Assembly (NCBI GenBank): GCA_951394045.1
Contig: OX595993.1
Location: 62,001-126,000 of the forward strand
Length of the DNA: 64,000 nucleotides
Direction of reading: 5' to 3'
From: Nitzschia sp. DOCU1
Lineage: Eukaryota > Bacillariophyta > Bacillariophyceae > Bacillariales > Bacillariaceae
Each line of letters begins with the position of its first letter. Position 1 is the first letter of the stretch. Both the position numbers and the translations under genes were made by a program. Shown here piece after piece: positions 1 to 64,000 of the stretch. The notes beneath the pieces are model-generated. The model saw only the letters and a list, made by a program, of their open reading frames with translations. It was not told the DNA's origin and ran no database searches.

Positions 1-2
1 GC

Positions 3-500
3 TTGGCGGGAACTGAGAGCTTGGGCATCAAAGATTGCCTTGGAGCAGAAAGTGAAGGGGCGGAAACAAAAAAGAACGGGACTTGCGTAAAAGTAGCTTT
101 GACGACGTTGGACAAGTTTGTTTTGGAACATGGGATTGAAGAAATTGACTATTTGAGTGTCGATACCGAGGGCAATGACTGGCCCGTTTTGTTGGGAGGT
201 ATGGACGTGACTCTGCCTCGTGTCAAGTATCTCGAATTTGAATACCATCAAGTAGGGCAATGGCAACATTTTAGTCTCAAGCAAGCCATAAACACGCTAG
301 CAGAGCACAAAGGCGGATTCATTTGTTACTGGGCTGGGGCGAAAGGAAAGTTGTGGCGAATCTCGGGTTGTTGGAGAGACGAGTACGATCAGTGGAAGAC
401 ATGGTCAAACGTAGCTTGCGTAAGTCGGAGGACAGCTCCTACCTTGGCGGCACGCATGGAAGAGCGATTTCTACAAACAATTGACGCGGAAGGAGCTTGA
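3..500 (+). CDS. FkbM-like methyltransferase, C-terminal part (5' end outside window)
   Basis: The frame is open from the window edge, so the true start lies upstream. About 165 residues are visible. The segment around residues 47-66 reads EIDYLSVDTEGNDWPVLLGG, which matches the acidic post-SAM-site motif of FkbM-type methyltransferases (an L.ID.EG.E..VL.G pattern). It is followed by a beta-strand-rich stretch (KYLEFEYHQVGQW) typical of the C-terminal half of that fold. FkbM family members methylate hydroxyl groups of sugars or small molecules; the substrate here cannot be read. The end is a normal stop at 498-500. No signal peptide can be judged because the N-terminus is missing. Alternative: another Rossmann-fold methyltransferase. 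Confidence 0.65.
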   Translation: MAGTESLGIKDCLGAESEGAETKKNGTCVKVALTTLDKFVLEHGIEEIDYLSVDTEGNDWPVLLGGMDVTLPRVKYLEFEYHQVGQWQHFSLKQAINTLAEHKGGFICYWAGAKGKLWRISGCWRDEYDQWKTWSNVACVSRRTAPTLAARMEERFLQTIDAEGA

Positions 501-616
501 GGAGATCCTCTAGATACTACTAAGAACAAGAAGACGATTCTACGGATCCATCACGATAATCTAAATTTGGGTCAATGCGATTGGGCACGATATTACTCTG
601 TTGACGACTCCGCCTC

Positions 617-1130
617 ATGGGCACTTACGACATTTTAGAAGAAACCGCTACTACTACTAGTACAACGGAAGCATCCGAAGATCAAGGCCTGGTTGCAGCA
701 GCAGCAGCCAGCACAACCACCGCGATTTTGCCCCCACCACCCATGGATGTTTCGACGAGTAGTAGTATTACCACTACCGAAAAAAGACCATGCAATACGA
801 CAGCGGCAGCCCCAACGCACGTGCTCGAGCAACAACCATCCAGTAGTTTGTCTTTGTCTTCGGTACAAGTCAAACTCAAGATGACCTCGACTCAAGTCAA
901 AAAACAACGCCGAGTCTTGACCAGTTTTAGTAGTCATCATCCTCGCATTACTACTATTTTAGTAGTCATCATCGCATTTCTACTATTTAGTAGTCATCAT
1001 GGCAGTACTACTACACGACTACATAGAAGGCACCCTCCAGCAGACAAGTAAATTACTTCGACGAATGCAAGCAAACATAATTTTGATTCAAGAAGAAGAT
1101 GATGATAGTATTGTATCGTCATCCTGCGGG
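617..1130 (+). pseudogene. Truncated degenerate copy of the Ser/Thr-rich diatom protein gene at 1562
   Basis: This stretch repeats, with indels and substitutions, the middle of the gene at 1562-3115 (roughly 2160-2660). The shared landmarks occur in the same order: an acidic ETATT..TTE..SEDQGL block, a poly-Ala/Thr block, a PPP.MD.STSSS block, RRVLTSFSSH, then an I.IQEEDDD acidic run. It lacks the N-terminal region and the conserved GDNPS C-terminal domain, and the open frame ends at 1051 before the similarity does. It therefore looks like a local partial duplication that has decayed. Confidence 0.7.
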
Positions 1131-1561
1131 GTTTGTTTGGAGAGAGTGTGCCGTTATCTGTAGCAAGGAAGAAGCATTTGCGAGGAGCAAGGTGCACCAC
1201 CAAGTCTACACTCAAAGCGAGTAGTGTCAGCTGTTCCTGCCCGCCAACGTCTACCATCGAAGAACTGAAATGTCTCTTTAAGCAGAAGAACGTCATTTAC
1301 AGAACCATTCCCGCGTAGCCTTTAAGAACTGAGATGTCGTTGGGAGAAGACGAATGTCACCATCACATGCTGTGCAAAACTTCCGGACTGGAAACTTCAT
1401 TATCTGTAGAACATCACATTCATGGCTGCACCAATCGTATTTCGCGAAAATGGGAAGAAAGAGAACAATTTGCGAATCAATCGAGTCGTTCGGTGACATG
1501 ACACATGGAGTGCAGTGCAGTGCAGTACTGTGTCCTGTACGTGGGTACGCGATGATGCGCC
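1131..1561. other. Intergenic stretch without supported gene
   Basis: Only short overlapping ORFs on both strands with no recognisable motif. It separates the degenerate copy from the full copy of the Ser-rich gene and probably includes that gene's upstream region. A short GTGCA tandem run sits near 1509-1525. Confidence 0.5.
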
Positions 1562-3115
1562 ATGGCAACCCGACACAACACCGAGGCAGCAGCAACAACC
1601 ACAAGCATCACCATCATTCCTTCCTTCATTCTCTCTTACCCCTTGAAACGGAGAGACGGTTGCAGCCGACAAGGGGAGAGGAGTCGTTCTTGTAGTGCTG
1701 CAAGCAGACGAATGACGCCACGAATAATGTTACCAGCGAAACGACGAGGACGATCGCGGCATAACAACGACAACAACAAGCTCGATCTCGATGATGATAA
1801 TGATGATGATGAGTTGGATTCCTCGCATCGTAAACTTTCACGTCGATTAATAGGAACAACAACAGACGTTGACGAAGTAGTCATGAATACTCATCGTCGT
1901 CGTCGTCATTGTCATCGAGACGACAAAGACGAAGCAACCGACGATGACGAGGATGACCAGCAGCACGTCGAACAAACAAACGACCATGCGACGACTCGTC
2001 GTCGAGGTCGCACAGAACACTTTCAGAGACTTCGAAATCGATTGTTTCGAGCCGCCACTACTACTACTAGTAGTGAAGATGAACTGCTGGATTCTTCGCA
2101 TCGAAAACGAACATTGCCAGTCGCCGTATTGCTACTGTCATCATCACAGCAACAGCACAAGACACTATTAGAAGAAGAAACCGCTACTACTAGTAGTACG
2201 ACGGAAGAAGCATCCGAAGATCAAGGCCTGGTTGCAGCAGCAGCAGCCAGCACAACTACCATGGTTTTGCCCCCACCGCTCATGGATGCTTCGACGAGTA
2301 GCAGTACTACAACAGTGGCAGCAGCAGTACACTCTGCAGAGCAACCACCTTCGAGTAGTAGTTTGTCCTTGTCTTTGCCTTCGGTACAAGTCTGGTCGAC
2401 AACGTGCGAAGAGTCGGCTGTGAAAAAGTCAAGGCAAAATTCTCAAGCGGATGAACTCGACTTGAGTCAAGAGCAACGTCGAGTCTTGACCAGTTTTAGT
2501 AGTCATGGCAGTACTACTACTACTTCTTCGAAAAAGCAACCCTCCAGCAAACATGCGGAAGCGAGTCCATTGCTTCAAGAACGACGAATGCGAGCCAACA
2601 AAATTTTGATTCAAGAAGATGATGATGATAGTATTGTATCGTCATCGTCATCCTCTTTTTTGGTCGTGCAAGACCCCCAAACTGCCATTCCAGAGCATTC
2701 TTCTACTACTTCTAAAAGGAGTCGCCAAGTCCATTTTTCCACTGTAACGATTCGTGAATATCCCATTACCATGGGGGATAATCCATCCACGACGCGTGGA
2801 ATTCCATTGACTCTGGCATGGCATTGGGATGCGGAATATACTTTAGCTCTTGGGGCTTTTGAACAAGTCCGGCCGGCATGTCGGAGGCAGGTATCGGAAT
2901 TGCAACGCACTAGTTTGGATCGATTGCGCCTGGTAAAAGTATTGGGAGTCGCTTCGACGAGTGAAATCAAAGTCTTGCTAAAACAAGTCGAACGAGCACG
3001 TCAACAACGTCTTCAAACCAAACGACGAGTTCAAACCATGCCATGGATGTGTCACGTGGAAGAATGGCTAGAACGAAGAATATGGAAACGTATTTGCAAA
3101 CGAAAACGAAAATGA
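1562..3115 (+). CDS. Diatom-type Ser/Asp/Glu-rich protein with conserved GDNPS C-terminal domain
   Basis: A 517-residue ORF. A second in-frame ATG at 1712 (residue 51, MTPRIMLPAKRRGR) is an equally good or better start because it precedes a basic, nuclear-type N-terminus. Residues about 55-395 are low-complexity: Asp/Asn runs, His/Arg clusters, Ser/Thr/Ala runs. The last ~130 residues are ordered: VHFSTVTIREYPITMGDNPS, G.PLTLAWHWD, then a basic helix-rich tail ending KRICKRKRK. I associate this VxF..V.IREY....GDNPS..G.PLT..W pattern with a large protein family of unknown function in diatoms; no biochemical role is known to me. The basic tail suggests nuclear location (inference). A decayed partial copy lies just upstream at 617-1130. 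Confidence 0.75.
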   Translation: MATRHNTEAAATTTSITIIPSFILSYPLKRRDGCSRQGERSRSCSAASRRMTPRIMLPAKRRGRSRHNNDNNKLDLDDDNDDDELDSSHRKLSRRLIGTTTDVDEVVMNTHRRRRHCHRDDKDEATDDDEDDQQHVEQTNDHATTRRRGRTEHFQRLRNRLFRAATTTTSSEDELLDSSHRKRTLPVAVLLLSSSQQQHKTLLEEETATTSSTTEEASEDQGLVAAAAASTTTMVLPPPLMDASTSSSTTTVAAAVHSAEQPPSSSSLSLSLPSVQVWSTTCEESAVKKSRQNSQADELDLSQEQRRVLTSFSSHGSTTTTSSKKQPSSKHAEASPLLQERRMRANKILIQEDDDDSIVSSSSSSFLVVQDPQTAIPEHSSTTSKRSRQVHFSTVTIREYPITMGDNPSTTRGIPLTLAWHWDAEYTLALGAFEQVRPACRRQVSELQRTSLDRLRLVKVLGVASTSEIKVLLKQVERARQQRLQTKRRVQTMPWMCHVEEWLERRIWKRICKRKRK

Positions 3116-3693
3116 AAATAAAGATTATAACGGGGGATCTCTAGGGGGTAGTAGGCAGAGTCCCTAGCTGTACAGACAGTACTTGGGATCAAACGAAAGT
3201 AGCTACTTAGCTGGGTAGATTGACTTCTAATTCTCTAGTAGATTGAACAAGTTTATTCTCTTTCGACGAAGAAAGATACAATAGTCGTCCTGCTCCCATT
3301 GTAGGGAACGGTAGCTTTCAACCTACTATACGGACAATGACCGATCATGAAGGGTTTGGTTTCCTGCCTCTTCCTACTATCCTTTCTTGCGATTCGTTGA
3401 CACCTTCGAATGAGTGGATTAGCATGAATGCTACAATGCCTTCGCATTCGACGCCATCGCATAACCCGGGCCGGCGTGCTACAGCCTGTACAGTATTTGC
3501 CATGTGCACTTCGAGCAAGCAGCATTCGCATTTCGTCCTCAAACAATAGCATGATTTGCGAACCCGGCCAATACTCCCGCTGCTACTGCAGCTGCTGTTG
3601 TTGCCGATAATAACCATGATGCTATCGGCAGTCACAGCTGCCTCCTCCGCTTTTGCCTGTCTTGCAGAGTTTTAGCAAAATTTTCTTCCTGAT
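3116..3693. repeat. Intergenic segment partly duplicated upstream of the second paralog
   Basis: No gene is supported. About 110 bp at 3515-3610 (CTTCGAGC..CAGCATTCGCATT..GTCCTC..GCATGATTTGCGAACCCG) recur at about 8665-8755, in front of the related gene at 8654. A shorter shared block (TTG.GGGAACGG.AGCT) lies near 3299 and 8459. The upstream region was therefore duplicated together with the gene. It presumably carries the promoter and 5' UTR of the CHAT-STAND gene. Confidence 0.55.
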
Positions 3694-6600
3694 ATGCCAG
3701 TTTTAAAAGTCTTCCAGGCAGACCCCCTGGTAAATGACCTTGTGCCGGACCCCAAAGTCCTGCGCCGTCGTCACCTGATCCAAGAACAATCCATGATTAA
3801 TGACGCCTTACAGGGCTCTACCAGTAGGTTGCGACCGGAATTCAAAGTGGCGTCGAAAAATACACTCCCGGCATTTCTGGAGCAACCGGATTCGGCATTT
3901 CTTTACATTTCGTGCCATGGATATACTTGTACAGTGGGTACTAGCACGGGCAACTTTCTCTTGATTGAAAACGATCATGGAGGAGCCTATGCTTTGGACC
4001 AAGGGAGCGTCTTGAATTGGATTGGCGTTGCCGCCAAATGTCAACTCAAAGTCGTATTTTTGTCGGCGTGTGTGTCTCTGGAATTTGCAAACGCTTTTGT
4101 GGAGGCCGGCGTTCCACATGTGGTATGTTACACAGGGGCGGGGGACGATAGGGCTGCCATGCTTTTTGCTACGACTTTTTACCGGGCGCTTGCCAACGAA
4201 ACAGAAACGACAGTTCAAACGGCGTTCGATCTTGCTAAAGTGAGAGTTCAAACTTCGTTGGAAATGTTGCAATCTGGACTGAAACCGGACGAAGAAGCAA
4301 AGAACTTTGTGCTTCTGCCCGAATCTGGAAATCATAATGTATCTCCTTTTGAAGGCCAAGATGTCCCTGCAACTATGGCAGAACAAGAAAAGTTATCCCA
4401 AGATCTGGCGTCGCCTGTCCCCAAATGCTTCGTTGGCCGAGAAATGGATATGTACCGAGTTATGGCTGCCTTCATTCAACACAACGCAAGTCTCGTCAAG
4501 CTCAAAGGCCCCTGTGGCGTAGGCAAGGTGACTCTAGCTCACGCTGTGTCACACTACATGACTCAGCGCCAAATGTGGGGTGAATTGGTAATTTGGTTGC
4601 CTCTGGCAGAAGACGTCAATGCCAACGTTGGTGACAAAGAGTTGATGATGGCATTACGGTCCATGATGAGCTTCTTAGAGACTTCAGTTGTTTCCAATGA
4701 GGATTTACTTACATATGCGCAATACAAGCAATTCAGGGATGCCCTTTTGCAAAAGCTCGGCAAACAAAAATTGCTTTTGGTGATCAAAACGTCGAAATTA
4801 GGCGATAAGACTTTATCAAAACTTAAAGTTTTGGTAAAAGATATTCTTGAACGGACAACAGACATAAAGTTTTTGGTGGTTCAAACATCTGATGCCATCG
4901 ATTTTGATCAATGGGAAGCCGAGTTTGCCATCGAACCTCTTGCATTTCCCTCAACCTTGTCACTGTTTTCTCAACAATGTGGACATTGCATCTCCAACGT
5001 TGACATCCACTGGGACTATAGAACATTAACAAAAAAGTACGAGAGCCTGTCAACATCTTCGCTGACGAGAAAGCTTCTGGGTGACGGGATACCTGCCAAG
5101 ATAATATTTGCTGCCAAGAACATCAGTGGAGCTGAATACCGAAAGTTACTGGACCCCGTGGCTTCAATAACAGAAGATGATTTCAAAAACTTGTTGCAGA
5201 AGTTGAACGAATATCAAACCATCCGTTGTAGTCAAAGTGAGGTAAAGGACACGTTTGGTCCTATTCTGCAGGCGGAAGGGAAAGTCTATCGAAAGGTGGC
5301 ATCCGCCTTTATAGCCCGGGCTCCAAAAGGTGAACGCATTGTTACAGTTATTGATGGCAAACAAGACTCGGAAAATGTTGTCAAAGACGAAACGTCGTGG
5401 CTGGTATGTGGTAAGGTGGCAGGTGAATATTATATTTTGACAGACGAAGAGTTCAGCAGCTGCTATGATCGAAACTCGGCCAAAAATATCGACGCCAACA
5501 GTCCCGGTATTCCTGACCATGTCCACCGATTGCTAAGGAAGAAGCAGCCTATGTTCCAAGAATATACACCAACACGTCAAGTATTGGCTCACCAAGTAAC
5601 CAGCAGGGACATGGACTGGTTTCGAGAACGCTGTACTGCTTCAAGGGACGACGACCAGGAAGGCGCTGCGTTTTTCCAGGCCCCGTGGGGTGGCCGTCAA
5701 CGAGTGCAAGAGGGGGACTACTTGGTTATGGAATGTCGTAAAGGAGGAGGAAAAGATGAGATTTATCGCATCGAAGAATCAATCTTTATGGACACCTACA
5801 AGCCTGTGCAAGTCGGGCATCTAGAAGGATTATCCTCGCCTCGATCCAATACATCTATCATAAGTCAATTCTTCGTTCGGGAAAAATTTGGTCTGTTTCT
5901 ATTGAAGTTCGGCCGAGCCTATCGCAAGAAGGCATCAGCTTTCATAGCCCGGGCTCCAAAGGGTGAACGCATTGTCACAGTTATTGATGGTAAACAGGAC
6001 TCGGAAAATGTTGTCAAAGACGAAACGTCGTGGCTGGTATGTGGTAAGGTGGCAGGTGAATACTATATTTTGACAGACGAAGAGTTCAGCAACTGCTATG
6101 ATCGAGACTCGGCCAAAAACATCGATGCCAACAGCCCTGGTATTCCTGACCATGTCCGCCGATTGCTAAGGAAGACGCAGCCTATGTTCCGAGAATATAC
6201 ACCAACACGTCAAGTATTGCCTCACCAAGTAACGAGCAGGGACATGGACTGGTTTCGAGAATGCTATGCTTCTTCAACGGACGACGACCAGCAAGGAGCT
6301 GCATTTTTCCAGGCCCCGTGGGGTGGCCGTCAACGAGTGCAAGAGGGTGACTACTTGGTTATGGAACGTCGTAAAGGAGGAGGAAAAGATGAGATTTATC
6401 GCATCGAAGAATCAATCTTTTTGGAGTCTTACGAAGCTGTGGAGAGGACTCACGCCGACGTAGCTGTCATTGATGATGGGACCTATGACCACGTAGTGAT
6501 TCCTCCAAAAAGGCAGAACCAGCATGACAAGAAGGCGAAACGTCAAGAAAAACAGGAGCAATGGAAGAACAAGACCAAAAAGCACTCGTCAAATGGTGAT

Positions 6601-8296
6601 CCATCATCTCATCGTCTACAACGGCACCGTTCTAGTAGAAGAACAAGTGACGTCGACACTGGCAACGAAGACGACAGCGAGGATAGCGCTAGTACGCATC
6701 CCGGGGCCATACCAATAGCTGGCATTGGTCACAGCCGCGCCATCAGAAGAACCCTGAGTCAAGAAGATGATGAACTGGCACAAGCAGAGCAGCCTCTTTC
6801 TTCCTCAGCTGGTGGTACTACCATCGATACTCCTAGTAGCATGGTTGTGGAAGCCAAGCTCGTGGTCGATGATGAAAGTCTATTGTCCCCAGAAGAATTA
6901 GAGAAGATGGAATGCAGAATCCGAGAGCGAATTCAGAAGGAAGAATTGGTAGGACGGCAGCAGGTCGTGCTTGCACAAGCCGAAGTTATCGTGCAGGATC
7001 TTGCCAACGACGAGACCAGGGGGAGGATGAGGACCGAGATGGGCTGTCGTTGCCTAGGAGCACGGCGAAAATGTGCCATCGTCTGCATCACAGTAGCCCT
7101 TCTTGTTGTAGGTATTGCCATTGGGGCAGGACTACTGGCGACGGGCAATCATGCGAAAGTTATTGATGCAAGTTTGTTCGACGACATTGAAATGAGTGGG
7201 TACTTCCCTGAATTGCATCGTTACGACCCAACTTCTGGGGAATTCCCTGTTGAATCGGGCAGGTGGGAAAATGACGGACAATCGGGGCTGGAATTGCAAA
7301 TCATAAACTCCCTCGAAGACAATTGGCGACCCTTCCTTATCGAAGCCGTCCAAAATTGGAATGACGGAACGCCAATTGATGCTTTGACTCTATCCATCGT
7401 TGACGCGGACTATGATCTTGGTTGTACTGGCGACGACAGGGGAATTCAAGTGTGCAATGGCGATTATGGACCATCAGGTTGGAGGGCAACTGCTGAAATA
7501 TTATTGAGTACCGGTACACCAAGCTACATTGCAGCAGCATCTGTCCGAGTGAATGACTACTATCTACACACCAACGCTGGACAAGATGATCTAATACAGT
7601 ATGCATTTTGTCATACACTGGGAAATGCATTTGGATTACCTAATTGGTGGGATGAAAGCTCACCCAACAGGAATTTAGGCAACTGCATGGTGGATGAGTT
7701 CGAGTAAGCACATTTTGTTCGTTTCTTGTTCGAGCTCGATTTATACTCACAACCATTTCATTGCCCAATAAACTATCGACTGCAACAGACATAGTTTTTT
7801 CGAGGGCAACAAGAGGCCAGACAGCAGCAATTTTCTGTTTCTCGGTCAACTCTACGGTGGAGTCAATGTCTCAACCGGAGAACTTGTATCCGCGGAGCAA
7901 CTCCGCCGGGATGCAGGATACGAAACAACCTCCCCAGCAAACACGACCGACAGCACCACTCTTGCTCCAACAGCGACTAGACGTCACCACCATCAACTCC
8001 GCCGCCTCCAGCAGCGACAACCGGATAAGGAACGGCGCAGGGCCCAATTACAGCCCTCTAGTCCACCGCTCGTCTCCCGAGTGCAGGAGCACATACGCAA
8101 ACTTGACGAAGACTATCAGGGAAGAGACTCTGACAGCCGCAGCCGCAAAATGACGCAGAATACTCTGAGACAAAAACGAGTTCTTCTTCAAGTCAACAGT
8201 CACTATGAAGTGCATAGGATTGAACAAGAAATGAATCGTGGCGATAAGGGCGGCTTTGTCACACTGGAATTTTATCAAATGGTAGTTGACAAGTAA
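3694..8296 (+). CDS. CHAT-STAND protein with tandem PGDYG-like modules, TM helix and degenerate metzincin-like domain (two exons)
   Basis: Exon 1 is 3694-7703, a GT-AG intron spans 7704-7788 (85 bp), and exon 2 is 7789-8296, giving about 1506 residues. Order: a CHAT caspase-like fold (residues 1-215) with the His/Cys dyad visible as SCHG (H75) and LSACVS (C126). Next an NB-ARC/STAND-like NTPase (about 245-430) with FVGRE and P-loop GPCGVGK (K278). Then two ~175-residue repeats (about 532-707 and 742-916), each with W.V.G.VAGEYY and APWGG.Q.V..GDYLV....EIYRI, resembling PGDYG-type modules. A charged linker follows, one TM helix (about 1126-1148), and a metzincin-like end in which the zinc helix reads CHTLGNAFGLPN. 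Exon 2 supplies the expected continuation (SNFLFLGQLYGGV) and a Ser/Arg-rich tail. Inference: a transmembrane sensor-protease. The zinc domain has lost its catalytic Glu and zinc-binding His residues, so it is probably non-catalytic. Confidence 0.8.
7704..7788 (+). other. Intron in the CHAT-STAND gene
   Basis: Donor GTAAGC follows TTCGA, acceptor is AACAG. Splicing joins the frames without a stop and continues the conserved domain. The paralog has the same donor and acceptor context at 10294-10402, which supports both introns. Confidence 0.75.
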
Positions 8297-8653
8297 GAAT
8301 GGGCACTTCATTATAGAATATGCAAGCCTCTGCTGCTTAAAAAAGTCTATCAGGTCTTCTTTAAAAATTGTAGTCTTTTTCGAAGGCTAGAATAGTCGCG
8401 TGATCAGGGATTCGGGCAACAATGTGCTGTCTTGCTTGGAGGACGTCTTGTTGGTCATTGTTGGGAACGGAAGCTACCTAGCAATTCGAAAACTGCCACT
8501 TGCTGTATGCTTGGTGCTGTCGCAAAAACAGCAGCATCGGAACAAAAAGGCATAGTAGATCCGAAGATCATTAGGCCTCTGCTACGATGAGCGATCGATG
8601 AATAGTTCGAACGGTCGGGCCATCTCTTTGAGTCGGACTATTCGCTCCCTTTC
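8297..8653. other. Intergenic region between the two paralogs
   Basis: No ORF with recognisable content. It includes the downstream region of the CHAT-STAND gene and the start of sequence shared with 3250-3610. Confidence 0.45.
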
Positions 8654-10589
8654 TTGTCCGCCAATAAAAAGACTTCGAGCGCATCAGCAGCATTCGCATT
8701 TGTCCTCATCTGCTCGCATGATTTGCGAACCCGCCCCCCTGCTGTTGCTACTGGGGGTCCGCCCTGGCCTTTCCAAAACGACAGCCAATATTCAGACCAG
8801 TGCCAAACTCTCGAAAAAGAAGACAGATTCATCACTATTTGTTGCGGCAGCACAATCGAAATGGACAGAAAGAAGCAGCAGGAACCGCAAGGGGGAGAAC
8901 AACGGGGGCAACGAGCAATGGAATATCATGCCAAACAGAAAACTGATCGCCCAGATGATTTCGCCGACGACAGCCCATCTGGGGACGGGGCCTCCTCCGC
9001 CCCTGCTGCTGTTGGTATTACGACGTGGCGGGACAGCAGCAGTCATAACGGAAAGCCGCACCATCATCATTGTCAGATAACAGACGAACAAGAAGTAAGA
9101 CTACCAGCAACAAGAGAGGACCACCACAACAAGAAGAAGCAAAAAAATGAAAGAAAACGGGCCGGCTGGAACAATAAGAAGCATTCGTCAACTGGTGATC
9201 CATGCTCTCATCGTCTACAACGGGGCCGTTCTAGTAGAAGAACAAGTGACGTCGACAACGGCAACGAGGACGACAGCGAGGATAGCGACAGTACGCATCC
9301 CGGGGCGATACCAATAGCTGGCATTGGTCACCGCCGCGACATCAGAAGAACCCTGAGTCAAGAAGATGATGATCAGGAACGAGCAGAGCAGCCTCTTTCT
9401 TCCTCAGCTGGTGGTACTACCATCGATACTCCTAGTAGCATGGTTGTGGAAGCCAAGCTTGTGGTCGATGATGAAAGTCTACTGTCACCACAAGAATTAG
9501 AGAAGATGGAATGCAAAATCCGGGAGCGAATTAAGAAGGAAGAATTCGAAGGAAGGCAGAAGATCGTTGTGCAGGCCGAGGAAATCGTCCAGGAGCAGGA
9601 CAACGATGGGACCGGGGGAAGAATAAGGACCGAGACAGGTTGTCGTGGCCTAGTAGCACGGCGAAAATGTGCCATCGTCTGCATCACAGTAGCCCTTCTT
9701 GTTGTAGGTATTGCCATTTCTGTCGGAACATTGACGATGGGAAATGGTGATATTTTTAATGTAAGTTCCTACGACGATATTGAAGCAGGTATGGTAAACC
9801 CAGAATCGCAGCGGTATGACCCCTCTTCGGGGGAGTTTCCTGTTGAATTGGACAGATGGGAAAATGACGGACGATCGGGGCTGAAATTGCAAATTGTAAA
9901 CTCTCTCGATGAAGATTGGCGACCCTTCCTTATCGAAGCCGTCCAAAATTGGAATGACGGAACGCCAATTGATTCTTTGACTCTATCCATCGACGCCGAA
10001 TATGATCCCGAATGTTTAGGCGTCGATGGTAAAATTCAAGTGTGCAATGGCGATTTTGGGCCATCAGGTTGGAGAGCCGTTACTCCATACTCAGTAGATG
10101 CCGCTACAGGCTATATTGTTGCAGCAACTATCAAACTGAATGAATATTATCTATACGGCCAGAAGGCCAGGCAAGATGATCTAATAATGTATGCACTTTG
10201 TCATGCATTGGGAAATGCATTCGGATTACCAAATTGGTGGGATGAAAGCGCACCCAACAGGAATTTAGGCAACTGCATGGTGGATGAGTTCGAGTAAGCA
10301 CATGCTGTTCATTTGATAATAGATCGAGCGTGATTTTTCTTGTTGGAGCTCGATGTGTACTCACCACCTGTTCATTGTCCAATAAACTATCGACTGCAAC
10401 AGACATAGTTTTTTCGAAGGCAACAAAAGGCCAGACAGCAGCAATTTTCTGTTTCTCGGTCAGCTCTACGGCGGAGTCAATGTCTCGACTGGAGAAACTG
10501 TGTCCGCTGAGCAACTCCGCCCGGATGCAGCATACGAAACAACATTCCCAGCAAACACGACCAGCAGCACCACTCTTGCACCAACTTAG
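8654..10589 (+). CDS. Truncated paralog of the CHAT-STAND protein: TM plus degenerate metzincin-like domain only (two exons, premature stop)
   Basis: Exon 1 is 8654-10293, intron 10294-10402 (109 bp), exon 2 10403-10589. A later in-frame ATG at 8861 (MDRKKQQEPQ) is a plausible true start. The protein lacks the CHAT, STAND and PGDYG-like parts. From about 9150 it is a close copy of the neighbour: the HSS.GDP.SHRLQR linker, the acidic GNEDDSEDS run, HPGAIPIAGIGH, the TM helix CAIVCITVALLVVGIAI, then the same degenerate zinc motif (CHALGNAFGLPN) and LGNCM. In exon 2 the frame hits TAG at 10587-10589, where the neighbour continues for more than 100 residues. The homologous frame then runs on with a second TAG near 10736 and ends at 10901. 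It may still make a shortened membrane protein or be an early pseudogene. Confidence 0.65.
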
Positions 10590-10901
10590 GCTAATCGCCG
10601 TCACCAACATCAACTTGTTCGCCGCCTTCAGCAACAAGAACTGCATGAGGAACGGCGGCAACGAGGGTTAGTAGCACACCGGGCCCAACTACAGCTCTCT
10701 ACTAGTAGTCCACCGCTCGTCTCCTCCCGAGTGCAGTAGCACATACGGAAAGTTGACGATGAGCACCAGGGAGGAAATAAAAAGCGAGTTGTTCTGCAGG
10801 TGAACAGTCACCATGAGCTGCATAGAATCGAACCAGAAAAGCAAAACGAAGATGGAGACTTTATAACAATGGAATTCTATCAAATGGTAGTTGATGGGTA
10901 G
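10590..10901 (+). pseudogene. Untranslated remnant of the paralog's exon 2
   Basis: Downstream of the premature TAG the same frame still reads the family tail (RRHQHQL, LQQQELHEERR, SSPPLVS, VNSHHELHRIE, EFYQMVVDG) to a terminal TAG at 10899-10901. It is interrupted once more by an in-frame TAG after SRVQ. The near-intact similarity to 7980-8296 shows the stops are recent. Confidence 0.65.
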
Positions 10902-11038
10902 ATAAGAGTCTGGAATTTTAGAAGAAGGGCATTCTCTGTCAAAGGCTAAAATAATGGGAGTGTCAATGTGTCGTTCCGCTGGTCGTTCCGCTGGCCGTCT
11001 TCCTCGTTGTTGATGCCGTAATCATCCTACTACAGTGA

Positions 11039-11641
11039 ATGTCCATCGGATCTAGCTTGGCCAGATCAAGAAAGTCAAGATCAAGCTGGAAGGACTCGGA
11101 TGAGTTCCAGAGCCGCTGCTTTATCTTCGAAAGCGGCGATGCTGAACGATGGGCCCGATCACAGATCCAGTTTGCCGAGCTCGTCTGCGATGTCCCTTTG
11201 GACACCGGCAAGAAGAAGATCAAGTACGCTCAGTTGCTGCTAGGAGGTGTGGCGAGGGAGAAGTTTACGAACAAGATAGCCGACCTCCGTCACAAGGATC
11301 CAAACAAAAAGGCGGAGGATACATTCAACGAGACGATTCAAACAATGTCGCGAGACTACTTTGGATCTGAACACGCCTATCGCAGGCAAAAACAGTACCT
11401 ACGCTACCATGTTTTCATGATGGAGATGTCCCTAGCCAACTTCCGTGCTGAGCTCCTACGACAAAACAGGATGTTGGCCCACTTTCCGATCCCTGAGGAC
11501 AAGACCACATGTGAGCCGTTTGACGACGACAAGCTTGTGGAGATACTCCATCGGGCGAAGAGGATTGAGTGGCAGAGAGACCCACTCACCTCTAACATTG
11601 ACCCCTTCGCTATGAGTCTTGATGATTACTACAAGTATCTC
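11039..11641 (+). pseudogene. Ty3/gypsy gag, 5' half (interrupted by Copia)
   Basis: ATG at 11039 opens about 201 residues of capsid-like, helix-rich sequence (SRCFIFESGDAERWARSQIQF, YAQLLLGGVAREKF, YFGSEHAYRRQKQYLRYHVF). The native frame reaches DDYYKYL at 11641, where the Copia LTR begins. The further open frame to 11827 is LTR sequence and not part of the protein. Joining to 18296 after removal of one ATCTC copy gives KYLEKIEAKN in frame, which identifies the two halves as one gene. Confidence 0.75.
11637..11641. repeat. Target-site duplication ATCTC (left) of the Copia element
   Basis: ATCTC directly precedes the 5' LTR and recurs directly after the 3' LTR at 18291-18295. Five bp is the usual Copia duplication length. 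Confidence 0.9.
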
Positions 11642-11945
11642 TGTCGGGAAATTGACATCCTTGATGTCAGTGTCAGGAAATTGACATCCTTGACGTTGCT
11701 GACATCAACTCCTCTTTCTTCAGCCAATTACATTTTATATTTCGATACAAGTCAAATCTTACGTATTCTCGTACAAGACGATGACATCAATCATTTCGGA
11801 CATCAAAAACAAGAAGCGAGAAATTAATTTATAGTTTTCACATCTATCAACAACGCTTTTACCAGCATCTTTCTTTCTTACCTTTATCCTTTGCTCGGCG
11901 ACTTTCCATCGCTAGCATTAGAACTGATTACAACGGTTCCTCGCA
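11642..11945 (+). repeat. 5' LTR of the Copia element
   Basis: 304 bp, TG...CA ends, matched by 17987-18290. Its first ~50 bp contain two near-identical direct copies of TGTC(G/A)GGAAATTGACATCC, with a GACATC..GATGTC inverted pair. Transcription should start in this LTR; no TATA box can be assigned with confidence. Confidence 0.93.
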
Positions 11946-11957
11946 GGTTATGAGCCC
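11946..11957 (+). promoter_or_regulatory. Primer-binding site matching the anticodon arm of initiator tRNA-Met
   Basis: The 12 bases directly after the LTR, GGTTATGAGCCC, are the exact reverse complement of GGGCTCATAACC, the conserved anticodon stem-loop of eukaryotic initiator tRNA-Met. This is not the tRNA 3' end. Drosophila copia is known to use a 5' half of initiator tRNA-Met in this way, so the same half-tRNA priming is inferred here. Confidence 0.8.
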
Positions 11958-12033
11958 AAGTTTCTGGCAGTAACTTCCTCGTTTGCAACGCATTACAAGC
12001 TTCAAAATTGTCTCTACAAGATCTTGATCAAGA

Positions 12034-13476
12034 ATGGTAACCCAGACCAGAACGGGAGTCATTGCCGCGGCATCCACCACGGCAAACGCACCAGCCGCTG
12101 CTCCGACGGCTGCTCCGACTGCTGCTCCAGCTGCCCCCCCTGCAGCGGGTGGTGGCGGCGGCGGCGGCGGTGGTGGTGGGCCTCCTGGTGGCGGTGGCGG
12201 TGGTGGAGGTGGACCTCCTCCAGCTAATCCAGTCCAGAATCCTCCTCCAGTCCCTCCACAACGAATCCTTCTCACTCCATGGGATGGAGAAATCGACTTG
12301 ACTACTCGTCATGGTCAAAGAATGTGGGAGGAAGGAATTGAGGCGATGGATAGAAAATTCACGGGAACCGCGAAGGATCTTCCCCGTTTCATGGGTGATC
12401 TCAAAGTGCGCGTTCTCAAGTGCCGCTACAACTACATCGTTCGTTTCGGCAATCTGAGCCTCTTGTCCGACCATGGACAGATTCCATTGACCACTGTTCG
12501 AGATGCTCGTGATGCCTACAAGGCTAAAGGCGCCCCCGCAACCTTGGCGGAGGCTCAAGAGGGAATTCATCGTCTGATGATGTTCCACTTTCTTTACGAT
12601 TCGTTGGAAAATTACCCTCTCAAGAAGATTCAAAATCAACTGGACGACATTAATGAGGATGGCCCTATGTTGTTAAAGGTCATTCTGAAGTCGACTTTTA
12701 CTGCTACAAATGCGACCACGTTCTCGATCAAAGAAAAACTCTTCAATTTGGATATGAAGAGGTACAAGCACAACGTTCAAGCCTTGAATCAGGACGTTCG
12801 TGAAAAAATGGTCGATCTCGTCGCGGCAGGTCACAGAGCCGACGATACCGAGCTCGTGATCAATTTGTTTCGTGCCTACAATACAAGCACAAACGAGGAC
12901 TTCAAGACAGCTGTGGCTTTCTGGCGTAATCAGTGGGAAACTAACGAGTTCACAGATCCTGAAGTTCTCATGGAAAAGGCTGATGAGAAGTACACTTCGC
13001 TCCGCGACTTTGGGTCCTGGGGAAAGAAGTCAGCAAAAGACGAGCAAATTGTCGCTTTGACCTCGCAGATCAAATCCCTCAAAGATGGTGCCTCTTCGAA
13101 GCAAAAGAAGGGCACCGGTGGTAGCAACAAGGGGTCTAGCAACACGGAACATAAACTCTCGTGGAAAAAGGATCGCTCTCTCTCCACTACTCAGGAGCTG
13201 GAGCGAAATGATAAGACTTATAAATGGTGCACTGGACCTGGACACGGTGGTACCGCAATGTGGGTACTCCACGACCCTGGAACTTGCAAAGACTATGGTA
13301 AAGAAAAGAAATCCAAGTCGAACAAGGTCACTTTCAAGGAAAATGGCGACGACGCTGGCGCAACCGGATACAATAAAACAGCTTTGACCGGAATGATCAA
13401 GCGCAACAACAAAGATCTTTCTGACGATGAGGTCACTTCCAAGCTCGAGGCCATCATGGCCGTCATGCAGTCCTGA
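12034..13476 (+). CDS. gag: Copia Gag (capsid-nucleocapsid protein)
   Basis: 480 residues from ATG at 12034. The N-terminus is low-complexity: an Ala/Pro/Thr run, then a Gly/Pro-rich stretch at about residues 40-72. The central 250 residues are helix-rich with TPWDGEIDLTTRHGQRMWEEG and FLYDSLENYPLKKIQNQLDD, as expected for a Copia capsid. Near residues 395-420 there is a zinc-knuckle variant (WC.....H........H....C). Gag packages element RNA into virus-like particles in the cytoplasm. It ends at TGA 13474-13476, 608 nt before pol, so Pol is not made by simple frameshifting. The ORF is undamaged. Confidence 0.85.
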   Translation: MVTQTRTGVIAAASTTANAPAAAPTAAPTAAPAAPPAAGGGGGGGGGGGPPGGGGGGGGGPPPANPVQNPPPVPPQRILLTPWDGEIDLTTRHGQRMWEEGIEAMDRKFTGTAKDLPRFMGDLKVRVLKCRYNYIVRFGNLSLLSDHGQIPLTTVRDARDAYKAKGAPATLAEAQEGIHRLMMFHFLYDSLENYPLKKIQNQLDDINEDGPMLLKVILKSTFTATNATTFSIKEKLFNLDMKRYKHNVQALNQDVREKMVDLVAAGHRADDTELVINLFRAYNTSTNEDFKTAVAFWRNQWETNEFTDPEVLMEKADEKYTSLRDFGSWGKKSAKDEQIVALTSQIKSLKDGASSKQKKGTGGSNKGSSNTEHKLSWKKDRSLSTTQELERNDKTYKWCTGPGHGGTAMWVLHDPGTCKDYGKEKKSKSNKVTFKENGDDAGATGYNKTALTGMIKRNNKDLSDDEVTSKLEAIMAVMQS

Positions 13477-14084
13477 AGGGGACGCCTGTGGGAAGCCATG
13501 GTGGCATCCTGCAGGCTCATCTGGCGACTAGCCTGGCTAGTCTGTATCTTTATGAAGCTTTGTGTATTTGCGCATTTTAACGTGGGTGAACCAAATCCGT
13601 ATATGGTTTACTCATTGTTTTCGAGACACAAGCATGCTCCACGAAAGATCAGGCCAGCCCGTCGGCCCCCGATATCAATTTGTACGCTATCTGAGACCTA
13701 CTGTGTCCTTTCGCACATCAGATTGCGAGTAAGCTTTTTGGTTCTGATACCATGGCTTGCGACAGTGATTGCGGATGATTGTCAAGTCATGAACGAGTTA
13801 TCACCTTGCTCTGTTCTAGAACCCATTTTGTTATTTCTTCTCGTTGGATCGTGTCTCCTTTACCGGCGACCGCCTGACAAATTCTTTGCCCTGCCAAGCG
13901 ACATTATTATCGCTGTGGCTCCTAAAGGGGCAAACATTCGAAGATTTCTGCGCATTATCGTTTTCTCGATTCTGACTTTTCTCCTGACGAGCCAATTGCC
14001 CGACATTTCATTCCAAGGACTGTTCAAAGTATCAAAGTATCGAAGGCTCGGCACTCAAGCTGTGAACATGAACATTGCGCATTC
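13477..14084 (+). other. gag-pol spacer of the Copia element
   Basis: 608 bases between the gag stop and the pol ATG. Every frame is interrupted except a 207-codon ORF (13498-14121) rich in hydrophobic residues. That ORF overlaps the pol start in another frame and has no homology I recognise; I treat it as incidental. The spacer may hold signals for separate Pol expression, such as splicing or internal initiation. Confidence 0.5.
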
Positions 14085-17000
14085 ATGGCAATGCTTGAAA
14101 AGGAGAGCTCGCCCCACTTGATCGGTGACTGGGACTCTGACTCCATTCCAATAGTTGTCGACTCGGCCAGCTCGGCCTCCATGACACCGTTCAAAAGTGA
14201 CTTGCGGAACATCAGACCTTACAAGTCATTGGTAACAGGTTTTGGTGCAAGCAATATTACGCATGTTGGCGAGGTATCTTGGTGTGTTAAGGACATCAAC
14301 GGCAACAACGTCTATCTCGAAGACGATACTTGCTACTATGCTCCAAACGCTCCGTATCGGTTGCTCTGCCCACACAACTGGAAAAAATGTCGCAACAAGA
14401 AGCGATACGAGGCGGGAGAAACAGAGGGAGATAAGGCAACTTTCATGCTATCCCCCGATGACTTGGACGATGACTACGTTCTATCTTGGAATCGTGGAAA
14501 AACCCTGGTGACGTGCAAGATTGATCCTTCGAACAATCTGCCTACTGTTTACACTACGGGCGAATATCGCGAGTTCAAGACCTTTGTTTCGGCATTCCAA
14601 GCCTTCCCGAACGTTATCGAGGATGATGATGACGACGAAATGGGAGAAGCTATGTCAATTGCTGCGGATTCTGACGACGACACCGTTCAGGATCATGACG
14701 CAGAGAGCTTCGCAACACCGTCGAAAGCAAAGAGGGTGGATTTTTCTGTGGGTCCGAATCAAAAGGAACCAACTGTTTCGATCGATGATCCGATTACTCA
14801 TCGAGACGAAGAGCTCTTTCTTTCCTGGCATCTCAAGCTCGGTCAAGCCCCATATCAATATATTCTTTGGGCTGCCGAACTTGGAATCCTGCCACCCAAG
14901 CTGAAGAAAATACGGAACGTCGTATGCCCTGCATGCATGTATGGCAAGCAGAAGCGACGACCATGGCAAACTAAAGGGTCGGCAGAACAACAAGGAAAGA
15001 TCAAAAAGGCAACTCGACCAGGCGAATGCGTCTCGGTTGATCAATTAATTTCCGGCGTTCCAGGTCTCGTGGGACAAACGACTGGTAAATTGACGAAGAG
15101 TCGATACATGGTGGCTACGATTTTTGTGGACCACTACTCGGATCTCGACTACGTTCACGTGCAAGCCTCCACTTCGGCGGAGGACACCATTGAAGCAAAA
15201 CAAGCCTTCGAGAAATTTGCACTCGATCGTGGCGTCAAAATTGAACAATATCATGCCGACAATGGCATTTTTGCATCTAGAGGTTTTAGGGAAGAGGTGC
15301 ACCGCTGTGGCCAAAAGCTAACCTTTTGCGGCGTTGGCGCTCATCATCAAAATGGGGTGGCCGAACGTCGCATCCAAGACCTCACCGACTCTGCTCGAGC
15401 AATGCTAGCTCATGCATCTCATCGCAATCCCGCTGTGACTGCTCATTTGTGGCCGTATGCTTTGCGGCATGCGAGCTACACGAGACGAATTTTGCCCCGC
15501 AATGGGCATAGCAAGAGTCCAGAAGAGTTCTTCACACGAGCTCCAGTTCGTCCGACAACGAAATATTTGCATCCCTTTGGTTGCCCCGTCTATGTTCTGC
15601 AGGCAGCGCTTCAGAGTGGGGGAACACAACCAAAGTGGAACGATCGATCAAGAGTTGGCGTTTATCTGGGCCATTCAGCCCAGCACGCACCAAGTGTTGC
15701 ACTCATTCTGAATCCGACGACAGGCTACGTGTCGCCACAATTTCATTGCATCTACGATAACAAGTTCGACACTCCAAGTCGTGACAAAAAATTTTCTCAG
15801 CTATGGGCCGATAAGGCTGGATTATCAGAGGAGCCTGAAGAAGAACCTTCGTTTGATTTCTCTCCAAGCGATTATACAGGCAGAGCAATTCCAATGCATC
15901 TGCAGGTTCCTTTCGAGCCTACCGTTCTGGCAGCCGAAGAGTCGACTCAAGACGACGATTTCCCAATTCCTGATGATGAGGGGGACGATGCCGCAAACGA
16001 AGATCAAGATTTGGCCCTCGATGAATTCAACGATGAACAGCCTAATCAAGAACCTCTAAATCCCATGCAAGAGCAAGAGGGAGCAATTCAGTCTCCGTTC
16101 TTTGCCGATGAACCGATTAGAACAACGAGAAGTGGCCGGGTAATCCAACGAACTCGCCGGCTTACAGAGTCCGAGTTATTACCAAGACTTCGTTCTCTGG
16201 TCTCCATTGCTCATCACGTGACCAATGTGCTGTCTCGCTTGGACGACAATAGCCTCAACGAGTTGACAAAGTTTGTCGCCTTTCCTGCAAGTCTGGCAGA
16301 TAGCGACACGATGTACCTCAAGGAAGCGATGCAGCAACCAGACAAAGATAAGTTTCTGGAAGCCATGGTCAAGGAAATTGATGATCATACTCGTCGTGGA
16401 CATTGGAGGGTGACGACTAAAGCCGAAATGCGTTCTAAAGGTTACAATTATAGGCCAATCATGGCAATTTGGTCCTTTAAACGCAAGCGCAATCCATTCG
16501 GCGAAATAACCAAGTACAAGGCTCGCCTCTGTTGCCACGGAGGCCAAACCATCAAAGGCGTTCACTACGATGAATCGTTCTCTCCTGTAGTCGCTTGGTC
16601 AACTGTGCGACTAATGCTTACACTTTCGGAAGTCTATGGATGGCATGCTCGGCAGATTGATTTTGTTCTCGCTTTCCCGCAGGCAAAAGTTAAAACGGAC
16701 ATTTACATGAACGTGCCCGAAAAATTTCGTCTCGATTCCAAAGGCGCGATGATCCTCGATGAAAAAGCCCCTCATCCTTCGAAGCAAGACTCTTGTGTCA
16801 AGCTAATTCAAAACGTTTACGGATTGGTCGATGCTAGTTTGACCTGGCATCAGCATATTTCCAAACAAGGCCTCGAGGATTTCGGATTCAAGAGAAGCCA
16901 AACTGATCCATGCCTGTTCATTAAAGGCAACATTTTGTTCATTCTGTACGTCGACGATGCCGTCTGTTTGACGCCGAATAAAGCAGATGCAGACAAGTTG

Positions 17001-17957
17001 ATTGTTGACCTTGCGAACAAGGGTTACATCCTTACAGATGAAGGCCCACTGTCAGCATATCTCGGAATTCAGGTTGAGCGATTGAGTGGAAACCGAATCT
17101 CGATGAAGCAACCCGCATTTATTGATCAAATAATCGAGCAATGCAATCTCAAAGATCAACGAATGCACGACACACCAGCCGATGCGATTTTGCACCGTGA
17201 CGAAGACGGCGCAGAAAGAAAGACCGAGTTTCATTACCGTTCAATCATCGGACAACTCAATTATTTGGCGGCAACGACAAGGCCAGAAATCACGTTTGCC
17301 GTTCATCAATGCGCGAGATTCTGCGAGAATCCGAAGACGAGTCATGAAAAGGCCGTCAAGCGGATCATTCGATATTTAAAACGAACGCGGGATCAAGGCA
17401 TCATCATGCAGATTGACGAATCAAAAGGAATTGAATGTTTCGTTGATGCTGACTTTGCCGGTGGCTTTCGAAAGGAAAACACCAAAAACCCAAGGGATTG
17501 TCTCTCCCGAACCGGCTATGTTATCAAGTATGCCGGATGTCCAATCGTGTGGTATTCGAAACTGCAATCGACAATTGCGCTCTCCACTACCGAAGCCGAA
17601 TACATGGCATTAAGCACCGCTGCGCGAGAAGTGATTTACCTCATCAATCTGACAGATGAATTGAAGTCTCATGGTGTCGATCTGATCACTTCGAAACCAA
17701 AAATTTGCGTCACTATCTTCGAAGACAACGCTGGAGCCATCGAGTTGGCAAAACTTCCAAAGCTGCGCCCTCGTACCAAGCATCTCGCAATTCAGTATCA
17801 TCACTTCAGATCTTGGACGATGAAAGGACTCGACGGCAGCGATCCAAAAATTCAAGTCAAACACATTATTACCGACAAACAACAAGCAGATATCTTTACA
17901 AAGCCGCTTCCAAGACACCAATTCCAGGCGCTGCGACAGTTGTTGTGTGGTTGGTAA
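14085..17957 (+). CDS. pol: Copia Pol polyprotein (protease, integrase, reverse transcriptase, RNase H)
   Basis: 1290 residues, uninterrupted. Protease at about residues 20-110 has VVDSASSASM where most Copia enzymes have DSG; the catalytic Asp is kept. A GAG-pre-integrase zinc region (about 250-300) contains LSWHLKLGQ and CPACMYGKQK. The integrase core has D319 (VDQ), D392 (HADNG) and E427 (NGVAERR), a D-D-35-E arrangement. RT carries FSPVV, the RQIDFVLAFPQA motif and the catalytic YVDD at 955-958. RNase H starts at FVDADFAGG (D1121) with STTEAEYMAL and ends with the diagnostic ADIFTKPL. The complete frame and matching LTRs suggest a potentially active copy. Confidence 0.93.
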   Translation: MAMLEKESSPHLIGDWDSDSIPIVVDSASSASMTPFKSDLRNIRPYKSLVTGFGASNITHVGEVSWCVKDINGNNVYLEDDTCYYAPNAPYRLLCPHNWKKCRNKKRYEAGETEGDKATFMLSPDDLDDDYVLSWNRGKTLVTCKIDPSNNLPTVYTTGEYREFKTFVSAFQAFPNVIEDDDDDEMGEAMSIAADSDDDTVQDHDAESFATPSKAKRVDFSVGPNQKEPTVSIDDPITHRDEELFLSWHLKLGQAPYQYILWAAELGILPPKLKKIRNVVCPACMYGKQKRRPWQTKGSAEQQGKIKKATRPGECVSVDQLISGVPGLVGQTTGKLTKSRYMVATIFVDHYSDLDYVHVQASTSAEDTIEAKQAFEKFALDRGVKIEQYHADNGIFASRGFREEVHRCGQKLTFCGVGAHHQNGVAERRIQDLTDSARAMLAHASHRNPAVTAHLWPYALRHASYTRRILPRNGHSKSPEEFFTRAPVRPTTKYLHPFGCPVYVLQAALQSGGTQPKWNDRSRVGVYLGHSAQHAPSVALILNPTTGYVSPQFHCIYDNKFDTPSRDKKFSQLWADKAGLSEEPEEEPSFDFSPSDYTGRAIPMHLQVPFEPTVLAAEESTQDDDFPIPDDEGDDAANEDQDLALDEFNDEQPNQEPLNPMQEQEGAIQSPFFADEPIRTTRSGRVIQRTRRLTESELLPRLRSLVSIAHHVTNVLSRLDDNSLNELTKFVAFPASLADSDTMYLKEAMQQPDKDKFLEAMVKEIDDHTRRGHWRVTTKAEMRSKGYNYRPIMAIWSFKRKRNPFGEITKYKARLCCHGGQTIKGVHYDESFSPVVAWSTVRLMLTLSEVYGWHARQIDFVLAFPQAKVKTDIYMNVPEKFRLDSKGAMILDEKAPHPSKQDSCVKLIQNVYGLVDASLTWHQHISKQGLEDFGFKRSQTDPCLFIKGNILFILYVDDAVCLTPNKADADKLIVDLANKGYILTDEGPLSAYLGIQVERLSGNRISMKQPAFIDQIIEQCNLKDQRMHDTPADAILHRDEDGAERKTEFHYRSIIGQLNYLAATTRPEITFAVHQCARFCENPKTSHEKAVKRIIRYLKRTRDQGIIMQIDESKGIECFVDADFAGGFRKENTKNPRDCLSRTGYVIKYAGCPIVWYSKLQSTIALSTTEAEYMALSTAAREVIYLINLTDELKSHGVDLITSKPKICVTIFEDNAGAIELAKLPKLRPRTKHLAIQYHHFRSWTMKGLDGSDPKIQVKHIITDKQQADIFTKPLPRHQFQALRQLLCGW

Positions 17958-17977
17958 CTTGCGAATCCGTGCGATTT

Positions 17978-17986
17978 GAGAGGGAG
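17978..17986 (+). promoter_or_regulatory. Polypurine tract of the Copia element
   Basis: GAGAGGGAG directly abuts the 3' LTR. It is the expected plus-strand DNA primer site. Confidence 0.85.
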
Positions 17987-18290
17987 TGTCGGGAAATTGA
18001 CATCCTTGATGTCAGTGTCAGGAAATTGACATCCTTGACGTTGCTGACATCAACTCCTCTTTCTTCAGCCAATTACATTTTATATTTCGATACAAGTCAA
18101 ATCTTACGTATTCTCGTACAAGACGATGACATCAATCATTTCGGACATCAAAAACAAGAAGCGAGAAATTAATTTATAGTTTTCACATCTATCAACAACG
18201 CTTTTACCAGCATCTTTCTTTCTTACCTTTATCCTTTGCTCGGCGACTTTCCATCGCTAGCATTAGAACTGATTACAACGGTTCCTCGCA
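17987..18290 (+). repeat. 3' LTR of the Copia element
   Basis: 304 bp, no difference seen by eye from 11642-11945. It starts TGTCGG after the polypurine tract and ends CTCGCA before the target duplication ATCTC (18291-18295). Confidence 0.93.
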
Positions 18291-18830
18291 ATCTCGAGAA
18301 GATCGAAGCCAAGAACGTCGACAATGCGATGCGGCAAGAGCAAAAGAACAAAGAAAAGAAAAAAGAAGCCAGCAGGTCCCAAAGCGAAAGCAAGGACGGC
18401 GGTAAAAGAGGCAAAGACCGCAAAAAGGGCAAGAAGGGGGACCGAAAGGAACCCTGTAAGCACTGCGGCAAGTTCCATCCGGCCCCCGACGACAAGTGTT
18501 GGAGTCTCCCTGGCAATGCCAAGGATCGTTCGAACAAGCGTCCGAGAGGCAAGGGCGAGAACATGTTCTCGGCGCTCCAAATGGAGACTGTAGTCAAAGC
18601 CCTTGCCAAGAAACAGTCTAAGAAAGACAAAGTTAAAACCAAAACCAAAAGGCAAGTAAGCTTTCAGCTGAACAAACAGTCAGACAGTAGCAGTAATGAA
18701 AATAGCGATTCTACATGGACTACAATGGCGAAAATGAACATAGTTTTGCTATTCGAACATCGCGCCCTGGAATAGAGCTGAATAGGAAAATTGCCAGGAG
18801 GCTAACTACAGAAATAATCCTACGTTCTTA
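18291..18830 (+). pseudogene. Ty3/gypsy gag, 3' half with zinc knuckle
   Basis: Continues the frame of the gag 5' half after the Copia target repeat: LEKIEAKNVDNAMRQ, a long Lys/Arg-rich nucleocapsid segment (GKDRKKGKKGDRK), then a zinc knuckle CKHCGKFHPAPDDKCW (C-X2-C-X3-H-X6-C). The formal frame stops at 18775. From about 18700 the family sequence continues in another frame (DYNGENEHSF, RPGIELNRKIARRLTTEII), so at least one frameshift lies near 18700 and another just before the protease. Confidence 0.7.
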
Positions 18831-18998
18831 GAACTCTTCTAGACACGGGTACTAGTTGTTCTATTGTTCTTAAGAACTTTGTGACGCTTAACCAGCTCAT
18901 TCCCACTGGAAAACGAGTTACTACTTCGACGACTATGGGCGGCAAAGTCAAGACGGACAAAGTTGCAAAGATTCGCTTCAGGATCCCTGAACTCTCGA
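18821..18998 (+). pseudogene. Ty3/gypsy aspartic protease, N-terminal half
   Basis: Reads YVLRTLLDTGTSCSIVLKNF with the DTGTS active site, then TTMGGKVKTDKVAKIRFRIPELS. The family sequence breaks off after PELS at 18998, inside the protease, exactly where the 21-kb insertion starts. The missing C-terminal half is found at 40096. Confidence 0.8.
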
Positions 18999-19039
18999 TA
19001 GTGGTCCGTGTCTCCGGAGGAATGACCCAACTCACCAGT

Positions 19040-19069
19040 CGACTCACGGGGTAGGGGACCCGGGAGTCG
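19040..19069. repeat. Hairpin close to the left end of the 21-kb insert
   Basis: CGACTCACGGGGT and ACCCGGGAGTCG form an inverted repeat with a 5-nt loop (one mismatch, one bulge), 42 bp inside the left boundary. Subterminal hairpins are a feature of rolling-circle elements, though usually at the 3' end. Confidence 0.55.
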
Positions 19070-19702
19070 GGAGCCGAAAACAAAACGAGATTAGTAAGGA
19101 TTACCTGGTGGTATATGCCAGCTCTCTAAATTTGTAGCAGGGGTTATTTTACATATGAGTTTTGGTATTACTCTGGTATTTTAAAAGCGGTCAGTGACCG
19201 TTGGAAACCGTAAATGGGATATTTCTAATCGGGATTTTGCATCTGGCAAAGGACGTAATATTTATGGTATTCACAGTGATCTGGTAGCGACACTGTAAGG
19301 ATATTTACGATATCTAATTTCCCTGTTAATAAAACGCGATAACGGATTTGGGTGGTGCAAACCCGAAAAAGGGACGGTAAAGTTAAAAGCTGGTAGGAAA
19401 CGAGGCAGACAGGCTCGGCAGCAGGCCAGGGAGTTGTGTCGGGTGTTGACACAAAAAATTGGACAAAATGACAATGATGTGTTGTTTTGATTGCATCGTT
19501 CCATTGTCGCGTAGTTTGTCGCAACATCGTTTCGTTCCGCATTGTCGGGAGATATGGCTTACATTAATACCATCGGGTGATTTTGTGTTGTTCGATTGCA
19601 CTGTTTCATTGTCGCATCGTGTCGTCGCAACATCGTTTCGTTTCGCGTTGGTGGGAGATTTGGGTGGTTTGGTGGCTGCTACGTACATGTCTGTAGAAAA
19701 GC
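19070..19702. other. Left arm of the 21-kb insert without supported gene
   Basis: No convincing ORF. It holds a diverged direct repeat of about 70 bp (near 19483-19556 and 19590-19664; shared CGCAACATCGTTTCGTT core) about 107 bp apart. Confidence 0.45.
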
Positions 19703-20070
19703 ACTTTGTACTGCTGGGGTATATTTGGCCAGCAAATACACCCCGCCGGTACAAAGTCGTTTTTGAACGGAGAGATTGCGTATGTAGCCCTGCGTTGAAA
19801 TGAACTTTGTACTGCTGGGGTATATTCGGTCCGCAAATACACCCCCTCAGTACAAAGTCGTTTTTGAACGGAGAGATTGCGTATGTAGCCCTGCGTTGAA
19901 ATCAACTTTGTACTGCTGGGGTATACTCGGCCCGCAAATACACCCCGTCAGTACAAAGTCGTTTTTGAACGGAGAGATTGCGTATGTAGCCCTGCGTTGA
20001 AATCAACTTTGTTCGGCCGGCAAATACACCCCGTCAGTACAAAGTCGTTTTGAACGGGACATCGCGTAGG
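19703..20070. repeat. 101-bp tandem repeat array, each unit a long hairpin
   Basis: Units start at 19703, 19804, 19905 and 20006 with exact 101-bp spacing; the fourth is shortened. Each full unit contains ACTTTGTACTG and its exact reverse complement CAGTACAAAGT about 33 nt later, extended inward by GGGGTATA/TACACCCC, so each can fold into a near-perfect stem. The rest of the unit (AACGGAGAGATTGCGTATG) is conserved between copies. No spacers of unique sequence exist, so it is not a CRISPR array. Confidence 0.9.
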
Positions 20071-20569
20071 ACAATCTAGGTCGGAATCGGAATCCCATAC
20101 AGATGCACCAGATCCCAGAAAATGAAAAGGCCAAGAAGATTGTCTTCAAAAGCAACGGGACGTTGTTCGCACGTCGTAACGGCATATTATCCGTCATCCG
20201 TCAGCATTGTTGTAAGTATCGGAATGACAACATCCCACGGGATGGTTCGGAGACACGATTGGATAACAACGACGTCGCAAAGGATGACCTTAAGACAGTT
20301 CTCACATTTCCGTTGTCGCTGCGACACCCTCATGCGTCACTTGACGTCATGTCACGCCACGCGCGCTCTCGTGCAATTCATATTAGTCGGATTGCCGCTA
20401 GTTTCTCCGGCTGGCTTTAGATAGTCCGGTGTAGTACATAACACCGTACATAGTCACATAAGGCTATTTGTGTACTTTCTTGACGAACGCAATCTGTATA
20501 TAAGTAGTGTATGTATGACTAATAGGGTACTTAGTATTAGTTAAGATTTGGTCCATAGCAGATAACATA
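20071..20569. other. Repeat-bearing stretch before the histone gene
   Basis: Contains copy A (20374-20437) of a ~62-bp dispersed repeat, preceded by a CACATTTCCGTTGTCGCTGC block that recurs at about 22049. A 105-codon plus-strand ORF (20103-20420) runs into this repeat and has no recognisable content, so I do not call it. The region is also the 3' flank of the minus-strand histone gene. Confidence 0.5.
20374..20437. repeat. Dispersed ~62-bp repeat, copy A
   Basis: Core AATTCATATTAGT..GATTGCC...TAGTTTCTCCGGCTGGCTTTAGATAGTCCGGTGTAGT. Copies B-D lie at 22107-22175, 22202-22263 and 22291-22356. Confidence 0.8.
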
Positions 20570-21016
20570 CTATCCTCGTTCTCCTCTGATTCGCCGTGCC
20601 AATTGTATATCCTTAGTTATAACTGTCATGCGTTTGGCATGCCTAGCACATAGATTAGCCTCCTCAAATACAGCAATCAGGTGGGCTTCGGCAGCCCCCT
20701 GAAGAGCCAAAATTGCCGATGCTTGGAAACAAAGTTCCTTTTGAAGGTCTTCTTGGACAACTTCGCGCACAAGTGATTGAAAAGAACGTTTCTTGATCTC
20801 CAGTTTAGTTGCCTTCTGATAATCACGGATTTGCCTCAGTGCAATCATCCCTGGTCTCAACCTTGGTTTCTTGACCACTGGTGTTCCTGTCGATGCAGCA
20901 ACCACTTGTTCTCTATTCTTTGTATCCGTTGCCTTCTGTAGCTCTCTTTTAATACTTCTAGTAGATTGACGTAATAATATCAATTGTTGAGGGGTGCTTT
21001 GTTTCTTTTTAGCCAT
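20570..21016 (-). CDS. Histone H3 variant, CENH3-like
   Basis: 148 residues, intronless. The C-terminal ~97 residues align along the full H3 fold: [17 protein letters not shown] (alpha-N), FQSLVREV (alpha 1), [33 protein letters not shown] (alpha 2) and the near-invariant [14 protein letters not shown] end. The N-terminal tail ([20 protein letters not shown]) lacks the ARTKQTARKS sequence of canonical H3. Loop 1 is one residue longer than canonical H3 (11 residues instead of 10 between VRE and FQ), and alpha 2 has AAEA as in CENP-A-type variants. These are established CENH3 hallmarks, so a centromeric-type variant is inferred. It would wrap DNA with H4 in the nucleus. Its position inside the 21-kb insert suggests capture by, or recruitment into, a mobile element. 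Confidence 0.8.
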
Positions 21017-21217
21017 GGTTGTTAGTGTTTATCTCTAGACATGGCGAGCCTCTTATCATGGTCGTGTCCATTTTATGACACCAACATTGTATAGGCTAAT
21101 GCTCCTTCCTAGACTTGTCGATATATCTGTACCTAGGGTAGCTTTGCATCAATGGAGTATCATAGGGTCGTTGATAGTAGGGATAATGTTACTATCTGTA
21201 GAGCTTATGGTATGGAC

Positions 21218-21854
21218 CTAAAAACTATTATCCTTCTTTGCAATAGCAAAATCTTCTTCCTCACCTGATGTAGAACCTTCCCCATCTTCTTCCTCTTCGT
21301 CTCCCTGCAGATCTTCTTCAATTTCAGTTGGAGGATTCAACCGAAATCGCCTGTCTTGTTCCTGCTCACGTGCATAAAAAAGCCATCTCATGTTGCTTCC
21401 AACTGGCATCAAAAGCATACGTTGACCCCATGTGGGCTTGCCATCCTTATCGACGGGGGGGGCGCCAAAGATTCTCCCATTCCTCCTCCTCCTTCCTCTT
21501 GAGTTCTTTCTTCTGTTCTACCATGTTTATAATCATCTTCCTAATGATCTTGCGCTTTTCCGACATTTTAGTTCTGCAGGCCCAATCGTCGTCCTCACCG
21601 TCGACACTTGATACCTGCTCGACGTTGTTCTTGCACTCAGATTCTTTGTTGCCATGCAATGTTTTTACCGTAGCACGAGGTTTACCCTCATCCTCATTTC
21701 CGTCATCCAATCTCGTAGAGCCTTCGCCATCTTCCTCCTCTTCATCTTGCGGATCTTCTTCAATTTCGTTCCATTTTGCCTTGCTTGAGACTTTGGTCAA
21801 ACACAAACCTAGACCCCAGGTGGGCTTGCCGTCATCCTCATTTCCATCATCCAT
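21218..21854 (-). pseudogene. Acidic protein of unknown function, frameshifted at a homopolymer
   Basis: Starts at 21854 (MDDGNEDDGKPTWGLGLCLT) and runs through an acidic NEIEEDPQDEEEED segment and a basic helix (MSEKRKIIRKMIINMVEQKK) to WENLWRPP. There an 8-base C run (G run at about 21454-21461 on the plus strand) shifts the frame. The family-like sequence resumes as VDKDGKPTWGQRMLLMPVGS and ends with EIEEDLQGDEEEEDGEGS at 21218. GKPTWG followed later by an acidic EEDxQ.DEEEEDGEGST block occurs twice, indicating an internal duplication. The frameshift could be a real mutation or a sequencing error. Acidic chaperone-like or nuclear roles are possible but not shown. Confidence 0.5.
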
Positions 21855-22450
21855 TCTACTAGTATGCTCTCAAAAGATTTACATTACTGGCTGGAAAATG
21901 ACCTTTTCAACTGCATGGTTGATCTTTTCTGGTCATTCAACTTCAGCTACTCTCCAAAATCCCAATTTGTACAACTAACAACCCGACATTTGGCTGACAT
22001 CTGGTGACATTATGGTCAAAGATGGGCTATAGTATGATGTTTATCAATTGTCACATTTCCGTTGTCGCTGCGACACCCTCATGCGTCACTTGAGGACACG
22101 TCACGCCAATTCATATTGGTTGGATTGCCACTACCGGTAGTTTCTCCAGCTGGCTTTAGATAGTCCGGTGTAGTCGTGGTCACGACACGAGTGCTTTCGT
22201 GCAATTCATATTAGTCGAATTGCCACTAGTTTCTCTGGCTGGCTTTAGATAGTCCAGTGTAGTCGTGGTCACGACACGCGCGCTCTTGTGGAATTCATAT
22301 TAGTTGGATTGCCACTAGTTTCTCCGGCTGGCTTGAGATAGTCCGGTGTAGTACGGCAGAGATTTAGCAGGGGCCGATCCGCCGCATCGTTTTTGCGCCA
22401 TTAATACACCTACATTTCTAGCTATCGCCTTCCTAAAGGGCCAAGTTCTA
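21855..22450. other. Upstream region with three repeat copies
   Basis: Holds copies B, C and D of the ~62-bp repeat in tandem at ~90-bp spacing, joined by GTCGTGGTCACGACACG palindromic linkers (near 22172-22189 and 22262-22279). It lies between the divergently oriented acidic gene and the 22451 gene, so it could be a shared control region (inference). Confidence 0.5.
22107..22356. repeat. Three tandem copies (B-D) of the ~62-bp repeat
   Basis: Copies at 22107-22175, 22202-22263 and 22291-22356, each ending TAGTCC(G/A)GTGTAGT. The linker between them contains the near-palindrome CGTGGTCACGACACG. They end about 95 bp before the ATG at 22451. Confidence 0.85.
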
Positions 22451-25400
22451 ATGGACAACCCAAACCATAAAACACTTACTGAGGAGGAACTAAATGATCT
22501 CGAAGTGGCTGGTTTAAATGATGAAACCGGAACTACAAGTTGTGTAGCTGTGGAAAATGCGACAATTAGGGCAAATGGGAACATGAGTCCACTGATTCCA
22601 ATTCTGGAAAGTGACAGTAATTTCAAGGTAAGCAGTGACGATGTTGACAACAGCCGAAACGGGAGTCCCATGTTTCAGCATTTGTTGGGAATAAGTCCTA
22701 TACCTTGGGGCAGTAACATGGCTGAAAGCAACGAAAATCCCGTTGGTACTGCTTTAGGCACAAGGAGCATCTCTTTGGTTGCAGATACGAGAGGCAATTT
22801 TGATGTGGGCCCCACCGATGGAGACAAAGAAATCCTACTAGACGACAAGGATGATAAAGAAACGGGCGACGAAGGCAACAATACCAAAGAAGCGGTTGAG
22901 CCAGGCGGCAACAATAAAGAAGCGGGGGAGGAAGAGGAGGACAATGGTTACAACAACAGGAAAGAAGCAGGATCAGGAGAGAAAGTCGACGACAATGAAG
23001 AAGCGCAAGTTGGAGCCGAAGACACGGACAATGGGGGCCACGATGATGGTGCTGATGCTGACGATGATGACAATAAAGAAGTGGTTGATGAAGAGCATGA
23101 TGACTATGATGACGAGGACGAGGACAATAATAACGACGAAGAGGAGGAAGAAAGTGGCGAAGAGGACGATGCTGAAGCCAGTGTAGTATCTAAATTTGAT
23201 GATCCGGATTACAATAATGACGATGACGAGGAGGATGAGGACGATGATGGCGAGATGGATGAGGACGATGATGGCGAGATGGATGAGGACAAGAATATGG
23301 ATGATGGCAAGAACGAGAACGATGGCGGTGACGACGACGCCGAGGATGATGAAGATGGTAATGAGGACGATAAGTCAGAAGGCTTGAACCAAGGAGGAAA
23401 GAAGAACCAGGACAAAAAGGCTGTTTCGGCCTCTGACGGGGGGACTGAGGAACCAGTGGCAGGAGATGGAACGTTTGTTGGTGAGGTCGTTAAGCCTTAC
23501 AGTGGCTTCCGTTTAAACCCTCAAGTTGCTACAATTACCGAAATGCCCGATGGGACGATGGTTGATGATGCTTCCAAATTTCTTGCGATGTACAACAACG
23601 ATGATTGCAGTCCCACTGTGGGAAAGGCGGCTGAACCCGGACACAATAAACGCAAATTGAAACGAGTGTATGCTGCGGTGGGTCTCAACGACAAAATGTC
23701 AAGGGATGTGACGTCTTTGAGTGGATTGACAGCAAAGTCGCCCCTCGTTCGGGAATATTTACTCCAGGAGATGGGGGCCAATTGGGTACCAAGTAATTCT
23801 TTCCAGGTAAAAAGAAGTGGCATCATCGTGTATATCAATTTAGTTGCAAAGAAATTAACCCCTTTGTCATCTCTGATCTGGCTCTAGATGTTCGTTGCAA
23901 AAGAAATTAAAACCAGGCGAGAATCGTTGTTTGTCAAAAGTATCGACTACATTTACATCCTTGGTGCCGAAGCTGGAATGCAGTATCTTGAGTCGTTACA
24001 GACTCACTCTCTTCAACTCTACGCGTACAAGGAGTTGCACGATGGATCGCGGCTGAACATATTCACCGTCCGTTTCAGTACACTGTGGGTGCCTCCAGCA
24101 AAGGAGGACCAAGTAGACAACAAAAAGATCAAATTTTTGTTGCTGAAGCAACATTTGAATGATGCAGTCACGCGGTGTTTAAATGTGATCGTGAAAGACG
24201 CAGAAGGGAGGCTTCTTTTTAATCCCCAAGCCCAACGTCCTGACTACAGAAAAGAAGCCAAGGCTTTTGCCCAGGAAATCCACCAAGCGTGGATTATTCA
24301 TCTAGTCACAATGCACGTGGTTGGGTGGACCATGTACCCTGACCAAGCAATAGGATGTTGTGACGATCCTACTCCCTGGCTGCGATTTTCTTATGTGTTT
24401 TTTCACGATGTTACTAGTGGCAAGGAACACTACCGCCTCCTTGAATGTCTGATCAAGGTGCATTTTCAATCAGAGGAACAATCTCATCTTGCCAAATTGA
24501 TGGATGACTGCAAAACGAATCCGCTGAAGTTTAAGGGTAGCTTGGAGAGCGCAGCCGAAAATATCGACCCTGAAGCAGCACGAGACAAGATTGTGGAGAT
24601 TCTCGACCAAACCTCCCAGAACAATGTGGATCTGTACTACAATGGCAGTATCACCAAAAAAAATGCTGCTGCTTATATGCTTCTTGTTTTCAGTACACTA
24701 TACAAGTATCCTGTGAATTGCCGCGACAACCTGACAAAAGATTCCAAGGAGTCTTTGCTTTATCTCAAGAACAACCCGCCCCAACATCTTCTCCGTCGAG
24801 AAAGGCAGCGACCCAGGCGGCTTCTTCTGCTTGGGAAATACGCACGCAGAGAAGAGTTCGAGTTCGTGAGGAAACTAGATACTACCGCTTCTCGTGGAGA
24901 TGTGGGGCAAGGCGGGGGCACGATAAAGAGCTCCAAACTTGGAGGAGTCAAAATAGTTCCCTCTCCTAAACGCAGAAAGAAATGTTTGCCCCTGAGGGAG
25001 TCAAGGCGGCAGGGCACGGAAATCTCTGCCTTGATCAATTCTGCTGGTGCTGCCTCTCCCGCAGTTGTCGAAACAGTGGACAAGGAAACGGGAGAAGAAG
25101 ATGCTAGGTCCCAAGACAATGAAGAACTTTCTGTGAATAGGGACAAGGTGGCCAATTCTGTTGGTAGGACGACGTTATTACCTCCGTCGCCTTCGGGCGG
25201 ACCCGTTTTGCCAGAGGACAACAATAGGCAGCAGGGTATTTGTGGTCTGGTCCCTGTTCTTCCTATCAGCTACCAGGAGGATGAAAGTATGTTGAATGTT
25301 GACGCAACAATTCTCCCCAGCTTCGATATGGGCAAAGCACAAAAAATGCTTGCAGAACATCAGGTAGCCACGATTCCTGCTTTTGTCTCGTATCTCCGAC

Positions 25401-27415
25401 ACGCGGCAGGGGGGTCTTCGTGGGAGAATAGGGAACGCCAGATTTTGCGATACGACACAGAGAACTATGGTCGAGTTCTCATTCCATTAGGTGCAATGGA
25501 TTTGATTTTTTTTCGCAAAGTAGATCAGAATACTCATGACGTTGTGCTGAGTTCTGCTGCTGGCTCTTCCTTTACCTTTGAAAAGGCGGTTTCTCATGTG
25601 TGGCTTGCAGAAAATGATTCGATTGTCAGAGGGACCCGAGACTATCTGGTCACAAGGTCTCATCATGAGCAGTTTTTGACTCGTTACTACGAACATGAAA
25701 TGGAGAAATCTTTTAATTTGGAGCAAATCCTTCACTACATTTCAGAAAACGGGAAAACTGATGCCACCCGGGATAGATCGTTCGGTCTTCGCAGCGTATT
25801 GGTGCCAATTAGGGTGACAATTGGTGCTGCCAATCATAACTACGCAACCTCACAACCCGACAAATGCAAAACTGCGTGGAAATTCCTCAAAGACATTCCC
25901 CGCTACATGAATGGTTTGGAGGACATGCACAACTTTTCCCCTAGGCTTCTTTCCGAGGTTGCAAGGCTGACCGACTTCATTCAAGATGTGGTGGATGATG
26001 TATTCAAGGAGAAAGAGCACATGAATCATTCCATTCTCCAGGACGACTTTATTTACAACAACTTCACGAAAGAATTCAACGAAAAACTGACTGCAAAGAG
26101 GCAGCGGTTCCATGTTTGGGATCTCTGCTGTGCTCCAATGGCATCCAGCACGTCAGATTCTCCGGGGGCTTCGATCGCTTCAATGTCCAACCGCCACGGA
26201 GACTTCCTTAATGGGGTCAAACCTGGGAATGATGGAAGTGTCACCTTTTCCCATTTCTTTTACGCTAAGCCGATCCACCTTGTACTACAGGAAAGGTACA
26301 AGGTGCCGGAGGAAGAGGCCAAGCTGCTTGCTTGGGTGTTATTGGGTCCATCTGTTTCGGATGTTCCCCGTCTGATGCGGTTCTATGCTATTGGGTACAC
26401 CAGAAAGTCTTTGGAAATCTTCCAAGACAACGAGTCCCATTGCACAGAACTCAAAGATGCTCTTGGGTCGCATCGAAAAAAAATCGATCTTGGTTTTGGC
26501 AACTATGGGGGATCGTTCCTTGAACCCTTCAAGATGAAATTTGATACTGCCGATGATGCCATAGAGGACGGCAGAGTTGTTGAAGTACCCACCAAGATGT
26601 GGCACGTGCCTCGAAGCTATGCCAAAGAAATATGGGCATCAAAAGGCATGACCATCATTCACAAGGCACTAGGCATTCTTCGGCCAGTGGGGATGGAGAG
26701 CAAAGTAGAACATCTCTTGCTACTTGCCCTCTACATGACAAACTGGGACACGTTTTTTGGTGCAGGACCATGCTTTCTAACCAAGCTTGCTTCCCTCGCC
26801 GGCACACCCGAGCTTGCTAACGCCAACTTACTGTTGTTGATGATCGATGCCATGGAGGGAAAATACGGAGTAGACAAGTGGAAAGGAGGGAGCCAACCTC
26901 GGGGCAGAACTACTGCCGTAAATCTTCGCCAGAAGTATTCCGATGTCGGCATCTTGGATGAAGCCGCAAGGTCCATAAGGACGTTTCTTCGGTTCCTGGA
27001 GGACAATGCGGCTATTTCAATGCTTCAGTTTGAGCAATGCCTTGCAGATATGACAAAAACCATCGAAGGCATCGGTCCTTTCTATGGAATGAACCTAGGA
27101 TTGTATGCTGGCATGGTCGGGTACATCTTGAAGAACAATGTGCACAATGGGTTCTTGGCTTATCCGGTGCCAGACTTAGGATCGTATCGCATGATGGCGG
27201 AACATCTTGAGAAGTGTCAGATTGCATACAATGCATCTAAATTCGCCAAAGAGGTTCAGGCCTCTACTTCTACCGTGCTCGATCCCCGAATGGAGAAGTT
27301 TTGCAGGCTCGTGATGGCTTTCTGTGGCCTAGATAGGCGATGGTCCTGGTTCGAATGCATATGGTGCGATGGTCAACGGCTGTTCTGGTTTTTTTGGGGA
27401 ACGGAGCCTATGTAG
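22451..27415 (+). CDS. Large two-exon protein of unknown function in the 21-kb insert (1627 aa)
   Basis: Exon 1 is 22451-23806 and exon 2 is 23888-27415; the 81-bp phase-0 intron (donor CAG-GTAAAAA, acceptor CTCTAG) removes an in-frame TAG. Residues about 130-325 are extremely acidic (long Asp/Glu/Asn runs, two copies of DDDGEMDED). The rest looks folded but I do not recognise it. Visible landmarks include PYSGFRLNPQVATITEMPDG before the intron, then VKSIDYIYILGAEAGMQYLE, HVVGWTMYPDQAIGCCDDPTPW and, near the end, LEQCLADMTKTIEGIGPFYG-type helical sequence and FGAGPCFLTKLASLAG. A basic patch (VPSPKRRKK) near the middle could be a nuclear signal. The last ~20 residues are Trp/Phe-rich and may be read-through of another intron. 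It lies directly upstream of the Rep gene on the same strand. Confidence 0.65.
23807..23887 (+). other. Intron in the 1627-aa gene
   Basis: 81 bp, GTAAAAA donor after TTCCAG and CTCTAG acceptor. It is a multiple of three and contains the stop that would otherwise split the gene. Confidence 0.7.
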
Positions 27416-27529
27416 CTAAGTGGAGGGAGTGCTCCGATCCGTCAGAGAGCTATCAACCAGTGGCAACTTTTTAATTTGCGACGGTCGGTTAACATTCAGA
27501 GGGCCAGATTTACAGACTAAGCATGCACT

Positions 27530-30500
27530 ATGGAATACCTAGTTAGGCTGCACCGTTTCCCTTTCCTTGCCAGTTTATCGTGGAGGGTGCAATCGCGAGG
27601 GTGCAATAGCATGCGCAATGCACGGTGCGGCACTGCCGTGATATTGTGCAACAAGGGCACCTACCTGTACAAAGCACACAATTCCCTTGCCATGATCCTA
27701 TCTACCTCACATCCCAATCCGACCTTGTCGGAACATGACAAGTGTATTAACTGTTGCCGTCGCCATGTTAACTTGGAGGAAGTGCAAAAGAAAACCCTTC
27801 GGTACAGCGTGAGAAAGAAGTATTGCAATGTGGACTACCGGAATTTGCCCTTTACGTTTTTCCTATGTTCCATGTGCTCCGCGTATTTGAAACCCGGCTG
27901 TAAGACCTCGTTTTGGCCTGCATTGGTGTGGTCTTTTCTTCATCCCCTACAGATTAATGAAACAAACCGAAAGCACGAAGTGCCTCTGCTGGAAAAGTGG
28001 AAGCCAATACCAATGAAATGGAGGGGATGGTGGTGGGAGAATTTTCTCGGGGAGGTTTCCATTGACAACCCTCCTGCTGAGGTAGAAGACGCTTCGGAAG
28101 CACGAGCTACTTTCTTGTCTGCCATCGCTGATCTACGTTTTGATAAACTCGAGGCACAAATGAATCTTCATTTGGGCTTTCCGTCAGTTCGCTGCCCCTA
28201 CTGCGATGCCGTGTTTCTACACGAAACGCGCTTATTACCATACGACGACATCTTAGCTTCGCGAGGCAACTATTGTTTCAAGACTAATTCTTTGGGTAAC
28301 AGCGGTAGAAGCTGGGTGGACTCTTGTCGGCCAGACTTTCCTTCTTCTTCCTTTATACTATTGAATCCGGCCTTCAAGTGTTCCCCGAAAGTCGTTGCAA
28401 ATAGCAGTGGTGTGCACGTCCTCTGTTGCGAACAACATGCCAAGACGACAAACGTGCGCTATGTTCATGTTCCCGTGAACCCAACTGGCAGTTTATCGTC
28501 CCGTAATGCCAATCAATTTTCTCCTCTACAAGCAAGATCTCGGGTCCTACGAACAGGCAGACGGAATGCGTACTCGGATACATTTGAGACAGTTCGAATG
28601 CAGGGGGGTTTCGACGGCATCGACTCGTGTTACGTTACTACCCACGGGAGATACGTGGATATAGACAACTTGACAGCGAAAAGAGATGCCTTGTCCATCA
28701 GTGGAAGACCTGATATTAGACACCACGTTTTATCGTTGTGTTCCAACAGGGATCCTATGAATCGTCTTCCAAAGGACTGTGTCCTTCAAAAAATTCAAGG
28801 TGCAGAAGAAACATATCCCGATGTTGGGGCATTTGCTGCAAAGGAGTTAAGTGGAGCCACTTACGTAAGCTTAGAGGATGCAGTCGCATTACAGGAAGAG
28901 GTGTACAATGAGCATCCCCTTACTCTTGATAAGTACACCTTCGACGGTGCTGGTTCAATAGTGTCGATCCACCAAGTTTCTGTTGTTCCTCCTTGGCCTT
29001 TTAAGTATGTTCGCATTCATCCCTATGATTCCTACGGAGAGCGATTCTGCGACGTACGGCGAGTTGATCATCACAGTTTTACCCTATGGACTCTAACAGC
29101 AGCCGTGATGTGCGTGGACGAGCTGATACCTATTCTTACTGCTGCTTTAAAAACCACGACTGACCCTAAAGGGTACCTTCTGTCTTTGGTTTGGAGTGAG
29201 ATCAAGACCAAGGGGGCTTGTGCTAAACAGACAGAGTATAATCTCTCGGGGTTGAACCCCGCCGCCATCCTCCAAAAGGTGTTACCAGGCTCTCCACCCA
29301 TTTTCCACTGGCCGAGCGAGCACATTGATTACTTCACGGATGAGCCATGGTGCCCTGAAGCTTGTCTCAGCGAGGTAGCCATATTGCAGTACACTCGTCC
29401 TGGAACAAGTTTTTCATTCGAGCCGGAGCACCAGAGAAGCAATCCGGATTGGATCCCAGTGCTGGTCGTAGCAAGGAGGCCACCTCTAGTTACTGGACCC
29501 AAAAAGAATGGCCTAGACTGGGAGGGCATAATATATGCACGTCATGGTGGTCAGAAGCATTCCGACTGGTGGGTTCAATCTTCTTCTGGTGCTCGTTTTG
29601 CACGTACCCCTAGAGGCTGTTCCTGGACAATGCAAGATGTCTTTCTGATTGTATACAAGAAGTTTCTCCCCGTTTCTGTTGCAACTCTTATGTATAGATA
29701 TCTTTCCTGCTTGGGAGGGCAGACAAGGGTATACTGCAAAGACCATGCCTGTCCTCTCGTGATGCTGCCCAAGCCTCTCGATATTAGCACCTCATCCTGC
29801 TGCTGCGATAAACGTTGCTTGAATTTGGGACAAAGAAACTGGGTTTTTGCTACCGATCTTTGCAAAGAAGTTATATATTATGCTTGTCCTCAACCCAACT
29901 GCAGCATTGGGGCCTGCAGGAATCATCTGGCACTTTTCCTTGATGGGTCGGTCCAGTGCTCGACATTCCTTTTGGGCCACAACACTTGTCAGGAAGATGT
30001 TGGGCTCTTCCGGACACGGGTCCCAGTGTACCAACCAGACGCCACTCACGACGGGGACGCCGAGGATGGTATTATTATGGATCCACCTTATTATAGCCAG
30101 CCAAGGGAAGCAGAGCCAGGGAATGCTGCGGGCAACGAAAGGGCTCCTTGTCTACCATGGGACCGGGAGGAAGATGTAGACTGGGGAGATGACCTGCTGA
30201 ACAACATTGGTCCATATGAAAACTTCGATGCTCCTGACGATTTAATCGACCAGACAACTGAGCCTCTTGAAGAAGAGAAATGGAACCTGGGCATTGGACC
30301 TGATGGTCGACTTGAATACACTGATCCAATGAACATCGATCCTACTAACCCTGACTATCCTTTCGCCATGTCGGCGGTTGAACAAAACCGGCCTCTAGAA
30401 GCAAAATTGGACATGGCCACCGGAGAGCCTGTTTCGGTCCCAATGCACATCATGCTGAACCGACAAGGTCATTTGCTTGTCAGGAAGAATTCGAAGCTTC

Positions 30501-32857
30501 GAATGCGGCGATCCCATGCAAGTTTCTTCCAGAAGATGATTGCCAAGTCTGCACAAACTTCGGTTCCTTTGGTATACGCCGAGGCAGCTCTCTTCTCCGA
30601 TATCTTCTATTATTCGACCAATGAAGGGGCGGTACTTGGAGCCCTTCCTACAGCCTTCTGGAACGACAAAGCAACGTTAGCAAAGTATGGAGTCGCCTCT
30701 ATGCGTGGTCATGCCTGGACTCGTGTTCAAGATCCTACACTACTGACATCCACTAACAACACGTATCAGTTTATGCAATTGGATGTGTTGACAAACGTTG
30801 CCATGCGCGGCAACGATTCACGGTTGGTGCTACATAGGGGCTTTGCGGAGAAGCAATCCCCCACAGAAGGCGTAGCTTTTCGCAACCGAGAGGAAAACGA
30901 TAACGAAGAACTATACGAGGATGATGTGGAAAACTTTTCTAACATTCATAAGTTGACACGCCTCTTTGAGAAGTCTCCCCCCGACTATTTTTACACTCAG
31001 ACCGCCAACCACAGCACAGCTGCGGGAGTCAAGGTTCTTCGAGATTGGATTTCGAGTCCAGACGCGATTCTCCTTTTAATGTCTCAGTTCTCGCTTTCCA
31101 CTGAAGAGGCTTCTTTTGTCTTACGTCATGCTTCGGCTATATACATAGAAAGAGCATGGACTGCTTTCATTGATCTATGGATGAAATATATCATCCACAG
31201 TCCGGAAGAGCCTCTTGGTGGGATTCAGTGGGCATGGTACCGGAAGGAATTCCAAGATGACAAGGGCAATGTGTATCACATCCATGCAATGCTGAAAACA
31301 GTGTATGACACGACAACTCCAGAAGGCATGGCGAAAGTTCTGGACAAGATTCATGGCTGTAAGGCTGACCTTGCCGCATACGCAAGGCGCAACCGCATGG
31401 ACCTAAATCAACCGGGCCATCTCTCTTGCCTGAAGGAACTCCTTGAGTGGGCAGAGCGTTATCTGAGTCACAAGTGCAACCCACGTTGCCAAGTACCAAA
31501 AATGGACGAGTACGGCAACACTGTTTTTGTCTGCAAGCGCAACAACAATTTTTTTGCCACTAGGACCCCAGGCCAACACACAATACAGGTAATAGATGTG
31601 CCTCACTCCCAGTCGGCACTGGACATCCTACTGGAACTTGGATATGCAACGGAAGACATTCTCAGGGGGACAGTGAAGGTTACCGATCCGTGTCTCCTCG
31701 TCAAAAAGCACGTGCCGAGGTGTGCTCTGGCAGACGCCGCAATGTCTCCCACCAACGCGAACCTATTTATGAAATTTCCCTCCTCTCAGAATCTCCAGAA
31801 TGCTCAGGGGTCGTGCCTGTCCTTGTATTTGGTTAGTTACGTTGCCGGTGTTGACAGAGGCTCTATTGTCCTCTTCCGACCCCCTACCAAAGACGACCCT
31901 AATACCATTTGGGCAGAACATCACAACCTCGGCAATACTAAGATCAACAGTGTTCGGAAGACTGCTACTCAGTTTAGATCTTCTAAAAGAGATGAGGGTC
32001 TGCCGGCCGGTAGACCAGTGACTTTGATGGAATGTCTATCTGTTATACAAGCAAGGAGTCTGGTTGCTTCTACCGTCGAGTTTATCAAAATTCCTACGTG
32101 CCCTAGGGAGTATCGTTCGGCCGCCTTTACGGGGTATATGGCAATGGGGCCATCCAGGAGGCAAGATATCATAGCGGTGAAAGCAGTGAAAGGTCAGACG
32201 GTGCGAAGGTCCAAGAACTTCCCCGAAGATAGGCTATTCTCTACTCACCAGATGGAAGTCATCCGTGATGAACTAGACTCTCCACTGAATACCGATTTCA
32301 TAACAATATTCTCAATGAGACCACCCGAGCTTCGCTTCGTCGACAACCCAGCGGAATATATGCAATGGTTCATTCGATCTCCCGTGTGCCCACTCTTCCA
32401 CGCGGAGAAGGCCCATACCTATCTTACCGCCAACTTGCACCTGGACGTCTTTCAGAGCAAATGGCTGGATGGATTCAATTACCAAGTCCGAATCCGCGAT
32501 GGTGAATTGCAACATGTTTGTAAATTTGCAGAAGAGAGGACATTAAACGTGGATCCTTCTGCTCGGAACAGACAACCCAGTGCGGAATTCATGGAGCTGC
32601 TTTCTTTCTTAAACAGCCCAACCACCACCTTTACAACTCCGCAAGTTGAACTCTCCCCCCCCCAACGCCATTCTTGCTATGCAGAACTATCTAGCTCCAC
32701 GCCGGACCTATTCCAAAGTCCCACCCGTCGTTTGGTGGTCTCCTGTCAACCCTCGAAGAAAAGTACCTTTTCTAATCCATCTCTTGTTGTTGTACGGTCG
32801 ATTCGAGACGGAATACGAGCTGATGCTTGGCAGTACCCTCCGAGAAGCTTTCATTAG
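27530..32857 (+). CDS. Helitron-like HUH/Y2 replication initiator (Rep), N-terminal part of a Rep-helicase
   Basis: The meaningful part runs from ATG 27530 to about 32655. The N-terminal half has Cys/His clusters: CINCCRRHVN (residues 73-82), CPYCDAVF, and a later CKDHAC...CCCDKRC...CPQPNC block near 735-795. The catalytic region is C-terminal. WYRKEFQ precedes YHIHAML, the HUH metal-binding pair (H1250, H1252). SHKCNPRC..VCKRNN follows, then a Y2 motif YLVSY (Y1433, Y1437) with the three-residue spacing of Helitron Reps. Helitron Reps nick and rejoin single-stranded DNA through these tyrosines. At 32655-32663 a run of about nine C shifts the frame; the 67 residues after it to 32857 are out-of-frame, while the helicase continues in the next frame. 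Length and layout fit a Rep-helicase fusion broken by a one-base indel. Confidence 0.75.
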   Translation: MEYLVRLHRFPFLASLSWRVQSRGCNSMRNARCGTAVILCNKGTYLYKAHNSLAMILSTSHPNPTLSEHDKCINCCRRHVNLEEVQKKTLRYSVRKKYCNVDYRNLPFTFFLCSMCSAYLKPGCKTSFWPALVWSFLHPLQINETNRKHEVPLLEKWKPIPMKWRGWWWENFLGEVSIDNPPAEVEDASEARATFLSAIADLRFDKLEAQMNLHLGFPSVRCPYCDAVFLHETRLLPYDDILASRGNYCFKTNSLGNSGRSWVDSCRPDFPSSSFILLNPAFKCSPKVVANSSGVHVLCCEQHAKTTNVRYVHVPVNPTGSLSSRNANQFSPLQARSRVLRTGRRNAYSDTFETVRMQGGFDGIDSCYVTTHGRYVDIDNLTAKRDALSISGRPDIRHHVLSLCSNRDPMNRLPKDCVLQKIQGAEETYPDVGAFAAKELSGATYVSLEDAVALQEEVYNEHPLTLDKYTFDGAGSIVSIHQVSVVPPWPFKYVRIHPYDSYGERFCDVRRVDHHSFTLWTLTAAVMCVDELIPILTAALKTTTDPKGYLLSLVWSEIKTKGACAKQTEYNLSGLNPAAILQKVLPGSPPIFHWPSEHIDYFTDEPWCPEACLSEVAILQYTRPGTSFSFEPEHQRSNPDWIPVLVVARRPPLVTGPKKNGLDWEGIIYARHGGQKHSDWWVQSSSGARFARTPRGCSWTMQDVFLIVYKKFLPVSVATLMYRYLSCLGGQTRVYCKDHACPLVMLPKPLDISTSSCCCDKRCLNLGQRNWVFATDLCKEVIYYACPQPNCSIGACRNHLALFLDGSVQCSTFLLGHNTCQEDVGLFRTRVPVYQPDATHDGDAEDGIIMDPPYYSQPREAEPGNAAGNERAPCLPWDREEDVDWGDDLLNNIGPYENFDAPDDLIDQTTEPLEEEKWNLGIGPDGRLEYTDPMNIDPTNPDYPFAMSAVEQNRPLEAKLDMATGEPVSVPMHIMLNRQGHLLVRKNSKLRMRRSHASFFQKMIAKSAQTSVPLVYAEAALFSDIFYYSTNEGAVLGALPTAFWNDKATLAKYGVASMRGHAWTRVQDPTLLTSTNNTYQFMQLDVLTNVAMRGNDSRLVLHRGFAEKQSPTEGVAFRNREENDNEELYEDDVENFSNIHKLTRLFEKSPPDYFYTQTANHSTAAGVKVLRDWISSPDAILLLMSQFSLSTEEASFVLRHASAIYIERAWTAFIDLWMKYIIHSPEEPLGGIQWAWYRKEFQDDKGNVYHIHAMLKTVYDTTTPEGMAKVLDKIHGCKADLAAYARRNRMDLNQPGHLSCLKELLEWAERYLSHKCNPRCQVPKMDEYGNTVFVCKRNNNFFATRTPGQHTIQVIDVPHSQSALDILLELGYATEDILRGTVKVTDPCLLVKKHVPRCALADAAMSPTNANLFMKFPSSQNLQNAQGSCLSLYLVSYVAGVDRGSIVLFRPPTKDDPNTIWAEHHNLGNTKINSVRKTATQFRSSKRDEGLPAGRPVTLMECLSVIQARSLVASTVEFIKIPTCPREYRSAAFTGYMAMGPSRRQDIIAVKAVKGQTVRRSKNFPEDRLFSTHQMEVIRDELDSPLNTDFITIFSMRPPELRFVDNPAEYMQWFIRSPVCPLFHAEKAHTYLTANLHLDVFQSKWLDGFNYQVRIRDGELQHVCKFAEERTLNVDPSARNRQPSAEFMELLSFLNSPTTTFTTPQVELSPPQRHSCYAELSSSTPDLFQSPTRRLVVSCQPSKKSTFSNPSLVVVRSIRDGIRADAWQYPPRSFH

Positions 32858-34682
32858 AGGTGGATTGTTGATTCCTGAAAGGATGGAGTTTTCTTTTCAG
32901 CGACTCCTCAAGGTGTACATAGAACGAGAACTCCGTGTTTCACCGAGCAGTACGTTTCAAATCGATCGTGCTCTTGTTCAAGCGTATGGCCATCTTCGCG
33001 AATTATGGGGTTTCCCCGACGCCGTACCCTGCCATCTTGAAACCCCACCAGTCTTAGCTTCCGCTATGACACAAGCAGTTGATGCTGAAGTAGAGAAACA
33101 TCTCAACGAAGCCCGCTCCCACATGGTCGATGCAATATATGCTGAACTATCACACCGTGGTGACCTCGTGGAACGTGGGCTTTTACCTCCCAAAGCGGCC
33201 ATCCTCAATGCTAGAAGATCTGCTGTAGTAGACAATGATGCTGAGCACCAAGAGGAAGATGGCTTCATGTCCAAAGAAAGCCCAAATGGTCCGCTGATAC
33301 CTCAAACAGACACGGCCGATCCCACCACTATCTTCCCTGCCGATTTGACTGCTTTCTTCCCTCCGCCTAAGAATTGTCGCCAAAGTCAAGCCTCTTTCAA
33401 GGAACAAACCTCCGCCATGAAACGTTTCAAGTCTGCAGTGAACGCGTACCTGTCAGGATGCGGCAGAGCAGAAAATATCATTTACGTGGGGGGTCTGGGT
33501 GTGGGAAAAACAACAGTGGCTAGCTTTTGTGCGGCGTATTGCCTTGCAAAAGGTATGAATGGTGTGTCTACCAGTTTCATAGCCGACAGGGCAAAAAAAC
33601 TAGGTGGCATACACCTCCATGCCCTGCTAGGGCTTAAAGGACGAGATGATTCAATTTCTCCCGGACGCATGGCTGAACTGGCCATCCAAGCACTCTACCG
33701 TCAGCCTCACAAAATTGAGCTCATCAGACGTCTAGACTTCATTTTCATCGATGAGTGGGGGATGATGAGTGCCGAATTGATGGCAGTGCTGGATATTTGC
33801 TTTCGCTACATACGTGGCGAATCGTCTTTGTTCTGTGGTGGGGTTGTAATATTCGGTACGATGGATCATTTGCAATTGATGCCCTTCAAAGGAACACCAG
33901 GAATGCTATCAATGTTTTCAGTATCCGAACTATCTTTTTGTCGGCTGATGGAATCCGTTAGGGCAGCCGACGATGCCGCCTTGCGCCGCATTACGGACCT
34001 CACGAGATTGCCCAAGTGGGAAGATGCAGACAAAGTTGAATTCAAGCAACTACTTTCAGAACATTGTACCTTTATTGAGAGTTTCGAAGACGACAGCATC
34101 CCCAGCGATGCTGTTTTCCTCTTCGGACGAAAAGAACCATGCTATGTAGCAGAAGCACTGGTTCTTGATAAAATGCGGAGATTCTACGGTAATGCTTGTG
34201 TCTCTTCCCCATGCCATGATGAAGAATCTACTACAGCTGGTAACTGGGGACCTGCTTCCTCCGTCACCTCCAAGTCGCTTGATAGAAGAGTCAAACAACG
34301 ATCATTGCTCCTGTTCTACCCCAACGCACGATACGAGTTTACTCATGTAAGCAAAGGTCATTTCAACCAGGGTCAACTGGCAATTATGTTACAGGACCAG
34401 GTCCCTACTGAGACGGAAGTATCCGTTTCCAAACCGGTTTACGTCTGGAAAGCCCCAAGTGGCGTGAAACAATTTCCTTCGGAGGAAGATTGTAACCCCA
34501 CCTGGCTGCTGGATAATGGTTGGAGTATTGTGTCTGTCCCTTCTACTACTACACAACCCCAACGGCTAAAGGGACGCCACCATGCCAGAAGGACCCAATA
34601 TGGGTTACGCCCAAGAGTGGCTAGTACCATACATGCTGCCATGGGGTCTACTCTTCCTAGTATCGTCACTGCAGTAACCTGA
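32646..34682 (+). CDS. PIF1-family helicase domain (continuation of the Rep-helicase)
   Basis: Entered by frameshift from the Rep frame at the C run near 32660; the nominal start codon here is TTG, so this is not an independent gene. Walker A is GGLGVGKTT (K288 of this frame), Walker B is FIFIDEWGMMS (D369). Motif III is FGTMDHLQLMPF, and a late motif reads TIHAAMGSTLPS. PIF1-type helicases unwind DNA 5' to 3' and are fused to Rep in Helitrons. The frame meets a TGA at 34680-34682 just before the last helicase motif, which follows in the same frame. The stretch PNAILAMQNYLAPRRTYSK after the C run is the natural continuation from Rep. Confidence 0.8.
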   Translation: MNSPPPNAILAMQNYLAPRRTYSKVPPVVWWSPVNPRRKVPFLIHLLLLYGRFETEYELMLGSTLREAFIRGGLLIPERMEFSFQRLLKVYIERELRVSPSSTFQIDRALVQAYGHLRELWGFPDAVPCHLETPPVLASAMTQAVDAEVEKHLNEARSHMVDAIYAELSHRGDLVERGLLPPKAAILNARRSAVVDNDAEHQEEDGFMSKESPNGPLIPQTDTADPTTIFPADLTAFFPPPKNCRQSQASFKEQTSAMKRFKSAVNAYLSGCGRAENIIYVGGLGVGKTTVASFCAAYCLAKGMNGVSTSFIADRAKKLGGIHLHALLGLKGRDDSISPGRMAELAIQALYRQPHKIELIRRLDFIFIDEWGMMSAELMAVLDICFRYIRGESSLFCGGVVIFGTMDHLQLMPFKGTPGMLSMFSVSELSFCRLMESVRAADDAALRRITDLTRLPKWEDADKVEFKQLLSEHCTFIESFEDDSIPSDAVFLFGRKEPCYVAEALVLDKMRRFYGNACVSSPCHDEESTTAGNWGPASSVTSKSLDRRVKQRSLLLFYPNARYEFTHVSKGHFNQGQLAIMLQDQVPTETEVSVSKPVYVWKAPSGVKQFPSEEDCNPTWLLDNGWSIVSVPSTTTQPQRLKGRHHARRTQYGLRPRVASTIHAAMGSTLPSIVTAVT

Positions 34683-35402
34683 GAAGGGACTTCCCATCGT
34701 GGTCTTGATTTCGGCTTGTGGACAGCAGCACTAGTGGTCGTGCTACTCAGCCGAACCCGCCGAGCAAATCAAATGTTCTTTGTGGGAGACAAGGATGCGA
34801 CAATAGTCCATCTCCTTGATGTATTGATTACGAAGAACAATCGATTCCTCGGTATAATTACGGATCTTCTTGACAGACTGTGCCTGGTCGTTCCCATGAC
34901 TTCCGAGGACATTTCACAGACAAGACCTGACGGGATTTACGATATTTTCGACGAACAACATCCCTTACAACCGCTTCTTCCCCATCCTACCGTATTCCAG
35001 CCAAAGGACTCTGTTGTGGCAAATATCATTGCTGTTTACCATATTATCAGCCTACAGGACCTTCACTTCAACTACCTCGGTGCAACCGTCAGCTTACGAC
35101 GTCGACTCAACGAACACAATTCCCTACAAGGATCAACACAGACCAAGAACCCAGCTCTTCTTCCCTACGCTCTATTTGCTTATGTTGCCGGATTTGCCTC
35201 CTTCAAGGAAGCCCAGCATTTCGAACACGTCTGGAGAGAACAGTGTAGGCGAAGAATGGAAAACAGAACCTCCAGTGATCCCCCTGCTGCCTTTATATCC
35301 AAGATAGGACGAGGACTTGTAGCGCGAGAAAACCTTCTTTTACCTCCAGGCACTACTCCATTGCGCATAATCCAGTGTGGCAACCTTGTTATCCAAAGAT
35401 AA
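34683..35402 (+). CDS. Last helicase motif fused to a GIY-YIG nuclease domain
   Basis: Same frame as the helicase, after the in-frame TGA. It opens with GLWTAALVVVLLSRTRRANQ, the arginine-finger motif that ends PIF1 helicases, and FFVGD. After a linker of about 90 residues comes a GIY-YIG-like module: YHIISL (strand 1), FNYLGATVSLRRRLNEHNS (YIG-like strand, conserved Arg and His/Asn), then ALFAYVAGFASFKEAQHFEHVW with the Glu of the second half. GIY-YIG nucleases cut DNA through Tyr, Arg and Glu. Here the first Tyr and the YLG triplet are kept. The end at 35402 is a normal stop. Inference: a Rep-helicase-nuclease polyprotein with two independent DNA-cutting activities. Confidence 0.65.
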   Translation, partial: EGTSHRGLDFGLWTAALVVVLLSRTRRANQMFFVGDKDATIVHLLDVLITKNNRFLGIITDLLDRLCLVVPMTSEDISQTRPDGIYDIFDEQHPLQPLLPHPTVFQPKDSVVANIIAVYHIISLQDLHFNYLGATVSLRRRLNEHNSLQGSTQTKNPALLPYALFAYVAGFASFKEAQHFEHVWREQCRRRMENRTSSDPPAAFISKIGRGLVARENLLLPPGTTPLRIIQCGNLVIQR

Positions 35403-35513
35403 CACTAGGACTAAGGTGAAAATATACACCCGCCTACATTCAATGTTTCTTCAACCATTGTACTTAAAAATGTATCTTTGACCCCCCAATCTCTAAATTG
35501 GGTAACCAATGTT

Positions 35514-35558
35514 GGCGGCAAGCTCCTCCTTCCGAAGGAAGGGGGAGACTTGTCCGCC
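35514..35558. repeat. Strong hairpin between convergent genes
   Basis: GGCGGCAAGCTCCTCCTTCC and GAAGGAAGG...CTTGTCCGCC form a ~20-bp near-perfect stem with two bulges and almost no loop, about 110 bp after the Rep-helicase-nuclease stop. A smaller CCCAAT...ATTGGG hairpin lies just upstream. It could be a Helitron-type 3' hairpin, an mRNA 3'-end structure, or both. Confidence 0.7.
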
Positions 35559-35618
35559 ATTCAATAAACTCACGGCAACGACCCCAGCTTTTGTCATATT
35601 GTGACATTCCTTTCCGCT

Positions 35619-36849
35619 TCATTTTCCATCCTGATTCCTTTCAATAACCTTGCCATAACCCATCTTCCTTGCAACCGGCCCATACGGTGGACTAAAAGGA
35701 ACATCTCTGGCATTCCCTTCTGTCTGTGCGAAGTTGCTGTCTGGCTTCATTGGTAGGAGAACTGACATCAGACGTGGGATATCTTCATCCAAGATGTGAT
35801 GATCCCATGGATCTTTCTTCCCAAAGCTTTGGTTGAAGTCGTTCGGAACGTCATAATACTGGACAAAATCTCCAATCGGGTTTCGACGAGAGAAGTCGTT
35901 CATAAACTATTGCTTGCTGAGTTAGTTGTGATAGTGCATCATTGCGTCAGTGCTAATACCTTGTGCTCACCTCTCGCAGCATCAAAAGTACCTCTTTCTT
36001 TTCTGCCTTAGAACTGCCCTTGGGGCCCACGTAACGAACCAAACAAGTCCTTTTGTAGTTGCTACCATCTCCTTTTAACATGGCCGTGTTACAATGCTTG
36101 CTCTCTCTCCGGAAGACATGGGCAATGAACTTGCCTCGTTTCAACATACCAATCTTCTTATGTTGTTCCCGTCTACTTCAGTGTGAAACAGCAAATCCGT
36201 CAATGGCTTTAAAAATGCCTCCATTGGACCAATGTCACAATAGATTAGCTCAATGCCTCCCTTTAACTCAATAAGAAAGAATTCGGGGCTTCTTTTCTTC
36301 ACTAGCTCCAATGGAACGAAATCTGGGTTGCTGAAGATTTCCTTTGGGTCAAGCAGATCAACCCTCCCCTTTTTACTTTTATTATCTGACAAATTCAATG
36401 CTTCCTCCCGTCCAAGTGGGGCAAAGATTGCTTCACTTGGACCCGTGTCTTCTCTTGCTCTAGATGGGGGGGTCACAATCATTGTCCTCTCCAACCTTTC
36501 TGCCGCCGCTCCTTCAGTCGCCATCACACCCGGGGTACATGTAATATCGTTGGTACCTCGTGTAGTAACGTTCTCCTTGTGCAATGTTATTCCTGGTGTC
36601 ACTTCTCTCATGAAGCGATAGGGTTAATAATATCTTTAACCTCGTACAATAACAGCTGTCCATTTTCTCCTTGCTGTGCCCATTCTTACCTCCTGCCGAA
36701 GTCTCATTGCTTCGGTTACCTACAGTCTTCTCAACTTGGAAGTCTTGTGCCTCACCTCCACTTACTGCTTCCTCTTCCAGTACTTCCCTATCTTTTATTT
36801 TCATTCTGGCTTTATGACCACTTTCAAGCTGGCTCCACGTCTCTCTCAC
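35619..36849 (-). CDS. Three-exon gene of unknown function (one apparent frameshift)
   Basis: Read on the minus strand: exon 1 36849-36690, intron 36689-36605 (85 bp, GTAAGA...GAG AG), exon 2 36604-35971, intron 35970-35907 (64 bp, GTGAGC...CAATAG), exon 3 35906-35619. Splicing gives ETSAG-EVTPGITLHKEN and LMLRE-FMNDFSRRNPIGDF, both smooth. Within exon 2 one base seems missing near 36165, because the sequence passes from LLFHTEVDG in one frame to KKIGMLKRGKFIAHVFRRES in the next. The exon-3 part (DVPNDFNQSFGKKDPWDHHILDEDIPRL by pattern) looks like a folded domain. I do not recognise the family. It converges on the Rep-helicase-nuclease gene. Confidence 0.55.
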
Positions 36850-37114
36850 GCAGCAGCTGCCATATTTAGGGCGTCACCGCCATACGCCTTATGGGGGTAG
36901 GTGCTAAGCTGTTACTGAACTGCCCGCTCATTTTTTCGGAGTTACCCCGCTACCCGAACCATTTCTTCCGAAAACTCACCTTCATCTAGCCCTCCCACAT
37001 TCGATTCTTCATATCTGACTACTACTCACACTATCTTCTTTCACTATTTCTCCAGGTCCCACCGTACAAGCAGTATCCCCCCTTACAAGTTTCTTTCTTC
37101 TTCTCTTTCCCCTC
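36850..37114. other. Divergent upstream region
   Basis: Lies between the minus-strand gene starting at 36849 and the plus-strand gene starting at 37115; pyrimidine-rich near 37100 (TTTCTTTCTTCTTCTC). Probably two promoters back to back. Confidence 0.4.
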
Positions 37115-38449
37115 ATGATGGATCCAAACGATGATAACGTTGTTCAAGTAGAACCTCCACCCCCTGTCCCGTTGGCGGTTAGAGCGCGAACTGCCTTCTA
37201 CACCGACCTCCTTGATGACCATATCGTCAAAAGAAGGTACAAGGACAACGCTCGGCTAGTCGACATGATGTTCCTTACTGATCTAATGAATGCAACCGAA
37301 CTACAAGACACTGCTATCTTTGGATTCGTTCTAGATGTGCGTTCTCCGAACGCAGGACCCGACACCTCAGTGAAGGTACGACAAGGCAGCTACCTTAGTG
37401 GTACCGGACAAGGAGGACAAAACAAGAGAAGCAAGATTCTTGCTCCTACTTATAACAAGTACATCGTGGTAGCCGATCTTATGAACCCGCCCAAAGTTGC
37501 TGTGCTGATTCCTCGCACTATATCTCAGTCTGTGGACATTTTAGTAAAACTCACCGAACACAAGGGCATCGTAGGGGAAGCCTTTTATATCTACGAGCTC
37601 AGCATCACTACCACCACCATGGGGAAAGCTCTTACTCCCGTTCTCAACACGGACGATTCACCCCATGCGATGATTCCACTTCGAGGTCTGACTCCTGTCC
37701 CCTATCTCCAGTCAACAGAGTCCACTATGGCACTCCCAAGCCGTCCTGGGGAAACCAATTACTTTGTGCTCACTAACAAGCAGTGCTCCGTTAGTCGATT
37801 TACCTTGTCTACTGACGTCTCTTGCGTTGGTACCGAATGTGACCGGCAGAAAGGAAAAGGGGGGTGCACCTGCCTTCATGCAACCGGAAACACGGTCCAT
37901 GTCTACGAGTTTGATGTAACCTTTCACAACTTTCAGTCCACTGATGTTAGCTTTCTTGGACGCAAAGACGTCTTCCTTGTTCCCAAGTTCAAATCGTTAA
38001 AAGCAACTAAGCTGTTCTTCTACAATTTCAACCGATTCTGCGACACCACCACAGTATCGGAACAAGAAGACATGATTCAGGCTATCCGACATAAGGTCAA
38101 CGACATTATCACCTTTGTCAACAGCCATGGGGGCTGGACGACTGTTGGTTGGTTCATGCTTGGCCAGATCTCAGACGCTTCCGAAGACACCACCGACAAG
38201 ATTGACAACCCCACCGTAACCCCTCATCTTACATATTTACATCCCTCAGATGAAGCTCTAGTCCAATCCGATGAGTTCAAACAACTTCAAATCGGGTTCC
38301 CTTCCACCATCGATCTTACTGGCCGCACAAATGCCCCAAGTACTAACGCTGCTAGACGCCAGCCTCCCAACCCTCCTACCGACGTCAACAATACGAAACC
38401 TGCCCCAGTTACTCCTCCAGTCCGCAACAGTTCTTCCCGCCGCCGTTGA
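37115..38449 (+). CDS. Protein of unknown function with a Cys/His cluster, in the 21-kb insert
   Basis: 444 residues from ATG 37115 (MMDPNDDN). It has a Pro-rich N-terminus and then an ordered core: VDMMFLTDLMNATELQDTAIF, YNKYIVVADLMNPPKVAVLI. A Cys cluster near 233-250 (CVGTECDRQKGKGGCTCLH) could bind zinc, and beta-type sequence follows (VHVYEFDVTFHNF). The C-terminal ~45 residues are Pro/Asn/Thr-rich and end SSSRRR. The alternating strands around a Cys cluster are compatible with a single-strand-binding OB-fold protein, which some Helitron relatives carry. That is only a guess. Confidence 0.6.
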   Translation: MMDPNDDNVVQVEPPPPVPLAVRARTAFYTDLLDDHIVKRRYKDNARLVDMMFLTDLMNATELQDTAIFGFVLDVRSPNAGPDTSVKVRQGSYLSGTGQGGQNKRSKILAPTYNKYIVVADLMNPPKVAVLIPRTISQSVDILVKLTEHKGIVGEAFYIYELSITTTTMGKALTPVLNTDDSPHAMIPLRGLTPVPYLQSTESTMALPSRPGETNYFVLTNKQCSVSRFTLSTDVSCVGTECDRQKGKGGCTCLHATGNTVHVYEFDVTFHNFQSTDVSFLGRKDVFLVPKFKSLKATKLFFYNFNRFCDTTTVSEQEDMIQAIRHKVNDIITFVNSHGGWTTVGWFMLGQISDASEDTTDKIDNPTVTPHLTYLHPSDEALVQSDEFKQLQIGFPSTIDLTGRTNAPSTNAARRQPPNPPTDVNNTKPAPVTPPVRNSSSRRR

Positions 38450-38640
38450 ATCTGAGCTTTGCATCAAATTGGGATTCCATCATCAGCATGCATCAGATAC
38501 ACCAGATTGTACCTTTTATTTATTCTATCCATCATTGACTCCCTATACTATTCTCCTCTTTATTCCATGACCCCTCTTCAATACCCCCAACTATACCACT
38601 TCTCCCCTGAAGCATCAGATTTCTCCACCAATACTCTATT
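38450..38640. other. Short convergent intergenic stretch
   Basis: Between the plus-strand gene ending at 38449 and the minus-strand gene ending at 38641. Pyrimidine-rich on the plus strand, no ORF supported. Confidence 0.4.
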
Positions 38641-39426
38641 TTATTTCAACTCTACTTCAGCTTTACGTTTCCTCCCTTTACAACTACCTGTAGGAACCTT
38701 AACTAGCCGTTCCTCCACCTCCTCTTCCGTAAGCAAACTCCTTTTCCCATCCATGTATTCGATCGTAAATGTCCCGATCATTTTACCAAACTCTACTACC
38801 GTGCCCATCCTTGCTACCTCATCCAATCCACATTCCTTCTCTGGATCATACACAATGCAATCCAAGAGAGCATAATTCAACATCATGCGATTGTCTCTAT
38901 AGACACTGGATTGTTTTCTTTCCTTACTATTCCCATGCACAAGGACCACAACCTCCACATCTGGTAGTATTCGAATCATTGCCCTTATAACACCGTCTGT
39001 CATCACAGCATTAGCTGCACCTCCTGAGTCCTCTTTATCCACTCTTGTTGCCCACTCGCCTCCAATAGCAAGATTATTCTGAGTTGGAAGGATCCTGCTT
39101 AAATCAATAGCACTGGTGTTTTCTTCCTTAACCACCGCTGTTATAACCGAACCTTTTTCGAACCTAGTGCTTGCAAAGAGTCCATATCGTGCTTTCTCTT
39201 GGCACCATCTTACCCGAAAGAGTTGCTTCCACCTTGTCCCTTTCAGTACCTGAAATTCCCAATCCACCTTCTTCTCCACGATTGCATTCTCTTCCTCTCC
39301 AACATCGTGACTCACTCTCCATTTTGACAACTGGTATCCTTCATCATCATCTCTAGTCAGGAGATACTCGTTCAACCAGTCCACGCGTATGCTGCGAATG
39401 CAATCTTCCTTGCGCGACACGTCCAT
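38641..39426 (-). CDS. Possible SET-domain-like protein in the 21-kb insert
   Basis: 261 residues, intronless, ATG at 39426 (MDVSRKEDCIRSIRVDWLNEY). The middle reads ARYGLFASTRFEKGSVITAV, which resembles the opening G.GLFA...F.KGS.I strand of SET domains. About 40 residues later GGEWATRV...GGAANAVMTDGVIRAMIRILPDVEVVVLVHGN matches the order of a SET core (an N-containing turn, a basic strand, then an I.P..E....YG-like end). The C-terminus carries VVEFGKMIGTFTIEYMDGKRSLL and a basic CKGRKRK tail. SET proteins methylate lysines, often on histones. Key catalytic residues are not clearly visible, so the call is tentative. It is the outermost gene at the right end of the insert. Confidence 0.4.
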   Translation of the reverse strand: MDVSRKEDCIRSIRVDWLNEYLLTRDDDEGYQLSKWRVSHDVGEEENAIVEKKVDWEFQVLKGTRWKQLFRVRWCQEKARYGLFASTRFEKGSVITAVVKEENTSAIDLSRILPTQNNLAIGGEWATRVDKEDSGGAANAVMTDGVIRAMIRILPDVEVVVLVHGNSKERKQSSVYRDNRMMLNYALLDCIVYDPEKECGLDEVARMGTVVEFGKMIGTFTIEYMDGKRSLLTEEEVEERLVKVPTGSCKGRKRKAEVELK

Positions 39427-40095
39427 ATTTTACTCCTGCACTCCTCTGCTGCTTTCGAGTATTGCAAATTCCCACTGCATTTCTGGTGTAACCCCGCACT
39501 CATGATATGCTCTCTACGGGTCAAATCTACGCACACTTATTCCCAGGACCAACCTTCCCACCATTCTCTCCAATGAACCCAGGGCGTGCGTCCTTCAACC
39601 CACCTGTCTGGCTTCCCTTCCCCTTAATGTACAAGACATCGCTCTACCATCCATTTTCTCCCCCTCCCTCCCACCCCCTAGTCAGCCTCCCCAATTTCTC
39701 ATCCACGTACTAACTTCTCTACCTATCTTCTTTCTCATTCCCCCTTTTTTCCATGTCCACCCTCCTTATTCCATATTCTTCCTTTGATATTCCTTATTTC
39801 CCAGCCCCATCCCCCAATATACTTTTTCCAAAGTTCTTCAGCCACTCCTAAACTTCCTCCCTCTATCCTTCGCCTCCTTCACTTCCCTCTTTCAGCCTAC
39901 ATCCCGTCCTGGCACTTTACCTTTTTCTAATAATCTTATCCTTCTTCATCCAATTCAATCCTCCCCTTCTTTCTCCTCCGCATACTTCGCAGTCCCCTCT
40001 TCCGCCCCCTCCTTTTTCTCCTTAAACCCCGTTGCTCTTCCCGTCCTAATTCCCTCCCCCCTCTCCCCCCTCCCCTCCCTCGTTTATCACGCCTC
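39427..40095. other. Pyrimidine-rich right end of the 21-kb insert
   Basis: About 670 bp dominated by C and T on the plus strand (long CCCTCC, TTCTCC and CCCCTTTTTT runs), with no supported gene. It lies upstream of the minus-strand SET-like gene and ends exactly at the CTCGA boundary. Confidence 0.65.
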
Positions 40096-40393
40096 CTCGA
40101 CTAGTAAGGAAATTCATTGGCCATGTCACCTCGACCAGCATACAGACCGCGAAAACTCACCTTACGACCTGATTCTAGGACTTGACCTATTAGCCGAATT
40201 GAAGTTTGTACTCGATTTCGAGAAACGAACGATTTGATGGGGTGATAGCGAAGTCGAGATGAAGGAAAGTGGTGTTGTGACGGATCCACAGGCTCTACAG
40301 CTTCTGTACGAGATGTTTCAAGATGCCCCCGTTATCCAAGCGGCGGAAGAAGGATAAGCTAAGAGCCTCGACGCCGACTACTCCAAGGTTGAG
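40096..40393 (+). pseudogene. Ty3/gypsy protease C-terminal half and linker to RT
   Basis: Resumes the broken protease in frame after CTCGA: TSKEIHWPCHLDQ, ENSPYDLILGLDLLAEL, with the ILGLDLL flap-end motif of retroviral-type proteases. TGA at 40235-40237 and TAA at 40355-40357 interrupt the frame, which otherwise runs straight into the reverse transcriptase at 40394. Confidence 0.8.
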
Positions 40394-41981
40394 ATGGAAG
40401 AGTTTGTTGACTCACTCGACTACTTAACTAAGGAGCAACGAGACGAGCTCCGAGCTGAACTGAAGCAGCACCCTACACTATTCAGTGGCGGCTCAGGTAA
40501 ACTTAAAATAGATCCTATTCGTCTAGAGTTAAAAGAAGGAGTAAAGCCGTATCATGCTAAGCCATTCAGCATTCCTCATGCGTACGAACAAAGGACGCGA
40601 AAAGAAATCAAACGATTCGAAAAACTTGGAATCTGGAAGCGTGTCAACCAATCCCCATGGACGGCCAGCACGTTCATTCAACCGAAGAAAACGGGCGATG
40701 TGCGTGTACTTACCGATTTTCAGAAACTTAACGAATATCTTGTGCGCAAGCTGCACCCACTGCCAAAGATCACCGAGTTATTGCAAAAACTCCAGGGCTT
40801 TAAATGGGCAATGGCTATTGACCTCAGCATGGGCTATTATCACAGTCCAATGGATAAGTACAGCCAAGGCCTCCTTGGTACTGTAATGCCGTGGGGCTTA
40901 TATCAGTACCAGGTGCTGCCGATGGGTATATCCAATGCCCCTGATATTTTCCAAAGTATCATGATGCATCTCCTTGGTGACCTGGAGTATGTACAAGTAT
41001 ACATGGATGACATTTTGATAATGAGCAAAGGTACATTTAGCGACCATGTCGCAAAGCTCAAAGAGGTTCTTGCACGACTCGAACAAGCTGGGTTTCGCGC
41101 TAACGTACGCAAATGCAAATTTGCTGCCGACCGCGTTGAGTACCTAGGCTACGAGATTTCCCGTGACGGTATCCATCCCCAACCTAAGAAAGTGGAAGCG
41201 ATACTCAAGATGCAGCCGCCGCAAACGAAGCAACAACTGAGACGTTTCTTAGGCATGGTAAATTACTACCGTGATATGTGGCGGAAGCGATCACACATAC
41301 TGGCACCTCTAACGGCGTTATGTTCCAAGTCAGTCCCGTGGAAATGGACTCCCGAATGTAATAAATCATTCGAATCGATTAAGCGAGCAGTAGCGCGAGA
41401 GACGCTGTTGAACTTCCCTGACTTCAACAAAGAATTCCACATATATACGGATGCTAGCGATTATCAATTGGGCGCCGTAATTATGCAAGATGGCAAGCCA
41501 TTGGCATTCTATAGTCTGAAGTTGAACTCCGCCCAAAAGAATTATACAACAGGTGAACAGGAACTGCTAAGTATAGTGGAGACGCTTAAGGAATTTAGGA
41601 ATATTCTCCTTGGTCAACAGCTGGTTATACACGGACCACCTAAATATTCTGTACAACAAGATTCCGAGTTCCCGAGTGGTTCGCTGGCGTCTTCTGTTGG
41701 AAGAGTACAGTGCTAAGTTCGTGCATGTCAAAGGCAAAGACAATGTAGTCACGGACACGCTGTCGCGACACCCATATAGTGACCCAGATGAGGAGTCGAC
41801 AGAGGATGTTCCCATTGGGAAACAAATGTCTTATTGTATGTCGCATCACCCAATCGATGACGACAACTACAAGATCTCCTACGCCAACCTCGTGACCGCG
41901 GAATATATTGCGGCAGAAGAAGGATTCGCACTGAGTCCAAAGGTAGTAGCATACTACAAAAACAAAGACCTCGATCTTTAG
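40394..41981 (+). pseudogene. Ty3/gypsy reverse transcriptase and RNase H, frameshifted
   Basis: RT motifs are complete: KPYHAKPFSIPHAYE, FIQPKKTGDVRVLTDFQKLN, MAIDLSMGYYHSPMD, YQYQVLPMGISNAPDIFQ and the catalytic YMDD at residues 203-206, then RRFLGMVNYYRDMW. RNase H follows with IYTDASDYQLGAVIMQ and TTGEQELLSIVETLKEF. After LVIH at about 41630 the expected TDHLNILYNK lies in another frame, consistent with a two-base loss. The remainder (VRWRLLLEEYSAKFVHVKGKD, DTLSRHP) continues to 41981. No integrase follows, so the element is truncated there. Confidence 0.88.
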
Positions 41982-42793
41982 AATAGTAGCTCAGCATCCA
42001 AACAAGTACTAGACGAACTATAATAAAAGATAATGGATACTATAGTTGTACTAAGAAAATTGAATCTTTGTTGAGCAGAATATCTACCTGGATATTGCAT
42101 TCTGTACCTTCGGTTAAGCAGTTGTTGATGCAGGATGGCATCGTTCAACATCCCACCTGAATTACTGAGCCATTGAGGATGTGCCCTCTTCGATAAAGAA
42201 TTCGCTAGCACCCATAAATGAGTAGGATGAGTCATTTCATCGTTAGACCCATACAGTACAACTCCAAAACCAGTCACGAACTTGGGTCTAGTAGGAAACA
42301 ATCTTTGCAAATCTTGATTTTTATTCCTGTGTAGAAGGCAAAATCGAAGAGGATAGCGACAACAGCGACGTCTCCCAGATCGAAGTCTTCCTATCAATGA
42401 AATGTTTTGAAGATCAATTCTGAAAGTAAAGGAAAAGTGAGGTCATGTTGTCTTTCAATGAAAGAAAAGAAGCATAGTTCAGTCCTACCTTCTTCTCCAG
42501 ATCCTTTTCAAGGTATGATATTGTTCTTCTATCCTTCCCACAACAATGGTAGCTGTGATTTGACGTTGCGTTTGAATTAAAATTAGCATGTTAAGAAGGG
42601 AATCTGGTGGCTCTGGAGGCAGCGGTGGAAGAAACCACAATTGAACTGGAGGAGTTGGAGGATAAAGAAGACGAAACATTTGACGTCCTTCCCAGAACTC
42701 ATCACGTTCTATCAAATGCTCATCAGGCTGCTGAAATCCAAGCCAAATCAACGTAGTATACATAGGCGGAGCATTCGATTGTTGGGAGTCCAT
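41978..42793 (-). CDS. Two-exon gene of unknown function
   Basis: Minus strand: exon 1 42793-42489 (MDSQQSNAPPMYTTLIWLGF), intron 42488-42420 (69 bp, GTAGGAC...TTTCAG), exon 2 42419-41978. The join (KRIWRR-R-IDLQNISLIGRL) is in frame and removes a stop. About 248 residues: Trp/Pro-rich N-terminal part, basic middle (RLRSGRRRCCRY), then FVTGFGVVLYGSNDEMTHPTHL and a hydrophobic end (TTIVSIIFYYSS). I do not recognise a family. Its stop overlaps the end of the dead gypsy RNase H frame by four bases, tail to tail. Confidence 0.5.
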
Positions 42794-43814
42794 TTTAATA
42801 CACTCTTTCTTTTCTAATGAGATGGTTTCTTGATAGACACATTTTCCACAGCGTTGACTGTGCTAGAGCCCCAAATCAAAAGCGACGTCGTCTCTGTCAT
42901 TGAGACTCCCCCATAGTCGTTATCCAGAAAGGAATGAATTGACTCCCGTAGCTGTCTGCATGTATCATTGCAAAAAACACTACGGCTACCAGTGCCAGAG
43001 CTACCGGTTCCAGTGTGTGACTTGCTGCCTCCATCTCCTCCATCAATACATAATTGAAGGGGGGTCTGACGGACTTGCCTGAAGCAGTCATGTACTTTGC
43101 TACCGGTGCTATAGAGCTACCAGTGCCAGTGTGTGACTTGCCGCCTCCATCTCCTCCATCAATACATAATTGAAGGGGGTCCGACAGATTTGCCTTGACA
43201 GTCATGGTTGAGAAAGGTTGGTGGTGGGGAGGAACAGAGCAAAAGACAAAAGGATGAGCAATGGCAATGAACCCTTGCATCCTCTCACCCCCGGCAAGCA
43301 GTAATAGAACTCCAGTAGGGATTGTACCACAAAGTTGTGTAGAGAGTCAAATTGTCATCCACTTCCCCCAAGATGGACGATTTCCAGTTGTCGCCTTGTC
43401 AACATACTTGGTACTCTGTCGTGTTACAATCCTTGCAGGTATGATATGACTGACATTGACATATCCCATACCATGTGTCTGGCATTTCAAGTACTGAACC
43501 TGAACATAAACTTTTTTGCATGTGGATCATATCTATTTATATAGTTGAAGAACTTCCACAAAAAGAAGGCATATTTATTAGGTACCTTGAGGTGAGCCCA
43601 ACGTGGCTAGTTTTCTCTCATAAATGAATGAGTGTACCAAGGCATATATTTTGTATGCTGTGTAACAAACCCGGCTCGGCCCTTCTTTTCCAAACATGCA
43701 ACAGGACGCAGCCTAGATGATGACCCCAAAAAAGCATGGCAGCAGCACAGTACCATACTTTGCTGATACTTTTCAGATTTTCAGGAGAAGCATCAAAGAT
43801 CGCCTTCATGTGAG
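42794..43814. repeat. Non-coding region with a 93-bp direct repeat
   Basis: A direct repeat lies at 42999-43092 and 43115-43207 (116-bp offset; shared CAGTGTGTGACTTGC and CTCCATCTCCTCCATCAATA). A minus-strand ORF crosses it but shows nothing recognisable. From 43280 to 43814 I see no gene. Confidence 0.65.
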
Positions 43815-44215
43815 TCTCCATTTTCAGCCTGCATGGAAAGAAAAGAGATTACAGTTTGTCTGTGAACAGCAGAGCAAAAGAGGGAATCATACTACGGTGG
43901 ATTGACGTAAGACTCCTTTTCAGCCTGCCTGAACGGAGAGCATCAACAATTGCATTTACAGTTTGTCTCCCTTTTCAGCCTGCCTGGAAAGAAGAGAGGG
44001 CATAGAAAAGATTGCGTTTACAGTTTGTCTGTGAATAGCAAGTCATACTACAGCGGATTGACGTGAGTCTTCTTTTCAGCCTGCCTGGAAAGAGAGCATC
44101 GATGATTGCGTTTACAGTTTGTCTGTGAACAGCAGAGCAGAGGAGGGAATCATACTAAGGTGGATTGACGTGAGTCTCCTTTTCAGCCTGCCTGGAAAAT
44201 GAGGGACAAAACAAG
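43815..44215. repeat. Tandem array of ~100-bp diverged units
   Basis: The phrase TTTTCAGCCTGC(C/A)TG recurs at about 43820, 43918, 43972, 44074 and 44181. It is linked by TTTACAGTTTGTCTGTGAA(C/T)AGCA and GGATTGACGT(G/A)AG blocks in a constant order. Spacing is about 100 bp except one short unit. TTTTCAG followed by GTGAGT-like sequence makes some unit joints look like splice sites, possibly by chance. Confidence 0.75.
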
Positions 44216-45474
44216 GTATATGAAATTTCGAGAATCTCTAGAAGGGGAAAAACGAGAGATGAATGACAGGAGTCTGGAGAGGCTGAAGGCACAGTCCCTA
44301 GCAGAATACAATGCATCCAGGCCCATTACCATGCAATGGTTGATGATAATAATGGCATGGATGCTATGAAGTCCCTGTTCTTTGTTGTTCAACAACAGGG
44401 AGACCCTGGCTGTGGCAAGCTCTTGCATCACAGCCACAATGGACATATCAACGAAGAATTCCGAGAGCTCGGAACCACTGTTTTCATTGTGAGCCCGTAC
44501 TTGCACAAATTGAAACCAAGCAATCTCAGGGGTTACATTCTTGCCTACAAGATGGAGGAGAACTAGCATCTAGCCTATGCCGTCCAATATGAGAGCACAT
44601 CACAGGGTCTATTGATCCTGGAGTGGAACGGGGTGATTGGAAGAAATGATACTGGTTTTTGTGTCATGCCTTATGGCCTCTTTTTGAAGGTACAATTCGA
44701 GAAACAAAAGGGGACAGCTTTGAAGCATGCAGAGTCATCTGCCAGCTCATGTACCAATTTTTGATCAACCCGGCTGGGATTCTGGCTTTGTCCAAACAGC
44801 AAAACTGGAAGACTCCCCATATGGCCTCTACTTGGCTGCTGCTGTCCCATCAAGACTGGGAACCAATCAGCGCTCCTTGGACGGAAAGATCAGACAGTTA
44901 AATGCTAAGAGAGAGGGGCTGACCAGTGCTTTAAGGGTGGTCCAAGGTGGCGGTCCCTTGATCTTGATGATATTAGTGCATAGCTTGTATCAATCATTTA
45001 AGGATTTTCCACAGTGTTCAGAGGAGCCAGACAGACACTTTTGTGGTGACATCCTATCAACGCTTGAGATGCAAGATGCAAACCCTTCATTGATACTGCT
45101 TGGGACCTGACCACACGAGCAGAATGGTCTTCCTCCATATCTTAACAACTATAGCAAAGCCTATCACAAAGTTGGGTTCAAATCATACTTTGTTCTGGTC
45201 AGTCCAGAGTGGACTAAGGTGCCTAACAAAGGAACATTCATATGGCTTCTGGATCACTTTAGATGTGTAGAGGCTGGAACCACTGTTGAGTTTGCAAATA
45301 TGGAGAGACACCATCTTGCATATCTTGCCCAGTTCAGGAGGAATTGGAGGCCAAGGTCAAGGGGCCGAAAACTGATAGTGTGAAAATTTGTTTCCCTGGC
45401 CTGTAGCGGAGGGGGTTAGGATCCACTTGGTGAATATAGAGGAAATCCTCCAATCAGGGTGACACCCTCTGATT
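44216..45474 (+). pseudogene. Degenerate coding remnants, identity unclear
   Basis: Short plus-strand runs look protein-like but change frame often: GTTVFIVSPYLHKLKPSNLRG, SPYGLYLAAAVPSRLGTNQRSLDGKI by pattern, YFVLVSPEWTKVPNKGTFIWLLDHF. The density of stops and frame changes suggests a decayed transposon gene, perhaps part of the Harbinger-like remnant downstream. I cannot name it. Confidence 0.35.
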
Positions 45475-46033
45475 TTGAATGAGATTTCAAAATTCGTCAA
45501 TAGACTTCAGAAGTCCAAACTACGAGATTGGAAAGAAAAAATCAACAAGCAGATCAAGGTGTGCCTGGTAGCCAAGAAAGCCATAACGAGCAACATCATG
45601 CACAAAAAGAGCAGACGAAGTGACAATGTGGTGGTGAAGGCTGATGAAGAGTATGAACAATGGTGGTCTATCTACTGGATAGGTGACGCCAAGGGAGGAA
45701 TGCACCAAACTCTACAAAGTGGAAAACTCTACCATTCCCGATGCTGGATATGGCCTCTGGAAAATCTTCCGTCAAGATTTGGACTACAGCGTGGATAAGA
45801 ATGCGATGATATGCAGAGTTGCTGCAAAATTACACAATTATGTGATTAATTGTAATGAAGAAGAAGCAAGTCAGGGTGTGATACCATACCCTGGTGAGGC
45901 AACACCACGTAATCTTGGATACCTCCCGACGCATCACCAAGCCAAAGATGAAGAGATCCCAAACGTCGGCGATGGTGGTACATTACATGGTGTGTCAATT
46001 TTACGTGACACCATAGTCAACCACATAAGTTGA
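45475..46033 (+). pseudogene. Harbinger/PIF-like transposase C-terminal remnant
   Basis: Two overlapping frames, 45475-45798 and 45683-46033. The second contains LDYSVDKNAMICRVAAKLHNYVIN, close to the aa.kLHN.ii end motif of DDE transposases of the PIF/Harbinger type, followed by an acidic tail (EEEASQGVIPYPGE). The first frame gives a basic upstream part (LRDWKEKINKQIKVCLVAKK). At least one frameshift separates them. No terminal inverted repeats are visible. Confidence 0.45.
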
Positions 46034-46040
46034 AATGGCA

Positions 46041-47319
46041 TTACCCGCCCAGATCATAATAGAAGGCGTAATGGCTAGATCCACCGGTTAAACTAGCAAA
46101 TAGAATATCAATAGCTTTGATAATGGCTGGGCATTCCTGTCCTGCCAAATGTAAGTAAATTAGGAACCGCCAAGTTCCGACGAAATCACTAAAATCTCCA
46201 TGTTCCCCCCACACTTGATTGTTCGAATCGGCTTTGGCATACCACTGGCCTAGCTGGGCCCAGGTACGCTTTGCCTTGGACTCATTGATCGGTGTAAACT
46301 CAGATAGATCTGGCTCGTTTCCTTGCCAGTCGACAACCCACTTAAGCGTATCCAGCTCCGCGCTCAACGAATTGTACATCTCTGCCACCTCACCGTAAAA
46401 GTCTGCATTGGCACTGTCACCTCTATCGACTTGTTCCCAAGTCAATGCTGCACCCTTTGTAGCTAGTTCATTTTTTATTACCTCTGTAGAAACAGCATTG
46501 ATAAAGCAGCAATAGTTGATATTGCTGGGAGGAGCCACGGCTATACCATCATCTGGCGGAGGAGCTCCAGGAGCTTGGGCCCGCCGCTCAAGGAACACCT
46601 TGGCCTGACAAATTGCATCACAAATATCTTCTTTCCTAAAACTTTCTTGCATGAATACTTCATGGAGACAAACCAATCTCGCAACTCTTTCACATTCAAG
46701 AATGCAGTGTCGATACCACCAATGGATTTCAATCGCAGAGTTTTCTGATTTCCTCCCCAAGCAACAGGATAGATAGACTCAGTTCCCATCTCGACATCGG
46801 CCATGGTTGCATTGGCATGGATGAGACCATTTTTCCCTTTTTTGACGCACCCACACTCACAGGAGCTTCTTCGTTGACATAATCATCTTCTTCGCGTACT
46901 GGACTAGTTGGAAGATGTTCTGATGGCTGCATTGCTGCACCTGGCGTCACGGTAGGAACAGCATTGGCATTTGTATTTCTTGTATGCTCAGTAGATGACA
47001 AGGGAGCATATGTGGCGGAGGCGAGAATAGCACGGGTTCCCCGAAACACTGAAATTGGAGTGGTAAACCTGGTAGACACGCCGCTTCGTCTAGCAGCGGA
47101 TGCGGCAGATGTGGCAGCGATGGCGGTGGTGGAGGCGACTGCCTGATTGTTTTCACACAGCCGACAGAGAATAAATGCAAGGTTGCCCATCTCCTTGCTG
47201 CAAGGAACGTGGGCATGTGTGCGTGCTAGGTGCCTTGCCCCCGAAAGTGCATTGTGGATTTGCGCAAGGAGGATCATGAGCGAATGCAGGAGTTGTGAAT
47301 TGCTGGAACTCTTGATCAT
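46041..47319 (-). pseudogene. Frameshifted gene of unknown family
   Basis: Three overlapping minus-strand frames form one sequence. From 47319 it runs through an Ala/Ser/Thr-rich segment to APVSVGASKKGK. It shifts frame at a short A run near 46835 to MADVEMGTESIYPVAWGG and KELRDWFVSMKYS, then shifts again near 46650 into MQESFRKEDICDAICQAK, continuing to WAQLGQWYAKAD, FVGTWRFLIYLHLAGQ and a stop at 46041. The C-terminal 150 residues look like a conserved folded domain, but I cannot assign it. Two frameshifts suggest a pseudogene, perhaps transposon-associated. Confidence 0.45.
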
Positions 47320-48871
47320 TGCCGTCTCCGCCAGCAGTCAGAATCTTGTTGATAGCGCCGGAAGGAAGAGTGAACAAGGACATGGTTGATGATGATCATG
47401 CAATTGACAAAGTTGTTGATGATGATGATGACGCAATTGACAAAGTTGTTAATGATGAACAAACTGTCATGATGAATTTGTCCATTGCCGCCGCAACTAC
47501 ATTGCATTTTTGTGGGACTCTTTCATTATGGTGCGCCAATTTTGTTGTCATGAATGGTGTTGATCTATGATAGAGTAGGTATGAAGCTATTAGAATAGGT
47601 ACATTCAATTGCAAATCCGCCGTCAAATCTGCCGTCCGAACGAAAGGGCGGATCCGCCACAATCCGTCAGGCAAAACGTCGAAATCCGCCAGGCACCCGG
47701 ATGTATTTTCGGACTGTCCGAAATGATCCGCCGATCCACCAAAAAAATCCAGGTAAGTTCGCATCTTACACCACTCTATCCCCAGACCAAATGCATCTGT
47801 GATTTAAATGGCCATTCCGTACACGGCCATTACGTGACTGCAATCCGCCGTGCCGCTACCGAACCTTCCTTCTCTAACTATCTTGAAGCACGCCACCACT
47901 GGACAATCGCAATTCAAAAAACTGTCGATAGGACTACATTCTCCTCTGCCACACGAAATTATACCACCTCTGATGTGCACTGCCTCAAGCTGATACACGA
48001 CAAGCTACCCACCAAATCGTTTAAGGCCAAGATGGAACCAGGGACATCCCCAGATTGCCCCCACAAGCGCAAGGAGGATCATGAGCGAATGCAGGAGTTG
48101 TGAATTGCTGGAACTCTTGATCATTGCCGTCTCCGCCAGCAGTCAGAATCTTGTTGATAGCGCCGGAAGGAAGAGTGAACAAGGACATGGTTGATGATGA
48201 TCATGCAATTGACAAAGTTGTTGATGATGATGATGACGCAATTGACAAAGTTGTTAATGATGAACAAACTGTCATGATGAATTTGTCCATTGCCGCCGCA
48301 ACTACATTGCATTTTTGTGGGACTCTTTCATTATGGTGCGCCAATTTTGTTGTCATGAATGGTGTTGATCTATGATAGAGTAGGTATGAAGCTATTAGAA
48401 TAGGTACATTCAATTGCAAATCCGCCGTCAAATCTGCCGTCCGAACGAAAGGGCGGATCCGCCACAATCCGTCAGGCAAAACGTCGAAATCCGCCAGGCA
48501 CCCGGATGTATTTTCGGACTGTCCGAAATGATCCGCCGATCCACCAAAAAAATCCAGGTAAGTTCGCATCTTACACCACTCTATCCCCAGACCAAATGCA
48601 TCTGTGATTTAAATGGCCATTCCGTACACGGCCATTACGTGACTGCAATCCGCCGTGCCGCTACCGAACCTTCCTTCTCTAACTATCTTGAAGCACGCCA
48701 CCACTGGACAATCGCAATTCAAAAAACTGTCGATAGGACTACATTCTCCTCTGCCACACGAAATTATACCACCTCTGATGTGCACTGCCTCAAGCTGATA
48801 CACGACAAGCTACCCACCAAATCGTTTAAGGCCAAGATGGAACCAGGGACATCCCCAGATTGCCCCCACTG
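47262..48871. repeat. 805-bp tandem duplication
   Basis: Unit 1 is 47262-48066 and unit 2 is 48067-48871. All open frames recur at exactly +805 with identical translations, so the copies are identical or nearly so. The unit begins GCGCAAGGAGGATCATGAGC. Unit 2 continues at its right end into CCCCACTGCCCCACC, the native sequence of the retroelement fragment. A recent unequal event or an assembly duplication would both give this. Confidence 0.9.
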
Positions 48872-49378
48872 CCCCACCCCACCCGAGACGTTTGACCATC
48901 TGATGAAATGCTCCAATCCGTCTCTTTCTGCACCCAGCTGGACCAAGCCATACACAACTATTGTGAAACACGTCATGCACCTGCAGCTTTCTCCAAGTTG
49001 TTCTGGGACACAATGTCTATCTGGCTTCAGGGCGGCGACCTGACAGATCAGCATCCAGTTATTGGCCCAGCCCAAAAAGCAATCGGTTGGCAGCTCTTCC
49101 CTCAAGGGTTTCTAGCAATCAAGTTGCCCCACACCTTGGAGACAATGACTCATCAGCAAGCTATTTCCCGCCTTATTCAAGAAGCCCACGACCAATATTT
49201 CAATGACAGCGGCGATTCTTCTGATGACAGTGAGCTTGAATTTTTCATCGATTGCATTGAAACTGACCATACTCTGACATTCACAACGGCATCCTCCTAT
49301 CCTCAAGCTTTCATGGTTGGTTTGGTGAAAATAGTCTTGCAAGAAATGACAATATTCTGGCAGCTCCACCTCAACTAA
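48414..49378 (+). pseudogene. 3' fragment of a non-LTR retroelement (zinc-motif region), same family as 55.3-63.3 kb
   Basis: Plus-strand sequence DLNGHSVHGHYVTAIRRAAT, ARHHWT...TVDRTTFSS, LKLIHDKLPT and DCPHCPTPPETFDHLMKC matches, segment by segment, the region after RNase H in the larger element (LNLGGYTVTRRLE, ERFHWTEECFDTVDW, FLTNF, RCPSCHQPDETDDHIFQC). The CPxC...ET.DH...C motif is the zinc-binding region seen at the end of many reverse transcriptases. After it the frame shifts near 48915 and continues to 49378 with an acidic end. The first half is present twice because of the 805-bp duplication. Confidence 0.7.
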
Positions 49379-50577
49379 TTACACATACACGCAAAGTCCG
49401 CCAACTCGCCCGACAAGCATCAAGAGCTCATCACTCGGACCCGGATGCTCCACCACCAACGCCCCCATGTACTCCCTGAACATCATGACAAATATGTCTT
49501 TCCCAACCTCGATAAAAAGCTCAAGACCGCGACAACTGCTCAACTCACATTATACTTGCGGCAGTACCAGCCAGTCATCGTGGCCAGCATACGATCGGCT
49601 AGCAAGCGCACAAACACTGGACAGACTCTTCTCCCTGCAGTAATTGGCTTCACTCGGACTCCAAGAAACCCTATTTTATCCAACACACAGCACAATGATT
49701 TGGCTGGAGGGCCAAATCCTCATTATAAACACTCTTGCTTGCGATCTTCATCATCCCCAGGACAAAGATCCATCCAAGACTCCTTCCCCAGTCCCCCCAA
49801 ATAATTCCTCTTCTTTCTAACAACCCACACCTCCAACAACCCGACAACTTAAAACCCTTCCACCCCTCAGGTGTTACAGGTAGCAACCATAGCTCTGAAG
49901 TGGCTGTGCCCCGGCACACCACTATAACAATAAATTAATTTGATATTGATATCAAGAATAAGCTTTTACAGAAAGAAGATAGAATTGAAATTATGGGGGT
50001 GTGCATTTGCCGGTCCTCTCCATGGTGTAGTTGGTATTCTTCATAAGCTTTAAGCAGATATTATCTCCATATTACTCATCAAGGAGATTATTGGCATGAT
50101 TTTCTTGAGCTGAGACGACATACCCTGAATTGGGGAGTAGTGATTGCCGAACCAAGAACAAACGAGTTTGCTTCTTTGGGTCCACCAAATAAACCAAGAT
50201 TAGCTGCATTTGTCAGGTTAGAGAGTGATCGCCATATTTTTTATTATTTTCGGTAAACTTTTTGTTGCATTTGGGCACAGCAACTTGATGCAGAGAATCA
50301 TGCATAATACTTTACAGGCCACAACCCAGATGTGCTGCTGCATTTACCAGCCCATGCTCAGGGCCTGCTGGGCCTTATTGTCACAAAGGGAAGGGCAATT
50401 GCGAGAAAGCTGAGTGATCGTGCGTTCAAAGATGTCACCACGAATACCTCATTCCAGTCTTGTAGTGACAAACTTGCAATTCTATGGCATAATATCATGG
50501 CACAAACATTGTCCTAACTTCAAGTTGTTTCATTTTTTTCTCCTTCTATGACTTAAGAGGAGTTTTGACAAGCCTAT
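49379..50577. other. Decayed 3' remainder of the retroelement fragment and anonymous sequence
   Basis: 49445-49804 still reads basic protein-like sequence (LYLRQYQPVIVASIRSASKR), plausibly the end of the retroelement ORF. From 49940 to 50577 I see no supported gene. Confidence 0.4.
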
Positions 50578-50871
50578 TTACAAAGGTTGCTCCCTACTTT
50601 CTGCATACAGAAGCCACTTTGTATATGGATCACTTGTTACTACTTCCATGTGGTTGCTTCTAGCGGCTGTTCTACGACCACTAATTTGTTGCCTTTCTGC
50701 ATTCTTCAGCAGACCTCTTCCATTGAAGTAGCCCCTCTTATGATTGTTATCAAGCTTGATCTTGCAGCTCAAGAATTCGTCCAGGTCATCCTCTACTTTG
50801 GGAGTGAATCCTTTCCCTTTCAGTTGCTTGAGAGTCAGGAATGTCTGCTTGACTCTATATGTACATTGCAA
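50578..50871 (-). pseudogene. Copia reverse transcriptase fragment
   Basis: The minus-strand frame contains GFTPKVEDDLDEFLSCKI, matching the K.ED.L.DYLSC.I segment near the end of Copia RT in diatom elements, and GRGLLKN where that family has a Q..LI.. sequence. Only about 60 recognisable residues survive. Confidence 0.5.
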
Positions 50872-51090
50872 TTATAACTATCAACTGCAACTCACAAATT
50901 ACTTTCTTGAAAAGTGGTGGAAAACTGAAGGACTACATCTCGATTCACAGTATTTTCATCAGCAAACACCTATTCAGCAAGGACAAAGTAGAAGATCTAC
51001 AAATTGGCTTCATCACAAATGGCTTCATTGCAAACGTTCATGTTATTGCAAATGGCTTCATCACAAACGTTTATGTTACCTTGCTAGAGG

Positions 51091-51648
51091 TCACTGCCAA
51101 CCTGTTAGCGACTTGTGGGGCTTCTGAATTGGGCAATGGACCCCATCGACACTGATGATAAACAGTTCATCATGATTTTTGTTGTCTTGTTCATTACCTT
51201 TCTTTCCTTTAAGGCCACGACCACAAAAGGTGTAGTTCCACACTCCCTTGAGTGCCGTCTTCTTGCACAAATCATTGAATCCAGCAAGTTCAATCTTTGT
51301 GGGATATTTTTTTAAGAAGTAGAAAGCCTCCAAGAGATGGGAAGGGTCAGGATTTGGGATTGTTAGGTCCTCAAGAGTAGGATCGTGAATGGCAAGGAAC
51401 TCTTGTTTTAAAGTCTTCGGGCAGGCATAGTACTTATCCTTGATCCAGTCGCTTTTGGCATTTTTGTTGCCTTGAATCCTCTTCATGCTGAATCCAGCAA
51501 ATTTCAGGCCAACAAGAAGGAAATCTCTCTTTGAAAATGTCAACAATACCATTTTGCTTTTGCTTGATTTGGCCTGAAATTTATGAGAAGAATCAAAGAA
51601 GAAGAGGTGATGGCCATCACACTTGGGACCGCTCGCCAACCTTGGCAC
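51091..51648 (-). pseudogene. Harbinger/PIF-like transposase fragment
   Basis: 185 residues on the minus strand. It has a basic helix region (KMVLLTFSKRDFLLVGLKF), FNDLCKKTALKGVWNYTFCGRG, and ELFIISVDGVHCPIQKPHKSL. The last is like the first catalytic strand (SVDG.HCP..EP) of DDE transposases of the PIF/Harbinger type. The rest of the catalytic core is missing. Confidence 0.5.
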
Positions 51649-51839
51649 GTTTCATCGATGATTCATTCAATGGGCGTGTCTACATTTCAGTTTGTCTCAT
51701 TTTTATCAAGACAAATTTGTTTTGAGAGGTGCCCTTAGTAATATTAAATTCAACAATGAGTGGTGGACAATTCAGCAAAAACACGATACAACGGAAGGTG
51801 GAGAAAAGAGTTCAACTTTTTCTTAAGCATTGATGCTGG

Positions 51840-52400
51840 CACACTTGTATTTTTCACCACGGACATAGTCCACACAAACAGAAGCATAACCATCAATGGG
51901 AATGCCCATCATTCGTAATTTGTACAGCAGGGCCTCCAACAATTCAAACCCAGTTTTCAATGCCATGAACTTGTTTCAACACTGTTCTGCTTCTTACTGT
52001 ACAAAACAATTGGTGCTCTGTTTAGAAAGATTAAAACCCCTGTATGTGACTGACAAGTAACAAGGTTAGCAGCATGTGAAGCATCCACAAACACTGTAAT
52101 TACCACTGGTTTTCCCAATGGCTCAGGAGCATCCGGTGGACATTCATCTTTGGCCCATGGATAAAACTCTGACCAATCACACATTGGGAGCTCCTCCCAT
52201 TCCATGTACACATCATCCATGACAATCTTTGAGCGATCATGGGATTTGCAATAAGCAAACATATGCAAGACAGCATCCAAATGCTCCATTCTTGGACATG
52301 CGTTGTAAGCTGACAACATTGAAACTTCTCCACAAATATCAATTCTTCCCAATTCAACAATCCATCATAATTTGTACGGAGCTTGGCCTTCCGTCTATGG
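51840..52400 (-). pseudogene. Copia RNase H fragment
   Basis: Minus-strand frame 52352-51957 reads SMLSAYNACPRMEHLDAVLH, FAYCKSHDRSKIVMDD, VITVFVDASHAANLVTCQSH and APIVLYSKKQNSVETSS. These are the ordered motifs of Copia RNase H including the catalytic Asp. A frameshift then leads to KFMALKTGFELLEALLYKLRMMGIPIDG down to about 51840. It lies before, not after, the RT fragment at 50578, so these are scattered pieces and not one element. Confidence 0.75.
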
Positions 52401-52740
52401 TTCGGCACAGCATAGGTTAATGTTGTTACCACGTTGAGGGTAATAACCACACGGAGGATTAAGTCGCTGCCACGTGGAAGCGTATAAGTGGTAGCAGGTG
52501 TGGCCGGCAAAGATTCTTAGTGTCCGTCGAAGCAGATTCCGTCTGCAGCTTCAACAGAAAGGATTGTGATTGGAAGACAAAAGATTGAAGTTAATACAGC
52601 ACAAATAATATATAAATGGAAGTGTGTAAAAAGATTGGTTGTTGCTCCTGAAGAAGATGTTTGCAGGAAAATACAAGATTTGTGAGTTTTAGCGTGTAAA
52701 GGTTGCGATAGAAAGAAGAACGCAAAGATTTGTTGCAGCT

Positions 52741-54328
52741 TTGAAATCAAGAGAAACCATGGAGGATGCTGATGATGCACTGAAGGAGTTTTATGCTCAG
52801 AATAACCCAAAGTCGGAGGAGAAGTCAAAGGATGCAGCAAAGACTGAGAAGGCGGAAAAGTTGCTAAGGGAAGCATTTGAAAGGGCTAATCGGTATGATT
52901 TTGGGAGAGATGTGATGATGAAAGATGGAGTACCAAGTCTGCTTGAGGCGGAATCAGCAAAATGGATGACGTATGATGGACTTGTTGAGAAGGTAAAGCA
53001 AGTGCGTGAGGGAGCCAGGGTTGTGCGCAGTGATCCAATTGATTTTCCAGAGTATTTGCATGAGGAGCGGCGAATGCTCGAAGGTGTGCAGATGTTCAAT
53101 CATTGGATGGTTGATATTCTGTAGGTTTGGGGAAATCAACAACTTTTGGTCGGCTATTGGCTATTACCATCTTTACAGGTAAGCAAAAGAGGATTGATGT
53201 GGAAATAGTATGAAGAGAAACTAATGCGGCGTTGAAGATTATCTTCTAAACAAGAATGAGAAGGGTGAAGTTGATTTTGATCAGGACTTGATTGTCATGA
53301 AATTGTTGGAAAACTCTGTTGTGACTGATGAGGAGAATGTGAAAGGAGATCCGGACATGTGGTGCAAAGGAGTTTTCGGAGAGCTGTTTGAGTTGAATTC
53401 TGGATTGTTCAAAAAACGTGACATGTGGAGTCAGTTTGAGAATGCTTTGCGGAAGGATGGAGGGAAGGCTTTGCCAAAGAATGGAGGGAAGGATATGTCT
53501 GGGGTGGAGGAGATGTTGTTGCTTTGGTACTTGGCGTTTACGAATGTTGTGGATACGAATGGATCAATCAAGTTTCAGATGTAAGTGACTGAGGGAGATG
53601 TATGCAACCTTGTAGCAATCGTCCCACATTTAAAGTTCTTTCAAACGAGGATCAATACTACCCCATGTTGAAGCAGTTAGGGTTTGTGCTGGCGTCGGCT
53701 TGTCCCAACAAAAGTCTGGTAGGAATCCAGGAGTTGTTCAAAATTTGCAATAACCAGAAGCATTTTTTGAACCATAACCTGCAAGCGAGACGAGGAAAAG
53801 CAAGATTAAAGCCATGGTATTCAAACAGTGTCGATTTTGTTGGTACACTGTGCTTTGCTGCCGTTGATGAACCATATGGAAAGGAAGAAAGGTGATAAAG
53901 TGTTCTACAACAATCCAAAGATTGAGATGGTTCGATTGCAGCATCTGTCCAAGGGCAAGAACATCATGTCAAAGATAGGGTACCACATTGCGGTACGCAA
54001 TTGGTTGCAAGATTGCAACAAAGAGAAGATTCTTCATATGCGAGGTGATTCAAAACCATATTCTCGTGCCATGAAAGTAAAAGCCGGAACGGCGGTGGAT
54101 GGACAATTGGTTTCTGAAATAAAGACGGGCATTTTGGAGTTGAAAGAGATGGTGAATGTTTCGAAGGAGAAGGTGGAGGCAGTTCATGTCGAAATGAAGG
54201 CAGACAATGTTGAATTCAAGAAAGTTGTAATTGTTCTTGCGGAGAGAATTAATACTTTGACAATCTGTTGGAAAGTTGGATACGAAAGTTTCTTTCTTAC
54301 AGAAGCTTGTGGAATCGAGCGTTTCTGA
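52741..54328 (+). CDS. Possible multi-exon ORFan gene (uncertain structure)
   Basis: Consecutive plus-strand open pieces at 52741-53124 (or ATG 52759), 53288-53584, 53602-53895 and 53828-54328 have consistent Glu/Lys/Val-rich composition without repeats or transposon motifs. Landmarks: KAEKLLREAFERANRYDFGRD, MWCKGVFGELFELNSGLFKK, LKQLGFVLASACPNKSL, IGYHIAVRNWLQDCNKEKI, then a coiled-coil-like segment (SKEKVEAVHVEMKAD). Between them are GT...AG candidates (for example GTAGGT near 53122 and TTTACAG near 53178), but I cannot fix the exons. It may be a real spliced gene or a decaying one. Function unknown. Confidence 0.4.
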
Positions 54329-54710
54329 GGAGAACATGAAAAGATTCTGTACATGTTGGAGTTTGATGGTTGAAGTCGAATTAAGTAAGTTTGATGGTTG
54401 AAGCCGAATTACCGGAACTCTCTAACATTTTGAAGTGTTCATAGCAAGGTGCTTTTTAACATTGAGAAAGCAGCACAAAATAAGCCACTGGAAGTTATGA
54501 AATATTATGGAAAATAATATGATTGAATAGGTAATGGCAGGCGGTCATCAGCGTGAAGGGTTGGAGGAGAATGCTTTGTATGAAAGTTTGAGAACAGAAC
54601 ATTGGGTAGTTGTTTTGAAGGACAAGGAAAAAGAGCGCTTTACAATTGAAGACAACACGCCGAAGGCAACTTTGGTAGTAGCGGAATAGATTAAGGAGCC
54701 CGTGGCAAAG

Positions 54711-54818
54711 GCACACAGCAAGCCGAAGATTGACTTGAATGTTGGCTATCAGAAGCGAGGGTCGGCACACAGCAAGCAGAAGATTGACTTGAATGTTGGC
54801 TATCAGAAGCGAGGGTCA
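54711..54818 (+). repeat. Two tandem 54-bp units encoding an 18-residue repeat
   Basis: Units 54711-54764 and 54765-54818 encode AHSKPKIDLNVGYQKRGS and AHSKQKIDLNVGYQKRGS in frame. The frame is open from about 54690 to a stop near 54869. Confidence 0.8.
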
Positions 54819-54865
54819 GCCTTTATCAGTAAGTCCAAGGGGAAGTGCAAATTTGTGCGTAATTT

Positions 54866-55300
54866 TTGACTAACCCTCATTGGAAATTGTCAGTCGGCAG
54901 TCCAACTATCAACCCTACTGCTGCGATTGAGAATGTTGAGAATGAAAAAGCGAAAGGAAGCCCCAAGACCGCTGCTGCGAAGAATTCCATGTTGAACTTC
55001 CATGATAGTAGTCCCAGCATTGGGTCCAAGGGAAAAGATGGTGGTGAAGATGATGAGCAAAAGTTTCCTGCCAAGGATTTCTTGTTGAATTTCCGACTCA
55101 AGGCGAAAGATGGTGGTGTTGATGATGAAAAAGCAGCAGCTGTCGGAACTAGGGTGGGTAAAGGAATGGACAAGGTGGTCTCTTTTCTCAATCTTGTCAA
55201 AACCAATGATGATGATGGAGAGAAGAAAAGTCGCCCCAAGCGCAAAACTGTTGAAAAGAAGGGGCTTAGTTTGAGCAGAAAGAAGGATCGAAATGTGTAA
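54866..55300 (+). CDS. Lys/Glu-rich ORF of unknown function
   Basis: 144 residues ending at 55300. The nominal start codon is not ATG, so it is probably a downstream exon of the preceding ORFan gene. It contains a diverged internal duplication (NFHDSSPSIGSKGKDGGEDDE and NFRLKAKDGGVDDE) and a basic C-terminus (KSRPKRKTVEKKGLSLSRKK), suggesting a nuclear protein. No family recognised. The non-LTR element begins about 40 bp downstream. Confidence 0.35.
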   Translation: MTNPHWKLSVGSPTINPTAAIENVENEKAKGSPKTAAAKNSMLNFHDSSPSIGSKGKDGGEDDEQKFPAKDFLLNFRLKAKDGGVDDEKAAAVGTRVGKGMDKVVSFLNLVKTNDDDGEKKSRPKRKTVEKKGLSLSRKKDRNV

Positions 55301-55309
55301 AAACAGCAA

Positions 55310-55338
55310 TTGGTGACTATTTGATGTAAAGAGTGTTC
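55310..55338. repeat. 29-bp direct repeat flanking the non-LTR element (left)
   Basis: Starts TTGGTGACTATTTGATG and ends AGAGTGTTC; exact copy at 63308-63336, extended by TAT after one mismatch. It brackets all recognised parts of the element, so it is read as the target-site duplication. A partial local copy of the left half recurs at about 55341-55372. Confidence 0.7.
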
Positions 55339-55453
55339 ATATGTAAAAACAGCAATTGGCGACTATTTAGAATTCTTCGATCGAAAACTTCGATAAGGCT
55401 AAATTTTTAGCAGTAGAATTCTCAACTCGTCCCCTACGCAACTTTTTTCCACC

Positions 55454-57353
55454 ATGACGGGAACTTTGGCTCCCGTTTCCAACATTCCTGGAGCACCTAC
55501 GCCGGTGACTCCCTCTGCAAAGACGATGACGACCCCCGCGGTATGCAGTATCATGAAAACCCGAGCTTCAACGGCTGTTTAACAAGCTCAGGAGGGGAAA
55601 ACTACGTTTACGCTTGAAATGCGTGTTAACGCTGAACAATCAGCTTCGCTGTTCAATATGGCAAGTACTCATCTAGAATTCATGAAAAAGATGACTAACA
55701 TGGTTAAAGGAGAGGTGTACTTCGTCCTGAACAACGAAATGGCAGATCCCAAGCCAGCGCCTTTCTCGAAGATCGAAGACTTCCCACAAACAGAGGCTGA
55801 ACATCGAGCATTTTTTCACCGAAAGGAGACCACGCTTCGAAGCACCAAACAGCTATCGATCAAAATTATCCATTGTGTAATCACTGAAGACAACATGGCG
55901 TCTGAAAAGAAAAAGCTCATGCCTTGGCTTCATGCCAATCGCATCTGGATGAGCGGTGAGACGCTAAAAAACGAGGAAATTTTGGTTATTGCATGGGCAA
56001 GTGCTGCGCACGCAGATATGATTCACAAACCTACGCTGACTCAAAAAATGAATGCGGCGATCGCCAAGATTCAACTAACTTCCGAGCAAAAACAGCAAGC
56101 TAAACAGCTTGGTCTCGCCGATGGGGTCCTTCCCGAAGTCTTTGCTACGAAGCGCCTGATCCAATTCGGCAATGGCACTCAAAGAGTCAGTTCTGAAGTG
56201 GTGGCAGTTTGTTGCATCCACAAACATAGCGAGTTTGCTAAGAATTTGTTGATGGAAGTTCCCTCCGAAGATATCGGCTTCGAACTCATTCCCATTGGGT
56301 TCCATCTACTAGCCAGCTCTGAAAAGTATCGGGAGTTCCTCATGCGGAATAACGATGTGACTCTCAATCTGCGTGGTATCACTGTGGTCAACGTCCATCC
56401 GTCCGTCTGGGAAATGCCGTGGCCGACGGACAGCAACATGGCTTCTAACTTCAATGGCACGATATTTCACCAATTTGGATATCATCGACTCCATTCAACC
56501 GACTGATAATACCACAAAGAAAGGACGCTGGATTGTTATAGTGGAAGACGAGCATTTCGACCAAGCTCAAGCCTTGCTTCCTACATTCTTTCAGGACAAA
56601 TTTCCACAGATTGTCGACAGGTCGTACCTGGATTATTACGGAGCTTATCCTCGGTTGACGTTTGCTGCACCAGGGGTTGGACACTCGATGCAGAATAAAG
56701 TGCAGTCGCTGCGCCAAATCCTCCGTCAGGCTGTGCAACCTTCAAACAACGTTGGTCTTCCGCCCATTACGGAAAATGCTTGGAATCGTCGTCCACGCAT
56801 GGTCTTTGACTTGACCGGAGTCCAGACTCCCCCGCCAGCGATGTCTCGCCCTACACCTGCAAATAACCAACCTCCTCGGGCGCCCAGGGATGGCAGTGTT
56901 TCTCGCTCGGTTCCGGAAAATGGCTCTGAATCTGTGGCGGGTGATTCGGTAGGTCAGTCCGTTCCCAAGACAGTTCAATCGCAGGATTTGACTACGGATT
57001 TGACTACAGTGGTCAGTTATTTGGATACAGTCTTGTCGCGCCAAGAAGAACAAAACAAACGCATGATGGAATTTATGGCCCAAACTCAGCAGGCCCAGGC
57101 GCAAAAGCAACAAGTCCAAGTCCAACAGACCCAGATGTTAGCGCAGTTGTTCACTCACATCATGGGAGCCCAAGGCGCTTCGCCTCCTCCGGCAAAATGT
57201 CCCACCACAGCCATGGCAGTGGACCGTCACCAAGACAGCAGCACTCCAGGAGATGCCCAGATGGGGGATGCCCCGACTCAAGTCTATGGTATGGAGGGAC
57301 CCGGTATCGCTGGGTTCACTCCCTTTACTCAAGCACACCATCAAGATGAATAG
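55454..57353 (+). pseudogene. ORF1 (Gag-like) of the non-LTR element, one stop and one frameshift
   Basis: A likely start is ACCATG at 55454 (MTGTLAPVSNIPGAPTP). An in-frame TAA at 55580-55582 interrupts it and the frame then runs open from 55619 to about 56460. At 56460 the protein passes to another frame (NFNGT then RYFTNLDIIDSIQP) and continues to 57353. The middle is helix-rich (ASTHLEFMKKMTNMVKGEVY, WIVIVEDEHFDQAQALLPTF). The C-terminal third is low-complexity with a Gln-rich coiled-coil segment (TQQAQAQKQQVQVQQTQM). No zinc knuckle is seen. ORF1 proteins of non-LTR elements bind the element RNA; that role is inferred from position. Confidence 0.65.
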
Positions 57354-59745
57354 CCCCACGCGCGACCCCCCTCCACGACCTCCTCATCACCATCATCAAG
57401 CACAACGGCACATCAAATTTCATGCATCTCCGAGTCTTCCACCTCCCACTCCACGCACCATCACTCGAAATGTATCCCGCAATCCGACTTTCGTATCTCC
57501 TGAAAATCTCAAAACAAATGATCTGGACAATCTCCTATCTCTCGACGACAATGGAAAAATGTGCACTGCTCTGGATTCTAACCCCTGGCATGAACAAGCG
57601 ATCCGTCTGTATTTCCAGAACATCAATGGAGTCCGCCTGGGAAATAATGGCGTCGATATCGGTGATCTATTTCTCCCAATGAATGAAATTCGGGCAGATG
57701 TTTTCGGCTTTGCTGAAACTAAGATAAATTCACAACATCAAGCTACCAAGGAACTGTTCTACCGTTATAAACGGTCTATTTGGGATCATTGTAAACTTCA
57801 ATTTGGCCACTCGTCGATTCCGTTCGATGGACCCGACAAGCCAGGTGGATTGCTACTTGGGGTGACAGGATGTCTTGTGGGACGCGTTCGAAACCAATAT
57901 TCGGATTCATATGGGCGCTGGTGTGGCATGAGCTTAATGGGCCGAGATAACCGTGAGGTGCATATCATCGTTGCATACCAGGTGGTACAAAAATCGGGTA
58001 TCCACAGAGACCAAACTTCGTACGAGCAACAACGCTCTTGTCTATGCCAAGCTGGCCATCGCGAACCAAATCCTCGATTGTTCTTTGTCTGCGATTTATC
58101 GGCCCACGTCAAAAATCTCAGAGAGTGACAATGCGATATTATTCTGATGGGCGACTTTAACGAAGAAACTGGCGAGGACGTTCATGGTTTGCAGACAATC
58201 CTCGATGCTGGGCAACTGACGGATGCCCACGTATATCGTCATGGCCTTGACTGTGAGACGCCTACCTACGCACGCGGTACCAAGTGTGTGGACTACGTCT
58301 TTGTTTCCACTCGATTGCTCGCACATATCAAGGCAAGCGGTACAGAGCCTTTCAACCACCGGATATTTTCTGATCACCCTGGACTCTTTGTTGATTTGTT
58401 ACTTCCCGGCATCTTCGACCGAGAACCAGTTCCCATTGCTAACCCTCCCACACGATTCGTTCGGACCGATGTTCCCTCCCTGTTGGTCAAATATGTCATG
58501 GCCCTTGATGAATACTGCCAATTGCATCGAGTATACGAAGGCGCAAAAGCACTCCTTCAGTCGGATGGCGCCGACGCGTCTCTTGCGGAAAAAGTGGAAC
58601 GTGATCTACTTCGAGGAATGCTCCAAGCAGAACTCAAATGCAAATATTATCGTCGAATTCCGTGGACGACCGATGTCCATGCTACCATGACCCATTTATA
58701 CATCCTGAAGAGCCGTCTGTCTGAAATGCTGACAGGGTGGGACATGTCTGCACAACTCCGGAAAAAGCAGGATACTCTCGACGCTCCCGTGGAAGTTCCT
58801 ACTACCTACGTGGATACAGTGAAAGCCATTCGCAAGGTCCGACGTCAATGCCGATTGGCTGCTCGTGCTGCCCGAACCAAACAAACCGAATACCATCAAC
58901 TTCGTATCAACGCTCTTAAGAAGGCCCATCCGGATAGGGACCCCACTAAGGTCGAGGCGCAATACTACAAAGCCCAAGAATTAAAAACCATGTATCAACG
59001 AATTCCTTCATTGAATCCTCGGACGTCCAGTGGCATCACCACTCTCAAGGTTCCTCGTGACCCGACCGTTGACCCGAAGACAGTGCCTCGCGACGAGCCA
59101 TCTAAGTGGAAGCTCTTACAAGACCCGGCTGAAATCGAAGCCACGCTATTAAAACGGAATCTTGAACATTTTGGTCAAGCACACAACACTCCCCTGGCGC
59201 AGCCTAAGGTAGTGGAAGCTATTGGCTGGGGAGCTCAGACTCCCATTGCCAACGCGATCTTGGACGGAACTTTCGATGTCTCCACGTTGACGGACAACAA
59301 ACAAGCCCAGAATATCCTACGTGCCTGCAAACGACGAACTCCTGAACGTGAACATCTGTTAGAGTTAGCAGATCTGGTGAAGAAATTCAAACTGTGGGAT
59401 GAAAGGACTACCACCTCGCCATCAGGCAGACATCTCAGCCACTATCACGCATTGTTCCGGCCATCGGGTCTCGACCCTGCGGTGGACTTGACACAATTCG
59501 AATCCTTTCTCGACGCGCGCCGTGCAATTTGGGAGACACACTTTTCCACCTTGAAATACGCGGAGAAAACGGGATACTGCTTCGATCTTTGGAAGACAGT
59601 GGTTACTGCTATGCTGGAGAAAAAACCAGGGAATCCATACCTCCATCGTTTGTGGGTAATCCATCTGTATGAGGCCACGCTTAATGCATTCTTCGGTATT
59701 AAATTTCGTAATCTGCTGCACCATGCTGAAGGCAAACATTTCTAG
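57346..59745 (+). pseudogene. ORF2 N-terminal part: APE-type endonuclease and linker
   Basis: ATG at 57346 lies inside the ORF1 stop (ATGAATAG overlap). After a His/Pro-rich leader the endonuclease starts: LYFQNINGVRLG (Asn motif), FGFAETKIN (catalytic Glu), GGLLLGVTG, then IILMGDFNEETG (GDFN) and VDYVFVSTRLL...FSDHPGLFVDL (SDH), all in APE-family order. A single TGA at 58126-58128, in the same frame, splits the domain just before GDFN. A ~400-residue linker rich in basic helices leads to the stop at 59745, where the frame changes to the RT. These nucleases nick target DNA to prime reverse transcription. Confidence 0.8.
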
Positions 59746-59780
59746 ATCCAATTCTGATCGAGATTCTACAGTACGATTAC

Positions 59781-62700
59781 GTGATGGCCACACGTTTTCC
59801 CCATTTGAAATTCAATAACGACGCGACATCCTGTTATGACCGAATGCTTTCCCACATCACTGTGCTAATCGCCCGATCCTTTGGCCTTCAAACAACCATG
59901 GCGGAAGTTCAAGGGAATTTCCTCCAGTCGGCACAGTATTTTATCAAGACCATGCTGGGCGTGTCTTACCAGAACTCTGTGGATCATCCTGTCTTCGGTA
60001 TCGGACAAGGGAGTACCTCGTCGCCACCAGCCTGGGCTCTTAGTGGTTCCACATATTTTGATATATTCGATCAGCAATGCCACGGGGCAATCTATCAGAA
60101 CCCGGATCAGTCTAATGTCTTGAAATTGGGTATGGTGGGATTCGTGGACGACAACAACAGTCAAACCACGGGGGATCGTCATAGCACCATCGATGAGATG
60201 GTTGCCCGGGCACAGCATGATGCTCAACTCTGGTGGGATATTCTTTACGCAAGTGGAGGAGATCTAGAATTATCGAAGTGTTATTACCACTTCTTGTGGG
60301 TACAGTTTTCGACAAAAGGGGCACCAGTCTTGAAGCCCGGGCAATTCGGACCGTGCCTGGCCCTCCATGATTCACAAGGTAATGCGACTCTTATCGAGCA
60401 ACTGTCGTCAACTCAGGCGCACAAAATTCTGGGTAGCCAACAAGCTCCAGTGGAAAACCAACGGGCCCATTTTCGCACTCTCCTTGCCAAGGCCACAAAG
60501 TGTGCTCGACTATTCACTTCTAGCTACGTGGGGCCCGGCGAGGCATGGACATTTTATCTCAATTTCTTCCTCCCAAGCATCGGCTATTCACTTGGTGTTT
60601 CTGATTTTGTGGGCTGGATCTCTGCAATATCAAAGCGGAACAAGGAGTTAAGCAAATCCGTCTGCTCCTCCGCAATCTTAGAACTCCCAACAGTCAAGCC
60701 GGTTCTCTCGCCATCATTACAATCGACTGTCTACAGTTCGCCGCCGGCACGAGCACACCCTTGCTGGAATACCCCGACCAATCATTACAGCTCCATCCAT
60801 CGATGGCCAGATCGTTATTGCTGGCATCACTATCCAACCGCTTCAACGGGAGCATGACACCTATCTTATGGATATCCTACTTACCTCTGGAGCTTTTGAT
60901 GCGGATGAAATTCGGATCGTCAATGCCTGTCGACTGTACTTGGAAGTATTGACTGTTTCAGACATCGCCACAGTGGATGGCCGCTACATCCAGCCCGCAC
61001 TTTATTCTGGTGAATTGACTATGGAACAGAGTACGTCACGCCTCCTAGTACAACCATGACAGGATCGGCCGATGGAACCACATTGGGTGAAATGGCGTCG
61101 CCTCCTTCGTCTCCTGACCAACTCTGATGGTACCTTGCGCACACCCCTCGGACGGTGGACCGGCCCGAATCCCACGCTACGACGTACTTGGAAAACATTA
61201 TATTCCCCCTCTCTATGTATGGAGTGGCTATCCCTACGAAGTTCATCCTCCGGTTCGTCCTCACGTATTTGCTCCCCTATCTATCCACACTGAATCCACA
61301 TGCCCAGATGGCATCCCCGTCCCGTGTGAGTCTATTGTTGATGGCCTGCGCATACCTTTGAACTTCCATGGAGTTCTACCGCGACCTCTGTCTACCACAA
61401 TCTATGCTACTCTTCAGGAATTCATAGACTCTCAACCTGAACATATTTCGGCCATACTCCAAATGTGGGAGTTTCCTTCGGGGGAGGTTTACTCGATGGT
61501 CGCAATGATATCGGATCTTTCTGACATTGCGATGGTGACCGACGGTGGGGCCGCAACGGAATATGGGAGCTTCGGTTGGGTCATTGGCAGAATCTCGACG
61601 GAAGAGCGTTTGGCCTGCGGAAAAGGCATCACTTTCGGGTTTGATCCTAAATCGTATCGCACGGAAAACTATGGAGGGAAGGCTGCCCATTGGTTTCTAC
61701 AGTTGTGTTTTTGATTCCTGCACAAGCCACTTCCACCGGGCTGCTTACAATTCTACAGCGACAACCAAGGATTTATCAAGAAACAGCAATTTGTGCGCAG
61801 CTACCCCACGGCCCTTGGGTCCACTACGCTGCACTCAGAATGGGACCTCGTTGTGGCCACCTACGAGTTGATGCAAGCCTATCCAGATCCGCCTTCTATT
61901 CATCATGTCCATGGTCACCAGGACAAGGGATCCTCCGTTTCTGCACTCCCTTTCGCCGTCCAACTGAATATTGAAGCTGATGCATTGAGCAGTGAGGCGC
62001 TAGAATTGTTGGGCACTCCATTTCCGCGAGTTCCCTTCGATCCTGCGTCTCGAGCTCAGCTCAATCTTGGCGGTTACACCGTCACCCGTCGCCTTGAGAC
62101 AACCATCCGGACCCAAGCAGCACTGCCAGCACTACGCAAATATTACAATGAACGGTTCCATTGGACCGAAGAGTGCTTCGACACTGTCGATTGGGAGGCT
62201 TTCAGTAAAGGTGCTAAACGCCAGAAATCCAAGCAAAAATTCCTTACCAACTTCCCACAGGTAGCCGCCTCCACCGCTGTGATCAGAAGTATGATGACCG
62301 TTGTCCTAGTTGTCATCAACCGGATGAAACAGACGACCACATCTTCCAGTGTCCCGACCGTCTACGCGCCCTCTGGCGTAAAGATTTTCTCCTCTTTCTG
62401 GATCATAGGTTCCGCCAACAACTAGACCCGAATCTTTTCCACATTCTACACTGGGGAGTCCACGCCTATTTTAATGACATGATCGACATGCTTACCAGGA
62501 GTGATGTCCCACTCGAGTATCACGCCTTGATCAGAGCACAAACCTACATTGGCTGGGATCATCTCATTCGAGGCAAACTCGTACACAACTGGCAGGAAAT
62601 CCAAGACGCATATAACCGCAGGAATCACGCATCCCCGTCCCAGTGATCTACCAATTTATTCAGTTCCTTGATCAGCGTTATTTTTGAGAAAGCGCACGAA

Positions 62701-62877
62701 CTCTGGAAATTGCGATGCAACACCCGCCATGGGCATGATCGCGCTACTGCAGCCTGTGCCGAACTCGCACAACTGGAACGAGAATTAAACCAACTCTACG
62801 CTCTTCGGGATAGGGTCCAGTCCAAGGACCGAGCGTGCTTCTATGCTGATGTTGCTACACACCTGAAAATTGGTTGA
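59781..62877 (+). pseudogene. ORF2 C-terminal part: reverse transcriptase, RNase H and zinc motif, several frameshifts
   Basis: RT motifs: FNNDATSCYDRMLSH (first catalytic Asp), FGIGQGSTSSPPAWAL, and GMVGFVDDNNSQ, the FVDD form of the YXDD box (about 60136-60160). After 60700 the sequence passes through at least three frames (VNACRLYLEVLTVSDI; VWSGYPYEVHPP). RNase H is visible as IAMVTDGGAATEYGSFGWVIG, RTENYGGKAA and HVHGHQDKG near 61520-61930. At about 62285-62345, in yet another frame, RCPSCHQPDETDDHIFQC forms the zinc motif. A tail with LWKLRCNTRHGHDR ends at 62877. All catalytic landmarks are present, but the ORF is broken. Confidence 0.8.
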
Positions 62878-63307
62878 ATATCAACGGTCCGCTCATCCGT
62901 TACAGTGTCCGCGCAGCAGAGCTCCGTCGTACAACTCCTGCAATAACGACTCTTTTTCAGACGGTGCCGCTTCCCTCGCCCATCCGTCGGTCCTGCCATG
63001 CCCGTCGCGCTGCTATAGCCACCCGAACATCCACTCCCTTATCCAAGACCAAGCCCACTCGATTATTAGCATACTTCTTAGTCGTAACCACTCACTCTCC
63101 CCACCCGCTTTGATATACACGTCCACGCAAACGGCATCCCACTTCATCTTCTCGAACTGTGCAACGTAAACTATCTGACCTGTGGCCAGATCACCCAGGA
63201 TAGTCTCCTTCTCCTACTAGGTTCGCTCCGGCCGCCCGGGTGAGTCTACTGCTATCCCTATATGGGGAGTACTGAGATAGCCATTAAAACTAGTTTACTG
63301 TTTGTTT
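62878..63307 (+). other. 3' region of the non-LTR element
   Basis: One more frame (NINGPLIRYSVRAAELRR, from 62874) continues the ORF2 tail after a single-base shift, then coding potential ends. The 3' untranslated region up to the right direct repeat has no poly-A or simple repeat tail. Confidence 0.5.
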
Positions 63308-63336
63308 GGTGACTATTTGATGTAAAGAGTGTTCGT
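63308..63336. repeat. 29-bp direct repeat flanking the non-LTR element (right)
   Basis: Exact match to 55310-55338, directly after the last element-like sequence. Confidence 0.7.
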
Positions 63337-63442
63337 ATTTGTAGTAATAGAAATGATGAAACAATTTACATAGATATTAAGGTTCCTAGGGGTAGTATCA
63401 AGTGATAGTAATGATGAATCATCATTTCTACCAGCCCAAATG

Positions 63443-63895
63443 TCATGCAAATGCAGTGACGTGATCGTGCTTCCACATGGTGTTGGCAAGATTGGGATAG
63501 CGTGCTTTGAATCCATCGTTCCATTCCGATTCATCAAAAGAATGCTCAACGATGAAATCGATGTCGGCATTCATCATGAAGTCATCCATTGAAATTGGAG
63601 GACGAGCAGCATAATCCGTTTTATCAACCATGTCAACTTCTTGAGGGGGATATTTAGAGAATCAGGAATCCATGATGAAACTTCGCAAAGCATTCAGTCC
63701 AGCTTGCCTGGTTTCCACGGTACATTCCCCACTTGTTGGCTGATGGAGGAAAACTTTCTGAGCATATCTATCACCTGGGTTGGTCATTTCTTGATCATTG
63801 GTGTTAGGACGATGGCGGTTCAAGGCTCGAATGAAGTTGCATTCGTCCATAAGGGAATGCTTTTCCTCGAAATATTGTCGAATAAACCTGGCCAA
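63443..63895 (-). pseudogene. Interrupted ORF of unknown identity at the window edge
   Basis: Minus strand, one frame from 63895 or beyond: FIRQYFEEKHSLMDECNFIR, QKVFLHQPTSGECTVETRQA, LRSFIMDS, then TGA at 63662-63664. After it, still in the same frame, come KYPPQEVDMVDKTDYAARPP, DFMMNADIDFIVEHSFDESE and a stop at 63443. The uniform composition across the stop suggests one gene with a nonsense mutation, or a spliced gene whose intron covers the stop. I do not recognise the family. Its 5' part may continue past 63895 across a splice. Confidence 0.45.
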
Positions 63896-64000
63896 TCCCG
63901 CAGTGTAGCTGTCTTCCTTCTCCGTTTTCTCCTACAAATAGATTTCAAATGGAATGGCTTCCGCCAAGCTGTAGCAAACAACACGCAAGTTAGGCTTTTT

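Follow-up and report, generated by a model that had tools for sequence, protein, structure and literature searches.

In the window, the whole stretch of 64,000 nucleotides from Nitzschia sp. DOCU1 analysed here, a gypsy protease frame is broken at about position 18998 and picked up again at about 40100. Four other gypsy copies run uninterrupted through GAACTCTCGACTAG and provide empty sites of the window copy; one of the four has a variant base ahead of this sequence and reads AAACTCTCGACTAG. The initial annotation, which took the protease gene to delimit a 21.1-kb insert forming a single element, is upheld in both respects, since four full copies have the same ends and the same gene order: the window copy and three more in the same genome. 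None of the four is made up of separately bounded pieces or ends elsewhere. The insert is a single mobile element whose ends stay the same from one insertion site to the next (Table 1). Partial copies that retain a single end are also present in the genome.

Table 1. Features of the element and its insertion site in the window copy
Feature	Position	Strand	Basis or remark
Host CTCG, target tetranucleotide left of the element	18994..18997	+	Empty sites, other gypsy copies
Element	18998..40099	+	21,102 bases; ends common to 3 other copies; exact cut from copy C empty site
5' end, ATAGTGGTCCGTG...	18998..19050	+	Partly common to related families
Histone H3 gene, 152-aa frame	20573..21028	-	Pfam E 1.3e-29; PDB E 6.4e-36
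ORF1, acidic	22352..23887	+	Without Pfam match; homologue in C10 only
ORF2, 1,175 aa	23888..27415	+	Without Pfam match; present in 9/10 copies >16 kb
Rep part	27521..32857	+	HIH 31277-31285, YLVSY 31826-31840; three-family alignment
PIF1 helicase part	32613..34682	+	Different frame in window copy; Pfam; in C10 continuous in frame with Rep and GIY-YIG
GIY-YIG nuclease part	34683..35402	+	Behind stop codon in window copy; Pfam
ORF8	35965..36623	-	Two frames in window copy; homologues in C10, C17
ORF6, conserved cysteines	37019..38449	+	
ORF7 (earlier possible SET)	38641..39429	-	
Pyrimidine-rich 3' region, terminating in TATCACGCCTC	39596..40095	+	
CTCG, the element's own 3'-terminal tetranucleotide	40096..40099	+	Right tetranucleotide fixed in families 3/4, left one variable

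The rolling-circle-related genes proposed from the window alone are present, with an HUH Rep recognised by motif and a PIF1 helicase and a GIY-YIG nuclease recognised by Pfam (E 1.1e-6 and 3e-8 in the window copy). They are not the separate genes first supposed, as copy C10 carries the Rep, with HUH and Y-x3-Y motifs, the helicase and the nuclease in one open frame of 2,515 aa. This frame is broken up in the window copy, and copies B, C and D each have at least one stop within the Rep stretch. For PIF1, the window frame scores above the Pfam cut-off and the C10 frame below it. The HIH and YLxxY (Y-x3-Y) motifs are invariant in an alignment of three families. Otherwise the Rep sequences appear only weakly similar to Helitron profiles: one of three matches Pfam Helitron_like_N, at an E of 0.0079 that falls below the cut-off, a Rep profile compared with two Helitron Reps of the same genome gave a nonsignificant E of 0.22, and a profile search of the PDB with the Rep returned nothing credible.

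The remaining genes are of unassigned family. The initial annotation lists an unknown of 1627 aa; the largest frame (1,778 aa from stop to stop) is the Rep itself, and the large protein without assignment is ORF2, for which Pfam and a PDB profile search gave no known fold or family. PDB profile searches with ORF6 and ORF7 likewise found nothing credible. Structure models built from three sequences each reached a mean pLDDT of only 32.6 for ORF6 and 33.1 for ORF2, too poor to be suited to a fold search. ORF7 had been suggested as a possible SET protein, and its stretch YGLFA..RFEKG is SET-like by eye; this assignment is not supported, as ORF7 has no SET match in Pfam and its profile matches no SET protein in the PDB. 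Comparison of coding sequences with copies C and D shows most element proteins to be under constraint, with dN/dS of 0.21-0.22 for the Rep part, 0.14-0.19 for the helicase, 0.08-0.11 for the GIY-YIG part and 0.10-0.16 for ORF6.

CTCGA is found at both edges of the window insert, as initially described, where it was read as a 5-bp duplication and an atypical insertion signature. This second part does not stand: the left CTCG belongs to the host, and it is in the right CTCG that the element itself ends. In copy C the empty site reads CTAG followed directly by TCAAAAAT, while the filled site reads CTAG, then ATAGTGG...CTCG, then TCAAAAAT, and on this basis the A at 18998 is assigned to the element. 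Empty sites of the window copy, of copy D and of C17 (the last with four full-length matches) also hold a single tetranucleotide. For C1a, a copy with mismatched tetranucleotides, the empty-site search gave no full match and three partial ones (85-90% identity) extending 7-9 bases past the junction. The 5' end has the consensus ATARTGG, the 3' end is mostly CTCG or CTTG, and the insertion point follows CTNG. All 13 right ends found in families 3/4 carry CTTG. Eleven of them are paired with a left end, which is CTCG in six copies and CTTG in five.

A cut-and-paste or integrase element duplicating four or five target bases (CTNG or CTNGA) would account for those pairs, 8 out of 16 and the window copy included, that have the same tetranucleotide on both sides. 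The remaining eight pairs do not match, although two of these are less certain, B because an assembly gap lies 50 bases into its right flank and C because of nested insertions. The two tetranucleotides agree in C17 but differ in C12, even though the two copies are 99.8-99.9% identical across the roughly 7.4 kb of the 3' part that was compared. A 4- or 5-base target-site duplication is rejected on the basis of these mismatches together with the copy C site, which is CTAG when empty and has CTCG at the right edge when filled, and in families 3/4 it is already refuted unless right flanks were rearranged; we give such an element almost no credence. The target is CTNG, insertion takes place after it, and nothing is duplicated.

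We consider it likely that the element is a giant Helitron-like rolling-circle transposon. In the mechanism that we propose, the RepHel-GIY protein would nick one strand after CTNG, that is, after the host CTNG on the left, after the CTYG belonging to the element on the right and after CTNG in the target. The PIF1 part would peel the strand off, which would probably be closed into a circle and then joined to the target, and the GIY-YIG part may have a task in this process. Joining after CTNG would make the target CTNG the new left edge and the element's CTYG the right edge, and would thus leave no duplication. The copy C junctions are also predicted by a one-core circle joined at a target core, as in a Crypton-style exchange by a tyrosine-recombinase-like enzyme at a shared CTNG core, with the Rep only copying the circle. 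ORF2, lacking a known fold or family, could be placed in that role, but Pfam detected no recombinase domain in the nine frames scanned and an HUH Rep yields the same junctions with no extra enzyme, which makes a recombinase very unlikely.

Of the chromatin genes that the element was thought to own, the H3 was borne out and the SET part was not, leaving H3 as the whole set. The genome has 27 H3 matches. H3 is found in 9 of the 10 copies longer than 16 kb, and for six other matches there is a Helitron Rep recognised by Pfam at a distance of 1.5-1.6 kb. Only 3 of the 15 inner branches of the H3 tree are well supported, and thus we base no claim of a single origin on it. Since Helitrons are described as capturing gene pieces in the available text of PMC6431247, H3 and the extra genes could be passengers of a Helitron-like carrier without a task in its movement. 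An H3 dN/dS as high as 0.55-0.58, a stop codon in the H3 of copy B and a split H3 in copy C would fit this reading. It is nevertheless unlikely, given that the RepHel-GIY protein, ORF2, other unassigned proteins and H3 recur in three diverged families whose proteins, in the C17 comparison, are only 23-51% alike, that the H3 frame is unbroken in 7 of the 10 copies longer than 16 kb, and that an extra loop residue is present in all 15 non-canonical H3s read and absent from the 4 canonical ones. The H3 of the Helitron-like element may instead package or mark element DNA. More tentatively, these elements could form a separate clade of giant, self-chromatinising rolling-circle transposons whose own H3 builds nucleosomes on circular or newly made copies, either to shield these from silencing or to mark them, a possibility that we regard as doubtful. 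Under this doubtful reading, the six matches near Pfam-recognised Helitron Reps would mean that H3 serves the Helitrons of this lineage as a regular function.

The best reading is that these giant Helitron-like transposons form a new group, characterised by a CTNG target, a GIY-YIG nuclease and a resident H3. Pattern-based scans of viral and prokaryote collections confirmed no relatives. A literature search for transposon-encoded histones, with most subscription papers outside its coverage, found nothing, and the matches listed (Repbase being outside coverage) included neither an H3-carrying Helitron nor a RepHel-GIY-YIG fusion. On this reading, Helitrons gain a group whose target rule makes its ends easily located and in which a different nuclease is joined to RepHel. 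The gene set is kept across diverged families, and giant size therefore need not stem from chance gene capture. The retention of H3 within transposons raises the testable question of whether mobile elements bring their own chromatin.

Among known systems, the bacterial IS200/IS605 and IS91 elements also have a target tetranucleotide beside one end and a similar cleavage site at the other, as seen here, but they are small and lack a helicase. Helentrons, as far as described in the available text of PMC4067079, resemble the element in having a single protein that joins Rep and PIF1 helicase to an endonuclease at the C terminus, and in carrying further genes. They differ in having an AP endonuclease where the element has GIY-YIG, in inserting in TT rather than after CTNG, and in asymmetric inverted repeats, which were not found in three families of the element. 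Helitron2, according to portions of PMC3627910 and PMC5148889, shares RepHel and insertion after a tetranucleotide without target duplication; that tetranucleotide is TTTT rather than CTNG, and Helitron2 has two hairpins and terminal inverted repeats that are asymmetric and 8-15 bp long, whereas the longest terminal inverted match in our three families is 5-6 bp, not above shuffles, and four 5' ends fold no better than shuffles. Helitron1 elements such as Helraiser, in the part of PMC4778049 available, likewise have an HUH Y2 RepHel, no duplication and a CTxG tetrad at the 3' end (CTAG, with CTTG in some insertions). Their 5'-TC and target between A and T contrast with ATARTGG and CTNG, as do size and gene set, and the classical ends (5'-TC, CTRR-3', target between A and T) are absent from the element. 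Helitron1 also has a hairpin located 10-12 bases from its 3' end; the stems formed by three 3' ends of the element have only -1.1 to -3.2 kcal/mol and are very weak, although they are better than most shuffles (z -2.9 to -4.4). Replitrons, eukaryotic HUH transposons known from green algae and some plants, have direct terminal repeats in the excerpted account of PMC10741241, and are only 0.9-4 kb long with 2-8 bp duplications, unlike an element of about 20 kb with a helicase and no duplication. The element thus departs from Helitron1 in ends and target, from Helitron2 in inverted repeats, from Helentrons in AP endonuclease and TT, and from Replitrons in size and duplications, while it shares with the broad Helitron superfamily a PIF1 helicase within the Rep protein (in C10) and insertion without target-site duplication. 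Its target-imitating 3' tetrad links eukaryotic Helitrons to the cut-site rule familiar from bacterial HUH transposons.

An interruption of the gypsy protease gene by the insert, as proposed in the initial annotation, was borne out by reading the sequence, and the four other gypsy copies fetched (from 39 further matches listed) all run uninterrupted across ACTCTCGACTAG. The window occupies C9:62001-126000 of the genome searched (52.1 Mb, 63 contigs). There, the opening 502 bases of the insert matched nine places and the closing 500 matched four, the window included in both counts. The search for further termini that the same annotation had suggested yielded three additional copies with both ends, B, C, and D. 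Their main pieces are 87-99% identical to the window copy and in the same order, except for the H3 segment of B (window 20576-21978; L015), which is inverted. Copy D lacks two stretches of the window copy, one of which, 36020-36758, contains most of ORF8. Since B, C, and D have both ends and retain the window's order of main pieces, the insert is a single element, with some broken derivatives alongside. C11 and C1:3.66 Mb contain gene parts, and the remaining matched places contain a short 5'-end piece.

A distance of 5.3 kb separates copies B and D, which are arranged head to head (C1:3535689-3582230), and one repeat in opposite orientations adjoins their 5' ends. Near the 5' end of the window copy are tandem units of ~100 bases (19703-20068) whose number varies among copies. 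A small contig, C45:2400-3500 (L044), agrees with window 40072-40642 at 100% across the final 24 bases of the element and the flank to its right, and is unrelated beyond; a different allele, a derivative copy, or a misassembly could account for it. Two window frames of identical length (1,343 aa; 3676-7707 and 13926-17957) are probably a repeated retrotransposon.

Locations of element copies, diverged families, and H3 matches beside Helitron_like_N matches
Feature	Location	Size	Remarks
Copy B	C1:3556753-3535689	21.1 kb	both ends present
Copy C	C1:3809535-3761821	47.7 kb	both ends present; large interruptions
Copy D	C1:3562070-3582230	20.2 kb	both ends present
C10 copy	5' end C10:2416531; matching 3' end 2396740		
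Family 2			C10-like; grouped by 5' end
Family 3			TAGTGGTCCGTGGTGC; nine places
Family 4			TAATGGTCCGTGGTCC; three places
Family 5			TAATGGTCCGTGGCTC; five places
H3 beside Helitron_like_N	C5:1884571, C12:1753255, C10:1626881, C7:3094859, C6:1341856, C1:4979154 (G000)		

Similarity searches identified seven 5' ends, and the tetranucleotide preceding them is CTCG in the window copy, B, D, C23, and C11, CTAG in C, and CTTG in C10; CTNG occurs at 1.4% of window positions. The empty site of copy C reads GTCTAG/TCAAAAAT and its filled site GTCTAG/ATAGTGG ... GCCTCCTCG/TCAAAAAT (slashes mark junctions), which indicates that A is the first base of the element and that the right CTCG was not copied from the left CTAG. 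A single tetranucleotide is also found in the empty sites of the window copy, of D (three places, one more diverged), and of the C17 copy, for which three of the four full-length matches are 100% identical and the fourth 99%. For families 3 and 4, a pattern search for right ends gave 13 places versus 2 in the backward control, and the free letter of the right tetranucleotide is T (CTTG) in all 13. Eleven of these right ends were paired with a pattern-found left end by distance and strand; the left tetranucleotide is CTCG in six and CTTG in five. Left and right tetranucleotides agree in 8 of 16 pairs, a set that excludes unpaired right ends (C1:5522921, C4:3733622, C16:1505650, and C45:2943) and unpaired left ends (C23, C11, family 5, and others), and in which the pairing of the outer C10 ends, and hence its CTTG/CTTG pair, is less sure than the rest. 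The right flank of B reaches an assembly gap after 50 bases. The C17 and C12 copies, 99.8-99.9% identical across ~7.4 kb, have CTTG and CTCG, respectively, on the left and CTTG in both on the right. On the basis of the empty sites and these left/right comparisons, the target is CTNG/ and the element A...CTYG, inserted without duplication. The CTCGA noted initially at both edges is present but is not a target duplication, given the CTCG/CTAG difference in copy C and the mismatched pairs; it results from a target that resembles the element end and a host base after the right CTCG that happens to be A.

The 3' ends form weak folds, yet better ones than most shuffles. In family 3 (L066:8420-8486), an upstream CAAGT is able to pair with the terminal ACTTG, a possible means of cut-site recognition. 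A lone 3' end at C16:1505636-1505650 (L043) has CTAG and a pyrimidine-rich stretch; its 5' end was not found.

The 5'-end pattern CTNGN-TAGTGGTCCGT matched 51 genome places at no more than one mismatch, 19 of them exactly; because the backward control gave 28 matches, the inexact ones are a mixed set. Among 20 places read, 18 group by a common stretch beyond the pattern and two (L047, L052) do not. Inside the C10 copy, at about C10:2399684 (2399673-2399688, L051), lies another 5' end of this type, after CTCGA and directly before ORF6; we read it as a later insertion, since the window's gene order is kept over the whole 20 kb.

When searched with the window frames (tblastn), the C10 element has ORF1, ORF2, Rep, helicase, GIY-YIG, ORF6, ORF7, and H3 at 37-71% identity, and the C17 element has the same set without ORF1 at 23-51%; ORF8 was found in both. 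Rep, PIF1, and GIY-YIG form a single open frame in C10 (959 + 1,556 = 2,515 residues, across two adjoining loci) and are split among three frames in the window copy; the Rep-helicase border differs in length between the window copy and B, C, and D. The Rep motifs WAWxRKEFQ...HIH and YLxxY are identical in three families. Only the C10 Rep matched Pfam Helitron_like_N, weakly (E 0.0079) and across the HUH stretch, and a profile comparison against two of this genome's Helitron Reps aligned the HUH motifs at a nonsignificant E of 0.22. None of the 26 Helitron_like_N matches in the genome-wide Pfam search lies at the Rep of a CTNG element. The Rep would be classed as Helitron-type on its motifs and architecture rather than on its scores.

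Comparison of the window copy with C and D gave dN/dS of 0.08-0.11 for GIY, 0.10-0.16 for ORF6, 0.14-0.19 for the helicase, 0.21-0.22 for Rep, 0.39-0.40 for ORF2, 0.39 for ORF7, 0.55-0.58 for H3, and 0.65-0.72 for ORF1. Copy B shows few changes from the window copy (dS ≤0.04) but an H3 dS of 0.26, so that its H3 segment has a separate history. The Rep stretch has two stops in B and one each in C and D; in D the helicase and GIY-YIG contain a further stop each.

Residues 42-151 of the window H3 match solved H3s (best E 6.4e-36), while the tail is dissimilar. H3 lies inside nine of the ten paired copies longer than 16 kb: it is intact in the window copy, D, C10, C12, C17, C1:86074, and C1:5308562, has one stop in B, and is divided in C by an insertion. 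Copy C6 (16.8 kb), the tenth, lacks both H3 and ORF2. The genome search gave 27 H3 matches, of which 19 were read; four are canonical and lack an extra residue that the other fifteen have (C10: two), presumably located between helices 1 and 2 of the fold. For six H3 matches, a Helitron_like_N match is found at a distance of 1.5-1.6 kb, always on the opposite strand, and the four of these H3s that were read cluster with support (100/99) in the tree; none of the 27 is near the remaining 20 Helitron_like_N matches. These six represent another, H3-associated type of Helitron, so that H3 accompanies Helitron-like Reps of two kinds; on the tree, this could reflect one origin or several.

By analogy, Rep should recognise CTNG at the donor left end, the donor right end, and the target. 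In IS200/IS605, the element end imitates the target. Helraiser ends in a 3' tetrad CTAG-3', in some insertions CTTG-3', and forms circles (PMC4778049), and Helitron2 is described as inserting after TTTT with no duplication (PMC3627910). Helitrons grow by uptake of gene fragments, up to 39 kb in maize (PMC6431247); in the literature searched, we found no report of an H3-containing gene set of 20 kb that is retained from family to family. Helentrons carry an AP endonuclease (PMC4067079), whereas GIY-YIG occupies that position here, with possible roles in opening the target or resolving the joint.
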